A stretch of 52,886 bases of DNA from positions 1-52,886 of IMG/VR virus record IMGVR_UViG_3300044644_001839. The stretch is one strand, 5' to 3'. Below are positions 1 through 52,886 of this stretch, in pieces. The position numbers and the translations under genes are program-made. The notes under the pieces were generated by a model, which ran no database searches, was not told the origin of the DNA, and saw only the letters and a list, made by a program, of their open reading frames with translations. Positions within the stretch are counted from its first letter, which is position 1. Every line of letters begins with the position of its first letter. This DNA comes from a virus.

Positions 1-90
1 GATCCACCAGTACCTCCTGATCCACCAGTACCTCCCGATCCACCAGTACCTCCTGATCCACCAGTACCTCCTGATCCGCCAGTACCTCCA
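1..90 (-). repeat. Five tandem 18-bp repeats encoding a Gly-Ser-Thr linker
   Basis: Five consecutive copies of the 18-bp unit GATCCACCAGTACCTCCT, with single-base variants, fill positions 1-90. Read on the minus strand they encode GGTGGS in frame with the partial gene, so they are coding repeats that form a flexible linker. The array probably continues beyond the left edge. Confidence 0.95.
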
Positions 91-1115
91 GAACTAGCAT
101 CATCTCTTACTAATCGAGTAACACCATCATCTCCGGTTACAATTCTAAAACCTTCATCAGTTAATCTATTATCATTAAATGTATAATCAAAAGGCCCAAC
201 ACCACCATTACCGTTACCATTAGTTATCGGTATAGATATATCAGTTGGGTTACCATCCGTAACATGAATATCAATAGGTGGTGCAGGTATAATCGCAATC
301 GGCTCTAAAGTTAAATTAAATTGAACGTTAATAACATTACTGCTATTTCTAAATTTATCTCGAACGAATACCGGTAACGTCATATTCTTCGTTCCGGCTG
401 TATGATTAAACATAGGATTAAAATAATGATTTAATCGCCCAGTAATTTCACCAGTATCTGGATTTAAAATTAAATCACCGAACGAAGTTTCGGTTATAGT
501 ATTAAAAAAAGCTGAACCGTGGACTGCTTCGGGAAACGCTAATTGTAAACTTTCCGAGTCGAAATAATATTTAAAATCGGCATCAGCAAAAGTCCCACCC
601 GCACTTGCACCACCGACTATATCATAATGACCGTCAGCATAAGTAAATGGATTGAAACTAACAGTATCATCCATATTTTTATTTAATGTTGCTTTATTTG
701 CTGGTGTAGTAACGACTATGGCAGGCCATGAAACTTTAATATCGATAGTGCAATATTTTTTTGTTCCTAAATTAACAATAGGATCATTAAAATTAGCTCG
801 AATATTATGGAAATCCGCGACTTCTAATCTTAATGTTATATTTAAAAATTTAGCATTAATTCGAGATATAGTTCCTGTTATTGCACCAGTAAACTCATCG
901 ATAGTAATACCAACATCATTAGATCCAACTAATTTATATCGATATGGATGTATTCCATTATCTGCCCGATATTTAGTTCCGCCTCTAACCGTTAATGTAT
1001 CTATAGGCGAATACGAAAAAACAGAAGCTACAACCGCCGGTAACGGATCTGATGGTAATAATATAGTGGCGGCAGTAAATAATCTAGTATTTAATAGGGG
1101 TTTAGATATAAACAT
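1..1115 (-). CDS. Adhesin or tail-fibre-like protein, C-terminal part cut by window edge
   Basis: Translating the minus strand from ATG at 1115 gives an open frame of 371 codons that runs off the left edge, so the C-terminus is missing. An in-frame TGA lies three codons upstream, which fixes the start region; the ribosome site is weak (GAG). The protein has no obvious enzyme motif. It is rich in Thr, Asn, Asp and Gly, with stretches such as LNPDTGEITG and TPANKATLN that look like extracellular immunoglobulin or cadherin-like beta domains. It ends in the window in a Gly-Gly-Ser-Gly-Gly-Thr repeat. It follows the large fibre gene in the same direction and is separated from it by a terminator, with a CATAAATA box at 1169-1176. 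I infer a virion surface protein; the family is not recognised. Confidence 0.7.
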   Translation of the reverse strand, partial: MFISKPLLNTRLFTAATILLPSDPLPAVVASVFSYSPIDTLTVRGGTKYRADNGIHPYRYKLVGSNDVGITIDEFTGAITGTISRINAKFLNITLRLEVADFHNIRANFNDPIVNLGTKKYCTIDIKVSWPAIVVTTPANKATLNKNMDDTVSFNPFTYADGHYDIVGGASAGGTFADADFKYYFDSESLQLAFPEAVHGSAFFNTITETSFGDLILNPDTGEITGRLNHYFNPMFNHTAGTKNMTLPVFVRDKFRNSSNVINVQFNLTLEPIAIIPAPPIDIHVTDGNPTDISIPITNGNGNGGVGPFDYTFNDNRLTDEGFRIVTGDDGVTRLVRDDASSGGTGGSGGTGGSGGTGGSGGTGGSGGTGG

Positions 1116-1168
1116 AATTACTCATAATGAATGGGACTTAAGGTAAGTACTAATTAGTCATAATATGT

Positions 1169-1176
1169 TATTTATG
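1169..1176 (-). promoter_or_regulatory. Possible late promoter box CATAAATA
   Basis: CATAAATA on the minus strand, one base from the T4 late consensus TATAAATA, lies 53 bp upstream of the start at 1115 and after the terminator of the preceding gene. Confidence 0.4.
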
Positions 1177-1204
1177 GGTAAAATTGATTTATCGAGGGCA
1201 TAAA

Positions 1205-1233
1205 AAATGGGGTTAATATAATTAACCCCATTT
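1205..1233 (-). terminator. Rho-independent terminator after the large fibre gene
   Basis: A perfect 10-bp stem (TGGGGTTAAT / ATTAACCCCA) with a 3-base loop is followed on the minus strand by a run of six T. It lies 22 bp past the stop of the 1511-residue fibre gene. Confidence 0.9.
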
Positions 1234-1254
1234 AATAGAATACGAAACTATTAA

Positions 1255-4200
1255 TTAGTTTGCATTATACAACTGACCTGAAATACTACCGTAAACATAA
1301 TCACCATCACAAATAAAATTAAAAATATCAGTTGCGTTAGCGCCAGACGGTGTTGGTCTGGTATTATTTTCAGTCCAAATAACTTGAGATGGCCAAGTTA
1401 TTGTATTACCGTTTGGATAGTTACCATATTTAAGAATAATAGTAAATGATCTACCGGCCGCCATTGTCATTGTAAAATTAGAATGGAATGCGATAGTAAT
1501 ATTATCGGAATTCGCATTTAATTTAAATACCGTAGCTGCAGTTAAATCAATTGTTAAAGTATTAGCCGCGGTTTTAATAACAGTTTCACTATAACCTTTA
1601 AACTTAGTATAAGTCAATTCTGATTTTGCGATAGTTAATACATCATCAGTTGAATTATATGTAACGCCAGTCATAGAATTCATAGTATATGCAGCACTAA
1701 CATAAGGAACATGATTTACTGTTCCTGATGTAAAATTCTCACCGCCATTAATATGAGCTTTCCATTCTGAAGTAATAGTTTGACCAGCAACTGGAGCTTT
1801 AGTTACTAACACTAAATTTTCAGCAGTTGGGGTTGGTCCGACTTGAACACCGTTAATTAAATCAGTATTAAAATTATCGACTTTTACTTTAGATGCAACT
1901 TTAAGTGGTGCTTCACCAGCAACGGTTGTAGTTGATTCAAAATAAGGTGCTTTAGCCCAATCTTCAAATACTGGACGTTTTTTGGCTGATAATGTACTAA
2001 TATACCATTTATAATATTCACCATCTGTAATCGCAATATTCGCATCACCGGCCATTGCAGTTACTTCGATACGTTTATGATTACTATCAGTATTCCAACC
2101 TGTTAAAGTATTATATTTTTCTTTAAATGTTTGATCTGATAATGCGGTATATAAACTATTATCAGTTACTTTAGTTATATCATTTAAACTTTCGATAGTA
2201 CTAATAGAGCCGACGGTTTTAATTTTAAAAACTCTATATAACGCCCAATTGTTTTGATCTGGATCATTATCATCATGTTTGACGAATAATGTAAATGGTG
2301 CTTTTACTGATAAATCAAGTTGAGTAGTTAAAATATCGCTATTATTATCAATAACAACTTCTTTTACTTTACCCATAATCCAACCGTACAATCTAGCTAA
2401 AGTATCATAATTACCCAAAGCTGGAACTGTTGAAGTTGAACCGTCTGCTGCATTTTCATCTATATAGGTATAGACACCAGTAATATTTTCAATAGCATCT
2501 CGCAATTCTGACTTATCTGCTTTACCGCCAGTTAAAACACCATTAATTAATTTACCATCCATTAATTCAGGTAAAGTTCTATATGCAGCATCAGTATTTA
2601 CTATACCATTATTAATATCATCCCATGCATGTTTATGTGCGGTTGGATAACGATCGTCAGTTAAACGATAATCATTACCTAAAACAACTTCTGGTTTAAT
2701 AGCTAAATTAGTAACTGGATCGATGGTAGTTCCGTCTAATGCAAATACGCCTTTAGATGATGATTGTGAACCGACATTATAATCAACCGAAGTTCCGCGA
2801 GGGCGATCTGGAATATCACTCCAAACAACATGAGCACCAACTGAGAATGGAATTTGATCTAACATAATGTAGTTATTTGCATCTAATTCCGCAATACCTT
2901 TTAATGGAGTTGATCCATTAGTTAATATAACCGCTTTATGCAAATCACCAGTTGCTATTTTACCATTTGCATCAGTTGGAATAATAACATTATTCACATC
3001 TAATGGATTACCAGCAATATTACGTTTAATGGTTGTATTATGAATTTGTGATTGCCAAATAGCATCGGTAATATCATAACCATTTAATGTTGTTGGGTTT
3101 GATGCATCGACGATTAAACCTTTTTTATTAAATTTAACTTTAGTATACGTTTTTGATGCGTCTATATTATTCAATGAAGAAACATCATTTAATATTAATA
3201 AATTTGGATATTTACTAGAATAAGATGAAACATCGCTATGAACGAAATCAGGCGACATTGCTACATTATTTCTATTAAATGCGACAGTTTCGCTATCAAA
3301 AACTGGTAATCTTTCAAATGCTAAAGTTCCAGTTGTGATATTAGTAGCGTTTGTTGTATTAATAGTAGCAGATGGAGCTAAACCATCAATATTAGCAACT
3401 TTAATTTTATTAATATAACCTTTTTGTAAATCAGCCCCAGCCCCAATAGTAAATACCCCATCCATAGGAGATAACATTTCTTTCCAAGCGCCGTCATATA
3501 ATGAATTATCAGCTAAGATGAAAGTTCTTGATGCGGCTTGAGCAATAACAACGTCACCTTTATTTGGAATGGTAGTTCCGTAATTATGACCAGTTAAATT
3601 AGATGGTGAAAAGCCATTTAATTTTTTTAGAACTGATTGTAAACTAAGATCGCTTGCTGTATTACCGACGACATATCCATCATAAGTTGAAATATCATCA
3701 CTAATAACAAAAGTATCAGTTAATGCTAAATCAGGTAATAAATGAATATCAATTTTACCGTCATTGCCTAATCGAGCGTAAGTTCCTGGTAAATTATAAT
3801 CTTTTGCTAAAACATAATTTTGCAATTGATTTGATAATTCGGTTGTTGATACGGCATCAGCACAAGCTTCACTAATAGTATTGTACGCACCGCCGTCATA
3901 AACACGACCATCTTTACCGACTCGAACCCAATTAAATTTAACAGCTGGATCAACTAAAAATTTATCAGTTAATTTTAAAACGGTACCGTTAGATGAAATA
4001 ACATCGCCAGTAAAATCAGGTAACACTGCAGGAATTAATTTTCCAGATGTAATATTAGATGCATTTGTCGTATCAACTATTGCTGATCGAGATAAACCAT
4101 TAATATCAGCAGCTTCCAAATAGCGCAAACTACCTTTTTTACCATTAATTGAAATAACTCCAGTTTCTGGGGTTAATAATGGTTGCCAATTATATTGATT

Positions 4201-5790
4201 TGCATAATCACTATCAATCAAAATATATGATTTTTTATCAGTATTTGCAATAGCAACATCACCTTTTTTAGCATTAGTTAAATTAACTGCATCTAATTTA
4301 ACATCAATTAAATGAACATTAGTAATTGATAAAGGTGGTAATTGATTTGTATTAATTAAGCCGTCTGCATTTAACCCAGCATAACCATTTGCTCTATTTT
4401 TATTATATAAACGTTCGAATGCTAATGATTGTGAGTCAATTTCGGTTTTATTATAAACGTCTTTAATACCAAGATCGGCGATAGTTGATTTAAGTTCACC
4501 TTCATAAACTAAACCTTTATTATCGACATGAACTGAATTATACCAGCCTGGAAGTAAACTTTTTTGTTTTAATGTCAATTCATTACTACCGGCGACTGAT
4601 TCAACATCACCCCAAAATAGAGGTAATCTACCAACAGATAACGTTCCTTTAGAAATTAAACTAGCATTTGTTGTATCAACTCGAGCTGATTCTGCTAAAT
4701 TATTGATATCATCATAATCTAAACGCGATATAGTTCCGGCTTTATTATTAATTGAGCTAACTTGGCTAACCGGTTGCAATAATTCAACCCAATCACCTAT
4801 CGCAACTGGAGATGAAACATGTCGTCTAATATAAGTTTTACGTTGATCTAAAGTAAGAACAACATCACCAACCTGACTTACTACATTAATAAGATCCGCG
4901 TCTAATGCAATAACTTGAATATTATTAGTCGTAATACTCGGTAAAAATGATGCATTAATTTTACCATTTGGCTCTAATGAAACGTAACCATTTGGTTGAT
5001 TTTTTTGTGTCGTTTTAATTGCACTATTAGATAAAACATTAAACTCAGCCGCAGTAACTGCATCTGGTGCAACTTCAGAAATAGAGTGATATTGTTCTGC
5101 GCTAACTACGACCCCAGCATCATTTAAAATAACACGATCGTATTTTTTAGATGCATCAATACCTCTAGAAATTAATCGTAAAGTTCCACCGACTGAAATA
5201 ATATCACCACCAGATGAATAAACTGGTAACATGGTTGGATCAATTTTACCATTAACGCAAGCTACATAACCACCATCAACATTTTTTTGGCTTGTTGATA
5301 AGTAACCGGCAAGTTTAGTATTAATTTCATCTGCAGTGTAAACATTCGTAATACCAGTTCGTCTAATATCCGTATATTTTGCACCACTAACAACTAAACC
5401 TTTAGTATTTACTTTAACGAAATTATATTCAGCTAAGCCATCCGCTTGTAAATCACCATCTGGGATAGTATGCGATTTTAACTCTAATTTTAAATTAGTT
5501 CCATCTACCGAAGATTCCATATCACCAGAAATTGGTGAATTAAAGCTAGGTAGCAATCTACCGGTTTGCATTTTAGATATATCTAAAGTTCCTGAACCAA
5601 ATCGTTCCCAACCTGCAGTGGTAGACCATAAGTATAACCCACTTTCAGCAGTAGCATCACCATCATATTGGTAAACAATTTCACCCATATCTAACGAGGT
5701 CATAGCTAAACGGTCGAGTTTAGACATTACCGGTAATACAAAATTAACCGAAGTGGAACCATCAATGAATTTAAACCCATCTACTAACAT
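1255..5790 (-). CDS. Large tail fibre protein with three ~200-residue tandem modules
   Basis: This 1511-residue protein is a host-recognition fibre by its make-up. After an N-terminal region it carries three tandem modules of about 201 residues, beginning near residues 267 (NGYVSLEPNGKI), 468 (NGYAGLNADGLI) and 669 (GTYARLGNDGKI). Each also contains a KGDV/VGDV...W segment and a DTTNAS/NTTNAT...GTL..LP segment; an incomplete copy precedes them near residue 172. The C-terminus (TITWPSQVIW...) resembles the ends of other long phage fibres. The ribosome site AAGGAT lies 9 bp before ATG. No late box lies directly upstream, so it is probably co-transcribed with the gene at 5848-6570. Which part of the fibre it forms cannot be told. 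Confidence 0.85.
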   Translation of the reverse strand: MLVDGFKFIDGSTSVNFVLPVMSKLDRLAMTSLDMGEIVYQYDGDATAESGLYLWSTTAGWERFGSGTLDISKMQTGRLLPSFNSPISGDMESSVDGTNLKLELKSHTIPDGDLQADGLAEYNFVKVNTKGLVVSGAKYTDIRRTGITNVYTADEINTKLAGYLSTSQKNVDGGYVACVNGKIDPTMLPVYSSGGDIISVGGTLRLISRGIDASKKYDRVILNDAGVVVSAEQYHSISEVAPDAVTAAEFNVLSNSAIKTTQKNQPNGYVSLEPNGKINASFLPSITTNNIQVIALDADLINVVSQVGDVVLTLDQRKTYIRRHVSSPVAIGDWVELLQPVSQVSSINNKAGTISRLDYDDINNLAESARVDTTNASLISKGTLSVGRLPLFWGDVESVAGSNELTLKQKSLLPGWYNSVHVDNKGLVYEGELKSTIADLGIKDVYNKTEIDSQSLAFERLYNKNRANGYAGLNADGLINTNQLPPLSITNVHLIDVKLDAVNLTNAKKGDVAIANTDKKSYILIDSDYANQYNWQPLLTPETGVISINGKKGSLRYLEAADINGLSRSAIVDTTNASNITSGKLIPAVLPDFTGDVISSNGTVLKLTDKFLVDPAVKFNWVRVGKDGRVYDGGAYNTISEACADAVSTTELSNQLQNYVLAKDYNLPGTYARLGNDGKIDIHLLPDLALTDTFVISDDISTYDGYVVGNTASDLSLQSVLKKLNGFSPSNLTGHNYGTTIPNKGDVVIAQAASRTFILADNSLYDGAWKEMLSPMDGVFTIGAGADLQKGYINKIKVANIDGLAPSATINTTNATNITTGTLAFERLPVFDSETVAFNRNNVAMSPDFVHSDVSSYSSKYPNLLILNDVSSLNNIDASKTYTKVKFNKKGLIVDASNPTTLNGYDITDAIWQSQIHNTTIKRNIAGNPLDVNNVIIPTDANGKIATGDLHKAVILTNGSTPLKGIAELDANNYIMLDQIPFSVGAHVVWSDIPDRPRGTSVDYNVGSQSSSKGVFALDGTTIDPVTNLAIKPEVVLGNDYRLTDDRYPTAHKHAWDDINNGIVNTDAAYRTLPELMDGKLINGVLTGGKADKSELRDAIENITGVYTYIDENAADGSTSTVPALGNYDTLARLYGWIMGKVKEVVIDNNSDILTTQLDLSVKAPFTLFVKHDDNDPDQNNWALYRVFKIKTVGSISTIESLNDITKVTDNSLYTALSDQTFKEKYNTLTGWNTDSNHKRIEVTAMAGDANIAITDGEYYKWYISTLSAKKRPVFEDWAKAPYFESTTTVAGEAPLKVASKVKVDNFNTDLINGVQVGPTPTAENLVLVTKAPVAGQTITSEWKAHINGGENFTSGTVNHVPYVSAAYTMNSMTGVTYNSTDDVLTIAKSELTYTKFKGYSETVIKTAANTLTIDLTAATVFKLNANSDNITIAFHSNFTMTMAAGRSFTIILKYGNYPNGNTITWPSQVIWTENNTRPTPSGANATDIFNFICDGDYVYGSISGQLYNAN

Positions 5791-5847
5791 ATTAATTATA
5801 TCCTTGTATGTTAAATACCCAAACGAGTATTAATTGCTAAAATTTTA

Positions 5848-6570
5848 TTATTGCAATGCAGCTACCGCTGTTTGCAATGCCGTTATTTGTGTTTGTTTTG
5901 CTGCCAATAATGAATCGACTTCGGTTTTTGTATATGTTGTTGATTTATCTGATTTTAATCCTAAAGCAGTCGCCATTGCTGTTTGATCTGCTTTTAACCC
6001 TAAAGCCGTTTGGGTCGCCGTGCTAATAGGTTTATTCAAATCTGAAGTATTATCTGCGTTTGGCAAACCAACATTATCTTTAGTGAATCCTGAAATTAAA
6101 GTAAAATCAGTTATTCTGGATTTTAATTGGATCCAATCTGCAGTATTTCGATAATTAAACGTTATTAACAAATACGTATAATCACCGATTATGGCAATTT
6201 CACCTTTTTTAATACCAGTTAATCCAAATAATGTTGTAAATGAATTACAAACATACGTTCTACTATTTGGGATTTTCGGTGGCCACGTAGGATCTATTAT
6301 ATCATCGATAGTTACGCCTATATAACCATCAGGCTGCATCATATTAACGGTTGCATTAACTACGTCAGTATTAGTTGGTTCAGCTACTGCAGTTTTAGTT
6401 CCGCCAGTTTTTTTATATAACTTATATGGATTATCGGTTAGTAAAATTAACCCATCAGTAAACGTTGCGGTGGCATATAAAGCATTAGTAGTATTTTGAA
6501 TTATATGGGATGTACTAGTACCCATTAATGTATTTAATTTATCGATAATCATATGAGTGTTATTATCCAT
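5848..6570 (-). CDS. Small tail fibre or fibre-attachment protein
   Basis: This 240-residue protein ends in two ALGLKADQTA / ALGLKSDKST repeats and a coiled-coil-like tail (LAAKQTQITALQTAVAALQ), typical of trimeric phage fibres. A middle segment (GIKKGEIAIIGDYTYLLI...DWIQL) resembles the KGDV...W units repeated in the adjacent 1511-residue fibre, so the two proteins are related in part. The start has only a weak ribosome site; an internal Met follows six codons later. A late box at 6590-6597 lies 20 bp upstream, so it appears to be the first gene of a late fibre operon. I infer a partner or proximal piece of the large fibre. Confidence 0.75.
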   Translation of the reverse strand: MDNNTHMIIDKLNTLMGTSTSHIIQNTTNALYATATFTDGLILLTDNPYKLYKKTGGTKTAVAEPTNTDVVNATVNMMQPDGYIGVTIDDIIDPTWPPKIPNSRTYVCNSFTTLFGLTGIKKGEIAIIGDYTYLLITFNYRNTADWIQLKSRITDFTLISGFTKDNVGLPNADNTSDLNKPISTATQTALGLKADQTAMATALGLKSDKSTTYTKTEVDSLLAAKQTQITALQTAVAALQ

Positions 6571-6589
6571 TATTACTTAATATAAGTTA

Positions 6590-6597
6590 TATTTATT
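6590..6597 (-). promoter_or_regulatory. Late promoter box AATAAATA
   Basis: AATAAATA on the minus strand, one mismatch from the T4 late box, 20 bp upstream of the small fibre gene and past the gp23 terminator. Confidence 0.6.
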
Positions 6598-6630
6598 ACC
6601 CGTTATAAATTAACCAACTAATTAGGCAAT

Positions 6631-6666
6631 AAAAAACCCGCTTGATTTTCATCAAGCGGGTTTTGA
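6631..6666 (-). terminator. Rho-independent terminator after the capsid gene
   Basis: A perfect 14-bp stem (AAAACCCGCTTGAT / ATCAAGCGGGTTTT) with a TTTC/GAAA loop follows the stop of the major capsid gene by about 25 bp. Confidence 0.95.
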
Positions 6667-6691
6667 TTAAGCTAATTTATAAAATTAGATT

Positions 6692-8092
6692 TTATTGTAA
6701 GCTTAAGTTAGTAACAGTCAATTTACCATAGTAGTCAGAGCTGTTAGCTAATGAACTACGACGATCAGTAAATGATGCTTTACCATAACGTGTCATCAAT
6801 GAAATCATTGGTTGAGTTGTTGATGGATTCATAATGATACCAGAAGACATCAATGGAATATATGGACAGTAGAAATAACCTGTATCAGTTTCGCCATTAC
6901 CACCTTTATAACCAACTAAGATAGCATCATCGCCTGTACCTTGTGAATATAAACCAGATGCTAATGCATCAGTTGAACGAACGTTGTTCCACAAGTAGCT
7001 GTAAACTTTGATTTGACCATTTAAAGTACCAACCAATTTTGTATTGTTTGGACCTTGGAATGAACCTTCAACTGCAGGTGCAAAAACTGATTTAGAAGCT
7101 GTTTGCAATACAGAAACGATCATTGGAGAAACAACGATCCAGTTTGCTGAATTACGACGTGTTCTACGACCAATCTCATTCGCTACATAGTTGATTTGAA
7201 CGCCTAAGTTAGCTAAACGATCACCGACGAATGTTGGTTTGTAGTAACCAGCTGCTGCAGGAACTGAACCATCAAATGTTGAAATAGTACCAGCTAATGA
7301 CAATAAGTCAGTGATGATTTCATTATCAATCTCTTGAACGATTTCAGCTGACATAGCTTGTGTCATTTCGTTTTCGATATCTAAACCGTGTTGCGAAGAC
7401 AAATCTTGCATTGCTTCAACAGTCCAGCTAGCTTGTAATTTACGTGAGTTAGCTTCAACCGCTTGTGATACGATTTCCATACCAAAACGACGACCACCTG
7501 AACCTTCTAAGTAAGTACCACCACCGCCGTATAACGGACCAGTTGCGCCTAAACCAGTGATAGTAGCACCGGCAGTTGCATCTAAAGCTGAACCCCAACC
7601 TGTACCAGATGGTGCAGTAGCGCTTGAGAAAGTACCACCACCAAAACCACCAGTACCAGCAGTTTGAGCACCGCCAATTTGACCAGAATAAAAACGACGG
7701 ATCAAATTAACGTTACCGAACGCTTCTGAGTCAGTTGCTGTATCAATTGCACCAATACCACCATCGATATCACTAAATGCACTAGGTGCCGCAATTGAAT
7801 CTTGATATTTTAAACGCATAGAATAAACTAATCCAACTGGACCGGTCATTGGTTGAACACCAACTAACTCAGTTGCAATCGCATTAGGAATAACCCGGCG
7901 AATCATTGGAATCATAATTTTACGTAAGCCTGCAATTGCAGAAGCACTTGTAGAACCATCAGCAGCTGTTTCCGTCAGCATTTGTTTTTGGTTTTCTAAT
8001 AAAGGTGCAACCATTTTGCGTTTGTTTTCTGGTAAACCTTCAAGCAATTTGCTTTTAAGATCACCCCAGTTTTCGTTTAATTCTGTAATCAT
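6692..8092 (-). CDS. 23: Major capsid protein, gp23-like
   Basis: This 466-residue protein matches the T4 gp23 family in length and in key segments: the N-terminal core-binding region, the RKIMIPMIRRVIPN segment after it, QPMTGPVGLVYSMR, and the C-terminal TRYGKASFTDRRS region. It forms the hexamers of the T4-type head. In T4 the first 65 residues are removed by the prohead protease after Glu. Here MLTE/TAAD (Glu41) fits the (L/I)-x-E rule and is a plausible site, by inference. The scaffold gene lies just upstream in the same direction. The ribosome site AGGAG lies 11 bp before ATG, and a late box at 8130-8137 sits 38 bp upstream. Confidence 0.97.
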   Translation of the reverse strand: MITELNENWGDLKSKLLEGLPENKRKMVAPLLENQKQMLTETAADGSTSASAIAGLRKIMIPMIRRVIPNAIATELVGVQPMTGPVGLVYSMRLKYQDSIAAPSAFSDIDGGIGAIDTATDSEAFGNVNLIRRFYSGQIGGAQTAGTGGFGGGTFSSATAPSGTGWGSALDATAGATITGLGATGPLYGGGGTYLEGSGGRRFGMEIVSQAVEANSRKLQASWTVEAMQDLSSQHGLDIENEMTQAMSAEIVQEIDNEIITDLLSLAGTISTFDGSVPAAAGYYKPTFVGDRLANLGVQINYVANEIGRRTRRNSANWIVVSPMIVSVLQTASKSVFAPAVEGSFQGPNNTKLVGTLNGQIKVYSYLWNNVRSTDALASGLYSQGTGDDAILVGYKGGNGETDTGYFYCPYIPLMSSGIIMNPSTTQPMISLMTRYGKASFTDRRSSLANSSDYYGKLTVTNLSLQ

Positions 8093-8129
8093 TGTGTAAA
8101 TACTCCTAGTTTCTTTAAAAAATTAAATA

Positions 8130-8137
8130 TATTTATT
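8130..8137 (-). promoter_or_regulatory. Late promoter box AATAAATA before capsid gene
   Basis: AATAAATA on the minus strand in the short gap between the scaffold and capsid genes. It would allow strong independent capsid expression, as in T4. Confidence 0.65.
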
Positions 8138-8151
8138 GAATCGTACTAAAA

Positions 8152-9087
8152 TCAACCGAGTCCGGCTAATCTAAGAATTTGTGCTTTAATATCGACGGCT
8201 TCGCTTACAACAGTAGTTGCAGCAGGTTGTTCTTGGCCTTGCGTATCACCATCAATAATAATAGTTTCAGTAGTTGTTACATCTACTGGAGCAGCTGATT
8301 CGTCAAGTTGAGCCGATTTTGACCCAGTCGATTGATCAATGGATTCTTTAATTACTTTTTTAACATATAATTTATATGCTTCTTCTAATTTATCAGTGGC
8401 TACACTAGAAAGAATAGATTCCATCAAATCTTTTTGATAGCCAGAAAGAGGAGCAAGAACTGATTCTAATTTAACTTTACGATACAATTCTTCTTTTTCT
8501 TTCTTAACGTTTTTATAATTTTTAAACAATTTATCCAATTTTGTTTTAGCTTCAACTAATTGAGCTTCAGTTTCGCTTGGATTAACATAATGTTTATTGT
8601 ATTCGTGAGCAAAAGCTTCAAATACTTTACGACCGAAGTCTAATTTTTTCGCTTCATGAATATCAGCTTTTAATGATTTAAATTCTTCATGTAAACGAGT
8701 TTCTAAGAAAATGTCAAGCTGTTTTACTAACTGAACCATTTCTTCTTTCAATTGTTTGCCTAATGCTTTCTTTTCTTTAGCAATTTCAACAATTTTTTCT
8801 GCTTCTAGATCGCGAAATGCTTTAATGTCATTGCGCAACACTTTCATTTCCGCCAATAAGAAATCATTAACTTTACTATCAATTGCTTCAATTAACATCT
8901 CACGTTGAGTTGTATATTGTTCATGCAATTCGATTTTTGTTTGAGCAATAGTTTCAGCTTTAGCTTCTGCTACTGCAGCGTCGACCGCAGCAGTTAATGA
9001 AGCAGAAAATGCTTCTTCTAATTCTTGTTTACTTTCATCTGTCAGGATACCTGATTCTGCAAGTAATTTTTTAAGAATTTCATTCAT
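8152..9087 (-). CDS. 22: Prohead core scaffold protein, gp22-like
   Basis: This 311-residue, highly charged protein is almost all alpha-helical and coiled-coil, with long runs of Glu, Lys and Ala, as expected for the T4 gp22 scaffold that shapes the head and is later digested by the prohead protease. Its position directly before gp23 matches T4 order. I place the start at ATG 9087 (MNEILKKLLAESG) because GGGAG lies 9 bp upstream; an in-frame ATG at 9126 lacks a ribosome site. The N-terminal LLAE and several later L-x-E motifs are candidate protease sites. The C-terminus (QILRLAGLG) resembles the N-terminal leader of the protein at 20591-21835 (RILQLAGLL). Confidence 0.88.
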   Translation of the reverse strand: MNEILKKLLAESGILTDESKQELEEAFSASLTAAVDAAVAEAKAETIAQTKIELHEQYTTQREMLIEAIDSKVNDFLLAEMKVLRNDIKAFRDLEAEKIVEIAKEKKALGKQLKEEMVQLVKQLDIFLETRLHEEFKSLKADIHEAKKLDFGRKVFEAFAHEYNKHYVNPSETEAQLVEAKTKLDKLFKNYKNVKKEKEELYRKVKLESVLAPLSGYQKDLMESILSSVATDKLEEAYKLYVKKVIKESIDQSTGSKSAQLDESAAPVDVTTTETIIIDGDTQGQEQPAATTVVSEAVDIKAQILRLAGLG

Positions 9088-9207
9088 ATAAAAAATCTCC
9101 CGGGAATATAATTTAGATGTTGCCATATTTGGTTTATTTATGAGCTATAACCTGATGCAGGAATTTTCAATTGTTTACAAATATGTCTTTAAAAATTGTA
9201 ATTTAAA

Positions 9208-9215
9208 TATTTATA
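9208..9215 (-). promoter_or_regulatory. Late promoter box TATAAATA before scaffold gene
   Basis: A perfect T4 late promoter box on the minus strand, 121 bp upstream of the gp22 start, in a 200-bp stretch without other genes. Confidence 0.8.
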
Positions 9216-9224
9216 CTAATGGAA

Positions 9225-9232
9225 AATAAATA
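9225..9232 (+). promoter_or_regulatory. Possible late promoter box AATAAATA, plus strand
   Basis: AATAAATA on the plus strand, 95 bp before the small gene at 9327, arranged divergently with the scaffold late promoter at 9208-9215. Confidence 0.35.
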
Positions 9233-9326
9233 TTTGTATTAAATGGGGGAAATCATATGGTTTTTTACTAATTAAACCGATCTAAACCTAAATTTTTATC
9301 AAAGTAATGGATTTGGATAAGAAGCT

Positions 9327-9521
9327 ATGGATAACACTAAATTAGAGGATGATTTCGAGAAGCAGACGTTAATTGCCCAACATGAATTAGAGCTTAGTAG
9401 ATGTAATAAAACGATTAATTGTATGCAGACGACGATAGCTGAATTAGCTCAAAAATTACAAGCTTATCAGCAGATAGATAAAAAACAAAAGAAGAAAAAA
9501 AAGAAAAAAGGCAAAGATTAA
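9327..9521 (+). CDS. Small coiled-coil protein with lysine-rich tail
   Basis: A 64-residue protein whose first 50 residues look like one helix with heptad character (LIAQHELELSRC...IAELAQKLQAY), followed by a tail of about a dozen basic residues (KKQKKKKKKKGKD). GGATAAGAAG lies 5-14 bp before ATG. A strong hairpin terminator follows the stop. The basic tail suggests nucleic-acid or acidic-protein binding, but this is only inference. It is the sole plus-strand gene between the scaffold and Sir2 genes. The A-rich 3' end (nine A interrupted by G) is part of the coding frame. Confidence 0.65.
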   Translation: MDNTKLEDDFEKQTLIAQHELELSRCNKTINCMQTTIAELAQKLQAYQQIDKKQKKKKKKKGKD

Positions 9522-9539
9522 TAAAATCTTTGCCTTTTT
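9504..9539. terminator. Bidirectional terminator between convergent genes
   Basis: Stem AAAGGCAAAGATT / AATCTTTGCCTTT with A and T runs on either side serves both the plus-strand small gene and the minus-strand Sir2 gene. Confidence 0.9.
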
Positions 9540-9558
9540 GTTGTATTATGATTTAAAT

Positions 9559-10224
9559 TTAGATAATACTATTTACAAACTGAGGTACTTTTTCGCAAGC
9601 CGATCCTTCTAATGAATCAACTTTAATTGCTGTTTCAGGTATTGATTTATCAATAATAGTAATCTTACAATCGGGAGGTGTAAAAAATAAAAGACTCGCC
9701 GCCGGGTAAACAACCAAACTAGTTCCAATAACAACTAAATGATCTGCATTACGAACTTCGTCAACTGCTTTATCTAATAACGGAACCGGCTCATAAAACC
9801 AAACGATATGGGGTCTTAATTGATGACCATTCGGACTAAAATCACCTAAATTAATATCACCCGGATTATCATAAACATCATCAGTTACTTCATCTCTAGC
9901 TTTTAATAATTCGCCGTGCAAATGAATAATATTAGTCGAACCAGCACGTTCATGCAAATCATCAACATTCTGAGTTATAACAACGACATCATGATGTTTT
10001 TCTAATTCTGCTAATGCATAATGCGCTAAATTAGGAGTTACTTCATGTAATTGTCTTCGTCTTTGATTATAAAACTCTAAGACTAAATCTGGATTCATTT
10101 CCCAACCCCAAGGAGTTGCGATTTCTTCAATATTATGATTTTCCCATAATCCATTCGAATCACGAAATGTAGAAATTCCAGATTCCGCACTAATACCAGC
10201 TCCAGTTAAAACAACAATTTTCAA
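9559..10224 (-). CDS. Sir2-family NAD-dependent protein deacylase lacking zinc cysteines
   Basis: A 221-residue sirtuin of the CobB/SIRT5 (class III) type. Visible motifs are GAGISAESGISTFRD (residues 8-22, NAD binding), TQNVDDLHERAG (84-95), catalytic His103 in HLHG, and RPHIVWFYE near 137. Tyr52 and Arg55 in FYNQRRRQ match the pair that in class III enzymes favours acyl-lysine with acidic tails. The zinc module (about 110-136) has no cysteine, unlike bacterial CobB. The start is TTG at 10224 with GGAG 7 bp upstream; no ATG fits. It is the last gene of an early operon starting near 11586. It could reverse host lysine acylation or act on NAD; which one is not shown. Confidence 0.93.
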   Translation of the reverse strand: MKIVVLTGAGISAESGISTFRDSNGLWENHNIEEIATPWGWEMNPDLVLEFYNQRRRQLHEVTPNLAHYALAELEKHHDVVVITQNVDDLHERAGSTNIIHLHGELLKARDEVTDDVYDNPGDINLGDFSPNGHQLRPHIVWFYEPVPLLDKAVDEVRNADHLVVIGTSLVVYPAASLLFFTPPDCKITIIDKSIPETAIKVDSLEGSACEKVPQFVNSII

Positions 10225-10289
10225 AGTAAGTCTCCATTAAAAGTATATAATTTACCTATTAAAATAATAAGTAAATGATATAATTTCAT
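10221..10289 (-). CDS. Possible 22-residue leader peptide before the Sir2 gene
   Basis: ATG at 10289, preceded by GGGG at 7 bp, opens a 22-codon frame with a hydrophobic core (HLLIILIG). Its TGA overlaps the TTG start of the Sir2 gene (TTGA), which would fit translational coupling to a weak start codon. It is too short to judge by composition and could be chance. Confidence 0.3.
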   Translation of the reverse strand: MKLYHLLIILIGKLYTFNGDLL

Positions 10290-10291
10290 AA

Positions 10292-10474
10292 TTAAACCCC
10301 ATTATCTCTATTAAACGATTGAACATACATCAATCGACCTTCTGGCGTATCAAAATCCCATTTTCGAATTTCATCATCAATCCATCGTTTAACATCTTCT
10401 TGTTTCTCAGTATGAACATGACTTTTTCTAAGTAATGGATTCTGAGCAACATAATTTCTATATTTCAAATTCAT
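10292..10474 (-). CDS. Small protein of unknown function
   Basis: A 60-residue, hydrophilic, probably helical protein (DVKRWIDDEIRKWDF). It overlaps the end of the preceding gene by 17 bp, and GGAG lies 6 bp before its ATG inside that gene, so it belongs to the same early operon. I do not recognise the family, and no catalytic motif is visible. Confidence 0.65.
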   Translation of the reverse strand: MNLKYRNYVAQNPLLRKSHVHTEKQEDVKRWIDDEIRKWDFDTPEGRLMYVQSFNRDNGV

Positions 10475-10709
10475 CTTCCCACTCCGCGTTTATATCGCAT
10501 GCTTTAACTTGATCCCATAATAACCAAGTTCCATTTTCCATCCAATCACCTTTTTTTAAAAACTCACAATACCCGCTTTCTTGTTCAGATTTCGTTTCAT
10601 CTCTACTCCAATACGGGCAAAGTTTAATCGGCATTTTCCCATCAACAAAATCACCTAATGATGTATAACAATACATTCCTTTTGGTATAATTGAGGTATC
10701 TAAACTCAT
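10458..10709 (-). CDS. Conserved small phage protein (GYC...LLWDQVK type)
   Basis: An 83-residue protein with the pattern KGMYCYT, LCPYW, SGYCEFLKKGDW and LLWDQVKAC, which I recall from hypothetical proteins of other T4-like phages; no function is known to me. Four cysteines could bind metal. I place the start at ATG 10709, whose ATGA overlaps the stop of the preceding gene and has GGAG upstream; a longer frame to 10730 would need an unlikely overlap. It is the third gene of the operon ending in Sir2. Confidence 0.75.
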   Translation of the reverse strand: MSLDTSIIPKGMYCYTSLGDFVDGKMPIKLCPYWSRDETKSEQESGYCEFLKKGDWMENGTWLLWDQVKACDINAEWEDEFEI

Positions 10710-11377
10710 AATCCTAACTCCCCACAACACAATCTCGCTAATTTTAAATTCTTTGCATCTTTATTAAACGTATTTAACCAAGTTGGACTATCTATAATTA
10801 AATCGATAATATCTTGCTCTTCGTCCGATAAATGACGAACCCATTTAATAAATTTTTTACTATTTAATAAAACCCAAGGTGATAATTTATGTAATTTAAT
10901 AAAATCAATTAAAACATGAAATTCTAAATGATCAAAAAATTCCGATGTTTCGCAATCATAACCGTCACAAATTTTAATAATATAATCACAAGTAACTTGA
11001 ATTTTTTTATACGGTGGATTTTGATCTATAAAATCTAAATAAAAACTTAAAACTTTTTCATTTAACCAATTACTTGGTTGTATATTTTTACCAATCATTA
11101 TTCTAAGAAATTCATCAACATCAGATAAACCTTTTATCTTTTTATAATAATTAGCAAATTTAATAAACGCATTAAAAAATCTAGATGCTTTAAAATCTTC
11201 AAAATCAACTTTTCGTGTATGTCTTATATGAACCCATTTTTCATATAATGAAAATGCAATTTGTCCATTAATTGATGATAAATCTTCATGCTTCTTACGT
11301 TCATTGCAATAATGAGAAACGAAAGCAGATTCGCGTTTAAATCCTTTTCCACAAAATCGACATTGTAAAAACATCAT
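10706..11377 (-). CDS. Zinc-finger protein of unknown function
   Basis: A 223-residue protein. Residues 6-24 (CRFCGKGFKRESAFVSHYC) form a C2HC or C2H2-like zinc finger, which suggests nucleic-acid binding. The rest is helical with no motif I know; segments such as FKASRFFNAFIKFANYY recall a conserved hypothetical family of T4-like phages, from memory only. It starts with two adjacent ATG codons overlapping the TGA of the upstream 54-residue gene, so translation is probably coupled. GGAA lies 10 bp upstream. Second gene of an early operon. Confidence 0.75.
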   Translation of the reverse strand: MMFLQCRFCGKGFKRESAFVSHYCNERKKHEDLSSINGQIAFSLYEKWVHIRHTRKVDFEDFKASRFFNAFIKFANYYKKIKGLSDVDEFLRIMIGKNIQPSNWLNEKVLSFYLDFIDQNPPYKKIQVTCDYIIKICDGYDCETSEFFDHLEFHVLIDFIKLHKLSPWVLLNSKKFIKWVRHLSDEEQDIIDLIIDSPTWLNTFNKDAKNLKLARLCCGELGL

Positions 11378-11538
11378 AGTTTACGGCATTCCACTGATCT
11401 ATGCATTTGTTCGCTTATCGGTAATGAATGTTCTTGATCTAAAAAAATCATTTTTTTATGCATACACTCACTAAAAGTCATCGGTTCAGATATAGTTAAA
11501 AACCCATGAATAATTGTAGCTAAAACATAATACGTCAT
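11374..11538 (-). CDS. Small protein with N-terminal hydrophobic stretch
   Basis: ATG at 11538 is preceded by a strong ribosome site (AGGGGGAATT) and opens 54 codons. Residues 2-15 (TYYVLATIIHGFLT) are hydrophobic, followed by a polar part with two Cys and several His and Met. Its TGA overlaps the start of the zinc-finger gene. It is the first gene after the early promoter at 11558-11586. The family is not known; small proteins with this shape are common among early phage genes. Confidence 0.75.
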   Translation of the reverse strand: MTYYVLATIIHGFLTISEPMTFSECMHKKMIFLDQEHSLPISEQMHRSVECRKL

Positions 11539-11557
11539 AATTCCCCCTAAAAATAAT

Positions 11558-11586
11558 ATTATAGTACCAAAGTATCAAAAAATCAA
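11558..11586 (-). promoter_or_regulatory. Early sigma70-type promoter on a palindrome
   Basis: Minus strand TTGATT (11586-11581), 17 bp, TATAAT (11563-11558). It drives the operon of small genes ending in Sir2. The spacer lies within an inverted repeat (11563-11598) that also follows the SPFH gene. Confidence 0.85.
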
Positions 11587-11598
11587 TACTTTGGTACT
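11563..11598 (-). terminator. 13-bp palindrome: terminator or operator over the promoter
   Basis: Perfect 13-bp arms (AGTACCAAAGTAT at 11563-11575 and ATACTTTGGTACT at 11586-11598) with a 10-base loop. It lies 12 bp past the SPFH stop, so a terminator role fits, but it also covers the spacer of the next promoter and could be an operator. Confidence 0.65.
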
Positions 11599-11610
11599 AC
11601 TAATTTAATA

Positions 11611-12462
11611 TTACTTAACGCCAATCAATGGTAAAGTTGAATTTGGTAACATAGTTACCGGCAAAACACCATTCCATTTTTCGATAGCATTTAATTCTGC
11701 AACACCTGGATTATTACGAACCGCTTCACCTTTTAATCGAATAGCTTTTGCTTCAGCTTCAGCAACTAATAATCTAGCATTAGCTTCGCCTTCTGCAACG
11801 GCAATTGCTTTTTGAGCTTCGGCTTTAGCAGTTTCGATTTCATTTTGTCTTGTTATTGCAATTTGTGATGCTGAAATTTTCGCATCAATTGCATCAGTAA
11901 CTGTTTCTGGCAATCTAATATTACCAACCCAAGATAAATGATCTAAATGAATACCGTAGGGTTCAATCTCAACTCGAACACGACCTTCGGCAGCTTTAAT
12001 TAATTCTGCTTTACCTTCGCCGTAAACTGATTCAATTGGTTTAGTTGATGATTCCGTATTAATAGCATCACGAACTAAATTACGTAAGTAGATATGCGTA
12101 ATTTCATCAATACCTTTACGATATTTTTGAAATAGAACTGGAATTTTATCAGGTTGTAAGGTATAAGTAATACCAATATCCGCATTTACTGATAAACCTT
12201 CTTTTGTCTGAAATGTAATTGATTCATCTTCATCTCGTCCTTCACTTCTAGATTTAGTCCAGGTATAATTCTGCATAAAGGTTGGGAAAGTATATAATTG
12301 TTCATTCACACCAATCCAATATCTACCGGGTCCTAATTGTTCCGAATCAACACCTTTATCACCACCCAATAAATGAACTTTAATGCCGACTTCCCCGACA
12401 TTAACATTCGAACACCCAGTTAAAACTAATAAAATAGCCGATACTAATAATACCTTTTTCAT
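11611..12462 (-). CDS. SPFH/prohibitin-domain lipoprotein
   Basis: A 283-residue protein with a lipoprotein signal peptide: MKK, a hydrophobic run, and lipobox LTGC with Cys17. This is followed by an SPFH (band 7/prohibitin) domain, seen in GEVGIKVHLLGG, LGPGRYW, VNADIGITYTL, DAINTESSTKPIESVYGEG and IEPYGIHLDHL. A charged Ala/Glu-rich helix (AEAQKAIAVAEGEANARLLVAEAEA) then drives oligomerisation in this family. I place the start at ATG 12462, because the upstream in-frame TTG would put residues before the signal. Such proteins form rings at membranes and often bind proteases; the phage role is unknown. It is the last gene of an operon after two small membrane proteins and a gp62-like gene. 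Confidence 0.9.
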   Translation of the reverse strand: MKKVLLVSAILLVLTGCSNVNVGEVGIKVHLLGGDKGVDSEQLGPGRYWIGVNEQLYTFPTFMQNYTWTKSRSEGRDEDESITFQTKEGLSVNADIGITYTLQPDKIPVLFQKYRKGIDEITHIYLRNLVRDAINTESSTKPIESVYGEGKAELIKAAEGRVRVEIEPYGIHLDHLSWVGNIRLPETVTDAIDAKISASQIAITRQNEIETAKAEAQKAIAVAEGEANARLLVAEAEAKAIRLKGEAVRNNPGVAELNAIEKWNGVLPVTMLPNSTLPLIGVK

Positions 12463-12494
12463 AAAATATTTTTCCAATATAATTTTAATTAAAA

Positions 12495-12638
12495 CTACTC
12501 ATCCCAATCAATTACCATATTAAACAATTTGCAAATGAATATAATAAATGCAAAACAAGTTAATATACTAACCGCAATAACTACAACAATAAACGAGGCG
12601 ATACCCAATGCAATCAATAAACTAACGACATAAATCAC
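12495..12638 (-). CDS. Small membrane protein, GTG start
   Basis: A 47-residue, almost fully hydrophobic protein (residues 3-37) ending in VIDWDE. GTG at 12638 overlaps the TGA of the preceding gene (GTGA), and GGAGG lies 4 bp upstream, so a coupled start is well supported. One or two membrane segments are likely. The gene sits between another membrane protein and the SPFH lipoprotein, which suggests a joint envelope role. Confidence 0.75.
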   Translation of the reverse strand: MIYVVSLLIALGIASFIVVVIAVSILTCFAFIIFICKLFNMVIDWDE

Positions 12639-12826
12639 TCAACCTCCTTTTTAATCCGATAATTTTCCGTTAATTTCCAAATAATAATTGGGTCTATAAC
12701 TAATAAAATAAACCAACCTAATAAAAATTCCCACCAATTATCAGATGAAAAATAATACGGCAATACAAAAATATACTGCAAACTAAATAATAACGTAATA
12801 CCTAATATTTTAAAATATGTTTTCAT
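12635..12826 (-). CDS. Small two-pass membrane protein
   Basis: A 63-residue protein with two hydrophobic segments (about residues 5-24 and 34-50) separated by the polar SSDNWW, and a charged C-terminus (YRIKKEVE). It begins 2 bp after the gp62-like gene and overlaps the next small membrane gene at its stop. The family is unknown. With the 47-residue protein and the SPFH lipoprotein it forms an envelope-associated trio. Confidence 0.75.
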   Translation of the reverse strand: MKTYFKILGITLLFSLQYIFVLPYYFSSDNWWEFLLGWFILLVIDPIIIWKLTENYRIKKEVE

Positions 12827-12828
12827 TT

Positions 12829-13269
12829 TTAAACCTTTAATTTCTTAATTTCAGATGGTTGATATCCTAATATCTTAATCATTTCTTTTATATCATCCTG
12901 ACTAAAAGAATCTTTATATCTACTAGCGTCGCGTCTAGAACAATTTAGATATTTTGCAATAATATCTATCGCATCACTTTTCTCGGCTTTTTTAAATAGC
13001 CAATTATATCTAGCATTTTTATCAACTGCCGTAATACAGAATAATTTATAAATTAAATTTGGATGTCTTGATAATTTAAAGAATCGTCGATTTACTAACT
13101 TGTCCATTAATACTATTTGTAATGGGCTATTTGAACAACACAACCATTGATTTACGACGAACGGAGAAAATTGTTTTCTCTGGTCATCTTCCAAATCTTG
13201 GACGTAATTATAATTCTTTTTATTAATATTTCGAAGAACTTCAAATATATCTAATCGTTCAGTTGCCAT
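12829..13269 (-). CDS. Clamp-loader small subunit, gp62-like (probable)
   Basis: A 146-residue protein with the pattern DIFEVLRNINKK, FSPFVVNQWL, KLSRHPNLIYKL, RYNWLFKK and YLNCSRRDASRY, ending EIKKLKV. I recall this pattern from phage proteins annotated as the clamp-loader A subunit (T4 gp62 family), which works with gp44 to load the sliding clamp. The assignment is from memory of the family and not certain. The partner gp44 gene lies about 28 kb away at 40838-41731, whereas T4 has the two adjacent. It is the first gene after an early promoter at 13293-13321. Confidence 0.6.
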   Translation of the reverse strand: MATERLDIFEVLRNINKKNYNYVQDLEDDQRKQFSPFVVNQWLCCSNSPLQIVLMDKLVNRRFFKLSRHPNLIYKLFCITAVDKNARYNWLFKKAEKSDAIDIIAKYLNCSRRDASRYKDSFSQDDIKEMIKILGYQPSEIKKLKV

Positions 13270-13292
13270 AATATATTCTCGTTAAAAGATAT

Positions 13293-13321
13293 AGTATACT
13301 ATATTAGTATAATAAAATCAA
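13293..13321 (-). promoter_or_regulatory. Early sigma70-type promoter
   Basis: Minus strand TTGATT (13321-13316), 17 bp, TATACT (13298-13293). The -10 lies in a 16-bp palindrome (ATATAGTATACTATAT). It drives the gp62-like, membrane and SPFH genes. Confidence 0.8.
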
Positions 13322-13635
13322 GATAATAATTCTTTCCGAATTGCTCTTACTTTGCATTTATCTAATATATGTCTAACTTTAATATTTTTAGAATTTTCAG
13401 ATATTGTCCAAATTCGTTTTTGACTAACTGCATTAGATCCGGACCAATATGAACTATCTTGCGATAATATATTTTTATTTTCTTGTAAAATAAACTGCCA
13501 TTCTTTTAATGACGGAATATACCAATCAAAATAATCATCTATATTAAGAAAGGCGCAATACATAAGAGCTTCGGGATATGTTAAATCGATTGATTCGATC
13601 GGCGCTATAAAATACTTATAATTGTTAAGTATCAT
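13318..13635 (-). CDS. DUF1566-like (C-type-lectin-like) small protein
   Basis: A 105-residue protein with the hallmark order of DUF1566/Lcl-type domains: DWYIPSLKEWQFIL, then YWSGSN, then IW, and a C-terminal VRAIRKE. These domains have a C-type-lectin-like fold and are often surface or binding modules, but this copy has no signal peptide and is small. Its own early promoter lies at 13669-13697, so it is probably made early. The stop is 50 bp before the gp62-like gene. The partner is unknown. Confidence 0.7.
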   Translation of the reverse strand: MILNNYKYFIAPIESIDLTYPEALMYCAFLNIDDYFDWYIPSLKEWQFILQENKNILSQDSSYWSGSNAVSQKRIWTISENSKNIKVRHILDKCKVRAIRKELLS

Positions 13636-13651
13636 AATTTATAAAACAATA

Positions 13652-13688
13652 AAGTTAAGAAGTATTAAAGTATAACACTTCTTAACTT
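13652..13688 (-). terminator. 12-bp palindrome after the phosphoribosyltransferase gene, overlapping a promoter
   Basis: Arms AAGTTAAGAAGT (13652-13663) and ACTTCTTAACTT (13677-13688). It lies 20 bp past the stop of the 621-residue gene and covers the -10 and spacer of the next early promoter, the same arrangement as at 11563-11598. Confidence 0.7.
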
Positions 13689-13697
13689 AAAAATCAA
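13669..13697 (-). promoter_or_regulatory. Early sigma70-type promoter
   Basis: Minus strand TTGATT (13697-13692), 17 bp, TATACT (13674-13669), 34 bp before the DUF1566-like gene. Confidence 0.8.
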
Positions 13698-13707
13698 CTA
13701 TTTTTTA

Positions 13708-15573
13708 TTAATACAGACCATGTCCTGGTAATTTACCAGTTCTTGCCACATGCTGACCGAATGTTTCTTTCTTTTCATTATAATCAGGTGCTGTTTTTTT
13801 CGCTTGTAATTTCTCGTTTTTATACTGTCTCGCATTAGAAGCTAATTGACTACGTATATTAGCTAATTCTTCACGTCTAGCTGCAGGTAAAGCCGCAGTT
13901 TTCTTAGTATTTTCAGCTGAAGTATTAAATTTATGAGGCGTCATTGCTATAATACGTTCTGGTATAACTCCAACCGCTGCCATAGATTTAACTGCATCAA
14001 TAATAGATTTACCAGTATCAACATTATCATCAACTAATATAATACTTTTTCCGTTTAATTTATCTGCATAATCTTCATGTAATATTTGAAATCTATAATA
14101 TCCTTTACCACGATCCCCACCAGATCTAGCATACGCATTATGAATTTTAAATGGGTTTGATAATACCGCATCGTATAATGTTTCCAATGATTTATTATAT
14201 TCATTCGATAATGATTTAAGTTGAGCTTCTAAATCCTCAGCTGCTTTTAATTTAGCTGCATTATCCGGATCATCTTCCCAATTAATTAATGCATATTCAT
14301 ATGCTTGTTGTAAACTATCATAATGTTTAGCAAATCTTTGAATATTAACGATATGAACTTGTTTTTGATATTGGATAGTTTCTTTACCTGATGGTCTAGT
14401 TATAGCAATATCCGCTTTAGGTAGTGAATCTCGTTTTTTACGTAAAACGTCAATATCTTTAATAATCTTTGTATATTGTGGTGTATGTCTATGTTGTTTA
14501 ATAGCTAAATCGCTATCTAACTTATGAGTTCTATTATAAGTCGCTAATTCATTTAACTTCGCATTAATTTGATCTTTTAAATCAATATATTCATCAGTTA
14601 TTGCATGACGCAACGCGATTAACAATTCTTTTAATTTATCGGTTGGTGTCGCCGCATTAACAACTTCTTCACCATCATCCGCAACATTTCTCGCCGCATC
14701 ACCTAAAATTCTCATTAAATCTTTAATTTGACGCAATAATTTAGTAATATTTGGCGAATAAGTATGATTATCCATCTCATCAACCATTTTAATATGGAAA
14801 TTAGATGGTAATCTAAGTAAATCCCCATGTTTGATAGTTGTTGTCCATTTGGATAATCGGGGCCATGAATTTTTTAATAATGCACCTGATTCAATTTGAG
14901 CTCCACCTAACCTTTCACTAAGCGTATGGGCGAACGAACTAACTAATTTAGAACTAGATGATAATGGGACAATAATGATATTATTTCTTTTTTTATCTGC
15001 TTGTTTGCCCGTTTCCATAAATGGTTGGATAAAATCGGTATACGCCTTACTAAAATCTGCTCTATCGAATCCTTTTAAAACTGGTGGTTCTTTCATAGCA
15101 TTAATTAATCTAGTCACGCTATGATCAACGATAGATTGAATATCTTTCTTATCCATTAAATGTCTCGGATCGCGTTCTTTTACTGCAGACATAAACCCGT
15201 GAGTTTTTAACATTTCTTCTCTAGTTAATGGATTTTTAAATAATTGATAAGCATGAAATACTTTAATTATTTGTTGCGGTGATTTCATTTTATAATTAAT
15301 TTTTTTAGCTTCGTCGAATTTACCATCAGCTTCTAATGATTGACGTTGCTTTCTTAAATTATCCTCTAAATTCTTAAAGAAATCGCGTTCTTCTTTTGTA
15401 TAATTAACTTCTAGTTTTTCACATCCCATAGTTGATAAATCGGAATTACTACCAGCTACAAACTTACCATTATCTTCCATATCATGCATAATCGGTTCAT
15501 GCTTATAAACACCATCACCTTCAGGCGTTTCGCCGATCTTACTCATTTTAGTTACAACTTCACTTAATAACAT
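13708..15573 (-). CDS. Phosphoribosyltransferase-domain protein with head-targeting-like leader
   Basis: A 621-residue protein. The C-terminal part holds a type I phosphoribosyltransferase signature, IILVDDNVDTGKS (about residues 515-527), which binds PRPP. An earlier segment, IIIVPLSSSSKLVSSFAHTL (about 200-219), could be the start of the same split domain, as in competence-type PRTases. Between them lies a long helical, partly coiled-coil insertion. The N-terminus MLLSEVVTKMSKIGE ends in I-x-E, fitting prohead-protease cleavage, and the gene shares a late promoter with the leader-bearing gene upstream. The substrate is unknown. I infer a head-carried enzyme. Confidence 0.75.
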   Translation of the reverse strand: MLLSEVVTKMSKIGETPEGDGVYKHEPIMHDMEDNGKFVAGSNSDLSTMGCEKLEVNYTKEERDFFKNLEDNLRKQRQSLEADGKFDEAKKINYKMKSPQQIIKVFHAYQLFKNPLTREEMLKTHGFMSAVKERDPRHLMDKKDIQSIVDHSVTRLINAMKEPPVLKGFDRADFSKAYTDFIQPFMETGKQADKKRNNIIIVPLSSSSKLVSSFAHTLSERLGGAQIESGALLKNSWPRLSKWTTTIKHGDLLRLPSNFHIKMVDEMDNHTYSPNITKLLRQIKDLMRILGDAARNVADDGEEVVNAATPTDKLKELLIALRHAITDEYIDLKDQINAKLNELATYNRTHKLDSDLAIKQHRHTPQYTKIIKDIDVLRKKRDSLPKADIAITRPSGKETIQYQKQVHIVNIQRFAKHYDSLQQAYEYALINWEDDPDNAAKLKAAEDLEAQLKSLSNEYNKSLETLYDAVLSNPFKIHNAYARSGGDRGKGYYRFQILHEDYADKLNGKSIILVDDNVDTGKSIIDAVKSMAAVGVIPERIIAMTPHKFNTSAENTKKTAALPAARREELANIRSQLASNARQYKNEKLQAKKTAPDYNEKKETFGQHVARTGKLPGHGLY

Positions 15574-15599
15574 ATTAAAATCTCGCTTATAAATTAGTG

Positions 15600-16247
15600 T
15601 TAACCACTGTGTTTTTTCTGATGTAATTTTTTAGTAGATATAACTACTAATTGATGAGCTCCGCTTGGACCGTGATCCCAAATCTTATGTTCTTTTTGTA
15701 ATTCAATTAAATGATGAACTGTTTTTACCAAATGAATTTGTTCTTGTTTTTTATTAAAATGATAAACATAAAATGCACCATCATGTTCGGTATGAGTTTG
15801 TTTAACTAATTTCGCCCAATAATTCATACCCTTCGGTGTATGAAATTCATCAGTGGTAATAGTTCCGTATTTAGGTAATAACTGCTCGAATACTAATTTA
15901 CTAGGCCAACCATGGAATTCTTTTTTATGTTGTGGGCTAACCCATAAAAAATTTTGGAAAACATATCTACCTAAAATTTTATCGGTTTTAACCACACATC
16001 TAGATAAAAAACAGACTTGTTCGTTTTTATTATCTAATCCAACATATTGGAAGTTAAAATCTTTACCTCGTTTCGCATCGATTCGAACTAATATAATATG
16101 ATCATTGATCTGCTTAATTAATTGATGCGATTGCATAATCAAAGTATCGTATAATTTATGATTATGGTCGTGATCATTAACAAATTTTTTCGAATCAATG
16201 GGGTCAATCAATTGCGGGTTTTCAAATAATAATTCATTAAGTTTCAT
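15600..16247 (-). CDS. Acetyltransferase-like protein with head-targeting-like leader
   Basis: A 215-residue, His- and Lys-rich protein. The N-terminus MKLNELLFE fits the M-x-L-x-x-L-L-x-E leader found on several proteins here and would be cut after Glu9. The middle (VFEQLLPKYGTITTDEF, GMNYWAKLV) resembles a phage GNAT-like group in which a Y.x.L...G.i.sD...t..G...W..L block is typical; this is recalled and not certain. A perfect late box lies 27 bp upstream. The gene is followed after 26 bp by the phosphoribosyltransferase gene, so the two form a late operon. Confidence 0.65.
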   Translation of the reverse strand: MKLNELLFENPQLIDPIDSKKFVNDHDHNHKLYDTLIMQSHQLIKQINDHIILVRIDAKRGKDFNFQYVGLDNKNEQVCFLSRCVVKTDKILGRYVFQNFLWVSPQHKKEFHGWPSKLVFEQLLPKYGTITTDEFHTPKGMNYWAKLVKQTHTEHDGAFYVYHFNKKQEQIHLVKTVHHLIELQKEHKIWDHGPSGAHQLVVISTKKLHQKKHSG

Positions 16248-16273
16248 ACCGACCTACACCCTACAAATTTAAA

Positions 16274-16281
16274 TATTTATA
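16274..16281 (-). promoter_or_regulatory. Late promoter box TATAAATA
   Basis: Perfect T4 late box on the minus strand, 27 bp upstream of the acetyltransferase-like gene. Confidence 0.8.
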
Positions 16282-16436
16282 CCAACATCGGAATATCCTT
16301 AAAAATAAATTGAATTTTATATAAAACAATAGGTTAACCCAAAATAAACCAGACCATTACTATAATATAATATATAGGCTTGATGCTTGGCTTTCTCCCG
16401 AAATTTTATAAAATAATACCATAATACAATTAATGC

Positions 16437-16465
16437 TTGTTTTTACTACAAAATTGCTATATCAT
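16437..16465 (+). promoter_or_regulatory. Probable sigma70-type promoter of the topoisomerase operon
   Basis: Plus strand TTGTTT (16437-16442), 17 bp, TATCAT (16460-16465), 46 bp before the gp39 start. The match is weaker than the minus-strand early promoters. Nothing else is seen in the 263-bp gap 16248-16510 apart from the divergent late box. Confidence 0.5.
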
Positions 16466-16510
16466 ATATACAACTAATTATGAAATAACTTGGAATTATA
16501 AAAATATCGT

Positions 16511-18397
16511 ATGACAGCACATATTAGTCAAAAATTTAAAAAGTTAGATGAGATATCTCACGTCTTATTAAGACCGGGTAGATATATTGGTAGTATCAAT
16601 CCGCATACGGCTGTATCTTATACTATAGCCGATGATAAACATAAGATGATATCAGATGAACTTACTTGGTGCCCAGCATTATTAAAAATATTCGATGAGA
16701 TTATTAGTAATAGTGTTGATTATTCAAAAACTGATTCAGGGACTCATTTAGATACGATTAAAGTTAATGTTGATAAAACAACCGGAGCTATATCGGTTTA
16801 TGATAATGGCGGTATTGTCGTAGTTAAACATCCGGAGCATGATCAATATATTCCGGAGATGATTTTTGAATTGCGAGCTGGTAGTAATTTTAATGATGAT
16901 GAGGATTCGACTTTAACTGGTCAAAATGGTGAAGGTGCTGCATTAACCTCTATTTTCTCGACCTCATTTATAGTCGATACGGCTGATGGTAAGAATAAAT
17001 TTTTACAGACTCATACAAATAATAGTCGGGATAAGACTACTCCGATTATAAAGAAAAGTAAAGAGCATTATACTAAAATTACTTTTATTCCAGATTATCC
17101 TAAATTAAATTTAGAAAATTTATCCGACGGCGATTTTCGTAAAATAGAAAAACGGGTTTATGATGTTGCTGGATGTAATCCTCAATTAAAGATTTATTTT
17201 AATGATAAAAAAATAGATATTAAAAATTTCGAAGATTATATTAAGATGTACGTAGATGAATATATCTACGATCAAAATGATAATTGGAAAGTAGGTATTA
17301 GCAAATCAGATGGTGGATTTTCTCATGTTTCATTTGTAAATAGTACAGAAACTACTATCGGTGGGTTACATGTTAGTTATATAGCGGATCAAATTATAGT
17401 TAAGTTGCGTGAGTTTATTGAAAAGAAGCATAAGATTCAGATAAAACCGAGTGAGATTAAAAATCATTTAAATTTGTTTATTAATTGTAATATTATTAAA
17501 CCTAGATATTCAAGTCAGACTAAAGAAGATATGATAACTGAAATTAAAAATTTCGGAACATCATTTGAAGTTTCTGATAAGTTTATTAAAAATATTATTA
17601 AGTCATCTATTGTTCAAAGTATATTAGATTGGGCCGAAGCGAAAGCAAATGCTAATTTATTAGCAGAAATGCGAAAATTAAATAAAAATACGGATAAAGT
17701 TGATCCTAGTAAGATTATTAAATTAAATGATGCATTAGAAAAGAAAGATAGATCTAAATGTATTTTATTTTTAACTGAGGGAGATTCTGCAGCCAAGGCT
17801 GTTAGTAGTGCTAGAGACCCACAATTGCACGGTATTTTTCCATTAAAAGGTAAGCCAGTTAATGTAAGTACCGTTAAACCTAGAAATTTAATGGATAATG
17901 AAGAATTTCAGAATATATTAACAATAACTGGATTAAAAATCGGAGAAAAGATAACTGATGTAAAGCAATTGCGTTACGGTAAAATATGTTTTTTAACCGA
18001 TCAAGATTTAGATGGATTGCATATTAACGGTTTATTAATTAATATGATCCATACATTTTGGCCTGAGTTATTTGATTTAGGTGTTATCCATAGATTTAAA
18101 ACGCCGTTAATTAAAGTAACTTGCGGTAAGGAGTTAATTGAATTTTATGAAGAACAAGATTTTATTAAATGGAAAAATAAAACTACTAAAAAATATACAT
18201 CGAAATATTTTAAGGGGTTAGGTACTAGTACAGCAGCGGATTTTAAAACTTACTTAGCTAATTTCGATAAGAATTTAATTAAGTATGAGATTGACGATGT
18301 AACGGATGCGGACGCGATTAAATTAGCATTTAGTAAAGATAATGGTAAAACTGGCGAACGTAAAAATTGGTTAAACATTTTAGGCACTGACGAATAG
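16511..18397 (+). CDS. 39: DNA topoisomerase II large subunit (gp39+gp60 in one frame)
   Basis: A 628-residue ATPase/TOPRIM subunit of the T4-type topoisomerase, which passes one duplex through another during replication. The GHKL ATPase motifs are Glu63 and Asn67 in DEIISNSVDYS, DNGG (98-101) and GQNGEGAALT (about 138-147). The TOPRIM domain has LTEGDSAAKA (about 421-430) and FLTDQDLDG (about 495-503) for the catalytic Mg2+. In T4 this protein is split into gp39 and gp60; here it is a single frame. No strong ribosome site precedes the ATG. The medium subunit gp52 follows after two small genes. Confidence 0.95.
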   Translation: MTAHISQKFKKLDEISHVLLRPGRYIGSINPHTAVSYTIADDKHKMISDELTWCPALLKIFDEIISNSVDYSKTDSGTHLDTIKVNVDKTTGAISVYDNGGIVVVKHPEHDQYIPEMIFELRAGSNFNDDEDSTLTGQNGEGAALTSIFSTSFIVDTADGKNKFLQTHTNNSRDKTTPIIKKSKEHYTKITFIPDYPKLNLENLSDGDFRKIEKRVYDVAGCNPQLKIYFNDKKIDIKNFEDYIKMYVDEYIYDQNDNWKVGISKSDGGFSHVSFVNSTETTIGGLHVSYIADQIIVKLREFIEKKHKIQIKPSEIKNHLNLFINCNIIKPRYSSQTKEDMITEIKNFGTSFEVSDKFIKNIIKSSIVQSILDWAEAKANANLLAEMRKLNKNTDKVDPSKIIKLNDALEKKDRSKCILFLTEGDSAAKAVSSARDPQLHGIFPLKGKPVNVSTVKPRNLMDNEEFQNILTITGLKIGEKITDVKQLRYGKICFLTDQDLDGLHINGLLINMIHTFWPELFDLGVIHRFKTPLIKVTCGKELIEFYEEQDFIKWKNKTTKKYTSKYFKGLGTSTAADFKTYLANFDKNLIKYEIDDVTDADAIKLAFSKDNGKTGERKNWLNILGTDE

Positions 18398-18405
18398 GTA
18401 ACATT

Positions 18406-18579
18406 ATGAAAAAAATTATATTATTGTGTGGTTTATTAAGTGGTTGTGCGACATATTATCCACATCCGGGTTATACTGGTTATAATAATTATACTGAATA
18501 TCATCATAATTATTATATACCAACCCCGATACATAGACATGAACATCATTATCAATATTACGGTAATCGTTGGAGATAA
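18406..18579 (+). CDS. Small Tyr/His-rich lipoprotein
   Basis: A 57-residue protein starting at ATG 18406 with TAGGT about 5 bp upstream. MKK, a hydrophobic run and lipobox LLSGC (Cys14) mark it as a lipoprotein. The mature part is unusually rich in Tyr, His, Pro and Asn and ends YYGNRWR. It lies between the two topoisomerase genes. A longer frame in another phase covers it but has low-complexity Ile-rich coding typical of a shadow. An outer-membrane role is inferred. It is too short for a confident o-spanin call. Confidence 0.75.
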   Translation: MKKIILLCGLLSGCATYYPHPGYTGYNNYTEYHHNYYIPTPIHRHEHHYQYYGNRWR

Positions 18580-18580
18580 G

Positions 18581-18838
18581 ATGAATCATTTTACATCGAA
18601 GCGGTATTCATTATTAATGAATCCGGTTTTATTTAGGACTAATAATATTAGATCGTATTCGGTTAATGATAATGGGACTATATCATTAACCTTTACATCT
18701 GGCGCAATTATGCGTTATAATGTTTTAGGGTGTTTAAATGACGTTGCTAGAGATATGTCATATTTTGAACAAGACGATTATAATAAATTGCTCGAATTTT
18801 TACAGCAAATAGAGGAAAAAAGAGCGGATGAAAGTTAA
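18581..18838 (+). CDS. Small protein of unknown function (KTSC-like pattern)
   Basis: An 85-residue protein. I start it at ATG 18581 because GGAGAT lies just upstream; a start at 18440 would give 47 extra low-complexity residues overlapping the lipoprotein gene. The segment SVNDNGTISLTFTSGAIMRYNV looks like the beta-rich core of small KTSC-type domains, followed by a helical C-terminus; the match is weak. Its stop overlaps the gp52 start by 11 bp, so the genes are probably coupled. Confidence 0.7.
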   Translation: MNHFTSKRYSLLMNPVLFRTNNIRSYSVNDNGTISLTFTSGAIMRYNVLGCLNDVARDMSYFEQDDYNKLLEFLQQIEEKRADES

Positions 18839-20132
18839 AGATTTTTTTGATAATGAATTCAAGCAATTTTCTATTGCTGATTGTATACGTTCTATTCCCT
18901 CAGTCGTTGATGGATTTAAACCATCGCAACGAAAATGTATCTTCGGAATGATTAAACGTGGTGAAAATGCGGGCGAAATTAAGGTAGCTCAGGTTTCTGG
19001 GTATATATCCCAAGTAAGTGATTACCATCACGGCGAAGCCAGTTTAAACGAGACTATAGTAGGTTTAGCGCAGAATTATACTGGTAGTAATAATATTAAT
19101 TATTTTAAACCAAATGGCCAATTCGGAAGCCGGTTATCTAGTGAGTCATCGGCTCCTCGTTATATTTTTACTGAATTTACTGATAATTTTAGAAAAATAT
19201 TTAAAAAAGAAGATGATATTATTTTAAATCATTTAGATTCTGATGGGCAATCAATCGAACCCGATTATTATTTACCTATATTACCAAATATATTAATAAA
19301 TGGGGCGCGAGGTATGGGAACTGGTTATGCGACTCATATATTAAAATATAATCCAATAGAATTAAAAGAAAATATATTAGCTTTGTTATCGGGCAAAGAA
19401 CCGCAGCAATTAATGCCTTGGTATAATGGTTTTAAAGGAACCATTAGTATGAATGGTGATCAAGTTTTAAATATAGGCGTTTATGAAATAGTAAATTCAA
19501 CGACCATTAGAGTTACTGAATTACCTATCGGCATTTATCAAGATGATTATAAAGCCCACTGTATTAAATTACAGGAACAAGGTCTTATTAAAGACGTAGA
19601 TGATAGGTCAACTGAATCATCATTCGATTATATTTTTAATGTTCCTAGAACAACGACTCAATTACCGCATGACGCAATATTAACTAAATTTAAATTAATA
19701 GGTAAGGATACCCAAAATTTAACTGCGTGGACGGAAGATGGCTTTATTAAAGTTTTTAAACAAGTTCAGGATATTATTGATTATTTTGTCGCATTTAGAT
19801 TAGAGAAATACGAAGAACGTAGAATTAAATTATTAGAAATACTAAACGAAGAATTAGTTTGGTTATCGGAAAAGCGTAGATTTATTAATTGGTATATTGA
19901 AAATAGTAAGTTATTTTCAAGTAAAAGTAAAAAAGAATTAGAACAATTATTAACTGAAAATAATTTTAATCATATTAATGATTTGTTAGATATACGCTTG
20001 TATCATTTAACGAAAGATGATATATTTAAGCTAGATAAAAATATAGAAAGAATTGAAAAAGATATACAAGCATTAGAAAAAACTAATTGTATTAAAATGT
20101 ATAAAAAAGAACTAGCCGAGCTAGAAATATAA
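18828..20132 (+). CDS. 52: DNA topoisomerase II medium subunit, gp52-like
   Basis: A 434-residue DNA-cleaving subunit of the T4-type topoisomerase (GyrA/ParC-like). Visible motifs are SVVDGFKPSQRKCIFGM (residues 26-42), HHGEASL (67-73), the active-site Tyr112 in APRYIFTEF, and ARGMGTGYATHI for the conserved QGNFG-to-GMAT region. A coiled-coil arm lies in the C-terminal third. Length is close to T4 gp52. It overlaps the preceding small gene and completes the operon with the large subunit. Confidence 0.95.
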   Translation: MKVKDFFDNEFKQFSIADCIRSIPSVVDGFKPSQRKCIFGMIKRGENAGEIKVAQVSGYISQVSDYHHGEASLNETIVGLAQNYTGSNNINYFKPNGQFGSRLSSESSAPRYIFTEFTDNFRKIFKKEDDIILNHLDSDGQSIEPDYYLPILPNILINGARGMGTGYATHILKYNPIELKENILALLSGKEPQQLMPWYNGFKGTISMNGDQVLNIGVYEIVNSTTIRVTELPIGIYQDDYKAHCIKLQEQGLIKDVDDRSTESSFDYIFNVPRTTTQLPHDAILTKFKLIGKDTQNLTAWTEDGFIKVFKQVQDIIDYFVAFRLEKYEERRIKLLEILNEELVWLSEKRRFINWYIENSKLFSSKSKKELEQLLTENNFNHINDLLDIRLYHLTKDDIFKLDKNIERIEKDIQALEKTNCIKMYKKELAELEI

Positions 20133-20204
20133 AATGATTAGTTAAGTTAAATATATGTGTTAGTTGAGGTTTTTTTTATTATTAATGTTATTTAAGGATA
20201 GATA

Positions 20205-20561
20205 ATGAGTATAGATAATAAACTTTGTTTAACCGCCACCAAAACCGGACTTCCCGGAATTATAACGATTTATACTAAAGATTGTAATGGATTACCGATT
20301 AAATATATACCAGATAAAAACGAACCCGATGTTTATATTACTATGTCACCTAGAGATTATCGGTATGCTTGCAATTCATATCCTATTGATTGGGAATTAT
20401 TAGATAAATTTACGATGTGGGTAATAACCCAAACTAAAAATATATTATCTTATCATTATTTTGGGGCTGACATGACAAAATCAGAACTTGATGATTTACT
20501 TAGTTTGATCCATCCATTAACTGACGATGAAATATCGACATTAAATAAACGCAGAATATAA
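20205..20561 (+). CDS. Hypothetical protein downstream of topoisomerase
   Basis: A 118-residue soluble protein with AAGGAT 7 bp before ATG. It has two Cys, several Tyr-rich segments (SPRDYRYACNSYPIDWE) and an acidic C-terminal helix. I do not recognise it. It lies 72 bp past gp52 in the same direction, and a bidirectional terminator follows. A T-rich run (20171-20178) precedes it but no clear hairpin. Confidence 0.7.
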   Translation: MSIDNKLCLTATKTGLPGIITIYTKDCNGLPIKYIPDKNEPDVYITMSPRDYRYACNSYPIDWELLDKFTMWVITQTKNILSYHYFGADMTKSELDDLLSLIHPLTDDEISTLNKRRI

Positions 20562-20587
20562 AAAAGGGGCTTTTTAAGCCCCTTTTG
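20561..20587. terminator. Bidirectional terminator
   Basis: Stem AAAAGGGGCTT / AAGCCCCTTTT with a TTT loop, immediately after the plus-strand stop at 20561 and before the convergent minus-strand stop at 20591. Confidence 0.95.
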
Positions 20588-20590
20588 TTT

Positions 20591-21835
20591 TTATTTTTTA
20601 GATTTTTTTTTGGCTTTTTCTTTATTTAAATCTTCCTGCCATTTAGGAACCCATTTTTCTTTTTTGGCTTTTTTGATCGCTTTATCAACTGAACCTTTAT
20701 ATTCATCAGTTCCTGATTCAATTTTACCATCGCCGTCATAGTCTTTGCTTGCTTTTTTAGCTTTCGATTTAGCTTTAGATTTTGATTTCCCCATACAAGC
20801 TTCATTCATAATACGTTCTGCAACTAATTTAAGTTTTTCTTCGTATGATAAATCAGATGATTCATTAATAATTACAGTTGATGTAATTGAATCATCGAGT
20901 GTTGATAAGAAAGAAAATTCGCCGAATGATTCACGAACACCTTCTTCGCCGTCAACATGATAATGCTTTTTAATTAATATATTTAAAAGATCTTTATAAC
21001 CTTCAAATTGACTTAAGTATGTAATATCGCCGGGGACTTTAATAATATTTTCATTCTTTTCGTTTTGGAATTCGTTTTTAGCAACAATGATACAAAATTT
21101 ACGAACTGATGTACTAGTTGGATTCGAACTGGCACTTTTACCGGCCCAAATAACGATAACGTCATTCTCACCACCTGAATTATAACTATCAAACAAATTA
21201 TCACTACTATCGACCGCAGTACACCATTTTACTTTACCTTCAGAATCAAAAGGACGTAAGAATGTTTGGCCGAATTGAATCGATTGTTGTTTACTACCTA
21301 ATTTAACGGCATAAAAGCCTTCGTGATGTGGATCATTAATAATAACTTGACCGTAAGCGCCAAACCCACCTTTATTAACTATACGAGTTAATGATGATTT
21401 TGCGGTTGAAGTTTTAGCAAATTGATCTAATATGTGAGTAAACTCATGAAAATCATTATATGCTGGGTTATTAATATCATTTTGCGGTAAATTAGCTGAA
21501 TGAGTTTCAAAATAAGCTAATTCCTCTTTAACTGCTTTAAATTGATTTAATGAGAAGCTATTAGGCTGAGCATACCATTGGCAAATACGTTTTAAGTATT
21601 TTGCTTTAGTTGCCGGAGTAACCATATGCAAACCAATCCATTTAATAACTTCTAATGAAGTTTGTAAATTTTCTGCACCTAATCCTTCGGGTAAACGTTT
21701 AGCTTCAGATTGGTATTTTTGCCAAACTGGTAAGCTGATACTTTTATCATTATTAATATCATCTTCTTTTGCTTCGAGTAACAATTGACTTTCGGATAGT
21801 AATCCAGCCAATTGTAAAATGCGATCTAATTCCAT
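20591..21835 (-). CDS. KWCTA-motif virion protein with head-targeting-like leader and DxDGDG tail
   Basis: A 414-residue protein. The N-terminus MELDRILQLAGLLSE ends in L-x-E, fitting prohead-protease cleavage, and resembles the C-terminus of the scaffold protein (ILRLAGLG). The middle has KWCTAVD (residues 203-209) followed by a beta-rich segment (DVIVIWAG...KFCIIVAKN), a pattern I recall from phage proteins of unknown function. The C-terminus has a Lys-rich stretch and the loop DYDGDGKIES, like a calcium-binding EF-hand loop, then KGSVDKAIKKAKKE. A late box lies upstream, and it is divergent from gp21. I infer a head-packaged protein. Confidence 0.75.
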   Translation of the reverse strand: MELDRILQLAGLLSESQLLLEAKEDDINNDKSISLPVWQKYQSEAKRLPEGLGAENLQTSLEVIKWIGLHMVTPATKAKYLKRICQWYAQPNSFSLNQFKAVKEELAYFETHSANLPQNDINNPAYNDFHEFTHILDQFAKTSTAKSSLTRIVNKGGFGAYGQVIINDPHHEGFYAVKLGSKQQSIQFGQTFLRPFDSEGKVKWCTAVDSSDNLFDSYNSGGENDVIVIWAGKSASSNPTSTSVRKFCIIVAKNEFQNEKNENIIKVPGDITYLSQFEGYKDLLNILIKKHYHVDGEEGVRESFGEFSFLSTLDDSITSTVIINESSDLSYEEKLKLVAERIMNEACMGKSKSKAKSKAKKASKDYDGDGKIESGTDEYKGSVDKAIKKAKKEKWVPKWQEDLNKEKAKKKSKK

Positions 21836-21868
21836 TGCGTGATACCTATTAAAATATATGAATTATGA

Positions 21869-21876
21869 TATTTATC
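21869..21876 (-). promoter_or_regulatory. Late promoter box GATAAATA
   Basis: GATAAATA on the minus strand, 34 bp before the KWCTA gene. Together with the box at 21889-21896 it forms a divergent pair. Confidence 0.6.
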
Positions 21877-21888
21877 AGTAGATTCGTT

Positions 21889-21896
21889 GATAAATA
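21889..21896 (+). promoter_or_regulatory. Late promoter box GATAAATA before gp21
   Basis: GATAAATA on the plus strand, 25 bp before the prohead protease gene. Confidence 0.6.
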
Positions 21897-21920
21897 TTTG
21901 GATATTCTAATATTTAACGG

Positions 21921-22577
21921 ATGACGTACAAAATGAAAACACAATTTTTAGTTGAGACTTTGACCTACGATCAGGGTAATTTGATCCAAGAATCAGTCGT
22001 AGATACCGAAGGTAAAAATTTATACTTATCTGGTTGCTTTATGCAAGCAGAAACAAAAAACAGAAACGGTAGAATTTATCCAATTACTGAAATGCAAAAT
22101 GCCGTTGCTAGATTAACTGAACAAATTAAACAAACCGGCGGTGTTTGGGGTGAATTAGATCACCCACCATCATTACAAGTAGCTAGCGATCGAGTAAGCC
22201 ATGTAATACAAGAATTACGAGTTGAAGGTAATAATGTTTATGGTAAAGCTAAAATTCTAAATACTCCAATGGGCCAAATCGCTAAAGTTTTAATTACTGA
22301 AAGTGGTGTTAAACCTGGCGTAAGTAGCCGTGGTGCAGGAGAAGTAAACGAGCAAGGTATAGTAAGTGGATTTAATTTAATTACGGTTGATATAGTTGGA
22401 ACACCAAGCTGCGCAAGCGCATATCCAACATCAATTTATGAATCATTAGATGAATCAGTTAAAGGTCGTCGTATTTTAACACTAGCTGAATCAGTACAAG
22501 AAGATCAATCAGCTCAAAAATATTTAGTGACTGAAATTAAAAAATGGTTGGATAGTAGTTTATTTGTAAAAAAATAA
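21921..22577 (+). CDS. 21: Prohead maturation protease, gp21-like
   Basis: A 218-residue serine protease of the T4 gp21 type (S78/U9-like, herpesvirus-assemblin fold). It cuts the scaffold and head proteins after (L/I)-x-E during maturation. GELDHPPS carries the catalytic His81, and GVSSRGAGEV the catalytic Ser (135 or 136). GCFMQAETKNRNGRIYP is the conserved N-terminal block. ATG 21921 and ATG 21933 are both possible; GGA lies better for 21933, which would remove four residues. The segment TLAESVQED near the C-terminus could be a self-cleavage site. A convergent terminator follows. Confidence 0.95.
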   Translation: MTYKMKTQFLVETLTYDQGNLIQESVVDTEGKNLYLSGCFMQAETKNRNGRIYPITEMQNAVARLTEQIKQTGGVWGELDHPPSLQVASDRVSHVIQELRVEGNNVYGKAKILNTPMGQIAKVLITESGVKPGVSSRGAGEVNEQGIVSGFNLITVDIVGTPSCASAYPTSIYESLDESVKGRRILTLAESVQEDQSAQKYLVTEIKKWLDSSLFVKK

Positions 22578-22583
22578 GCAGAA

Positions 22584-22608
22584 AAATGGGGGCTAAAAGC
22601 CCCCATTA
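22584..22608. terminator. Bidirectional terminator between gp21 and PhoH genes
   Basis: Stem AATGGGGGCT / AGCCCCCATT with an AAA loop between convergent genes. Confidence 0.95.
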
Positions 22609-22611
22609 TTG

Positions 22612-23295
22612 TTACTGAGAATAAGCGATTAAGATATCTTTACAAATACCAGAACGAACAACATCGTCGATTGTAAAATTAACCCATCCGACGTTATTAA
22701 CTGATTTTAATCTAGTTAATGCGTCAGCTAAGCCCGATTCACCTTTTATATCAGATTGAACAACATCACCATCAATAATTACTTTGCAATTTTCCCCAAT
22801 GCGAGTCAAAAACATTTTCATTTGAGCTGGAGTTGTATTTTGTGCTTCATCTAATATAACAATAGCATCTTCAAATGTAGAACCACGAAGATAAGCCAAT
22901 GGTTTAGCTTCGATGATTTTGCGCTTAATAAGATATTCGGTAAATGATTGGCCTAATCGTTTATTTAATATCGATATAATCGGATCAAAATACGGTGCAA
23001 TTTTTTCCTCTAATTCGCCAGGAAGATGCCCTAATTTTTCACCCGCTTCTACTATAGGTCGAGTAATAATAATTTTCGAAATACGTTTTGCTTTTAACTG
23101 CTCGGCCGCATAAGATAATGCGACATAAGATTTACCAGTACCAGCAACACCAACCCCAAAGGTTAAAATGTTGTGTTTAATTGAATTCAAATACCGATGT
23201 TGAGTATTTGTTAATGTTACAATTTCCTTTGGTTCTAATTCCAACAATTCATTTGGTTGTTGATCTCGTTTAACGCGTTTCGTAGTTTTCGACAT
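22612..23295 (-). CDS. phoH: PhoH-like P-loop ATPase
   Basis: A 227-residue PhoH-family protein. It has Walker A GVGVAGTGKSYVAL (residues 47-60), ITRPIVEAGEKLGHLPGE, Walker B VILDEAQN (about 145-152), and the closing region IDGDVVQSD...FTIDDVVRSGICKDI. PhoH proteins are common in marine and T4-like phages; an RNA helicase or nuclease-linked role is proposed for cellular relatives, but the phage role is unsettled. GAGGG lies about 10 bp before ATG. A late-like box at 23335-23342 precedes it, and it converges on gp21. Confidence 0.93.
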   Translation of the reverse strand: MSKTTKRVKRDQQPNELLELEPKEIVTLTNTQHRYLNSIKHNILTFGVGVAGTGKSYVALSYAAEQLKAKRISKIIITRPIVEAGEKLGHLPGELEEKIAPYFDPIISILNKRLGQSFTEYLIKRKIIEAKPLAYLRGSTFEDAIVILDEAQNTTPAQMKMFLTRIGENCKVIIDGDVVQSDIKGESGLADALTRLKSVNNVGWVNFTIDDVVRSGICKDILIAYSQ

Positions 23296-23334
23296 TATTT
23301 TGATCCCTCAGTTAGTACCGCAACAATATCGAAT

Positions 23335-23342
23335 TATTTATT
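23335..23342 (-). promoter_or_regulatory. Possible late promoter box AATAAATA before phoH
   Basis: AATAAATA on the minus strand, 40 bp upstream of the PhoH start and past the preceding terminator. Confidence 0.5.
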
Positions 23343-23353
23343 CCCGTAAAAAG

Positions 23354-23380
23354 AAAAAGCCGATTAAAAATCGGCTTTTT
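23354..23380 (-). terminator. Terminator after the acidic core gene
   Basis: Stem AAAAAGCCGATT / AATCGGCTTTTT with a 3-base loop, 30 bp past the stop at 23410. Confidence 0.95.
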
Positions 23381-23409
23381 ATCTAACTAAATATTTAAAT
23401 ATTTAGTTA

Positions 23410-23745
23410 TTATCTCATGCATTCTTCGTCTTCGTCTTCGATTGAATCGTCGTCTTCGTTGTCTGCATCAAAATCATCTTCATCTGAATATTCACGATCT
23501 TCATAATTCTCATCGTCATCTTCATCTTCTTCTTTATCTTCATCTTCATCTGAATATTCAGCATCTTCATCATCTTCTTCTGATGATTCGCCTTCTTCAT
23601 CTGAATATTTGTCTTCGTCTTCGTCTTCATCTTCTTCGATGATTTGTTTGAATTTACCAGTCAAATAATCATGGAATGCACTTTCAGCTAATGCATCATC
23701 TTTTTTTAATACTGCATCAAGCATTTCAGCTAATTTTTCAGTCAT
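23410..23745 (-). CDS. Highly acidic prohead core protein, gp67-like
   Basis: A 111-residue protein. Residues 1-36 form a helical head (MTEKLAEMLDAVLKKDDALAE...), and the rest is almost entirely Asp, Glu, Ser and Tyr. This make-up matches the small acidic prohead core proteins of T4-like phages (gp67/gp68), which form part of the scaffold and are digested by gp21. The ribosome site AGGAG and a late box at 23795-23802 support late expression. Two other open frames over this region are shadows caused by its repeated GAA/GAT codons. The gp67 identity rests on composition, length and context. Confidence 0.75.
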   Translation of the reverse strand: MTEKLAEMLDAVLKKDDALAESAFHDYLTGKFKQIIEEDEDEDEDKYSDEEGESSEEDDEDAEYSDEDEDKEEDEDDDENYEDREYSDEDDFDADNEDDDSIEDEDEECMR

Positions 23746-23794
23746 TTGGTTAACTCCTAATTGGTATTATAGTAGGGTAAAAAATATAATTATA

Positions 23795-23802
23795 TATTTA
23801 TC
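23795..23802 (-). promoter_or_regulatory. Late promoter box GATAAATA
   Basis: GATAAATA on the minus strand, 50 bp before the acidic core gene. Confidence 0.6.
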
Positions 23803-23833
23803 TTACCCATTATGGAATAGATATATTTAGCCA

Positions 23834-23841
23834 AATAAATA
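23834..23841 (+). promoter_or_regulatory. Possible late promoter box AATAAATA
   Basis: AATAAATA on the plus strand, 34 bp before the tape-measure-like gene, divergent from the box at 23795-23802. Confidence 0.45.
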
Positions 23842-23874
23842 TGTAATAAGTTAATTTTGATTAGGTGATATTTA

Positions 23875-26800
23875 ATGGCAGCTCAAGACGCAACCTCCCT
23901 ATTTACGCAATTTTTATATGAAGCCGCTAGACAACAAAGTTCAGTAGCATCAATTACTGCAGATGCAGTGGCAGAAGTTGCCGAGTTTAATACTCGCATG
24001 AGAGGAGCTAGTAAAAGCGCCAAAGAAACATTTTCTGCATTAGATAATCTTAAAGCTCAGATAAAAGAAGTTAATAAACAGCAACAAATTGCGGCGAGAA
24101 GTACAGATACATTATCAAAATCATTAGATAAAAATTCATCTAAATTTACACAATATTCACTTAATGCTATTAGATCATTAAGAGCTGCATCAGAAGAATT
24201 TCAAAAAGCAGCTGCATCATCAAGTGCTTATTTTAAAAAATCATTAAACCCATTAGAAAATATTATAACATTAAAAAAGTTTACTGATGCTCAAGCAACA
24301 TTAGTTAAATCTTTAAATGCTAGTGCCGGTTTAATAACTAACGAAAATTATAATATAGTTAAACGTTTTGTCGATATGGGTAAATCAGCGAATATTATGT
24401 CGACTGCATTTAAAGATATCGAAACACAATTTAATAATACGACTAAAGCCACAATGGAAGCAAATGCATCCATACTTGGTAGTATATCAGCAGCAGATTT
24501 TGCAACTAGACAAGCGGCATCAATTTTATTAAGAGATGCAAAAGAAAATCAAACCAAATATAATAAAGTTTTCGATGATGCAACTAATGCATTAGAAAAA
24601 ATGGCAAAAGATTTACATAATGTTGATTTAACTCAATCATTATCTAGTCAATATAAAAATATAACTGATTTTTATAATAGTTACAAACGATCATTACGCC
24701 AATTAAATGATGCTGGGATGGATTCTAATGATGCGATAGCTAAATTAAACAGCGATCAGCGATTTGTTATTTTTGATCAATCGATTGCTAACTTAATAGA
24801 CGCATTAAAAGATAATGCCGGCGTTTTAAATAACGTAACAAAAGAAGCCGCTGAAAAATACTTAGCTGCAGGCCAAACAGCCGGAACAATCAATGATGTT
24901 TCAGCTAATCCGATGACTAACTTTTTAAATACCGGTAATAGAGTAGATCAAACGGTTATACAAGAATTAGAGCGGCAAATTACTCAATCAATGGTTGAAA
25001 TGCGTAATACTTTAGCTAATCTATTAGGAACTACTCAATTAGAAATAAGTAAACGATTAATAGATCAAGCCGAATTATCAAATAAATCATTAACTAAAAT
25101 ATTAGATGAATTAACTGATACTGCTAAAGGGGTATTTTATAACTGGGATAAGATGAATTCTGAATTTTCATCTGAATTTACTAAACACATGCAAAGTCTT
25201 GGTTTATCATTTAATGGTTTAGATGAGGGTATTGTAAAATTAAGACGATACGGTGATTTGCACGAAGCTACTATGAAAGAATTAATCCTTAGTGGCGGAT
25301 ATATTAACGAAGCAAATGCGGTTAAATTAGAAAATTATGTAGCGTTTGCTGCTAGTATGAAATTAATTACGCCGGAAATCGAAGAATTATGTGAAAAATT
25401 GCATCAATTTAATAGTGATGGTTCGGCAGGCCCCATTAGTAATGGAGTATTAGAGCGATTAGAAGAAGTTAGTAATCAAATACAACATGGTTTAATTAAA
25501 ACATCGGATGCATTTGCGAAGCATAATAAAACATTTAGTTCTATTTTATCTAGAAATTTAAGAGAACAAGGTGGTATATTTAGTAATTTTATTGCGGATA
25601 TGGCAGATGTTCGCCGAACTGGTACCACTTCTGACGGTAGAGATCGAGGTGATGTAATAGCCGGATTTAAAGGCCAAATAGCCGCGAATTTAATACCAGC
25701 GATTAAAAAATTCTTTGAAGAAAATATATCATATATTCAAGGTAGAGCCGTCGGTCAAAGTCGATTTGTTGGTGGAGTTGATCGCGGTTTTATGAGTGAT
25801 ATGCAAATTGGTGAACCCGATTACTTTAAACTAATGCAAGAAAACAGATCAACTGCATTAGCAGCTGGTGGAAATGAAGCATTTAAAGCTAAATTAGCTA
25901 GCCAACGAGACGTTTGGGAACAAATATTAGGACCACTACCGAAAGATATATTAGAAGCATCATTGCAGATGGAGCAGATTAATCAAGCCATCGGCGGTGC
26001 AATGAATGAGCAAGATATAAGAAATTATCAAAGAAGTATTCAAGCGAATAATTATATGTTTGGTGCTGATCCAAAAGCCCAACAAGCCGCTACATCAGCT
26101 ATTGTTAAAACGACTAATGCACAACGGATGTTAGCTGGATTAGATGATAAATTAGCTAAAAAGAAAGTTGAAGAAATAGCATCACATTTCGCATACGCAA
26201 AAAGTTTAAAAATGTCTGATGAAGCTGCTCAGCAATTCGCTGAAGCGATGGCTATCGGTTCTAAAATAATGACGCCCCAACAAAGCGCAGAAGCTACCGG
26301 CGGCATGATGAATTTAATCGGTATATTACAACATGCCGGCGAATTACAAGACATAACATCAGCTGATAAACGCCGCGCGGCAGAAATTGCAGGAAAAGGT
26401 CCAGAATTAGCAACCGAAGACGAAATGAATTTTATGCGCGAGTTAATTCGAAAAATTGAATTAGCTAAAGCAGAGTATACTCAATCAAAACGAGATTCAT
26501 CAGGATATGTGTCTGGAGTCGATGCTAAACAAATTGGTAATTTAAATAGATTAATGGATGAATTTAAATCTAAATTACCAGAAGCATTTCAAATAGCAGG
26601 TGAAGCAATCGGTGGTACATTATCGACTGCAAAAAAATCACCAATTGCTTCGCCGGGTATGAATATACCGGAAGAACAAAAAAAATTAATACCATTATTA
26701 ACTGATATGAGTTTGCAGAATCAACAAACTTTTATAGAGCGTATTGCTAGTGCGAATGCAACATTAAAAGCATGGACTGATACATTAGGTGGTAGTACGG

Positions 26801-27372
26801 TTTCTAGTGCAGCGAATACTGCATTAAATATTGGTGGGACTGCATTATTAACTAGAATGATGATGGGCGCAGGTGGGGCTGCTGTTGCTGAAGGTGTAGT
26901 TGGTGCGTTAGCTGTTGGTGGTGTGGTTGCAGCGATTGCCGCTATTTTAGTCGGTGGTGGATATTTAGCATCCGAATACTTATCTGAGGGTAAAGGTTCT
27001 AAGAGTATGTCATTACCCGGGGGTGATGCAGAATCACCAACCAAAACACAACGACATGCGACTGGCGGTTCTGGATATAAACCATATAATAGTGGTACCA
27101 CTGAAACAATACCAACTGAAACTGGACGGCAAAATGCGGTTATACCTAGTGAGGTAATAGCAAATGCTGGAGATGATCAAATAGCTAAAATGATTGAATT
27201 ATTGGGTGATATTAAACAAAATGATGCGAATATGGCTATTAAAAAATTCAATAACTCATTTGATGAAGTGGCGAAGATTATAAAAACTTGGTGGGACGAG
27301 AAACAAGCTGAACTCACCCCACCTATTAAACCAACTGATAATAGACAACCACCGGCAGCTAAAACAAATTAA
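23875..27372 (+). CDS. Large structural protein, tape-measure-like
   Basis: An 1165-residue, mainly alpha-helical protein, rich in Ala, Gln, Asn and Lys with long coiled-coil stretches. Near the C-terminus (about residues 980-1042) lies a Gly/Ala-rich hydrophobic segment (GALAVGGVVAAIAAILVGGG). Tail tape-measure proteins share this build: long helices, then membrane-inserting segments. T4 gp29 is only 590 residues, so if it plays this role the tail would be longer than in T4. An internal or inner-tail protein is the alternative. AGGTGAT lies 5-11 bp before ATG. It precedes the baseplate block, and its stop overlaps the convergent stop of the next gene by 3 bp. Confidence 0.55.
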   Translation: MAAQDATSLFTQFLYEAARQQSSVASITADAVAEVAEFNTRMRGASKSAKETFSALDNLKAQIKEVNKQQQIAARSTDTLSKSLDKNSSKFTQYSLNAIRSLRAASEEFQKAAASSSAYFKKSLNPLENIITLKKFTDAQATLVKSLNASAGLITNENYNIVKRFVDMGKSANIMSTAFKDIETQFNNTTKATMEANASILGSISAADFATRQAASILLRDAKENQTKYNKVFDDATNALEKMAKDLHNVDLTQSLSSQYKNITDFYNSYKRSLRQLNDAGMDSNDAIAKLNSDQRFVIFDQSIANLIDALKDNAGVLNNVTKEAAEKYLAAGQTAGTINDVSANPMTNFLNTGNRVDQTVIQELERQITQSMVEMRNTLANLLGTTQLEISKRLIDQAELSNKSLTKILDELTDTAKGVFYNWDKMNSEFSSEFTKHMQSLGLSFNGLDEGIVKLRRYGDLHEATMKELILSGGYINEANAVKLENYVAFAASMKLITPEIEELCEKLHQFNSDGSAGPISNGVLERLEEVSNQIQHGLIKTSDAFAKHNKTFSSILSRNLREQGGIFSNFIADMADVRRTGTTSDGRDRGDVIAGFKGQIAANLIPAIKKFFEENISYIQGRAVGQSRFVGGVDRGFMSDMQIGEPDYFKLMQENRSTALAAGGNEAFKAKLASQRDVWEQILGPLPKDILEASLQMEQINQAIGGAMNEQDIRNYQRSIQANNYMFGADPKAQQAATSAIVKTTNAQRMLAGLDDKLAKKKVEEIASHFAYAKSLKMSDEAAQQFAEAMAIGSKIMTPQQSAEATGGMMNLIGILQHAGELQDITSADKRRAAEIAGKGPELATEDEMNFMRELIRKIELAKAEYTQSKRDSSGYVSGVDAKQIGNLNRLMDEFKSKLPEAFQIAGEAIGGTLSTAKKSPIASPGMNIPEEQKKLIPLLTDMSLQNQQTFIERIASANATLKAWTDTLGGSTVSSAANTALNIGGTALLTRMMMGAGGAAVAEGVVGALAVGGVVAAIAAILVGGGYLASEYLSEGKGSKSMSLPGGDAESPTKTQRHATGGSGYKPYNSGTTETIPTETGRQNAVIPSEVIANAGDDQIAKMIELLGDIKQNDANMAIKKFNNSFDEVAKIIKTWWDEKQAELTPPIKPTDNRQPPAAKTN

Positions 27373-28496
27373 CGGGGTGGTTGTCCCTGCGGTTGTTGTT
27401 GTGGTTGACCTTGCTGTTGTTGTGGATTACCTTGTGGTCTTCCGCCAGCTGATTGTTGTTGCTTATTAATATTTAAAAGTTGATTTTGTAATCTTTTAAC
27501 TTGATCATCATAAACTTTCATAGCACGATTTTTACGAACATTTAAATCTGCGATTTGAGTTTGAATACGTAATTCATCATCATTAATATCTTCATTAATA
27601 TCTTTTAAATCAGAATGCATAAAATCTAAAATTGACATGGCTCCCTCGTAAGTAGCATTATTGTTTATTTCACTTCTGTATTTTGCTAATTTAGCAACAC
27701 GTTCTTGTTCTTTTTTATCATCGTTTTGTTTTTTAAAATGTTCTTCTGCCCGCAACATATCTTCTTCATTCTTAACTTTAATATTAGACATTTGAATAGA
27801 TAATTTCGCTTGCTCAGCTTCCGCTTCTTTAGCTTTCGCATTAGACTCCGCCGTTTTAGCATCAGCGTCTGCTTTTAACATATCAATAACTTTTAATAAT
27901 AAACTTGAGCTATCTTCTGGTTGACCAATTTCTTGAGGAGTATTATCATCTGGTTTAATATCACCTTCTGTTCCAGGTTCACCCTCGGGAGGCATTTCAC
28001 CTTCGTCACCTTCTGGTGCACCTTCTGGGTTATCTAATTTATTATCAACTTCTTCATCTTCTGGTAATTTAGGCCATTCGACGAATAAGATATTAAATGA
28101 ATTGCGTAAATTAAATAAAATTTCAGCAACATCTAAAGTTTGATCATCATCTAAATACTCACCTAATGCTCTTTTAAAAGCTTCGTCTTGTTCTTTATCG
28201 ATATAAACTTTAGTAATATTACCTTCGGCGTCTTCGATACCATAAGCAATAGAGTTATCTTTTAATTTATTTTCTTTTTCCGCGCCATTTAATTTTGATA
28301 ATACATCTTCAGCACTGAACTCATCAGATTTAACAACTGATTCAAAAAATGTTTTTAATCTTCTTTTTTTGCCCTTTTTGGCGGCACTACCATCTCGAGT
28401 TATCATACCGAATAGCGAACCTCGGGTTCCAGCAACATTACCAGCTGATACACAACCCGCCTCCCCATCTTCTCTTAAAAATTCTGAAAAAATCAT
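27369..28496 (-). CDS. Acidic coiled-coil virion protein with head-targeting-like leader
   Basis: A 375-residue protein. The N-terminus MIFSEFLRE fits the leader with cleavage after Glu9. Next comes GEAGCVSAGNVAGTRGSLFG, which I recall from hypothetical T4-like virion proteins. A basic patch (KKGKKRRLK), an acidic Pro/Glu/Gly-rich middle (about residues 145-190), a long Ala/Lys/Glu coiled coil and a Gln/Pro/Gly-rich tail follow. It is divergent from the protease gene, with its late box at 28549-28556. It may be a core or internal head protein. No enzyme motif is seen. Confidence 0.7.
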   Translation of the reverse strand: MIFSEFLREDGEAGCVSAGNVAGTRGSLFGMITRDGSAAKKGKKRRLKTFFESVVKSDEFSAEDVLSKLNGAEKENKLKDNSIAYGIEDAEGNITKVYIDKEQDEAFKRALGEYLDDDQTLDVAEILFNLRNSFNILFVEWPKLPEDEEVDNKLDNPEGAPEGDEGEMPPEGEPGTEGDIKPDDNTPQEIGQPEDSSSLLLKVIDMLKADADAKTAESNAKAKEAEAEQAKLSIQMSNIKVKNEEDMLRAEEHFKKQNDDKKEQERVAKLAKYRSEINNNATYEGAMSILDFMHSDLKDINEDINDDELRIQTQIADLNVRKNRAMKVYDDQVKRLQNQLLNINKQQQSAGGRPQGNPQQQQGQPQQQPQGQPPR

Positions 28497-28537
28497 CCTA
28501 TCACCTTAATGTTTTTTGGAATACCCGCAAAAATGCA

Positions 28538-28545
28538 TATAAATA
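28538..28545 (+). promoter_or_regulatory. Late promoter box TATAAATA for the baseplate block
   Basis: Perfect late box on the plus strand (TATAAATATACTATT matches the T4 late consensus well), 29 bp before the start at 28574. Confidence 0.85.
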
Positions 28546-28548
28546 TAC

Positions 28549-28556
28549 TATTTATT
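28549..28556 (-). promoter_or_regulatory. Late promoter box AATAAATA, divergent
   Basis: AATAAATA on the minus strand, 3 bp from the plus-strand late box, 53 bp before the coiled-coil protein gene. Confidence 0.6.
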
Positions 28557-28573
28557 GGCCTATTACAATACCT

Positions 28574-29194
28574 ATGACAAATTTAATATTAGAACAAGAC
28601 CAACCAAAAACTGAACAAGAACAATATATTAAAGATGGCTCTACCTTATTATATACTTACATCCCAACATTAGAAGATTTTGATAATAATATTCCAGTTT
28701 TTTCTATATATGAACATGATAATATCACTTATTGTGTTACTCATGATTATATTGATGGTAAATATCAATCTAGTAATTCGTTTGTATTAGAATCAACTAT
28801 CGGATCATATGTTAATGTTGAACTTATCGGTATTAATAACGGTAAATTAATTAATGGGAAAGTTGATACCGGGGCGGCATGCTGCAGTTTAGATGCAAAA
28901 AATATTCAAATCGATGATGAGTTTGTTACCTTTGCTTTTAATAATAGATCATATAAATTAAAAATGGTAAGTAAACAACAAATTCAAACAGCTGATGGTG
29001 GAGTTGAAGAAAGACCAGTTGTTCAATTAACGTGTAAAATTAACAATGATACAGTTGATATCCAAGTTAATTTAAATGATCGGTCTAATTTAGAACCATT
29101 TTTAATTGGAATGAACTTAATTGATAAATTAAATTGCAAAATCGATCCTAATCTTAAGGAGTTTATCGACCAATGCAAAAATCACCTATTATAA
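28574..29194 (+). CDS. Retropepsin-like aspartic protease domain protein (PF05618-like)
   Basis: A 206-residue protein. After an acidic N-terminal region, residues 80-200 match the RimB/ATP-dependent zinc protease group of retropepsin-like folds. The active-site motif is KVDTGAACCSLDA (Asp98), followed by FAFNNRSYKL, ERPVVQLTCKIN, VNLNDRSNLEPFLIGMNLI, the order typical of that family. I start at ATG 28574, since a longer frame to 28349 would cross the late promoter and has unlike composition. It overlaps the next gene by 22 bp and leads the baseplate block, so a role in virion assembly or tail-protein processing is plausible. Confidence 0.8.
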   Translation: MTNLILEQDQPKTEQEQYIKDGSTLLYTYIPTLEDFDNNIPVFSIYEHDNITYCVTHDYIDGKYQSSNSFVLESTIGSYVNVELIGINNGKLINGKVDTGAACCSLDAKNIQIDDEFVTFAFNNRSYKLKMVSKQQIQTADGGVEERPVVQLTCKINNDTVDIQVNLNDRSNLEPFLIGMNLIDKLNCKIDPNLKEFIDQCKNHLL

Positions 29195-29682
29195 CGATAG
29201 ATGGATTTATATCGCCATTAAAATGCAGTAGTGAAACCGTTTTAGATTTCGTCACATCAAAAGCTCAACAATTAATTCCAATAATTAATGATTATTATAA
29301 TGTTACTATTGATAATATAATACCACCTATTATATTATCACCCAGTAATAAAATAATATGCGATAATAGTTATTATCAATATAAATGGATTCGCAAAAAT
29401 AATTATGATTTTACTTGTTATATTACATTAAATGATTATAATAATATACCACCATTTGATTTAGAAACCGAAGTTTATGGTGGTGAATTAATATTTAAGA
29501 ATTATAAAACAATAATTAAACCAGGAATTGGTAATTTATTAATATTTCCGAGCTCGCCTAATTTCGCACATCAACATACCCCTATTAAATTAGGTAAACT
29601 TAATTTTATAAAATTATATTTTGTATGTAAAACTCCATTTATATTCGATTATACAAAATATTCAACACAATTAACACTTTAG
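29173..29682 (+). CDS. 2OG-Fe(II) oxygenase-like protein, degenerate metal site
   Basis: A 169-residue protein with the C-terminal half of a prolyl-hydroxylase-like double-stranded beta-helix: VYGGELIF, then KPGIGNLLIFPSS, then AHQHTPIKLGKLNFIKLYF, which keeps the distal His. The expected HxD pair appears replaced by YYQYKW, and the 2OG-binding Arg after the distal His by Lys or Asn. So it may be inactive, or bind another cofactor. Oxygenase-like genes are common next to tail genes in T4-like phages. Its start lies inside the end of the protease gene, with AAGGAG upstream. Confidence 0.65.
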   Translation: MQKSPIITIDGFISPLKCSSETVLDFVTSKAQQLIPIINDYYNVTIDNIIPPIILSPSNKIICDNSYYQYKWIRKNNYDFTCYITLNDYNNIPPFDLETEVYGGELIFKNYKTIIKPGIGNLLIFPSSPNFAHQHTPIKLGKLNFIKLYFVCKTPFIFDYTKYSTQLTL

Positions 29683-29692
29683 GATAACCCAC

Positions 29693-32600
29693 ATGTATTC
29701 AGGCGCATCTAACCCATATACCACGATTGTAGAAGGTTCTGTAGTTGATACCAATGATCCACAAAATAGAGGCCGTATAAAAGTATATTGCCAAGATTAC
29801 GGCGATTTACCGAGTACTGATTATGAAAATTTACCTTGGTGTCGATATATTAGTCCATTTGGTGGTTTAGTTAACTCAGATGAAATGACTAGAGGTTCTG
29901 GAGATCATAAAACGAAAGGTGGTGTCGCTTATGGATTTTGGGCTACTCCTAAAGTAGGCGCCATAGTTGCGGTAATGTGTTTAGGTGGTGATCCAACCCG
30001 ACGCGTTTATATTGGGTGTATGCCTCCAGTTAATGCAGAACATACTATGCCCCACGGTAGATTTATCGGCGAAGATGGTAATGATGGGCCCTATTCATCA
30101 GAAGAACAACCAATTCAACCATTATATGATAATCTTAAAAAGGCGTTTGGTGATGATAAAGGCAAACATGAGTTTAAATCTCGAGCTGCTGACGTTAGTG
30201 TAACTGGTTTAACTCAGGATCATATAGATAATCAAACAACTCCATCAAAACAAAAAGATTCAACTTCCGGTTATAAAAAATCTAGATTGCAACCTAATTT
30301 AAAAAATAGTGCGACCGATGCTAATTATGATAGTCAAATATATTCATTGACGACTCCAGGATTTCATGCATTATCATTTGACGATAGTCAAGATAATTGT
30401 CGCGTTAGATTAAGAACTAGTAGTGGTCATCAAGTTATATTCGATGATACTAATGAACGAATTTATATTAATACTGCGGAAGGTAATAGTTGGATAGAAT
30501 TAGATCAAGACGGAACAATAGATATATTCGGAACGCAAACTATATCAATTAATTCGGATAAAGATATTAATTTGCATGCAGCTAATTCAATTAGATTAAA
30601 CGCAAAAGATATTCATTTAAATGCAGAAAATAATTTAAATTTAACCGCAGCAAAAGATATTAATAAAAATGCAACCAATATAACATCATCAGCTTCGGAT
30701 AATTATTCAGTCGGGTCAAAAACTTGCGGTATTAGCGCTCAAAAATCTATGGGTATTACCGGCGAATCAACTAGTGTATCCGGTGATCGAACTGCAAGTG
30801 TTTCTAGTTTGATGACTAGTGTTAGTGGTAAAGGCATGATGAGTATGTCTGGCGCTATGACTAGTGTATCTGGTATGGGTATGTTAAGTATGTCAGGTGG
30901 AACCGCTAGCGTATCTAGTAAAAGCGCATTAAACTTAGCCGGTAAAATGACTAATGTAACTGGCGCTTTAGTAACCGTCGCATCACCAGCTATATTAACG
31001 GGCGTTGAACCAAACCCGGTAGGTGGGGCATTAAGTGGTGTAGGTGCAGCAATTAGTGGTGCATTAGGTGAAGTCGGATCTGCCGTAGGAGAAGTAGCTG
31101 GAGAAATCGGTGGGGCATTAGGCGAGGCTATGGGTGCATTAGGCGATGCAATGGGTGCAGTTACTGATACTATCGGTGGAGTAATGGGTGAAGTTAGTGG
31201 AGCCTTAGGTGATGTAATGGGCGAACTAGGGACCGCTATTAATGATGTAACGGGCGAATTAAGTTCATTAGCCGGCGAAGTTGGTGGCGCATTATCAACT
31301 GAATTTACAGCCGCGATGGGTCAATTAAATAGCGTTATGAATTCAATGCCGAATATTATGGATACCGTAATGCATCAATTACCAGATATGAGTGGAATTA
31401 TGAATAGCATATCTGATAATATTGGTGATGTTTTAGCTAATATGCCAGATTTAGGTAATGTTTTACCCGATATAGCTCATATGTTACCAGATATTCCGGA
31501 TATTAGTAATATTATGGGTGGGTTACCTGATATTGGTGGTATATTAAATAAAATGCCAGATGTAGGTGGATTATTATCGAAATTACCAGACGTCGGTAAT
31601 CTATTAAATAAACTACCTAATATTGATTTAGGTGGTATTATGAATAAGCTACCTAGCTTAGATTTAGGTGGCGTTATGAATAATATATCTAATTTGCATA
31701 TGGATACTATATTAAATAAACTACCTAATATGGGAACTACTATTCATGCATTAGCTAGTGGTAATTTAGGTAATGTTTTAGGTAAAGTTTCTAATAATTT
31801 ATTACCTGAGGTTTTAAATAGCTTACCTAATATTAACGGAACTTTAACTAATTTATCACATAATGTCGTCGGGGATTGTTTAAATCGACTACCAATTGAT
31901 AATATTAGCCACGTATTATCGCAAATGCCAGATACTCATATTGGTAGTATGTTATCGACCTTACCAATTAAGCAAATTAATAACGTAATGCATCAATTAC
32001 CATCCGGCGTTATTCCAAATGCGATGTCCGGGTTATCAACTCATATATTAGATACATTACCAGATTTTCCAAATGCTAAAGTATCCGATATTAAAAGTAC
32101 AATTCCCAGAGTTGATATTAGTAGTATATCATCTCAATTATCTAAAATAACTAATGCTCCAATACATGATTTTATGTCTGGTGCGGATTTAGGTCATGTT
32201 TTAAATAATATTCCAGGTGTTCATGCAGCGAATGTATTATTAGATGCACCTAAACATATATGCGGAGATATATTAACTAATATACCAGGATTGCAATCCG
32301 GTCAATTACTCAAAGCTATACCAGATGCACATACCTTATTTGATGGTTTAGCCGATCATCATGTCGGTGATTTATTAGGAAAATTACCCGGCGGCGATTT
32401 AACACATATGTTAGATCAATTCCCAAATACAGAAAAATTCTTATCTGATATTAGTGGTGGTAGTTTAGGTAATATGTTTAATAATTTACCCGGTGGTGAT
32501 ATTAGTAAAGTATTAGACGGTATTCCTGATGTTAATGGTATTTTATCTAAATTAAATGGTGCGGATTTCGGTAATTTAATGTCAAAATTACCAATTAATG

Positions 32601-32992
32601 ATATGAGTGGATTATTATCAAAATTACCATTAAATAATGTAACTGACATGCTTTCTAATGTTCCATTACCTGGTTTAGGCGATGCATTAAATAATATTCC
32701 CGGATTGGAAATGGGTAATATTATGTCGAATATGTCACCGGAAATGGCGAATACTGCATTATCATGTATGGCTCCAGAAAAAATTTCAGATATGGCAAAT
32801 GCAAATACGATGGATGCTAAACCGACTCCAAAGACTGCTAAAATAGCCGCATTTCCAACTAGAATACCGAAGCATGAACCTTGGGCTAGATCTGATAATA
32901 TGAGTGATACTGATAAAACTCAAAAATATAAATACGATGATCCACAAATAGGAAAAGATAATTCACCTCGCAGTAAATATTGGAGAAGATAA
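29693..32992 (+). CDS. 5: Baseplate hub/spike protein, gp5-like, with ~580-residue repeat region and no lysozyme
   Basis: A 1099-residue protein. Residues 1-120 form the gp5/VgrG-type OB fold (VEGSVVDTNDPQNRGRIKV, AYGFWATPKVGAIVAV, DPTRRVYIGC). Residues about 220-440 form the beta-helix spike (IYINTAEGNSWIELDQDG, then many SVSG, SMSG and NAT repeats). Residues about 445-545 are Gly/Ala-rich GALGE-type repeats, and about 545-1025 consist of 25 or more units built on LPDIGGILNK. The C-terminus has RIPKHEPWAR, seen in other gp5-like proteins. T4 gp5 (575 residues) carries a lysozyme domain; none is visible here. It starts 11 bp after the previous gene. Confidence 0.88.
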   Translation: MYSGASNPYTTIVEGSVVDTNDPQNRGRIKVYCQDYGDLPSTDYENLPWCRYISPFGGLVNSDEMTRGSGDHKTKGGVAYGFWATPKVGAIVAVMCLGGDPTRRVYIGCMPPVNAEHTMPHGRFIGEDGNDGPYSSEEQPIQPLYDNLKKAFGDDKGKHEFKSRAADVSVTGLTQDHIDNQTTPSKQKDSTSGYKKSRLQPNLKNSATDANYDSQIYSLTTPGFHALSFDDSQDNCRVRLRTSSGHQVIFDDTNERIYINTAEGNSWIELDQDGTIDIFGTQTISINSDKDINLHAANSIRLNAKDIHLNAENNLNLTAAKDINKNATNITSSASDNYSVGSKTCGISAQKSMGITGESTSVSGDRTASVSSLMTSVSGKGMMSMSGAMTSVSGMGMLSMSGGTASVSSKSALNLAGKMTNVTGALVTVASPAILTGVEPNPVGGALSGVGAAISGALGEVGSAVGEVAGEIGGALGEAMGALGDAMGAVTDTIGGVMGEVSGALGDVMGELGTAINDVTGELSSLAGEVGGALSTEFTAAMGQLNSVMNSMPNIMDTVMHQLPDMSGIMNSISDNIGDVLANMPDLGNVLPDIAHMLPDIPDISNIMGGLPDIGGILNKMPDVGGLLSKLPDVGNLLNKLPNIDLGGIMNKLPSLDLGGVMNNISNLHMDTILNKLPNMGTTIHALASGNLGNVLGKVSNNLLPEVLNSLPNINGTLTNLSHNVVGDCLNRLPIDNISHVLSQMPDTHIGSMLSTLPIKQINNVMHQLPSGVIPNAMSGLSTHILDTLPDFPNAKVSDIKSTIPRVDISSISSQLSKITNAPIHDFMSGADLGHVLNNIPGVHAANVLLDAPKHICGDILTNIPGLQSGQLLKAIPDAHTLFDGLADHHVGDLLGKLPGGDLTHMLDQFPNTEKFLSDISGGSLGNMFNNLPGGDISKVLDGIPDVNGILSKLNGADFGNLMSKLPINDMSGLLSKLPLNNVTDMLSNVPLPGLGDALNNIPGLEMGNIMSNMSPEMANTALSCMAPEKISDMANANTMDAKPTPKTAKIAAFPTRIPKHEPWARSDNMSDTDKTQKYKYDDPQIGKDNSPRSKYWRR
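31018..32770 (+). repeat. Degenerate repeat region inside the gp5-like gene
   Basis: About 580 codons of short degenerate repeats: first Gly/Ala units such as GALGEVGSAVGE, then units of 11 to 24 residues starting with LP, MP or IP, for example LPDVGNLLNK, LPNIDLGGIMNK and LPSLDLGGVMNN. The DNA is not exactly repeated, so the repeats are old and under protein-level selection. Confidence 0.85.
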
Positions 32993-32994
32993 AG

Positions 32995-33462
32995 ATGGCG
33001 TTATATAAAGGATTTTCGTCTATTGATTATAAATTAGGCTTTAAAACTACTGGTTCATTCGCCGCTAAACAATTAGATGGAACTAAAAAAATAGCTCCGA
33101 TTATTGATACGTTTATGGCTAAAGAAAACGACGGTAATAATACCTTTGTTTTAACTGATATTAAATTAGTTGAACGTAATATATTAAATCATATTTTTAC
33201 GAGAAAAGGCGAGCGAATAATGATGCCTAAATTTGGAACTAATATTCCGTATTTAGTTTTCGAGCCATTAGATCAAGAAACTATAGACCAATGCAGAAGC
33301 GAATTAGAAGCTGTTGTTGCTTACGACCCCAGAGTATCACTAAATTCTATTGATGTTAACGCGGATTACGATCATAATGCATTAACTGTAACATTGAGTT
33401 TATTTTATATAGAACTCAATGTTACAAAAAATATGAATTTTAATATTGAATTCGTAAGTTAA
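32995..33462 (+). CDS. 25: Baseplate wedge protein, gp25-like
   Basis: A 155-residue gp25/GpW-family protein (the TssE relative), which anchors the sheath to the baseplate. The hallmark is the segment LVERNILNHIFTRKGERIMMPKFGTNI, where EERIMMP-type residues lead to LVFEPLDQETIDQCRSEL, and the C-terminal beta strands (ALTVTLSLFYIELN). ATG 32995 is preferred over 32980, since GGAG in the end of gp5 lies 9 bp upstream. Length is close to T4 gp25 (132). It sits between gp5 and gp6. Confidence 0.95.
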   Translation: MALYKGFSSIDYKLGFKTTGSFAAKQLDGTKKIAPIIDTFMAKENDGNNTFVLTDIKLVERNILNHIFTRKGERIMMPKFGTNIPYLVFEPLDQETIDQCRSELEAVVAYDPRVSLNSIDVNADYDHNALTVTLSLFYIELNVTKNMNFNIEFVS

Positions 33463-33464
33463 TA

Positions 33465-33746
33465 TTATATAAGAGTAACCATTTTCCATTCATTGCCGGT
33501 AGTCCACAATTGTAATCTAGGTGGTGTAATAGCAGTATTATACCACATCAATCCTGGGATTTTAATAGCTGGTTCTGTTGGACCGGCAAAGTTCTCTAAT
33601 ACATGAACTAAATTATTTTGAAACCCTTCGCCATACTCAACTCCATTTCCTTGTGGATATAAAGTAAATGGTGTACTAGTAGTGTTATTGGCAGCATCAA
33701 CAGTAAACGAATTACCGGCCGCATCGATTTTAAGTGTATAAGCCAT
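33465..33746 (-). CDS. Small structural-type protein with NLVHVLENFAG module
   Basis: A 93-residue protein on the opposite strand within the baseplate block. It has the module YGEGFQNNLVHVLENFAGPTEPAIKIPGLMWYN...W that I recall from N-termini of phage tail and adhesin proteins. The same module is visible in the proteins at 42778-43074, 37012-38592 and 38611-40485. It converges directly on gp25 (2 bp between stops). A late box at 33777-33784 precedes it. I infer a virion accessory or attachment protein. Confidence 0.75.
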   Translation of the reverse strand: MAYTLKIDAAGNSFTVDAANNTTSTPFTLYPQGNGVEYGEGFQNNLVHVLENFAGPTEPAIKIPGLMWYNTAITPPRLQLWTTGNEWKMVTLI

Positions 33747-33776
33747 AAGTTTAATTACCGAGAAATGTAATAGTTG

Positions 33777-33784
33777 TATTTATT
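33777..33784 (-). promoter_or_regulatory. Late promoter box AATAAATA
   Basis: AATAAATAC on the minus strand, 31 bp before the small structural gene. Confidence 0.6.
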
Positions 33785-33800
33785 GAGGATAACAAACTCC

Positions 33801-33808
33801 CATAAATA
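33801..33808 (+). promoter_or_regulatory. Late promoter box CATAAATA before gp6
   Basis: CATAAATA on the plus strand, 42 bp before the gp6 start, divergent from the box at 33777-33784. Confidence 0.55.
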
Positions 33809-33849
33809 TCTCTTATTATAAACTTACCCTTATTTCAGAAAAGACATAT

Positions 33850-36800
33850 ATGGCAATTCAGTTATCTAAAGCGGAATCTTGGGATACAATATATCAGGCA
33901 AGTAAATTTATAAATTTTACCGGCTTTGATTATGCAACCGTAAAACAATCACTTATAGATTACTTTCGTCTAACACATCCTGAATTTAATAACTGGATTG
34001 AAACCGACGAATTTGTAATGATTTTAGAGGCATTTGCCTACGTCTGCGAATTAAGTGCTTATCGATTAGATATGGTAGCGAATGAAAATTTGTTATCAAC
34101 TGCACAGCGTAAAGATTCGGTTCTTAAATTAGCTAAATTTATTTCATATAATCCGTCGAGAAATATTCCAGGTTCTGGTTTAGTAAAAATAACATCAATT
34201 TCTACATCAGAACGGGTTTATGATTTAAATGGTAATAATTTAGCAAATAGTAAAATTATATGGAATGATTCTAATAATGTTAATTGGCAATCACAATTCT
34301 TTGCCGTAATTAACGCTACATTATTACGTTCGTTTGGTGATGTTTTACCTAGCGATCGAGTCCAAGTATTTGATCAAATATTTGAACTATATTCAATTAA
34401 TAATATGCCGTTTGAAAATAGTGTAATACAATATAAAACACAAGTTCAAAATAAATCAATTGATATGGAATTAACATCAGTTGAATTAACAACGGATGGT
34501 CCAATCGAACAAAGACCAAAAATCATAACGACAAATAATAATCAAAATTTTAATATATTATATGGTTCTGATGGATTAGGTAATTCATCTAATTATACCG
34601 GCTTTTTTATGTTAACTAAACAAGGTATATTAAAAAGAACTAGAACCGATTCATTTGACGGTATAACCCCACATCAATCATTTAATATAAATGTAAAAAA
34701 TATTAATAATACTGATGTTTGGGTTAATCAAATTACTTCGACCGATTCAATCGCTTGGGAAGCAGTCGATACGATCAATGAACAAAATATTATTTTTAGT
34801 AATAATCCAAATAAAAACAAATACGAAATTAATACTTTAGATAATGACCAAATATCGATTTTATTTGGTGATGGTGATTTTGCTAATATACCTAATGGTA
34901 TATTCGATATTTGGTATCGAACTTCAGATCCGGATCCAATTCCTATCCCAATGAATGCGATCAGTGAAGTCTCATCTAATTTTGCATATTTAGATGGTAA
35001 AGGTAATGTTCAAAATGCTATATTTACATTTTCATTAGTTCAACCAATACAAAATGCTGCACCAAGTGAAGATATAGAACATATTAAAATAAATGCACCA
35101 TCGGTTTATTATACTCAAAATCGAATGGTTAATGCTCGCGATTATAATTCATTATTATTACAAGATAATACTATTTTAAAATTAGCGTCTATTAATAGAA
35201 CCTATGCTGGCGAAAGTAAATATACCGGATTTAATGATCCGAGTGATACTTACCAAAATATTAATCATTTTGGGACTGATTTATCAATTTATACAGAATA
35301 TGATATTGGTACTATAACTGTCTCGAATAAAATTTCAGCATTATCGGTTTTAATTAATCATATTCAACCATTATTATCGAATAATGATACATTATATTAT
35401 AGAGCATTTAATAATATATCACCTAGACGTTATTTTACTGGTGGTTCGGCAACTAGCGAACAACACGATATAGTATTTAATTTCATGGGCGAAGTTTATT
35501 CATTATCTGATATGAATGCTCCGCCGGCAACATTACCATTCGGTATATATTATAATACTAAATATTATCCTCAGGCAATTACTGGCGATGATTGGTTATT
35601 TCATATTGACGTTATCGGCAATAATTGGGTTATTAAATATAAAATAGCTAGAATATTAGCAAATAGCCCATCGACTAAGTTCTGGAATTATGCCGCAAAT
35701 CAAGATAATATAACCATATTAAAATCGAACGCCGCCGACTATAGAACATTAAATAATACTAAATTTTTAACTAATGAAGTTTCGTTATCGATTTTGAATA
35801 TTAATACATTTAGAGAACCAACACAATATATTGGTCAAATGGATTATAATACATTGAATGTTTCAATAAGTGATAATAATAACGATGGTGTTCCTGATAT
35901 AGCAGAAGTTTTGCAGTTAACTACTAATACAATAACTATTAATCCAGATACTGATAAATTTTTCGAAGATAAAGCTTATTATCAATTATTTGATCGAGTT
36001 TTTGATATGCCATTTGATTCATTTAATGTCGAAACTCCAACTATTGAATTACCGTATGATGTATTTACTATAGTAGATCCAGTAACTGGTAAAGCTGATG
36101 TTGAATTTATTGGGGATGTTTCAGGTTCATCTAATTCGAATCTAGGTGAAAATAATACTATAGTTTGGAAAGAACGAGATATTAATAAATTACAATATAC
36201 TAATAAGATTACTATAATAGATAACGGTAGTAATAATACAATTACTGTTAAAATTAAAGACTATGTTTATTTTTATAGACCAGATATCGATACTCCATAT
36301 TCTATAATAGATGATTCTAAAAAAATTAATTGGTTTGCGGAAGCTTTTGCATTACTCGATTCATCAAAAGCATTATATACACGCAAACAAGGACGCTCAG
36401 GATTAAATTTCTTATGGCAACATACACCAACTGATAATATGAAAATTAACCCATCATGTTCTAATATAATAGATTGTTTTATTATAACTAGAGGATATTA
36501 TCAAAGTACCATGAATTGGATTAATGGTATCGGTAGTAAACCAGCCAAACCATTACCGCATGAATTAAGAGCATCTTATAATAAATTAATTACTAATAAG
36601 ATGATATCTGATGAAATGATTATTAAATCCGGTGAGTTGAAAGTAATATTCGGTAAATATGCGGCACAGGAATTACAGGCTAAATTTTTAGTTGTGAAAT
36701 CACCATTCGCTACATTTACGGATAATCAAATTAAATCCAGTATTGTAACATTAATATATGAATTTTTTAATATTAGAGATTGGGATTTTGGTAATACTTT

Positions 36801-37002
36801 CAATTTTACTGAATTATCGACCTACGTTCATAATTCATTAAATGGTAATATAAGTTCATTTGTTATAAAACCAAAAAGCGAATTTAATCATTTTGGTAAT
36901 TTATTTCAGATATTTACTATGGAGCATGAGATTTTAGTACCGTCAATCGACATGGAAGATATAGAGATGGTTCAATATTTAACATCAACAAATATATTAT
37001 AG
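33850..37002 (+). CDS. 6: Baseplate wedge protein, gp6-like
   Basis: A 1050-residue protein with the N-terminal block of T4 gp6 (IDYFRLTHPEFNNWIETDEF, FAYVCELSAYRLDMVANENLL, RKDSVLKLAKFISYNPS) and downstream segments typical of gpJ/gp6-like wedge proteins (LFGDGDFANIP, VYYTQNRMVNARDYN). gp6 dimers form the continuous wedge ring around the hub. T4 gp6 is 660 residues, so this copy has about 390 extra, mainly in the centre. It is followed after 9 bp by the first adhesin gene. The ribosome site (AGAAAAGA) is weak. Confidence 0.93.
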   Translation: MAIQLSKAESWDTIYQASKFINFTGFDYATVKQSLIDYFRLTHPEFNNWIETDEFVMILEAFAYVCELSAYRLDMVANENLLSTAQRKDSVLKLAKFISYNPSRNIPGSGLVKITSISTSERVYDLNGNNLANSKIIWNDSNNVNWQSQFFAVINATLLRSFGDVLPSDRVQVFDQIFELYSINNMPFENSVIQYKTQVQNKSIDMELTSVELTTDGPIEQRPKIITTNNNQNFNILYGSDGLGNSSNYTGFFMLTKQGILKRTRTDSFDGITPHQSFNINVKNINNTDVWVNQITSTDSIAWEAVDTINEQNIIFSNNPNKNKYEINTLDNDQISILFGDGDFANIPNGIFDIWYRTSDPDPIPIPMNAISEVSSNFAYLDGKGNVQNAIFTFSLVQPIQNAAPSEDIEHIKINAPSVYYTQNRMVNARDYNSLLLQDNTILKLASINRTYAGESKYTGFNDPSDTYQNINHFGTDLSIYTEYDIGTITVSNKISALSVLINHIQPLLSNNDTLYYRAFNNISPRRYFTGGSATSEQHDIVFNFMGEVYSLSDMNAPPATLPFGIYYNTKYYPQAITGDDWLFHIDVIGNNWVIKYKIARILANSPSTKFWNYAANQDNITILKSNAADYRTLNNTKFLTNEVSLSILNINTFREPTQYIGQMDYNTLNVSISDNNNDGVPDIAEVLQLTTNTITINPDTDKFFEDKAYYQLFDRVFDMPFDSFNVETPTIELPYDVFTIVDPVTGKADVEFIGDVSGSSNSNLGENNTIVWKERDINKLQYTNKITIIDNGSNNTITVKIKDYVYFYRPDIDTPYSIIDDSKKINWFAEAFALLDSSKALYTRKQGRSGLNFLWQHTPTDNMKINPSCSNIIDCFIITRGYYQSTMNWINGIGSKPAKPLPHELRASYNKLITNKMISDEMIIKSGELKVIFGKYAAQELQAKFLVVKSPFATFTDNQIKSSIVTLIYEFFNIRDWDFGNTFNFTELSTYVHNSLNGNISSFVIKPKSEFNHFGNLFQIFTMEHEILVPSIDMEDIEMVQYLTSTNIL

Positions 37003-37011
37003 GCGAATTAA

Positions 37012-38592
37012 ATGACTGATTATACATTAACTAAATCAGATACCTCATCTACCTATTCTGTTTTAGAAACATCATTAAACAATGACACTCTATTAGAGTT
37101 TATTGGCCATAATTATTTTAAATATGGTGATGTTTTGCAGCAAAATGAATTACATTTAGGTACTAATTTTTATTCATTATGTGCTGGAAAATCTCAAACT
37201 GAAATTAATGCATTAAAAGCTAAAATGATTCCAGGTCAGATTTTATACGACGGAGTTTACTTATGGCTTAAAAAAAATTCAAGTATAGTTAAATTAGATT
37301 TGCACTCATTAAATACATTACCTACTGGTAATATTTCTATATCAGGCCCACATAATGCAGATAGTGAAGATACAGTAAATCTTACAGCATTAATTGACGC
37401 AGATGGTTTACCAAGCACATTTACATATCAATGGAAACTTGATGGCGTTGCTGTTAGTGGAGCGACGTCTGATAAATTTACTCCGGTTTTTGCGGATGGT
37501 GGGAAAAAATTATCTATTACTGTTACATATACTGATTTAGGCGGTTCTACCGAAACAGTTACTAGTCCCGAAGTAACCATAACCGCAGTTAATACTTTAC
37601 CGACTGGATCAATTATTATTCAGGGTAGTAAAGTTGGCGTAGCGTTAACTAAATCTATTATTAATTTAGTTGATGCTGATGGGTTACCGGCGCCAGCTAC
37701 CTATACATACGAATGGAAATTAGACGGTACTGTCGTTTCGACGACTGATAGTTATACACCAGTTTTCGGTGATTTAGGTAAATCATTAGTTGTTAAATTA
37801 TCATATACTGATTTACATGGAACCGCTGAATCATTAACTAGTACTCCGACGGTTATAACGAATGATCCATTCTCCGCGACTATGTCTGCAGCCGCTACAC
37901 AGACATTCGCAAATATTAATTTAACCTTTAAACCATTTGATGTTAGTGGTGGATCTGGGGTTTACAATTACACTATAACACCGACTAGTAATATTCAAGC
38001 AGGAACGTTTTCTATCGATCCTGACGGAACATTGCATTATACGTCACAAGGATCGTTACCAGGTGCGAACCCAAATATGAATCCGCCAACTACAGCATCT
38101 GAATTGACCATAACTGTTACTGATGCTAATAATTCCGCTAGTACCTATTCAATCAAATACACATTCGAAGAATTTTTAGTCTTAAATGCAGGCGATCCAC
38201 CACTTCAACCATCAGCATGGGGTGATGCTCAATTTAAATTCGTCATTGCTACCTTATCAACGACCGCTGCTCCAATTTCAATTGCATATAACATGTATAG
38301 TGCACCGGATCCATTAATATTGTTAGTTGATGGTGTTATGGTCGATCATACTGGAACTGGTAGTAATATACCTAACTATGTTAGTGGTGTTACCGCTATA
38401 CCCAATAGTTTTTTTGTTTCTGGAACATCTGGCGCTAATCCAATTCAAGCTCCAGTGAGCACACCGTTACTCGTAGATTCGGAATTAATTGTTGATGTCG
38501 GGGCGAGTGATCAATCCAAATGGGATATTTTTGTTTCCTATGATAATGGAAAATTATATATGAAACCAAAAAAAGCCACAACTCCGGTTTAA
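37012..38592 (+). CDS. Adhesin-like virion protein with Ig-like repeats, paralogue 1
   Basis: A 526-residue protein. Residues 1-100 hold the module FIGHNYFKYGDVLQQN...PGQILYDGVYLWLKKNSSIV, shared almost identically with the next gene. Two Ig-like domains follow (about 105-195 and 197-285), each with YQWKLDG or YEWKLDG and ending in ESLT- or ETVT-type strands. A further beta domain lies at about 290-390 and a distinct C-terminal domain after it. It forms, with the next gene, a tandem pair after gp6. I infer a baseplate-linked adhesin or fibre; the receptor is unknown. Confidence 0.75.
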   Translation: MTDYTLTKSDTSSTYSVLETSLNNDTLLEFIGHNYFKYGDVLQQNELHLGTNFYSLCAGKSQTEINALKAKMIPGQILYDGVYLWLKKNSSIVKLDLHSLNTLPTGNISISGPHNADSEDTVNLTALIDADGLPSTFTYQWKLDGVAVSGATSDKFTPVFADGGKKLSITVTYTDLGGSTETVTSPEVTITAVNTLPTGSIIIQGSKVGVALTKSIINLVDADGLPAPATYTYEWKLDGTVVSTTDSYTPVFGDLGKSLVVKLSYTDLHGTAESLTSTPTVITNDPFSATMSAAATQTFANINLTFKPFDVSGGSGVYNYTITPTSNIQAGTFSIDPDGTLHYTSQGSLPGANPNMNPPTTASELTITVTDANNSASTYSIKYTFEEFLVLNAGDPPLQPSAWGDAQFKFVIATLSTTAAPISIAYNMYSAPDPLILLVDGVMVDHTGTGSNIPNYVSGVTAIPNSFFVSGTSGANPIQAPVSTPLLVDSELIVDVGASDQSKWDIFVSYDNGKLYMKPKKATTPV

Positions 38593-38610
38593 TTTTAAGA
38601 GTAATTTTAT

Positions 38611-40485
38611 ATGACAGATTATAGTGTAAAAAAATCCGACGATTCATTAACGTACAATGTTTATGTTGAAGATTTAAATAACGAAACTAATTTAAATTTA
38701 ATTGGTTTTAATTATTTTAAATACGGTGATGTTTTACAACAAAATGTATTAAATCTATCGACTAATTTTTATACATTATGTGTTAATAAATCGACGAATG
38801 AAATTACTGAAATTAAAACTAAAATGATCCCCGGTCAGGTTTTATATGATGGTTTTAAATTATGGCTAAAGAAAAATTCAAGTATAGTCGAATTAGATTT
38901 AAAATCAATTAATATCGCCCCAACTGGAGTTTTAACATTAACTGGAGATACTCATGTCGGTAATACATTAACCTTAAATAAATCCGCATTAGTTGATTTA
39001 GATGGTTTATTACAAGCAGTTTATACTTACGCATGGTATCGCGGATCGACCTTAATTACTGGTGAAACTCAGGACCATTATGCAACAGTGGCTGGCGATG
39101 TTGGGCAATCAATAACCTGTAAAGTAAGTTATACGGACGATAAAGGGACTGCCGAATCAGTAACTAGTTCTGCAATTACCGTAGAAGCTGCAGTTGTTGG
39201 ACCACCGGTAATACCAGGCGGTATCCCAGCATCGAATGCGGCGTGGGGTGGTGCTGGGTACGGCGGAACTGCAAATTATACCGGCGGATATAGTGCAGCC
39301 GGCGGTCATAATGGTAATGGCGGGGGCGGATCCGCAAGTCCAGTAGGGGGTAATGGGGGTAATTGGTTATCCGCTACTGGAAGTGATGGGACGTATGGAA
39401 CTGGGGGTAGTGGGGGTGGATATAGCTGGGCAGGCGTTGCCGGTACTGGTTTATTACCTGGATATGATGCGGTTGCTATTAATGCAACTGGTATTGGTAA
39501 TGGTGGGGGTGGTATAGAAACTGATAATATGAATCAAACGTTAACTCAAGTTCGGGGCGGTAATGGAACTGGTGGATTGATAAGAATTACCATAAACGCT
39601 GGATCATATTCATTTACACCTGCAGATTTAACCACATTTTCTGGAACTAGAATAATTACTGGCGATAAAGCAATTGAATGGGATAATAGTTCTGGTCTAA
39701 AAACTGCCGTAGATCCGTATGATCATGCATTAATTGGTCAATTTACGGTTCCGGCCGGAGTAACTAAAATAGATATTGGTGTTATCGGCGGCGGCGGTGG
39801 CGGCGCTATTGGACCTTGTGTTAATGCTGGCGGTGGAGGTGGTGGTGCTACATTATATACTGGTTACGCGGTAATTCCAGGAACGGTTTATACTATTAAA
39901 GTCGGGGCTGGAGGTCAAGGTGGTTTGCAGGGGGCCCCAAGGGGCCCGAGTGCGGGGGGCGCCCCACCGTATGGCGTAACTGAAGTTCCATGGCGAGGCG
40001 GTAAAAGTGCATTCTGTTCATCAACCGGAACTGAGCTTATATTTGCTACTGGCGGTAATACTAGACCAGATAACTGCGCCGCACTTACTAATGCTGATAG
40101 TGCTACTGCCGGTGTCGCCGACGTTCCTGGGCCTAACGTAGTAGCTCCAACTCCACCCACACCACCAGCGACAAATATTCCAACATTTGATTGGACTTTT
40201 AATAATGTAGTAGCTGGAACACCCCATTTTGATAATTCAACGTTAACTATAAATTCGACCGATGTTATTACATCTGATATTACTTGGTATTGGTACGAAG
40301 GGGGACTTAGTACTGGAGTAACAGAAACTACATTACTATCTAGTCTAGCCGATCCGCATACTGCTTCCAAATCATATGCACATCCAGATAGATTACCAAA
40401 TACGTCATATTCATGCTATGTAACATTTACTACGGCTACTAGAGCAAGTCAAGGGTATGATATTCATCGCACATCACCACAGTAA
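38611..40485 (+). CDS. Adhesin-like virion protein with glycine-rich domain, paralogue 2
   Basis: A 624-residue protein. Residues 1-100 are homologous to the preceding protein (FNYFKYGDVLQQN, PGQVLYDGFKLWLKKNSSIV). One Ig-like domain follows (YTYAWYRGSTLI). A glycine-rich part lies at about 205-480, in two blocks, the second with FTVPAGVTKIDIGVIGGGGG and VIPGTVYTIKVGAGGQGG, a pattern of polyglycine adhesin tips in phage fibres. A C-terminal beta domain closes it. GC content rises in the glycine-rich part because of glycine codons. It ends the plus-strand block. I infer a host-binding protein. Confidence 0.75.
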   Translation: MTDYSVKKSDDSLTYNVYVEDLNNETNLNLIGFNYFKYGDVLQQNVLNLSTNFYTLCVNKSTNEITEIKTKMIPGQVLYDGFKLWLKKNSSIVELDLKSINIAPTGVLTLTGDTHVGNTLTLNKSALVDLDGLLQAVYTYAWYRGSTLITGETQDHYATVAGDVGQSITCKVSYTDDKGTAESVTSSAITVEAAVVGPPVIPGGIPASNAAWGGAGYGGTANYTGGYSAAGGHNGNGGGGSASPVGGNGGNWLSATGSDGTYGTGGSGGGYSWAGVAGTGLLPGYDAVAINATGIGNGGGGIETDNMNQTLTQVRGGNGTGGLIRITINAGSYSFTPADLTTFSGTRIITGDKAIEWDNSSGLKTAVDPYDHALIGQFTVPAGVTKIDIGVIGGGGGGAIGPCVNAGGGGGGATLYTGYAVIPGTVYTIKVGAGGQGGLQGAPRGPSAGGAPPYGVTEVPWRGGKSAFCSSTGTELIFATGGNTRPDNCAALTNADSATAGVADVPGPNVVAPTPPTPPATNIPTFDWTFNNVVAGTPHFDNSTLTINSTDVITSDITWYWYEGGLSTGVTETTLLSSLADPHTASKSYAHPDRLPNTSYSCYVTFTTATRASQGYDIHRTSPQ

Positions 40486-40548
40486 TTTATGTTCGAATTC
40501 GGGTAACTGTAGTTCAATTTTCTCAAATTCAATAACTATAATCTAAAG

Positions 40549-40827
40549 TTAATTAACTGTAAACTTTTTATCGCAAAATTTACAATGGATATGATCATCA
40601 TACTCGATGATCATATCTTTTGGATGAATACATTCTTGCACCATAATAGTTCTTAATTGATTAATTTCATCAATTAATGGCATCTTTTGTTCTTCTAAAT
40701 CCATAATTTGATCAGCTAATGCATTAACTTGCTCAATTAATTTTTGCATATTATCAAATTTGCGATTCCATGCATTTTTATCACTTTGATTAGCAACATT
40801 TGAAACTTGCTTTACATTCGATACCAT
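40549..40827 (-). CDS. Small coiled-coil protein with zinc-ribbon-like end
   Basis: A 92-residue protein. The middle is a heptad helix (MQKLIEQVNALADQIMDLEEQK), and the C-terminus has CIHPKDMI...HCKFCDKKF, where Cys/His pairs could bind zinc. ATG 40827 is chosen since AAAGGAAAGA lies just upstream; a longer frame to 40848 would start at TTG and overlap gp44. It is the last gene of the clamp-loader operon. Function is unknown. No clear terminator is seen in the gap 40486-40548. Confidence 0.75.
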   Translation of the reverse strand: MVSNVKQVSNVANQSDKNAWNRKFDNMQKLIEQVNALADQIMDLEEQKMPLIDEINQLRTIMVQECIHPKDMIIEYDDHIHCKFCDKKFTVN

Positions 40828-40837
40828 AATCTTTCCT

Positions 40838-41731
40838 TTATTTTCCAAATTGACTTAATGCAATAATACATGCGGCAAAACTAATCATCGGATTAGCCGT
40901 TTCACTTAAATAATCCGCTATAATTAAAATACCATTTTCATATGAATCCATATCATTAAACTTCTTAGATCTATGTAAATTATCATATAATGATGTATAT
41001 AACCCATCATAATCAACATCTCGCATATTAATAATATCTAATCTTAATTGTCTCCAATCATCATTTTCGATATATTTGATAATATCAAACGAATCTTTTT
41101 TCGGACTAGTTAATTTACCATCAATACTAAATCTTTCTAAATTTTTAATTAATTTACGAATATCTGGGTAAGCGGCATCAACGTGTTCATCCAAAATATC
41201 TAAATCAAATTTAACTTTTTCTTTAAGTAATATATTAGCAGCGAACATACTAATATCATTTACGTCAATTGGTTTAACTTTAAAGATATTACATCTAGAT
41301 TTAATAGCTTCGGTAAACATATGATGATAATTACCAGTTAGGATAAACTTAGCAACCATCGTATATTCGACCATTAACCCCCTTAATACCTCTTTCGCAT
41401 CTCTAGATAAGTAATCGGCTTCATCTAAAATAACAACCTTATATCCCCCAGAAAAGGAATTAGTTGAAACAAAAGATCTAACTCTAGTTCTAATATTATC
41501 GACACTATTTTCATGACTAGCATCAATAAACAAAACATTTTCATCATCTATATTAAAATGCTTAACTAATAATTTAGCTAATGATGTTTTACCAGTACCT
41601 GGAGAACCAGTTAATAAAAGATCAGGAACTGCAGATAATCTAAGGAAATACTCTTGCATTTCCTGATCACTAAATATATACTCATCTAATGTATTAGGAG
41701 TATGTTTTAATTCCCAAGGCATTTTAATCAT
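40838..41731 (-). CDS. 44: Sliding-clamp loader large subunit, gp44-like
   Basis: A 297-residue AAA+ ATPase. Walker A is TGSPGTGKTS (residues 41-50), Walker B KVVILDEADYLS (about 95-106), sensor 1 FILTGNYHHM, and the arginine-finger motif SRC (about 149), as in RFC and T4 gp44. With gp62 it opens and loads the gp45 clamp for DNA replication and late transcription. ATG 41731 overlaps the stop of the preceding gene (ATGA) with GAGAAAAAG upstream. It lies in an early operon from the promoter at 42242-42270. Confidence 0.95.
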   Translation of the reverse strand: MIKMPWELKHTPNTLDEYIFSDQEMQEYFLRLSAVPDLLLTGSPGTGKTSLAKLLVKHFNIDDENVLFIDASHENSVDNIRTRVRSFVSTNSFSGGYKVVILDEADYLSRDAKEVLRGLMVEYTMVAKFILTGNYHHMFTEAIKSRCNIFKVKPIDVNDISMFAANILLKEKVKFDLDILDEHVDAAYPDIRKLIKNLERFSIDGKLTSPKKDSFDIIKYIENDDWRQLRLDIINMRDVDYDGLYTSLYDNLHRSKKFNDMDSYENGILIIADYLSETANPMISFAACIIALSQFGK

Positions 41732-41925
41732 TTCTTTTTCTCAATTAAATATTGTTTTTGTCTAGGATGACCTCGCATAACATCAAACCAAAACTTACGT
41801 TCAGTTAATACAGGCATACAAGCAGCTAACGTAGTTACCCGGCACATCTCATCTATATAACCTAATTTTTCAGTTGCTACGTAATTGCGTTTTCTATGAC
41901 CGTTTCTAGATCCAGCTTGCGGCAT
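41728..41925 (-). CDS. Small basic protein of unknown function
   Basis: A 65-residue, Arg- and Lys-rich protein (SRNGHRKRNYVATEKLGYI, ending KKK) with two Cys. It overlaps both neighbours by start/stop codons (TAATG upstream, ATGA to gp44), so translation is coupled with the clamp loader. I do not recognise it. Confidence 0.7.
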   Translation of the reverse strand: MPQAGSRNGHRKRNYVATEKLGYIDEMCRVTTLAACMPVLTERKFWFDVMRGHPRQKQYLIEKKK

Positions 41926-42137
41926 TATTCATTATCTCCATTTGAATTAATATCATCAACGAAAGAACTAAAAGTACTTTCCCCTATCATTTGTTTATAA
42001 ATCGCAGTTACCAAACCCCAATTTTCTTCACCGCCTTTATTTTTAGCAGCTTTTTTAGCATTAGCCCAATGCTCTTCGGATTTTTCAACTGAGATATTAT
42101 GTTTCTTAGCCATTTTTTTAACGTAAGCCGTAGGCAT
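41925..42137 (-). CDS. Small conserved phage protein (YVKKMAKKH...HWANAKKAA)
   Basis: A 70-residue protein with the pattern PTAYVKKMAKKHNISVEKSEEHWANAK and NWGLVTAIYKQMIG, which I recall from short phage proteins and from ends of larger virion proteins; no function is known to me. It starts right after a possible 23-residue membrane peptide (TAATG overlap) and ends overlapping the next gene. Confidence 0.75.
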   Translation of the reverse strand: MPTAYVKKMAKKHNISVEKSEEHWANAKKAAKNKGGEENWGLVTAIYKQMIGESTFSSFVDDINSNGDNE

Positions 42138-42208
42138 TAATCTTCCCTATTATATGTTATATAAAAACTCATAATTATCACCATTAACGTTATTACAACC
42201 CAAATCAT
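42137..42208 (-). CDS. Possible 23-residue single-pass membrane peptide
   Basis: ATG 42208 opens 23 codons coding for a hydrophobic stretch (WVVITLMVIIMSFYI) ended by TYNRED. Its TAA overlaps the next ATG (TAATG). It lies between the early promoter at 42242-42270 and the first larger gene. The ribosome site is weak (GGTG). It could be real or chance. Confidence 0.4.
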   Translation of the reverse strand: MIWVVITLMVIIMSFYITYNRED

Positions 42209-42241
42209 ATTTAAATACACCAAATTATTAAATTACAAATA

Positions 42242-42270
42242 ATTATAACGGATTTTGGGGTAAAAATCAA
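42242..42270 (-). promoter_or_regulatory. Early sigma70-type promoter for the clamp-loader operon
   Basis: Minus strand TTGATT (42270-42265), 17 bp, TATAAT (42247-42242). It abuts the plus-strand late box at 42271-42278. Confidence 0.85.
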
Positions 42271-42278
42271 GATAAATA
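42271..42278 (+). promoter_or_regulatory. Late promoter box GATAAATA before endolysin
   Basis: GATAAATA on the plus strand, 27 bp before the endolysin ATG, immediately next to the -35 of the divergent early promoter. Confidence 0.65.
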
Positions 42279-42304
42279 TCATATTTGTAATTAGAGGGTT
42301 TGTC

Positions 42305-42766
42305 ATGGCTAATAAAGAAACGATACAATTAGTAGAACACTTTGAAGGATGTAAATTAGCAGCATACGAATGCGCAACCTCAAAATCATTGCCTAGAGAT
42401 AAAAAATTCTGGACTATAGGTTGGGGTTCAACGTTTTATGCTGATAAAAAACCAGTTGGTGAACATGATCATATAACTCAAGAACAAGCCGACGAATTAT
42501 TTGAAAATTTATTAAATGAATTCGAAGCTAAAGTTAAAGCTTTAGTTACTGTTCAATTAAATGAAAATCAATTAGGTGCATTAACTAGTTTTGCGTATAA
42601 TTGCGGAGTTGGTAATTTAAAATCATCAACTTTATTAAAAAAAGTAAATGCTGGTGATTTTATAGGCGCATCTCAAGAATTTGCAAAATGGAATAAATCT
42701 AACGGTACCGTTTTAAAAGGATTGGTAGTCCGTCGAGCAAAAGAAGCTGAGTTATTTTTAAAATAA
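42305..42766 (+). CDS. Endolysin, GH24 phage lysozyme
   Basis: A 153-residue muramidase that cuts the glycan of peptidoglycan for lysis. The catalytic Glu14 lies in EHFEGCKLAAY. The second catalytic position, Asp in T4, is Cys23 (E-8-C spacing, a known variant). The Thr of TIGWGST follows after an extra loop of about eight residues. NQLGALTSFAYNCGVGNL and GLVVRRAKEAELFL are also family hallmarks. There is no signal peptide or membrane segment, so a holin must exist elsewhere. GAGGG about 5 bp before ATG and a late box fit lysis timing. Confidence 0.95.
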   Translation: MANKETIQLVEHFEGCKLAAYECATSKSLPRDKKFWTIGWGSTFYADKKPVGEHDHITQEQADELFENLLNEFEAKVKALVTVQLNENQLGALTSFAYNCGVGNLKSSTLLKKVNAGDFIGASQEFAKWNKSNGTVLKGLVVRRAKEAELFLK

Positions 42767-42777
42767 GGATTTAAATA

Positions 42778-43074
42778 ATGGGTACGTATAATATAAGACA
42801 TTTCGATAATACGATTACTACTCCAATAGCGACATTATCAACTCCCGGTATCGATACCGCGAAAGTTAGTATTGGATTAATCGGTCCCGACACCGACGTT
42901 TACGGCGAAATGATAAACTCTAATTTCCTACATATAATGGAACATTTTTGTAAATCATCCGCCCCGGCGAATGTAGTAAAAGGTCAATTATGGTTTGATA
43001 AAACTGCAGATCATATAAAGATTTGTACTGATCCGGCTGGGCCGACTTGGAAAGAATTAAGAGAATTGCCGTAA
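42778..43074 (+). CDS. Small structural-type protein with NFLHIMEHF module
   Basis: A 98-residue protein. The segment VYGEMINSNFLHIMEHFCKSS...VKGQLWFDKTADHIKI..W is the same module as in the 93-residue protein at 33465-33746 and the N-termini of the two adhesins. It follows the endolysin by 11 bp with AAGGAT as ribosome site, so it is expressed late. I infer a virion accessory protein. The shared module suggests these proteins join or share a mounting site. Confidence 0.75.
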   Translation: MGTYNIRHFDNTITTPIATLSTPGIDTAKVSIGLIGPDTDVYGEMINSNFLHIMEHFCKSSAPANVVKGQLWFDKTADHIKICTDPAGPTWKELRELP

Positions 43075-43075
43075 T

Positions 43076-43104
43076 TAATATGGGGAGCTAAGCTCCCCAT
43101 ATTT
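43076..43104. terminator. Bidirectional terminator
   Basis: Stem AATATGGGGAGCT / AGCTCCCCATATT between convergent genes. Confidence 0.95.
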
Positions 43105-43721
43105 TAAATATCTATATATTCATTAAAGAATTCAATTCCGTCTGAATTTCGATATGATAATATATTCCCTTGATCGTCATATGTTTTATGTATTTCGTAA
43201 CCAGTAGCTAATTTTATATAGATACAATTACCATCTTTATCGTATTCTAATATATCATTAGTTGTATTGCGAATAGAAACATTACTGGGTTCATTTAGAT
43301 CTTCGCTACTATACTCATACCAAATAACTTCACCTTCATTATCATCAATATAAATTAATCGATTTAATGCATCGAACTCTTGGAATAAGTAATTTCCTAA
43401 CGAATCCGAATAACTAACTAAATTACCACTAAGGTCATAATCCGACATACATTCATGACCATCTAATTTTTTAGTCGCCCCCATTGGGTTTCGTTCGCCT
43501 TGTTCATCTTCGTAAATAAACGCACGAAAAAATTCACCTTGACTGTCAATATTACTCCAAAATAATCTTGATCTAGCACTATCCGACATATCGATCGGAT
43601 ATTTTTCTTCTAAAATAATATCACCATCAACGATTGTTCGATATCCAATTAACCGCCCCTCTAAGTCATAATCATTTTCAAAATTAGCGCCTGAGCCACT
43701 ATGAATTTTTAATTTTCGCAT
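43104..43721 (-). CDS. Small YD-repeat (RHS-like) protein
   Basis: A 205-residue protein made almost wholly of YD repeats: NDYDLEGRLIGYRT, SDYDLSGNLVSYSDSLGNY, FDALNRLIYIDDNEGE, EYDKDGNCIYI, KTYDDQGNILSYRNSDG. YD repeats usually occur in very large RHS/teneurin toxins or adhesins as beta-sheet shells; here about seven units stand alone with no toxin domain or signal peptide. I choose ATG 43721, just after the stop of the preceding gene; GTG 43730 is an alternative. No promoter directly precedes it. Function is unknown. Confidence 0.8.
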   Translation of the reverse strand: MRKLKIHSGSGANFENDYDLEGRLIGYRTIVDGDIILEEKYPIDMSDSARSRLFWSNIDSQGEFFRAFIYEDEQGERNPMGATKKLDGHECMSDYDLSGNLVSYSDSLGNYLFQEFDALNRLIYIDDNEGEVIWYEYSSEDLNEPSNVSIRNTTNDILEYDKDGNCIYIKLATGYEIHKTYDDQGNILSYRNSDGIEFFNEYIDI

Positions 43722-43722
43722 A

Positions 43723-43935
43723 TTAAACACCGGTTCTTAATTCAAATTGTTTTACACAATTAAGTACTACTTGATTAGCTTCTTCTGCTTCGATATCACT
43801 ACGATCGTCGATATATTCTAACAATCTATTAACCGCAGCTTGAACATCAATTTCTTTTAACATATGAGCCGCAAACATACTTAAAATAAAATCATTAAAT
43901 TCATCTGAAGTAAATTGAACATTAACATAATCCAT
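43723..43935 (-). CDS. Small acidic helical protein
   Basis: A 70-residue acidic protein (FTSDEFNDFILSMFAAHMLKEIDVQAAVNRLLEYI) with AAAGGAT before ATG. It shares an operon with the YD-repeat gene, 1 bp apart. I do not recognise the family. It could be a partner of the YD-repeat protein, which is only a guess from context. Confidence 0.7.
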   Translation of the reverse strand: MDYVNVQFTSDEFNDFILSMFAAHMLKEIDVQAAVNRLLEYIDDRSDIEAEEANQVVLNCVKQFELRTGV

Positions 43936-43959
43936 AATTATCCTTTTTTATCTAGAGAA

Positions 43960-43991
43960 AGAGATGTAGTTTTAATTAAAACTACATCTCT
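43960..43991 (-). terminator. Terminator-like palindrome after paralogue A
   Basis: A perfect inverted repeat with arms AGAGATGTAGTTTT / AAAACTACATCTCT and loop AATT, 8 bp past the stop at 44000; followed by TTTCTCT on the minus strand. Confidence 0.85.
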
Positions 43992-43999
43992 ATATTTAA

Positions 44000-44794
44000 T
44001 TAAATTAACTTAATAGATAATTGCTTACCGACTAATTTAGCTAATTTCGAAAGTAATTCGATATCAATAGTTTCTTTTTTAGTTAACTCTGCACACCAAG
44101 TTAAACAATTAGATAGATCATCAATACTTAAAGATTTATTAGCAACTTCCAGTAGAACATCATTTACGAATTTAACTGAATCAAAAGTTTGATTAATTGG
44201 TTCGACTTTATCTGATTTAATTCCATCCGAATAACGACTAGATACATTAATCTTATCTGGGTTAATTCCAACATTTAATATTTTAACATAAACATTACCA
44301 TTATTAGTATAAACTTCGGAGGTCGTATTATATTCACTATTTGAAATATTTTGTTTAACTATCGGTAACCATTTTTCCGCCCCATAAAAAACAATAACCC
44401 AATCATTTTTAGAAGGATACGCATCACTAGTTGTATAATCATATCTAGGTATTTGAACAATATTAGTTATTTTTTTACGATAATAAGTTCTTAAATTTGA
44501 TAATGGAACTTGAGGGATACCTTTTGCATTATTTTTATCCTCTTCTGATTTATAAAATCGGAGAATAATATTATTATCTCGTTGATATCCTTCGATTTCG
44601 AAATCAGATAATCGATGATTACGAGAAATTGATTTAACTATTTCATCAGCTGAAACAGAACCGCGAACTTTATTAAATGTACTACTAAATCCGAATGACG
44701 TTTCATTTGTATATAACTGTTGATACGAACTTGGATGAACACCTGAGATAATGGTTAATAATTTATTTAAATCTTGTTTATTAATATTGGCCAT
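44000..44794 (-). CDS. Unknown early protein, paralogue A of three
   Basis: A 264-residue protein that shares two blocks with the next two genes: a central block (TYYRKKITNIVQIPRYDYTTSDAYPSKNDWVIVFYG here) and a C-terminal block (DIELLSKLAKLVGKQLSIKLI). The latter resembles the last helices of HTH-XRE antitoxin-like domains (LLaKLA.LLGKKL.I). It has its own early promoter (44828-44856) and ribosome site AAAGGAAT. Function is unknown; a DNA- or protein-binding early regulator is possible. Confidence 0.75.
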   Translation of the reverse strand: MANINKQDLNKLLTIISGVHPSSYQQLYTNETSFGFSSTFNKVRGSVSADEIVKSISRNHRLSDFEIEGYQRDNNIILRFYKSEEDKNNAKGIPQVPLSNLRTYYRKKITNIVQIPRYDYTTSDAYPSKNDWVIVFYGAEKWLPIVKQNISNSEYNTTSEVYTNNGNVYVKILNVGINPDKINVSSRYSDGIKSDKVEPINQTFDSVKFVNDVLLEVANKSLSIDDLSNCLTWCAELTKKETIDIELLSKLAKLVGKQLSIKLI

Positions 44795-44827
44795 GAAGTT
44801 ATTCCTTTTTGTTAAATTAAAAATAAT

Positions 44828-44856
44828 ATTATACTACTTTAATACTTAAAAGTCAA
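44828..44856 (-). promoter_or_regulatory. Early sigma70-type promoter of paralogue A
   Basis: Minus strand TTGACT (44856-44851), 17 bp, TATAAT (44833-44828). Confidence 0.9.
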
Positions 44857-44865
44857 CACTTAGAG

Positions 44866-44899
44866 AAACTAGATCGGACTTAATTGGCCGATCTAGTTT
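44866..44899 (-). terminator. Terminator-like palindrome after paralogue B
   Basis: Perfect 12-bp arms AAACTAGATCGG / CCGATCTAGTTT with a 10-base loop, 9 bp past the stop at 44908. Confidence 0.85.
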
Positions 44900-44907
44900 T
44901 AAATAAT

Positions 44908-45780
44908 TTAAACTAATTCAATTTGAACTTTTTTACCCATTAATTGCGCTAATTTAATAGTATCATCGATTGATGCGCAATTATTTAAAACGTTAAAGAT
45001 TTCAGTCGACGATGCCATAAATTTATTAGAATCGATTTGACCCGATGCCATCGATTTAGTTAATAACTCGATAAAATTAGAAGTATCAATCTGAATAGAT
45101 TCTTTTACTTTAGGAACACCAGTCGATTTAAGTGCATGTTGGATCGTTGGTTTAACTATAGTTTTAACTTCAGTTTTAGTAAAGTTCGGTTGTTTTTGTA
45201 ATTGCTGATAGAAACTATTAGGAATGCTTAACTGTAATTTATCATCAACTGTAGTAACAGTAACGGACCCGGATAAAACACTATTATTAATTTTATTATG
45301 AATCTGATCAAAATTATTTGATGTATAACGATAATAAACGACAATCCAATTATCATAACTCGGATAAACATCACAAATTGAATATTCGCTAGTATTAAGC
45401 TGTAAGATATTATTAACTAAACTTCTAAAATATCTACGCGACTCATTGCGTTCTCGTTTTTTAGCCTCGGGATCATATTTTTCAATAGTTTTATTTTCGA
45501 CTGGATTTAACATAACGACTGGCTTACGATGCAATTGAAATAATAAACTATTATCCGGATTCATTTTAGTAACGATATTGAATTCTTTAATCAATTGTGA
45601 TTTTTCAATATTTTTAGAAACTAGTTGAGCATCTTTAGATTCATGTAACTTTACCGAACAACCAAATCCGTAATCAACCAGATTTACAGCTAATCTACTA
45701 TAACGACTAGACGGAATATCGATTGCATGTTTAAAACGTTTGTACATTTCAACTCGTGTTTCACTCGTTCTTTGATTCAT
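44908..45780 (-). CDS. Unknown early protein, paralogue B of three
   Basis: A 290-residue protein with the shared central block (FRSLVNNILQLNTSEYSICDVYPSYDNWIVVYYRY) and C-terminal block (SIDDTIKLAQLMGKKVQIELV). An N-terminal region (DIPSSRYSRLAVNLVDYGFG) aligns with the SGVHPSSYQQLYTNETSFGF region of paralogue A, so a short motif of the same kind may be repeated within each protein. Own early promoter at 45813-45841. Confidence 0.75.
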   Translation of the reverse strand: MNQRTSETRVEMYKRFKHAIDIPSSRYSRLAVNLVDYGFGCSVKLHESKDAQLVSKNIEKSQLIKEFNIVTKMNPDNSLLFQLHRKPVVMLNPVENKTIEKYDPEAKKRERNESRRYFRSLVNNILQLNTSEYSICDVYPSYDNWIVVYYRYTSNNFDQIHNKINNSVLSGSVTVTTVDDKLQLSIPNSFYQQLQKQPNFTKTEVKTIVKPTIQHALKSTGVPKVKESIQIDTSNFIELLTKSMASGQIDSNKFMASSTEIFNVLNNCASIDDTIKLAQLMGKKVQIELV

Positions 45781-45812
45781 TTTACTTTCCTCGTAATTGT
45801 TAAAAAAATAAT

Positions 45813-45841
45813 ATTATACTACTATAATACTTTAAAGTCAA
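45813..45841 (-). promoter_or_regulatory. Early sigma70-type promoter of paralogue B
   Basis: Minus strand TTGACT (45841-45836), 17 bp, TATAAT (45818-45813). The -35 overlaps the stop codon of paralogue C. Confidence 0.9.
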
Positions 45842-46350
45842 GCAAATTGTATAATTAATTTTTTATGATTTAAATCGGCGAGTTTTGCTAATAGATCGAC
45901 CGTAATATTAGTATCGGTTAAATCTAATAATTGAATAAAATCTTGTTTAGATAAATTTAATTTTTCGCATATAAAGTCAGTATCAACATTATGCTTTAAT
46001 TTATATGCGAAAAATTGTTCGATTATTGATATTTTAAAATTTTCTTGACCAGTAAATATATGATGATCGATTAATCTATTAAATTGATGAGGTATTAGTT
46101 TAATTATAGTTTTAGAACCAGATAAAACAAATCGAACATCAAAATCCCAAAATTCGGCTAAATGACTATTTAATAAATCATTTTTTAATAAGTTTATATT
46201 AATGGGAGCGTAATCATAATAAGTAATTATCCAACCATCACCTTGCTTATAACTATCAATCCGTTTATATTGAGAAGATCCAATATTTAAAATATTTTTA
46301 ACTTCGTTTCTAATTTGTGATCTAAATGCTGTTTCTTCTTCATTACTCAT
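45838..46350 (-). CDS. Unknown early protein, paralogue C of three (short form)
   Basis: A 170-residue protein. It starts directly with the central block (IRNEVKNILNIGSSQYKRIDSYKQGDGWIITYYDY), lacking the N-terminal part of A and B. Its C-terminal 50 residues (DFICEKLNLSKQDFIQLLDLTDTNITVDLLAKLADLNHKKLIIQF) most clearly resemble an HTH-XRE domain. It overlaps the preceding 41-residue gene by 8 bp. The early promoter lies at 46499-46527. Confidence 0.75.
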   Translation of the reverse strand: MSNEEETAFRSQIRNEVKNILNIGSSQYKRIDSYKQGDGWIITYYDYAPININLLKNDLLNSHLAEFWDFDVRFVLSGSKTIIKLIPHQFNRLIDHHIFTGQENFKISIIEQFFAYKLKHNVDTDFICEKLNLSKQDFIQLLDLTDTNITVDLLAKLADLNHKKLIIQFA

Positions 46351-46468
46351 CTAAACTTCCCATTTCAATAATTTCATAATTATCATTTGCAATATACTGC
46401 TCTAAATCTTCTACGTTTGTAGTGATGGTTTCGCGATATCCGTTTTCATTTAAAACTAAATAAGTCAT
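46343..46468 (-). CDS. Small 41-residue early protein
   Basis: ATG 46468 has a near-perfect ribosome site (GGAGG, 3 bp before ACTATG). The product (MTYLVLNENGYRETITTN...) is acidic, probably beta-alpha, and its TAA overlaps the start of paralogue C. It is the first gene after the early promoter at 46499-46527. I do not recognise the family. Confidence 0.8.
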   Translation of the reverse strand: MTYLVLNENGYRETITTNVEDLEQYIANDNYEIIEMGSLDE

Positions 46469-46498
46469 AGTCCTCCATTATGTGCGGTTAAAATTATG

Positions 46499-46527
46499 AT
46501 TATACTATATTATAGTGGCCTAATCAA
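46499..46527 (-). promoter_or_regulatory. Early sigma70-type promoter
   Basis: Minus strand TTGATT (46527-46522), 17 bp, TATAAT (46504-46499), driving the 41-residue gene and paralogue C. It abuts the late box on the other strand at 46529-46536. Confidence 0.9.
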
Positions 46528-46528
46528 C

Positions 46529-46536
46529 GATAAATA
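46529..46536 (+). promoter_or_regulatory. Late promoter box GATAAATA
   Basis: GATAAATA on the plus strand, 27 bp before the leader-bearing gene at 46564, next to the -35 of the divergent early promoter. Confidence 0.65.
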
Positions 46537-46563
46537 TTCAATTTACCTGACCATATAACTACG

Positions 46564-47577
46564 ATGAGATTACAACAATTACTCGATGAAGTACAAAACC
46601 CGGAATTGGATCAGAATGCATCGGCATATGACCAGTTATTACCTTATAAAAATGACCCAGATGTTTACATTAAATTTTCTAAATCATCTAGATTTGGTAA
46701 AGTGCAGAAATCGAATGATGATGTACCGGTAGGTTTATATGCATATCCATTAAAACAAACATGGGCAGATTTTAACGTAGAAAAAACTAAAAATTTTGAT
46801 AATTATCCTTACGCAAATAAAAGACCTTATATTCACGTATTTAAATATTCATTTCCAATTACAATAATTGATTCTTATAAAAATATTGACCGTGATGCTC
46901 ACGTATTAAAAAGTAGATATTCTCATTTAGTTAATTTAGATCAAGAATTAGAACGTTTAAGTTATAAAAAACCATTTGAACAATTATGGCGATTAACAAA
47001 ACATATAGCAAATGAATTAAGCCCAAATAATTATAAACCACATTGGACTAAAATATTAAGAGCCTTAAACATGAATGGGTTTAAAGATAAAACTGGAACT
47101 GCTCATAAAGGTGATGCGGCTCAAGTATTTTTATTAAAGCCAGAAAGTATTTTATTATTAGATACGATTAAGAATAAAGATTATAAAAAATTAAAAACTA
47201 AAACTGCAGATATTAATTCTATTGGTGATGTAATTAGAGAATTAGATAATAAATCAACTAAAGTTCGTAGCGTTTTATTAGCCTCAGATGGCGATATGCA
47301 CGAACAAATTCAACAACATTTAGAAACAAAAGCTGATCAAAATAAATTATTTAATTATTTAGATGGAAGAAGCGAATCAGATATTAAATTATTATTATTA
47401 ATATGGTTAAATGGAGTTGTCGATTTTAGAAAATTAAATACTCAATTATTAGATTATAAAAATACTATTTTAACTGGAACATCAGAAGCATTAGTTGATT
47501 ATGGAAAACATATGATTAAATTTAAATGGAATGATGACGTATTAAAACATAATATAGAACTATTTAAATCAAAATAA
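46564..47577 (+). CDS. Phage protein with head-targeting-like leader (VPVGLYAYPL family)
   Basis: A 337-residue protein. The leader MRLQQLLDE fits the M-x-L-x-x-L-L-x-E type with cleavage after Glu9. The next part (IKFSKSSRFGKVQKSNDD, VPVGLYAYPLKQTW, RPYIHVFK) and a later GDAAQVFLLKPESI recall a phage family I know only as hypothetical; the GLYAYPL block may act like the GxY segment of ADP-ribosyltransferase-like folds, a weak guess. The late promoter and leader suggest a head-carried protein. It is the only plus-strand gene between early minus-strand genes. Confidence 0.7.
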   Translation: MRLQQLLDEVQNPELDQNASAYDQLLPYKNDPDVYIKFSKSSRFGKVQKSNDDVPVGLYAYPLKQTWADFNVEKTKNFDNYPYANKRPYIHVFKYSFPITIIDSYKNIDRDAHVLKSRYSHLVNLDQELERLSYKKPFEQLWRLTKHIANELSPNNYKPHWTKILRALNMNGFKDKTGTAHKGDAAQVFLLKPESILLLDTIKNKDYKKLKTKTADINSIGDVIRELDNKSTKVRSVLLASDGDMHEQIQQHLETKADQNKLFNYLDGRSESDIKLLLLIWLNGVVDFRKLNTQLLDYKNTILTGTSEALVDYGKHMIKFKWNDDVLKHNIELFKSK

Positions 47578-47579
47578 TA

Positions 47580-47604
47580 AAAAGGGCGTTTTAAACGCCC
47601 TTTC
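47580..47604. terminator. Bidirectional terminator
   Basis: Stem AAAGGGCGTTT / AAACGCCCTTT between convergent genes. Confidence 0.95.
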
Positions 47605-47621
47605 TTCTAATATAAAATTAA

Positions 47622-48551
47622 TTATTCGTTTATTACGATATCTTTATGAATCGATTCGATATAATTATTCCAAAACTCTCTATCAACTTCATCCGGTAAT
47701 GTCGAGGCATCAGATAATGCTAATGCTTCTTTTGTAATTTTATCGATTTCTGGTTCAACTTCAGATACGAAATCTAATTTACCCGATTTAACATCCATTA
47801 AAAATTTAGTTTCATCTAATGGATATTCAAAATAACCTTTGGTAAAAATATCTCTTGCTTGATAACCGGCTCGTAAACAATGAGAAACAGCTTTCCAATC
47901 AACTCCTAAGTTTTCTTTTGCTAATTTAGATCGTTCGCCATAATTAGCATAGATTTTTTTAAGAGTATCTAACATATAATGAATCTTTAAATTATCTTGA
48001 AATTTACTCCCAGCGAATTCATAATAGTTATTGCTTTTATATTCGACCCATTTGCCAAATTCATTATCCGGAAAGTTTAATGTACCAATTGGAACATCAC
48101 TTGGAAATGTCTCTAAAAATGCAATAACCTTTTCGAGTTCGCTAATACGAGTACCTTTAATTCCATACTTGGCTGCTTGTTTGCGAACATAGCCAATATA
48201 AGACTTCATCGATTTAGTATAAAATTTATGACGATTAGCAACTAAAAAGTCCCAAATCGGACTAGATTGAATTAGTTTATCTGGACTACCATGCAACATA
48301 TCTAATGCGACAGTTTCACCTTTACTAGCCAGATCGATAAAATAACTTAACGAATAAAAAGTCCTATCAATATCATCTTTTGTATTTTTACCATGACCAG
48401 TACTGGTACTCTTATCGACGTGAAAATTCGACTTTCCTAAGAGAATTTGGGTAGAGGTTGGTAATACTATACCTTTATAATCTTTATCGGAATTAGGCGT
48501 ATCTAGCCCGTATAAATGGCTACCAAATAAAGTTTCAACTACAATATTCAT
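47622..48551 (-). CDS. RNA-repair nucleotidyltransferase, RlaP-like
   Basis: A 309-residue protein of the DNA polymerase beta superfamily (PF10127, RlaP type). The nucleotidyltransferase motif is GSHLYGLDTPNSDKDYKG (residues 10-27), with the Asp pair SDKD binding metal. Downstream FYSLSYFIDLASKGETVALDML and a helical C-terminal domain (SKLAKENLGVDWKAVSHCLRAGYQA) fit the family, which often sits beside RNA ligases and is thought to add or repair nucleotides at broken RNA ends. It lies 14 bp after the ligase gene, so the two are co-transcribed. Confidence 0.88.
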   Translation of the reverse strand: MNIVVETLFGSHLYGLDTPNSDKDYKGIVLPTSTQILLGKSNFHVDKSTSTGHGKNTKDDIDRTFYSLSYFIDLASKGETVALDMLHGSPDKLIQSSPIWDFLVANRHKFYTKSMKSYIGYVRKQAAKYGIKGTRISELEKVIAFLETFPSDVPIGTLNFPDNEFGKWVEYKSNNYYEFAGSKFQDNLKIHYMLDTLKKIYANYGERSKLAKENLGVDWKAVSHCLRAGYQARDIFTKGYFEYPLDETKFLMDVKSGKLDFVSEVEPEIDKITKEALALSDASTLPDEVDREFWNNYIESIHKDIVINE

Positions 48552-48565
48552 ATTAAATCTCGTTA

Positions 48566-49690
48566 TTAAACTGAATCGCGGGAAAATTGTTCTTCTAATA
48601 CATATTTTCTAAAATAATCGATATAATTAACTTCTTTATTTTTATAAAACGCAATCATTAAATGAAATAACGGATCATCTTTAAATTTTAAACAAAAATC
48701 TTTAACTTCTAATTCTTTATTTTCGCTTACATTTAACTCAACCGTTTGAGAAATTCGTTTTAATATTTCAAATACTTGACTTTCGATAACTTCGATTTTA
48801 TCGTATAACTCATTATCTTCGATACTAACACAATACGCTTTAAAGTCATCAACTTTTTCATCGATAACCATTTCCGCAATACTTTGATATGTCGGAAATG
48901 TTACATTGCGATGCAATAATTCATACCAAACTGATTTCCATTTATATCGTTCGCCATTAATTGATTCAAATACATAGCCTTCAAATAACTGATCAACCGT
49001 TAACTTTTCTTTTAATTTAGATAACCAATCATTATTAGATAACTCAGTTGCGAAGGAATCAACTAATTTAGCTTCTGGATATTGAGTCGATAATAAAGCC
49101 TGCATTGTTTCATAAGTCCAATAAACACCGGAATTATTATGTCGAATAGCTAATAACGTCAAACTAGGTTGATTATATTTTAAAACGATACGATTTGATG
49201 GAGCGGTATATTCAAATATAGGAGTGCAATTTAATGATGTTAAAAAAATACATAACTCGTATTCAACCGTATTTTCACCAAATAATGCATTAACCGTTTG
49301 GCTAATATCATTATCAAATGATTTTTTAGTTTTATAAACTAAAGTATTAGTCTCAGGAAACCAAACTGGAGTAATCATAGACCCATCACGTTTATCTGCG
49401 ATATTAATGATAGAACTCCAGTCGATATTTTCTTCTTTTGTATTAACTTTTTCATTTACATTAAAAAACTTATGAAATGGTCTAGCACCAACCGAACCAT
49501 CAGGCAAGAAAGTAATACCTCGACATTCGCGTAACCACATTTCATAATCACCAGCGAATGTTTTACTATCTTGAAACATATAACTAATAACTTTACAGCC
49601 ATTGGCATGAGTTACAACATTAATTTCTGGTTTATCTTTAATGTATGGTAATAGATCATCTATATGATTAATAGTTTTAAAAATACTCAT
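48566..49690 (-). CDS. rnlA: RNA ligase 1, T4 RnlA-like
   Basis: A 374-residue RNA ligase. The adenylated Lys100 lies in motif I KRDGSMI. ECRGITF (54-61) and RPFHKFFNVNE (70-80) precede it as in T4 Rnl1. FEYTAPSNRIVLKY is motif IIIa, FEGYVFES motif IV and YKWKSVWY motif V, complete in order. Length equals T4 Rnl1 (374). Rnl1 joins 3'-OH to 5'-P ends and repairs tRNA cut by host anticodon nucleases. It has its own early promoter at 49729-49757 and is followed by the RlaP gene. Confidence 0.95.
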   Translation of the reverse strand: MSIFKTINHIDDLLPYIKDKPEINVVTHANGCKVISYMFQDSKTFAGDYEMWLRECRGITFLPDGSVGARPFHKFFNVNEKVNTKEENIDWSSIINIADKRDGSMITPVWFPETNTLVYKTKKSFDNDISQTVNALFGENTVEYELCIFLTSLNCTPIFEYTAPSNRIVLKYNQPSLTLLAIRHNNSGVYWTYETMQALLSTQYPEAKLVDSFATELSNNDWLSKLKEKLTVDQLFEGYVFESINGERYKWKSVWYELLHRNVTFPTYQSIAEMVIDEKVDDFKAYCVSIEDNELYDKIEVIESQVFEILKRISQTVELNVSENKELEVKDFCLKFKDDPLFHLMIAFYKNKEVNYIDYFRKYVLEEQFSRDSV

Positions 49691-49728
49691 AATGCACCTT
49701 TTAATGTAATTGATTGCTAAAAAATAAT

Positions 49729-49757
49729 ATTATACTACAATGGGGTGGTGATGTCTA
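49729..49757 (-). promoter_or_regulatory. Early sigma70-type promoter of the ligase gene
   Basis: Minus strand TAGACA (49757-49752), 17 bp, TATAAT (49734-49729). Confidence 0.8.
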
Positions 49758-49760
49758 CTA

Positions 49761-50045
49761 TTAAGTTAGATATTTAACGCGGCGATAATTTTTACGAACA
49801 TTATCGACTAAATTCCATAAAATAATTCGTTTTGTTTCAAAAACAACAAATTGATTATCTAATCCATCTAATTTATACTCGATACAAATACAGCCGTCAC
49901 CAGTCTTGTTAACTTCATGAACTATAGCATCCGGGTATCGATCAACCCATTGCTTAGCCCTACCTTTTAATTCATCGCTATATAAATCAGTTAAATTATC
50001 AATAAAACTAATGAGTTCATCTCGAGGTAATTGAATTTTATCCAT
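49761..50045 (-). CDS. Small protein in the RNA-repair region
   Basis: A 94-residue protein of unknown function (IQLPRDELISFIDNLTDLY, RAKQWVDRYPDAIVHEVN, ICIEYKLDGLDNQFVVF). ATG 50045 lies in the last codons of the HD-Pnk gene (8-bp overlap); longer versions to 50099 would overlap more and lack a ribosome site. An AAGGA lies about 13 bp upstream. Expressed with HD-Pnk. A repair-related role is guilt by association only. Confidence 0.65.
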   Translation of the reverse strand: MDKIQLPRDELISFIDNLTDLYSDELKGRAKQWVDRYPDAIVHEVNKTGDGCICIEYKLDGLDNQFVVFETKRIILWNLVDNVRKNYRRVKYLT

Positions 50046-51165
50046 TTTTATTATAAGTTCCTTCATGTAAAATATAATCGATGTTATCAAATCCATCACT
50101 AAACATCGGTAATGAAAATGATTTCATCATGCTTAAGTAAACATCGGCTCCAATAGTTTTTCCGGTTTTACTTCTATTATTATCCCGATCAATCAAATCT
50201 GCTTGACCAGTTAAAAAAACAATACATTCTTTTTTATAACTTTTATCATATCGATTAGTCCATCGACGTCTTGCTTTTTTACTTAAGTTAGTCATATCAA
50301 TAACAATATGTTTACCACTTTTTTTAGAATCATTTATCATCATATTTAGATTGATGTCAATTTCTTCTTTAATTTTATGATCAACTAAATGTAACGCAAA
50401 TACATCATTATAGGTAATACCCATTTTAGTTGCCATTGCTTCTAAAATCGAATCGCGAGAAATAATAAAGTAATCATCGTTTAATAAATTAACGTATGAT
50501 GATTTACCACTACCAGGTAATCCACATAATAAAATTAAAGCTTTATCTTTTTCGTTATAATCTAAACTATCTTGATCAATAAATTTAGGTAAAATATTTT
50601 GAATAGCTGGAACAATAGAATCACCTAAATGAGTTCGAGCATCAGCTCCTTTAGCAAAGCGACCTAATGTATCACATCGAGTAATTCTACTAACTAAATC
50701 TAAAAATGTTTTCTGACCTTTAAATAATTTATAAACATCATCATTAATATCTATCGTATTTTCATCTTTAATAATTAATAAGTCAAATAATAAACTATGA
50801 CCAGCAATTACTTTTAAGACTTGAATTTTATCATCAGTTGATAGATCAGTTTTATTTAAGATATCAATAGCTAAGAACATACTGATACCTTCATGATTAA
50901 CGAATCGAGCTCTACGTTTTTCAGGAATTTCTATTCTAGCTAATGGTTTACCTAAGTCGTGTAATAATGCAGCCCATTGAATAATTTCATTTTCATTGTA
51001 AATTTCAGCTATTTTCGCAACCATTAATGTATGCGTACTAACTCTACCTTCTAAATGATATGGGTTCAGGTCATGGATACTAAAGTTATGATTAGCGTCA
51101 TCCATTGCTTGCCATAGTTCAGGAAATTCAGTTTGTAACCATAAAACTTTTTCGTGCATATTCAT
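50038..51165 (-). CDS. HD-Pnk: HD phosphohydrolase fused to polynucleotide kinase
   Basis: A 375-residue two-domain RNA end-healing enzyme. The N-terminal HD domain has His45 in VSTHTLMVAKIAE and His69-Asp70 in WAALLHDLGKP, followed by FVNHEG and VIAGHS, the usual metal-binding order. The C-terminal P-loop kinase has LCGLPGSGKSS (212-223), FIISRDSILEAM, VIDMTNLSKKARRRW and a lid region (DRDNNRSKTGK). This order matches the HD-Pnk family, in which HD removes 2',3'-cyclic or 2'-phosphates and Pnk phosphorylates 5'-OH ends. T4 Pnk uses an HAD phosphatase instead. ATG 51165 has GAGGAG 7 bp upstream. Confidence 0.92.
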   Translation of the reverse strand: MNMHEKVLWLQTEFPELWQAMDDANHNFSIHDLNPYHLEGRVSTHTLMVAKIAEIYNENEIIQWAALLHDLGKPLARIEIPEKRRARFVNHEGISMFLAIDILNKTDLSTDDKIQVLKVIAGHSLLFDLLIIKDENTIDINDDVYKLFKGQKTFLDLVSRITRCDTLGRFAKGADARTHLGDSIVPAIQNILPKFIDQDSLDYNEKDKALILLCGLPGSGKSSYVNLLNDDYFIISRDSILEAMATKMGITYNDVFALHLVDHKIKEEIDINLNMMINDSKKSGKHIVIDMTNLSKKARRRWTNRYDKSYKKECIVFLTGQADLIDRDNNRSKTGKTIGADVYLSMMKSFSLPMFSDGFDNIDYILHEGTYNKNG

Positions 51166-51190
51166 TATACGACTCCTCAAATAAAGTCAT

Positions 51191-51219
51191 ATTATAATAC
51201 TTTAATAGATATAAATCAA
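51191..51219 (-). promoter_or_regulatory. Early sigma70-type promoter of HD-Pnk
   Basis: Minus strand TTGATT (51219-51214), 17 bp, TATAAT (51196-51191), 26 bp before the start codon. Divergent from the promoter at 51243-51271. Confidence 0.9.
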
Positions 51220-51242
51220 CATATAATTAAAAATGTCCGCAA

Positions 51243-51271
51243 TTGATCTGATGCGTTAAATATATTATACT
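51243..51271 (+). promoter_or_regulatory. Early sigma70-type promoter, plus strand
   Basis: Plus strand TTGATC (51243-51248), 17 bp, TATACT (51266-51271), 35 bp before the small gene at 51306. Confidence 0.75.
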
Positions 51272-51305
51272 ATATAATATACTTTTTTAAAATGGAGTTT
51301 TGTAT

Positions 51306-51563
51306 ATGCGATATTCGTTTAGACATTCAGTGGATGCAGTTAAATGGGACGGATCCAATTTTATAGAAATACATAAATTAGCATCAAATTATAAATTACA
51401 AAATTTTTTAGAATATGATGCTGATAATGCATTGTTGATTGTGGATGGAGATCATGCTGAGCATGGAGCATACGTTGCAGTATGGCCGACAACTAAAGAA
51501 GTAACGCAAATAGTAGTATATGGTGAACAATCATTTGAATACCAATTTGGTAAATTACATTAA
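51306..51563 (+). CDS. Small phage protein (VDAVKWDGSNF type)
   Basis: An 85-residue protein with the pattern YSFRHSVDAVKWDGSNFIEI, GDHAEHGAYVAVWP and FEYQFGKLH. This recalls short phage proteins that begin with a VDAVQWDG-type segment and end with a beta strand; function is unknown. GGAG lies 8 bp before ATG 51306. It has its own early promoter. Its stop overlaps the convergent kinase gene by 4 bp. Confidence 0.75.
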   Translation: MRYSFRHSVDAVKWDGSNFIEIHKLASNYKLQNFLEYDADNALLIVDGDHAEHGAYVAVWPTTKEVTQIVVYGEQSFEYQFGKLH

Positions 51564-52267
51564 TACCATTTATCAACTTTATTAGGTAATGGTTGAATTG
51601 TTTTTTCGCCACTATCTAATAAATCATTCATCAATTGTTTACCGATTGGATTCTGCACCGGACTATTAAAAAAATTATCAATTCTAGATAAATGATCGTC
51701 CAGTGCACTATCTGATTTTAATAAAATAAATTGATGTTTTTTAATTCTCATATACTTACCAATTTCATAAAGGCGGTAATCCTCATGATGATGCATTTTG
51801 CGGATATGGTCATCACTTACATATCGATCTCGGGTTTTAGCTCTTTCTAATGATTGTTCTAAATCTATTTTTTTATAGATCATCATTAAGTCATAACCGT
51901 GTTCTCTCATTACTGACATGCGTTCGACTAATTGAGCGACATCTGATGCTGTAGTATCTACGATAATTGGTAACATACCAGCTAAATATAATTTTAATTG
52001 AGCGGTGGTTAAATGCTTTGCTCTTCTTCTAATACCTTTAGCTTCCGGTTGATCTATTTGTTCTTTAGTTGATATTGGTATATCATGTTTTTTACTAAGA
52101 TATTCATAAAATTGATCGTAGTTAAGAACTTTAGGCATTACGCCGGTAACTCGTCTAATTTGATTAACGATCGTACTTTTACCGCTAGCTGGAATCCCAC
52201 CTAGAAATAAAGCTTTAAAAATACCTTTATCATTAATACCTTCATTTAATAATTCAACTAATCTCAT
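51560..52267 (-). CDS. Zeta-toxin-like P-loop kinase with head-targeting-like leader
   Basis: A 235-residue protein. The leader MRLVELLNE fits the M-x-L-x-x-L-L-x-E type with cleavage after Glu9. A P-loop kinase domain follows: FLGGIPASGKST (21-32), VLNYDQFYEYL, IIVDTTASDVAQLVERM, and YKKIDLEQSLERAKTRDRYVSDD, which looks like the lid of zeta-toxin/AAA_33-type kinases. Such kinases act on nucleotides, sugars or RNA ends; the substrate here is open. Its ATGA start overlaps the stop of the preceding leader-bearing gene. I infer a head-carried kinase. Confidence 0.8.
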   Translation of the reverse strand: MRLVELLNEGINDKGIFKALFLGGIPASGKSTIVNQIRRVTGVMPKVLNYDQFYEYLSKKHDIPISTKEQIDQPEAKGIRRRAKHLTTAQLKLYLAGMLPIIVDTTASDVAQLVERMSVMREHGYDLMMIYKKIDLEQSLERAKTRDRYVSDDHIRKMHHHEDYRLYEIGKYMRIKKHQFILLKSDSALDDHLSRIDNFFNSPVQNPIGKQLMNDLLDSGEKTIQPLPNKVDKWY

Positions 52268-52824
52268 GATTGCAGCTCGGTTTTAATTCGATTATAAGTT
52301 TTTTCGCTAATTAAGTAACAATCATTTGCGAACATTATTTCATGGCCGGAACGTATAGCAATTTGTATTTTATCAGTTCTATATGTATCAAACGCATCAT
52401 CTATTATACGCTTAGTATCAGCATTATTCATATCATGATGATCAACTAATAATTCAAATAAATCAAACCATTCTTTCGACCAAGCAAATTTTAAATCTCC
52501 GATAGGAAAAACAACAACCGGAGTACCATAAACTTCAGTTGCGAGTTTATTACCACAGACAAAAATACCATTACGAAACGGAAATCCAAATTTCTCCATA
52601 AATTTATCATTTAAATATTGATGAATTTGTATAATCGTATCTGATGGTCGTCTATTATTAGTTCTTGGTGATATTTTAACGATTTCTTTAGTTAACTCTT
52701 GGTTAACGCCTCTATAAATCGGAGTTCCATTAAGATTTATAAACGCTTTAAGAAATGGCCCACAATCTCGTTTAATTAACGATGCTGGGTTTGAATCATC
52801 GGTTAATAATTCGACTAATCTCAT
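52264..52824 (-). CDS. Possible ADP-ribosyltransferase-like protein with head-targeting-like leader
   Basis: A 186-residue protein. The leader MRLVELLTDD starts identically to the kinase leader but has Asp where Glu is expected. PIYRGVNQE (35-43) resembles the first-strand Arg motif of ADP-ribosyltransferases. NRRPSDT, FGFPFRNGIFVCGN, FPIGDLKFAWSKEW and a C-terminal SGHEIMFANDCYLIS (possible catalytic Glu) follow in the order I recall from a phage hypothetical group. The T4 precedent is Alt, an ADP-ribosyltransferase packaged in the head. The assignment is inference. The C-terminus is homologous to the partial gene upstream. Confidence 0.65.
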   Translation of the reverse strand: MRLVELLTDDSNPASLIKRDCGPFLKAFINLNGTPIYRGVNQELTKEIVKISPRTNNRRPSDTIIQIHQYLNDKFMEKFGFPFRNGIFVCGNKLATEVYGTPVVVFPIGDLKFAWSKEWFDLFELLVDHHDMNNADTKRIIDDAFDTYRTDKIQIAIRSGHEIMFANDCYLISEKTYNRIKTELQS

Positions 52825-52886
52825 GTTAACAATCCTTTTATAATATATTCATAATCAGATAATGAAACCAGATAACAATCATTTGC
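52821..52886 (-). CDS. C-terminal end of a tandem paralogue of the preceding gene, cut by window edge
   Basis: The last 21 residues of a minus-strand gene (starting ANDCYLVSLSDYEYI) enter from the right edge and end at TGA 52821, which overlaps the next ATG. They align with the C-terminus of the neighbour (ANDCYLISEKTYNRI), so the two genes are tandem paralogues and coupled by ATGA. Confidence 0.75.
   Translation of the reverse strand, partial: ANDCYLVSLSDYEYIIKGLLT

Follow-up and report, generated by a model that had tools for sequence, protein, structure and literature searches.

The window analysed here comprises all 52,886 nucleotides of IMGVR_UViG_3300044644_001839 and encodes seven proteins that begin with a leader of about 5–20 residues ending in L/I-x-E (Table 1). 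Their open reading frames and N-termini lie at the coordinates and on the strands given in a first-pass annotation, which had also, correctly, placed a glutamate at residue 9 of four leaders (proteins at 51560, 46564, 15600 and 27369); the leader ends at Glu5 in the proteins at 13708 and 52264, and at Glu15 or Glu21 in that at 20591. The bodies behind the leader are unrelated, with different Pfam or PHROG families or none. The window also carries the head genes for the major capsid protein gp23, which has 267 relatives in viral contigs, a gp22-like scaffold, whose homologs (39–61% identity) adjoin gp23 in relatives, and, as previously recognized, a gp21-type prohead protease.

Table 1 Leader-bearing proteins and head genes of the window (slashes mark putative cut sites)
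Feature	Position	Strand	Leader or terminus	Late box	Remarks
Major capsid protein gp23	6692..8092	-	predicted propeptide cut LTE/T at Glu41, read from sequence		
gp22-like scaffold	8152..9087	-	starts MNEILKKLLAE/S; ends RLAGLG at C-terminus		
621-aa protein	13708..15573	-	short leader MLLSE/VVTK at 15559-15573		follows 15600 by 27 nt on the same strand
215-aa protein	15600..16247	-	MKLNELLFE/N at 16221-16247	TATAAATA (exact) at 16274-16281	phrog_1349, unknown function
414-aa protein	20591..21835	-	LAG-type leader MELDRILQLAGLLSE/SQLLLE/AKED at 21773-21835	GATAAATA at 21869-21876	
gp21-type S77 prohead protease	21933..22577	+	MKTQFLVE/T	about 44 nt upstream	PF03420 1.4e-29; 56% to XacN1
Acidic coiled-coil protein	27369..28496	-	MIFSEFLRE/D at 28470-28496	AATAAATA at 28549-28556	
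337-aa protein, unknown fold	46564..47577	+	MRLQQLLDE/V at 46564-46590	GATAAATA at 46529-46536	
P-loop kinase (AAA_33/zeta-toxin-like)	51560..52267	-	MRLVELLNE/GINDKGIFKA at 52241-52267		
YRG-family protein, possibly ADP-ribosyltransferase-like	52264..52824	-	MRLVE/LLTDD at 52798-52824		

The earlier identification of the protein at 51560 as a kinase holds, with both AAA_33 (1.3e-10; 42.2 bits against a cut-off of 27) and Zeta_toxin (26.8 against 22.3) above their cut-offs. All 28 homologs from viral contigs (identity mostly 28–36%) keep [hydrophobic]-x-E before [GS]-IND; since the conserved glutamate is also retained within a fusion protein of Atu_ph07, it may partly serve the domain. The family of the neighbouring protein at 52264 has Asp or Asn at the position equivalent to Glu9; its conserved site is L3-x-E5 and not, as had been proposed, one near Glu9; tandem paralogs lie just upstream, two in genome G001 and three in the relative G011. 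R38 and E162 are invariant in this family and a YRG motif is present. Searched with the AlphaFold model (pLDDT 87, residues 1–9 below 50), the PDB gave nothing at or below E 0.001, the hit to pertussis toxin coming fourth with E 1.3, and a PDB profile search with the family gave no ADP-ribosyltransferase match, which leaves the suggested ADP-ribosyltransferase unconfirmed.

In the other families, too, the leader persists in diverged homologs though adjoining residues vary. Homologs of the protein at 46564, whose predicted structure is of low confidence (pLDDT 63.5, pTM 0.40) and for which a PDB profile search gave nothing useful, start with MKLVELFE/A and MKLYELFE/A; those of the protein at 15600 start with MLLSELLLE/T, MKLSEVSILHE/T and MKLTDIILE/S. 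The latter protein had been read as a possible acetyltransferase, but a Pfam search returned no family of that kind, GNAT or other. The protein at 13708, with a weak Pribosyltran match near its C-terminus (residues 505–556, 6.7e-5, 22.7 bits, below the cut-off of 26.3), belongs to a family with leaders such as MLLNE/IATD and MFKILSE/IHTT, in which L-x-E at residues 3–5 is conserved instead of the Glu15 formerly taken as its cut site. For the protein at 20591, homologs carry MELNRMLQLAGLVSE and MQKDLNRLLELAGMPIDWNIIVE/AKED, and the LAG motif of its leader recurs at gp22 C-termini. Finally, an alignment of five sequences of the 27369 family shows only M1, L7, E9 and A22 as invariant among residues 1–50. 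Homologs back the start proposed for this protein, with which it scores 8.2 on the leader profile described below. In many relatives the protein is conserved with tail genes as neighbours; it may therefore be a permanent head-core component and not an effector.

Kinase-family leaders from other phages, the window being excluded, served to train a profile with which we ranked 53 window proteins. The top eight included four of the seven proteins, namely those at 51560 and 46564 (first and second), 15600 (fourth) and 20591 (sixth), together with gp22 (fifth), gp23 (seventh) and gp21 (eighth); the protein at 13708 ranked only 28th on this Glu9-type profile. Applied as a control to 269 T4 proteins, a profile from kinase leaders placed gp24, Alt, gp21, IPII and IPIII in its top 10 (AUC 0.895 and permutation p 0.0005 with the window left out), which, with the conservation in diverged homologs, bears out the proposed likeness to T4 head leaders. 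Counted independently, the pattern M-x-[LI]-x-E-[ILV] occurs six times in this genome in its 107 kb version against 0.12 expected from shuffles, and seven times in G011 against 0.22; the excess of leaders over shuffles was modest in G004, G008 and G013. Motif matches included a DUF723 protein as a false positive. In jumbo phage CBB, where the top match, a Clp-like ATPase, was likewise false, a search for a tagged set yielded none beyond gp22/gp23; because it has almost no such leaders, CBB serves as a specificity control only, and its virion proteomics was set aside as a direct test.

Late boxes (NATAAATA) lie 34–60 nt upstream of the genes at 15600, 20591, 27369 and 46564. The earlier claim of late promoter boxes stands for these four, the genes at 13708, 52264 and 51560 being internal to operons. 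Across relatives, a late box (a predicted promoter) precedes 35 of 50 leader genes and 260 of 1075 others (p 4e-11, a value that overstates independence because the genomes are related). By class, the share is 65% for long leaders, 75% for short ones and 7/7 for the LAG type, against 25% for other M[KR] starts and 24% for the rest. Some relatives group these genes: G010 has eight tagged genes within about 7.6 kb, and Atu_ph07 has 11 consecutive ones within CDS 31–76, a cluster for which mass spectrometry detected 29 proteins in virions, data that apply at the cluster level (PMC6102473). Adjacency of leader genes was significant in G010 and Atu_ph07 only, the test in the window genome being not significant. 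With the relatives included, the tagged bodies comprise kinase, CCA-adding enzyme, NadM-like, HAD-like and PARP-like proteins.

These sequence comparisons give good support for identifying the leader as a T4-type capsid-targeting sequence (CTS) carried by unrelated late proteins. In T4, packaging needs no more than 10 CTS residues, and an Asp at the cut site of IPIII stops processing with targeting unaffected (PMC9026906). We consider it probable (roughly 0.8) that the seven proteins are late-made, head-delivered and injected cargo of a jumbo phage of the T4 superfamily. The leader and its conservation, the protease gene, the late boxes and the arrays in relatives are read from the sequences; for targeting, cutting and injection, T4 is the model. 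By analogy, the short amphipathic address would bring each protein into the gp22-type scaffold core during prohead formation, the gp21-type protease would then cut most tagged proteins after L/I-x-E, and DNA would be packaged around them, both entering the next host together.

A much less probable alternative is that the leaders do target the prohead core, many tagged proteins being assembly factors that are consumed or retained there, like gp67, gp68 and gp22, rather than effectors. The acidic coiled coil at 27369, which most relatives keep next to their tail genes, would fit such a role, as would the equivalent N-termini of gp22, gp21 and gp24; however, the kinase, CCA-adding, NadM-like, HAD-like and PARP-like bodies and their patchy, array-wise gain suit cargo better than scaffold. 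Of the original proposal, a set of unrelated late bodies sharing a leader stands; an effector role is less certain for the protein at 27369, which may belong to the core.

That the resemblance is compositional, M-K/R followed by a short amphipathic helix being common in small phage proteins and L-x-E arising by chance, appears very unlikely. The modest excess in three genomes and the clear false positives noted above agree with it, but the glutamate is invariant within families having unrelated bodies, and the recovery of T4 substrates and the strong late-box association, absent from other M[KR] starts, largely refute it. Less credible still is a late-phase docking signal for tail, baseplate or portal with only incidental likeness to the T4 CTS, an idea suggested by the G011 array directly downstream of a gp5-like baseplate gene region, since the profile retrieves T4 head-core substrates and not tail proteins, and gp22 shares the LAG form.

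Returning to injected cargo, the address appears to take three forms: long (Glu at 8–12), short and Alt-like (M-x-L-x-E/[ILV]) and LAG-type (RxLxLAG..LxE). More tentatively, these forms and an Asp variant packaged uncut might constitute a code that loads many enzymes into each virion as a repair and counter-defence kit, to which the CCA-adding tRNA-repair enzyme and the NadM-like NAD-synthesis enzyme of relatives could belong, with LAG as a docking motif common to the scaffold C-terminus.

The set resembles T4 IPI, IPII and IPIII in combining a short N-terminal address ending in L/I-x-E with unrelated bodies and a gp21 protease; it differs in its enzyme bodies, its three address forms and the runs of tagged genes in related phages. 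T4 itself carries three small inhibitors of GmrSD restriction enzymes (PMC12373910). The start of T4 Alt, an ADP-ribosyltransferase packaged in the head, is MELITELFDE; possibly cut after Glu6, it recalls the M-x-L-x-E/[ILV] form in the families of the proteins at 52264 and 13708, whereas the YRG family has no sequence or fold match to solved ADP-ribosyltransferases. Polyvalent proteins and head-packaged ADP-ribosyltransferases predicted in myoviruses likewise combine diverse enzyme domains with presumed early injection. The grounds for predicting them were fusions to MuF or portal proteins and the genes nearby (PMC5512222, PMC9503650); for the proteins described here, mostly single-domain, the ground is a predicted cleavable N-terminal address. 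In giant phages such as SPN3US, the prohead protease is reported to cut head proteins, and the head to hold a bolus of ejection proteins (PMC5694885, PMC7411985). Those phages form another lineage, likened here by description only.

The tagged set would be a wider version of the known T-even strategy, new in that breadth, and points to a wide range of ready-made proteins, for the most part unstudied, that would enter along with the DNA. To our knowledge, the function of most jumbo-phage genes has yet to be established. If an N-terminal address marks injected proteins, the sequence by itself would suffice to list effectors, each of which could then be tested singly, as was done for IPI–III. Compared with small restriction inhibitors, the cargo would be more varied, taking in kinases and, among relatives, tRNA-repair and NAD-related enzymes; if so, repair and counter-defence would act ahead of any phage gene expression, in the first minutes of infection.

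The window, a whole virus record of 52,886 bases, is part of the genome of a large myovirus of the T4 superfamily. In protein comparison its gp21-type prohead protease was closest to that of Xanthomonas phage XacN1 (56% identity), followed by those of Stenotrophomonas jumbo phages, PA5oct-type phages, Atu_ph07 and the Salicola phage SCTP-2. A 107 kb contig (G001) represents the same phage in reverse complement and extends the sequence at both ends. The seven leader N-termini listed in the first-pass annotation are all present as described (proteins are named here by start coordinate, and a slash marks a predicted cut site). To limit circularity, we trained a nine-position profile on kinase-family leaders alone. 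With the window's own P-loop kinase (51560) left out, it ranked that kinase first among the 53 window proteins, followed by 46564, a 1,165-aa protein, 15600, the gp22 scaffold, 20591, the major capsid protein gp23 and gp21. A prohead-protease address would be expected to bring up head-assembly proteins beside the candidates, and three of them (gp22, gp23, gp21) were retrieved. The 1,165-aa protein starts MAAQDATSLFTQFLYE/A; its rank may reflect chance, since its N-terminus has no alignable homolog.

Because this same profile also separated known T4 gp21 substrates and internal proteins from the remaining T4 proteins (AUC 0.895, permutation p 0.0005), the leader is, judged by sequence, a T4 capsid-targeting sequence (CTS) in kind, beyond likeness of outline. 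It is known that T-even internal proteins have nothing but the leader in common and ip genes have been identified through it (PMC3012670, PMC12373910). With the window kinase included, the top ten of 269 T4 proteins were gp61.1, gp2, gp24, a modA-region protein, Dda, Alt.-1, Alt, gp21, IPII and IPIII. The best T4 match, gp61.1, has 54 aa, and our literature search found no paper naming it an internal protein; the second, gp2, is the DNA-end protector.

The long leader (Glu at 8-12) persisted within families. The kinase has 28 homologs on viral contigs, mostly 28-36% identical, and every one carried M[KR]..[FYL][LIM]xE or a close form ahead of [GS]-IND. In the family of the acidic coiled coil 27369, which may be a core protein, overall identity was 53-66% and the first 50 residues were poorly conserved, with only M1, L7, E9 and A22 kept. 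Homologs of 15600 began MLLSELLLE, MKLSEVSILHE or MKLTDIILE, and those of 46564, for which structure prediction gave no usable fold, MKLVELFE/A or MKLYELFE/A.

Two proposed cut sites had to be revised. For the 621-aa protein 13708, Glu15 had been suggested; the conserved site in its start, MLLSEVV, is E5, as its homologs begin MLLNE/I and MFKILSE/I. The YRG-family protein 52264 is one of three tandem paralogs (the other two lie just past the window end, in G001), a relative has an equal trio, and all six start M-[KR]-L-x-E-[ILV]. Around position 9, where cutting near Glu9 had been envisaged, all six have D, N or another residue rather than a conserved E. Short leaders of this kind, M-x-[LI]-x-E-[ILV], are strongly enriched in the clade (6 seen vs 0.12 expected in G001; 7 vs 0.22 in G011); a pattern count found none of this exact form in T4, whose nearest analogue is the Alt start MELITE/L. 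Since Asp at the cut site of T4 IPIII stops processing while targeting still occurs (PMC9026906), the 52264 trio may, by analogy, be packaged uncut, or else cut at E5. More distant YRG-family members, in Atu_ph07, SCTP-2 (MKINELLNE, MRISQLLKE), G010 and G005, do have the canonical Glu. Invariant R38 and E162, the only basis of the label, would make 52264 a putative ADP-ribosyltransferase (ART); its predicted model is confident (pLDDT 87) and resembles many uncharacterised jumbo-phage proteins, and a fold search returned no match among PDB structures. ARTs in myovirus heads have been predicted from fusion and neighbourhood (PMC9503650).

A third form begins 20591: MELDRILQLAGLLSE. Further N-termini among relatives show RxLxLAG[LMI] and then L-x-E, and four nearby genes in G004 share the start MLTLTEQNRIRKLAGMxLLTE. 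The gp22-type scaffolds of G001, G003, G005, G006 and Atu_ph07 have RLAG[LI] or KLAGI at their C-terminal end, and chance expectation was below one LAG motif per genome in every case. We infer that LAG could be a docking motif common to scaffold and cargo. Our literature search found no paper that extends this kind of leader to jumbo phages or describes the short or LAG forms.

Features discussed in the text, with their positions
Feature	Record	Position	Motif or leader
gp22-type scaffold, C-terminal RLAG[LI]x	window	8152-8175	LAG-leader motif
gp22-like gene, C-terminal RLAG[LI]x	Atu_ph07	171475-172719	LAG-leader motif
Four LAG-leader genes	G004	30435-35535	
SPFH/prohibitin-like protein	window	11611-12477	
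1,165-aa protein	window	23875-27372	
Neighbours 44000, 44908, 45838	window	43104-46350, minus strand	
gp61.1	NC_000866 (T4)	18966-19130, minus strand	MKTFKEFIKE/DMVAGD
gp2	T4 genome	76061-76885, minus strand	MAIFQIINE/S
Eight tagged genes	G010	54.5-62.2 kb	
CCA-adding enzyme	G010	57561-58988	MKFLDYISE/A
NadM-like nucleotidyltransferase	G006	85308-86093	MTKTFKQYLIE/E

Late-promoter ATAAATA boxes are concentrated 30-50 nt upstream of starts in this phage group. Among genes with an upstream gap of at least 40 nt, 35 of 50 leader genes had a box vs 260 of 1075 others (p 4e-11, which overstates independence as related genomes share orthologs). The share was 65% for long, 75% for short and 7/7 for LAG leaders, vs 25% for other M[KR] starts and 24% for the rest. 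In the window, no box preceded the topoisomerase, clamp-loader, RNA-ligase-like, nucleotidyltransferase or sirtuin-like genes.

The motif gave false positives: DUF723 proteins and a Clp-like ATPase. Jumbo phage CBB, whose virion proteomics is published, has no leader set apart from gp22 and gp23, so the tagging strategy is patchy. One window protein looks SPFH/prohibitin-type by eye. CBB_29, annotated Band_7 and possibly related to it, was detected in CBB virions by mass spectrometry. Elsewhere in the window, three neighbours with similar C-termini look like diverged paralogs.

Packaging, cutting and injection of the tagged (leader-bearing) proteins are predicted by analogy with T4. Atu_ph07 has 11 tagged genes in succession, one fusing a YRG-type domain with the kinase, two proteins that are neighbours in the window. 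This run sits within CDS 31-76 (46 CDS), for which the cluster-level figure in PMC6102473 is 29 virion proteins by mass spectrometry, nearly all unassigned. A tagged protein of 1,319 aa in G009 matches PARP weakly. Besides the kinase and two YRG-family proteins, the G010 array encodes a CCA-adding enzyme (PolyA_pol, 1e-34), and this genome also has a tagged HAD-phosphatase-like protein. The CCA-adding enzyme would possibly provide injected tRNA repair, and the tagged NadM-like protein of G006 (CTP_transf_like, 1.1e-5) is possibly a head-packaged NAD-synthesis enzyme.
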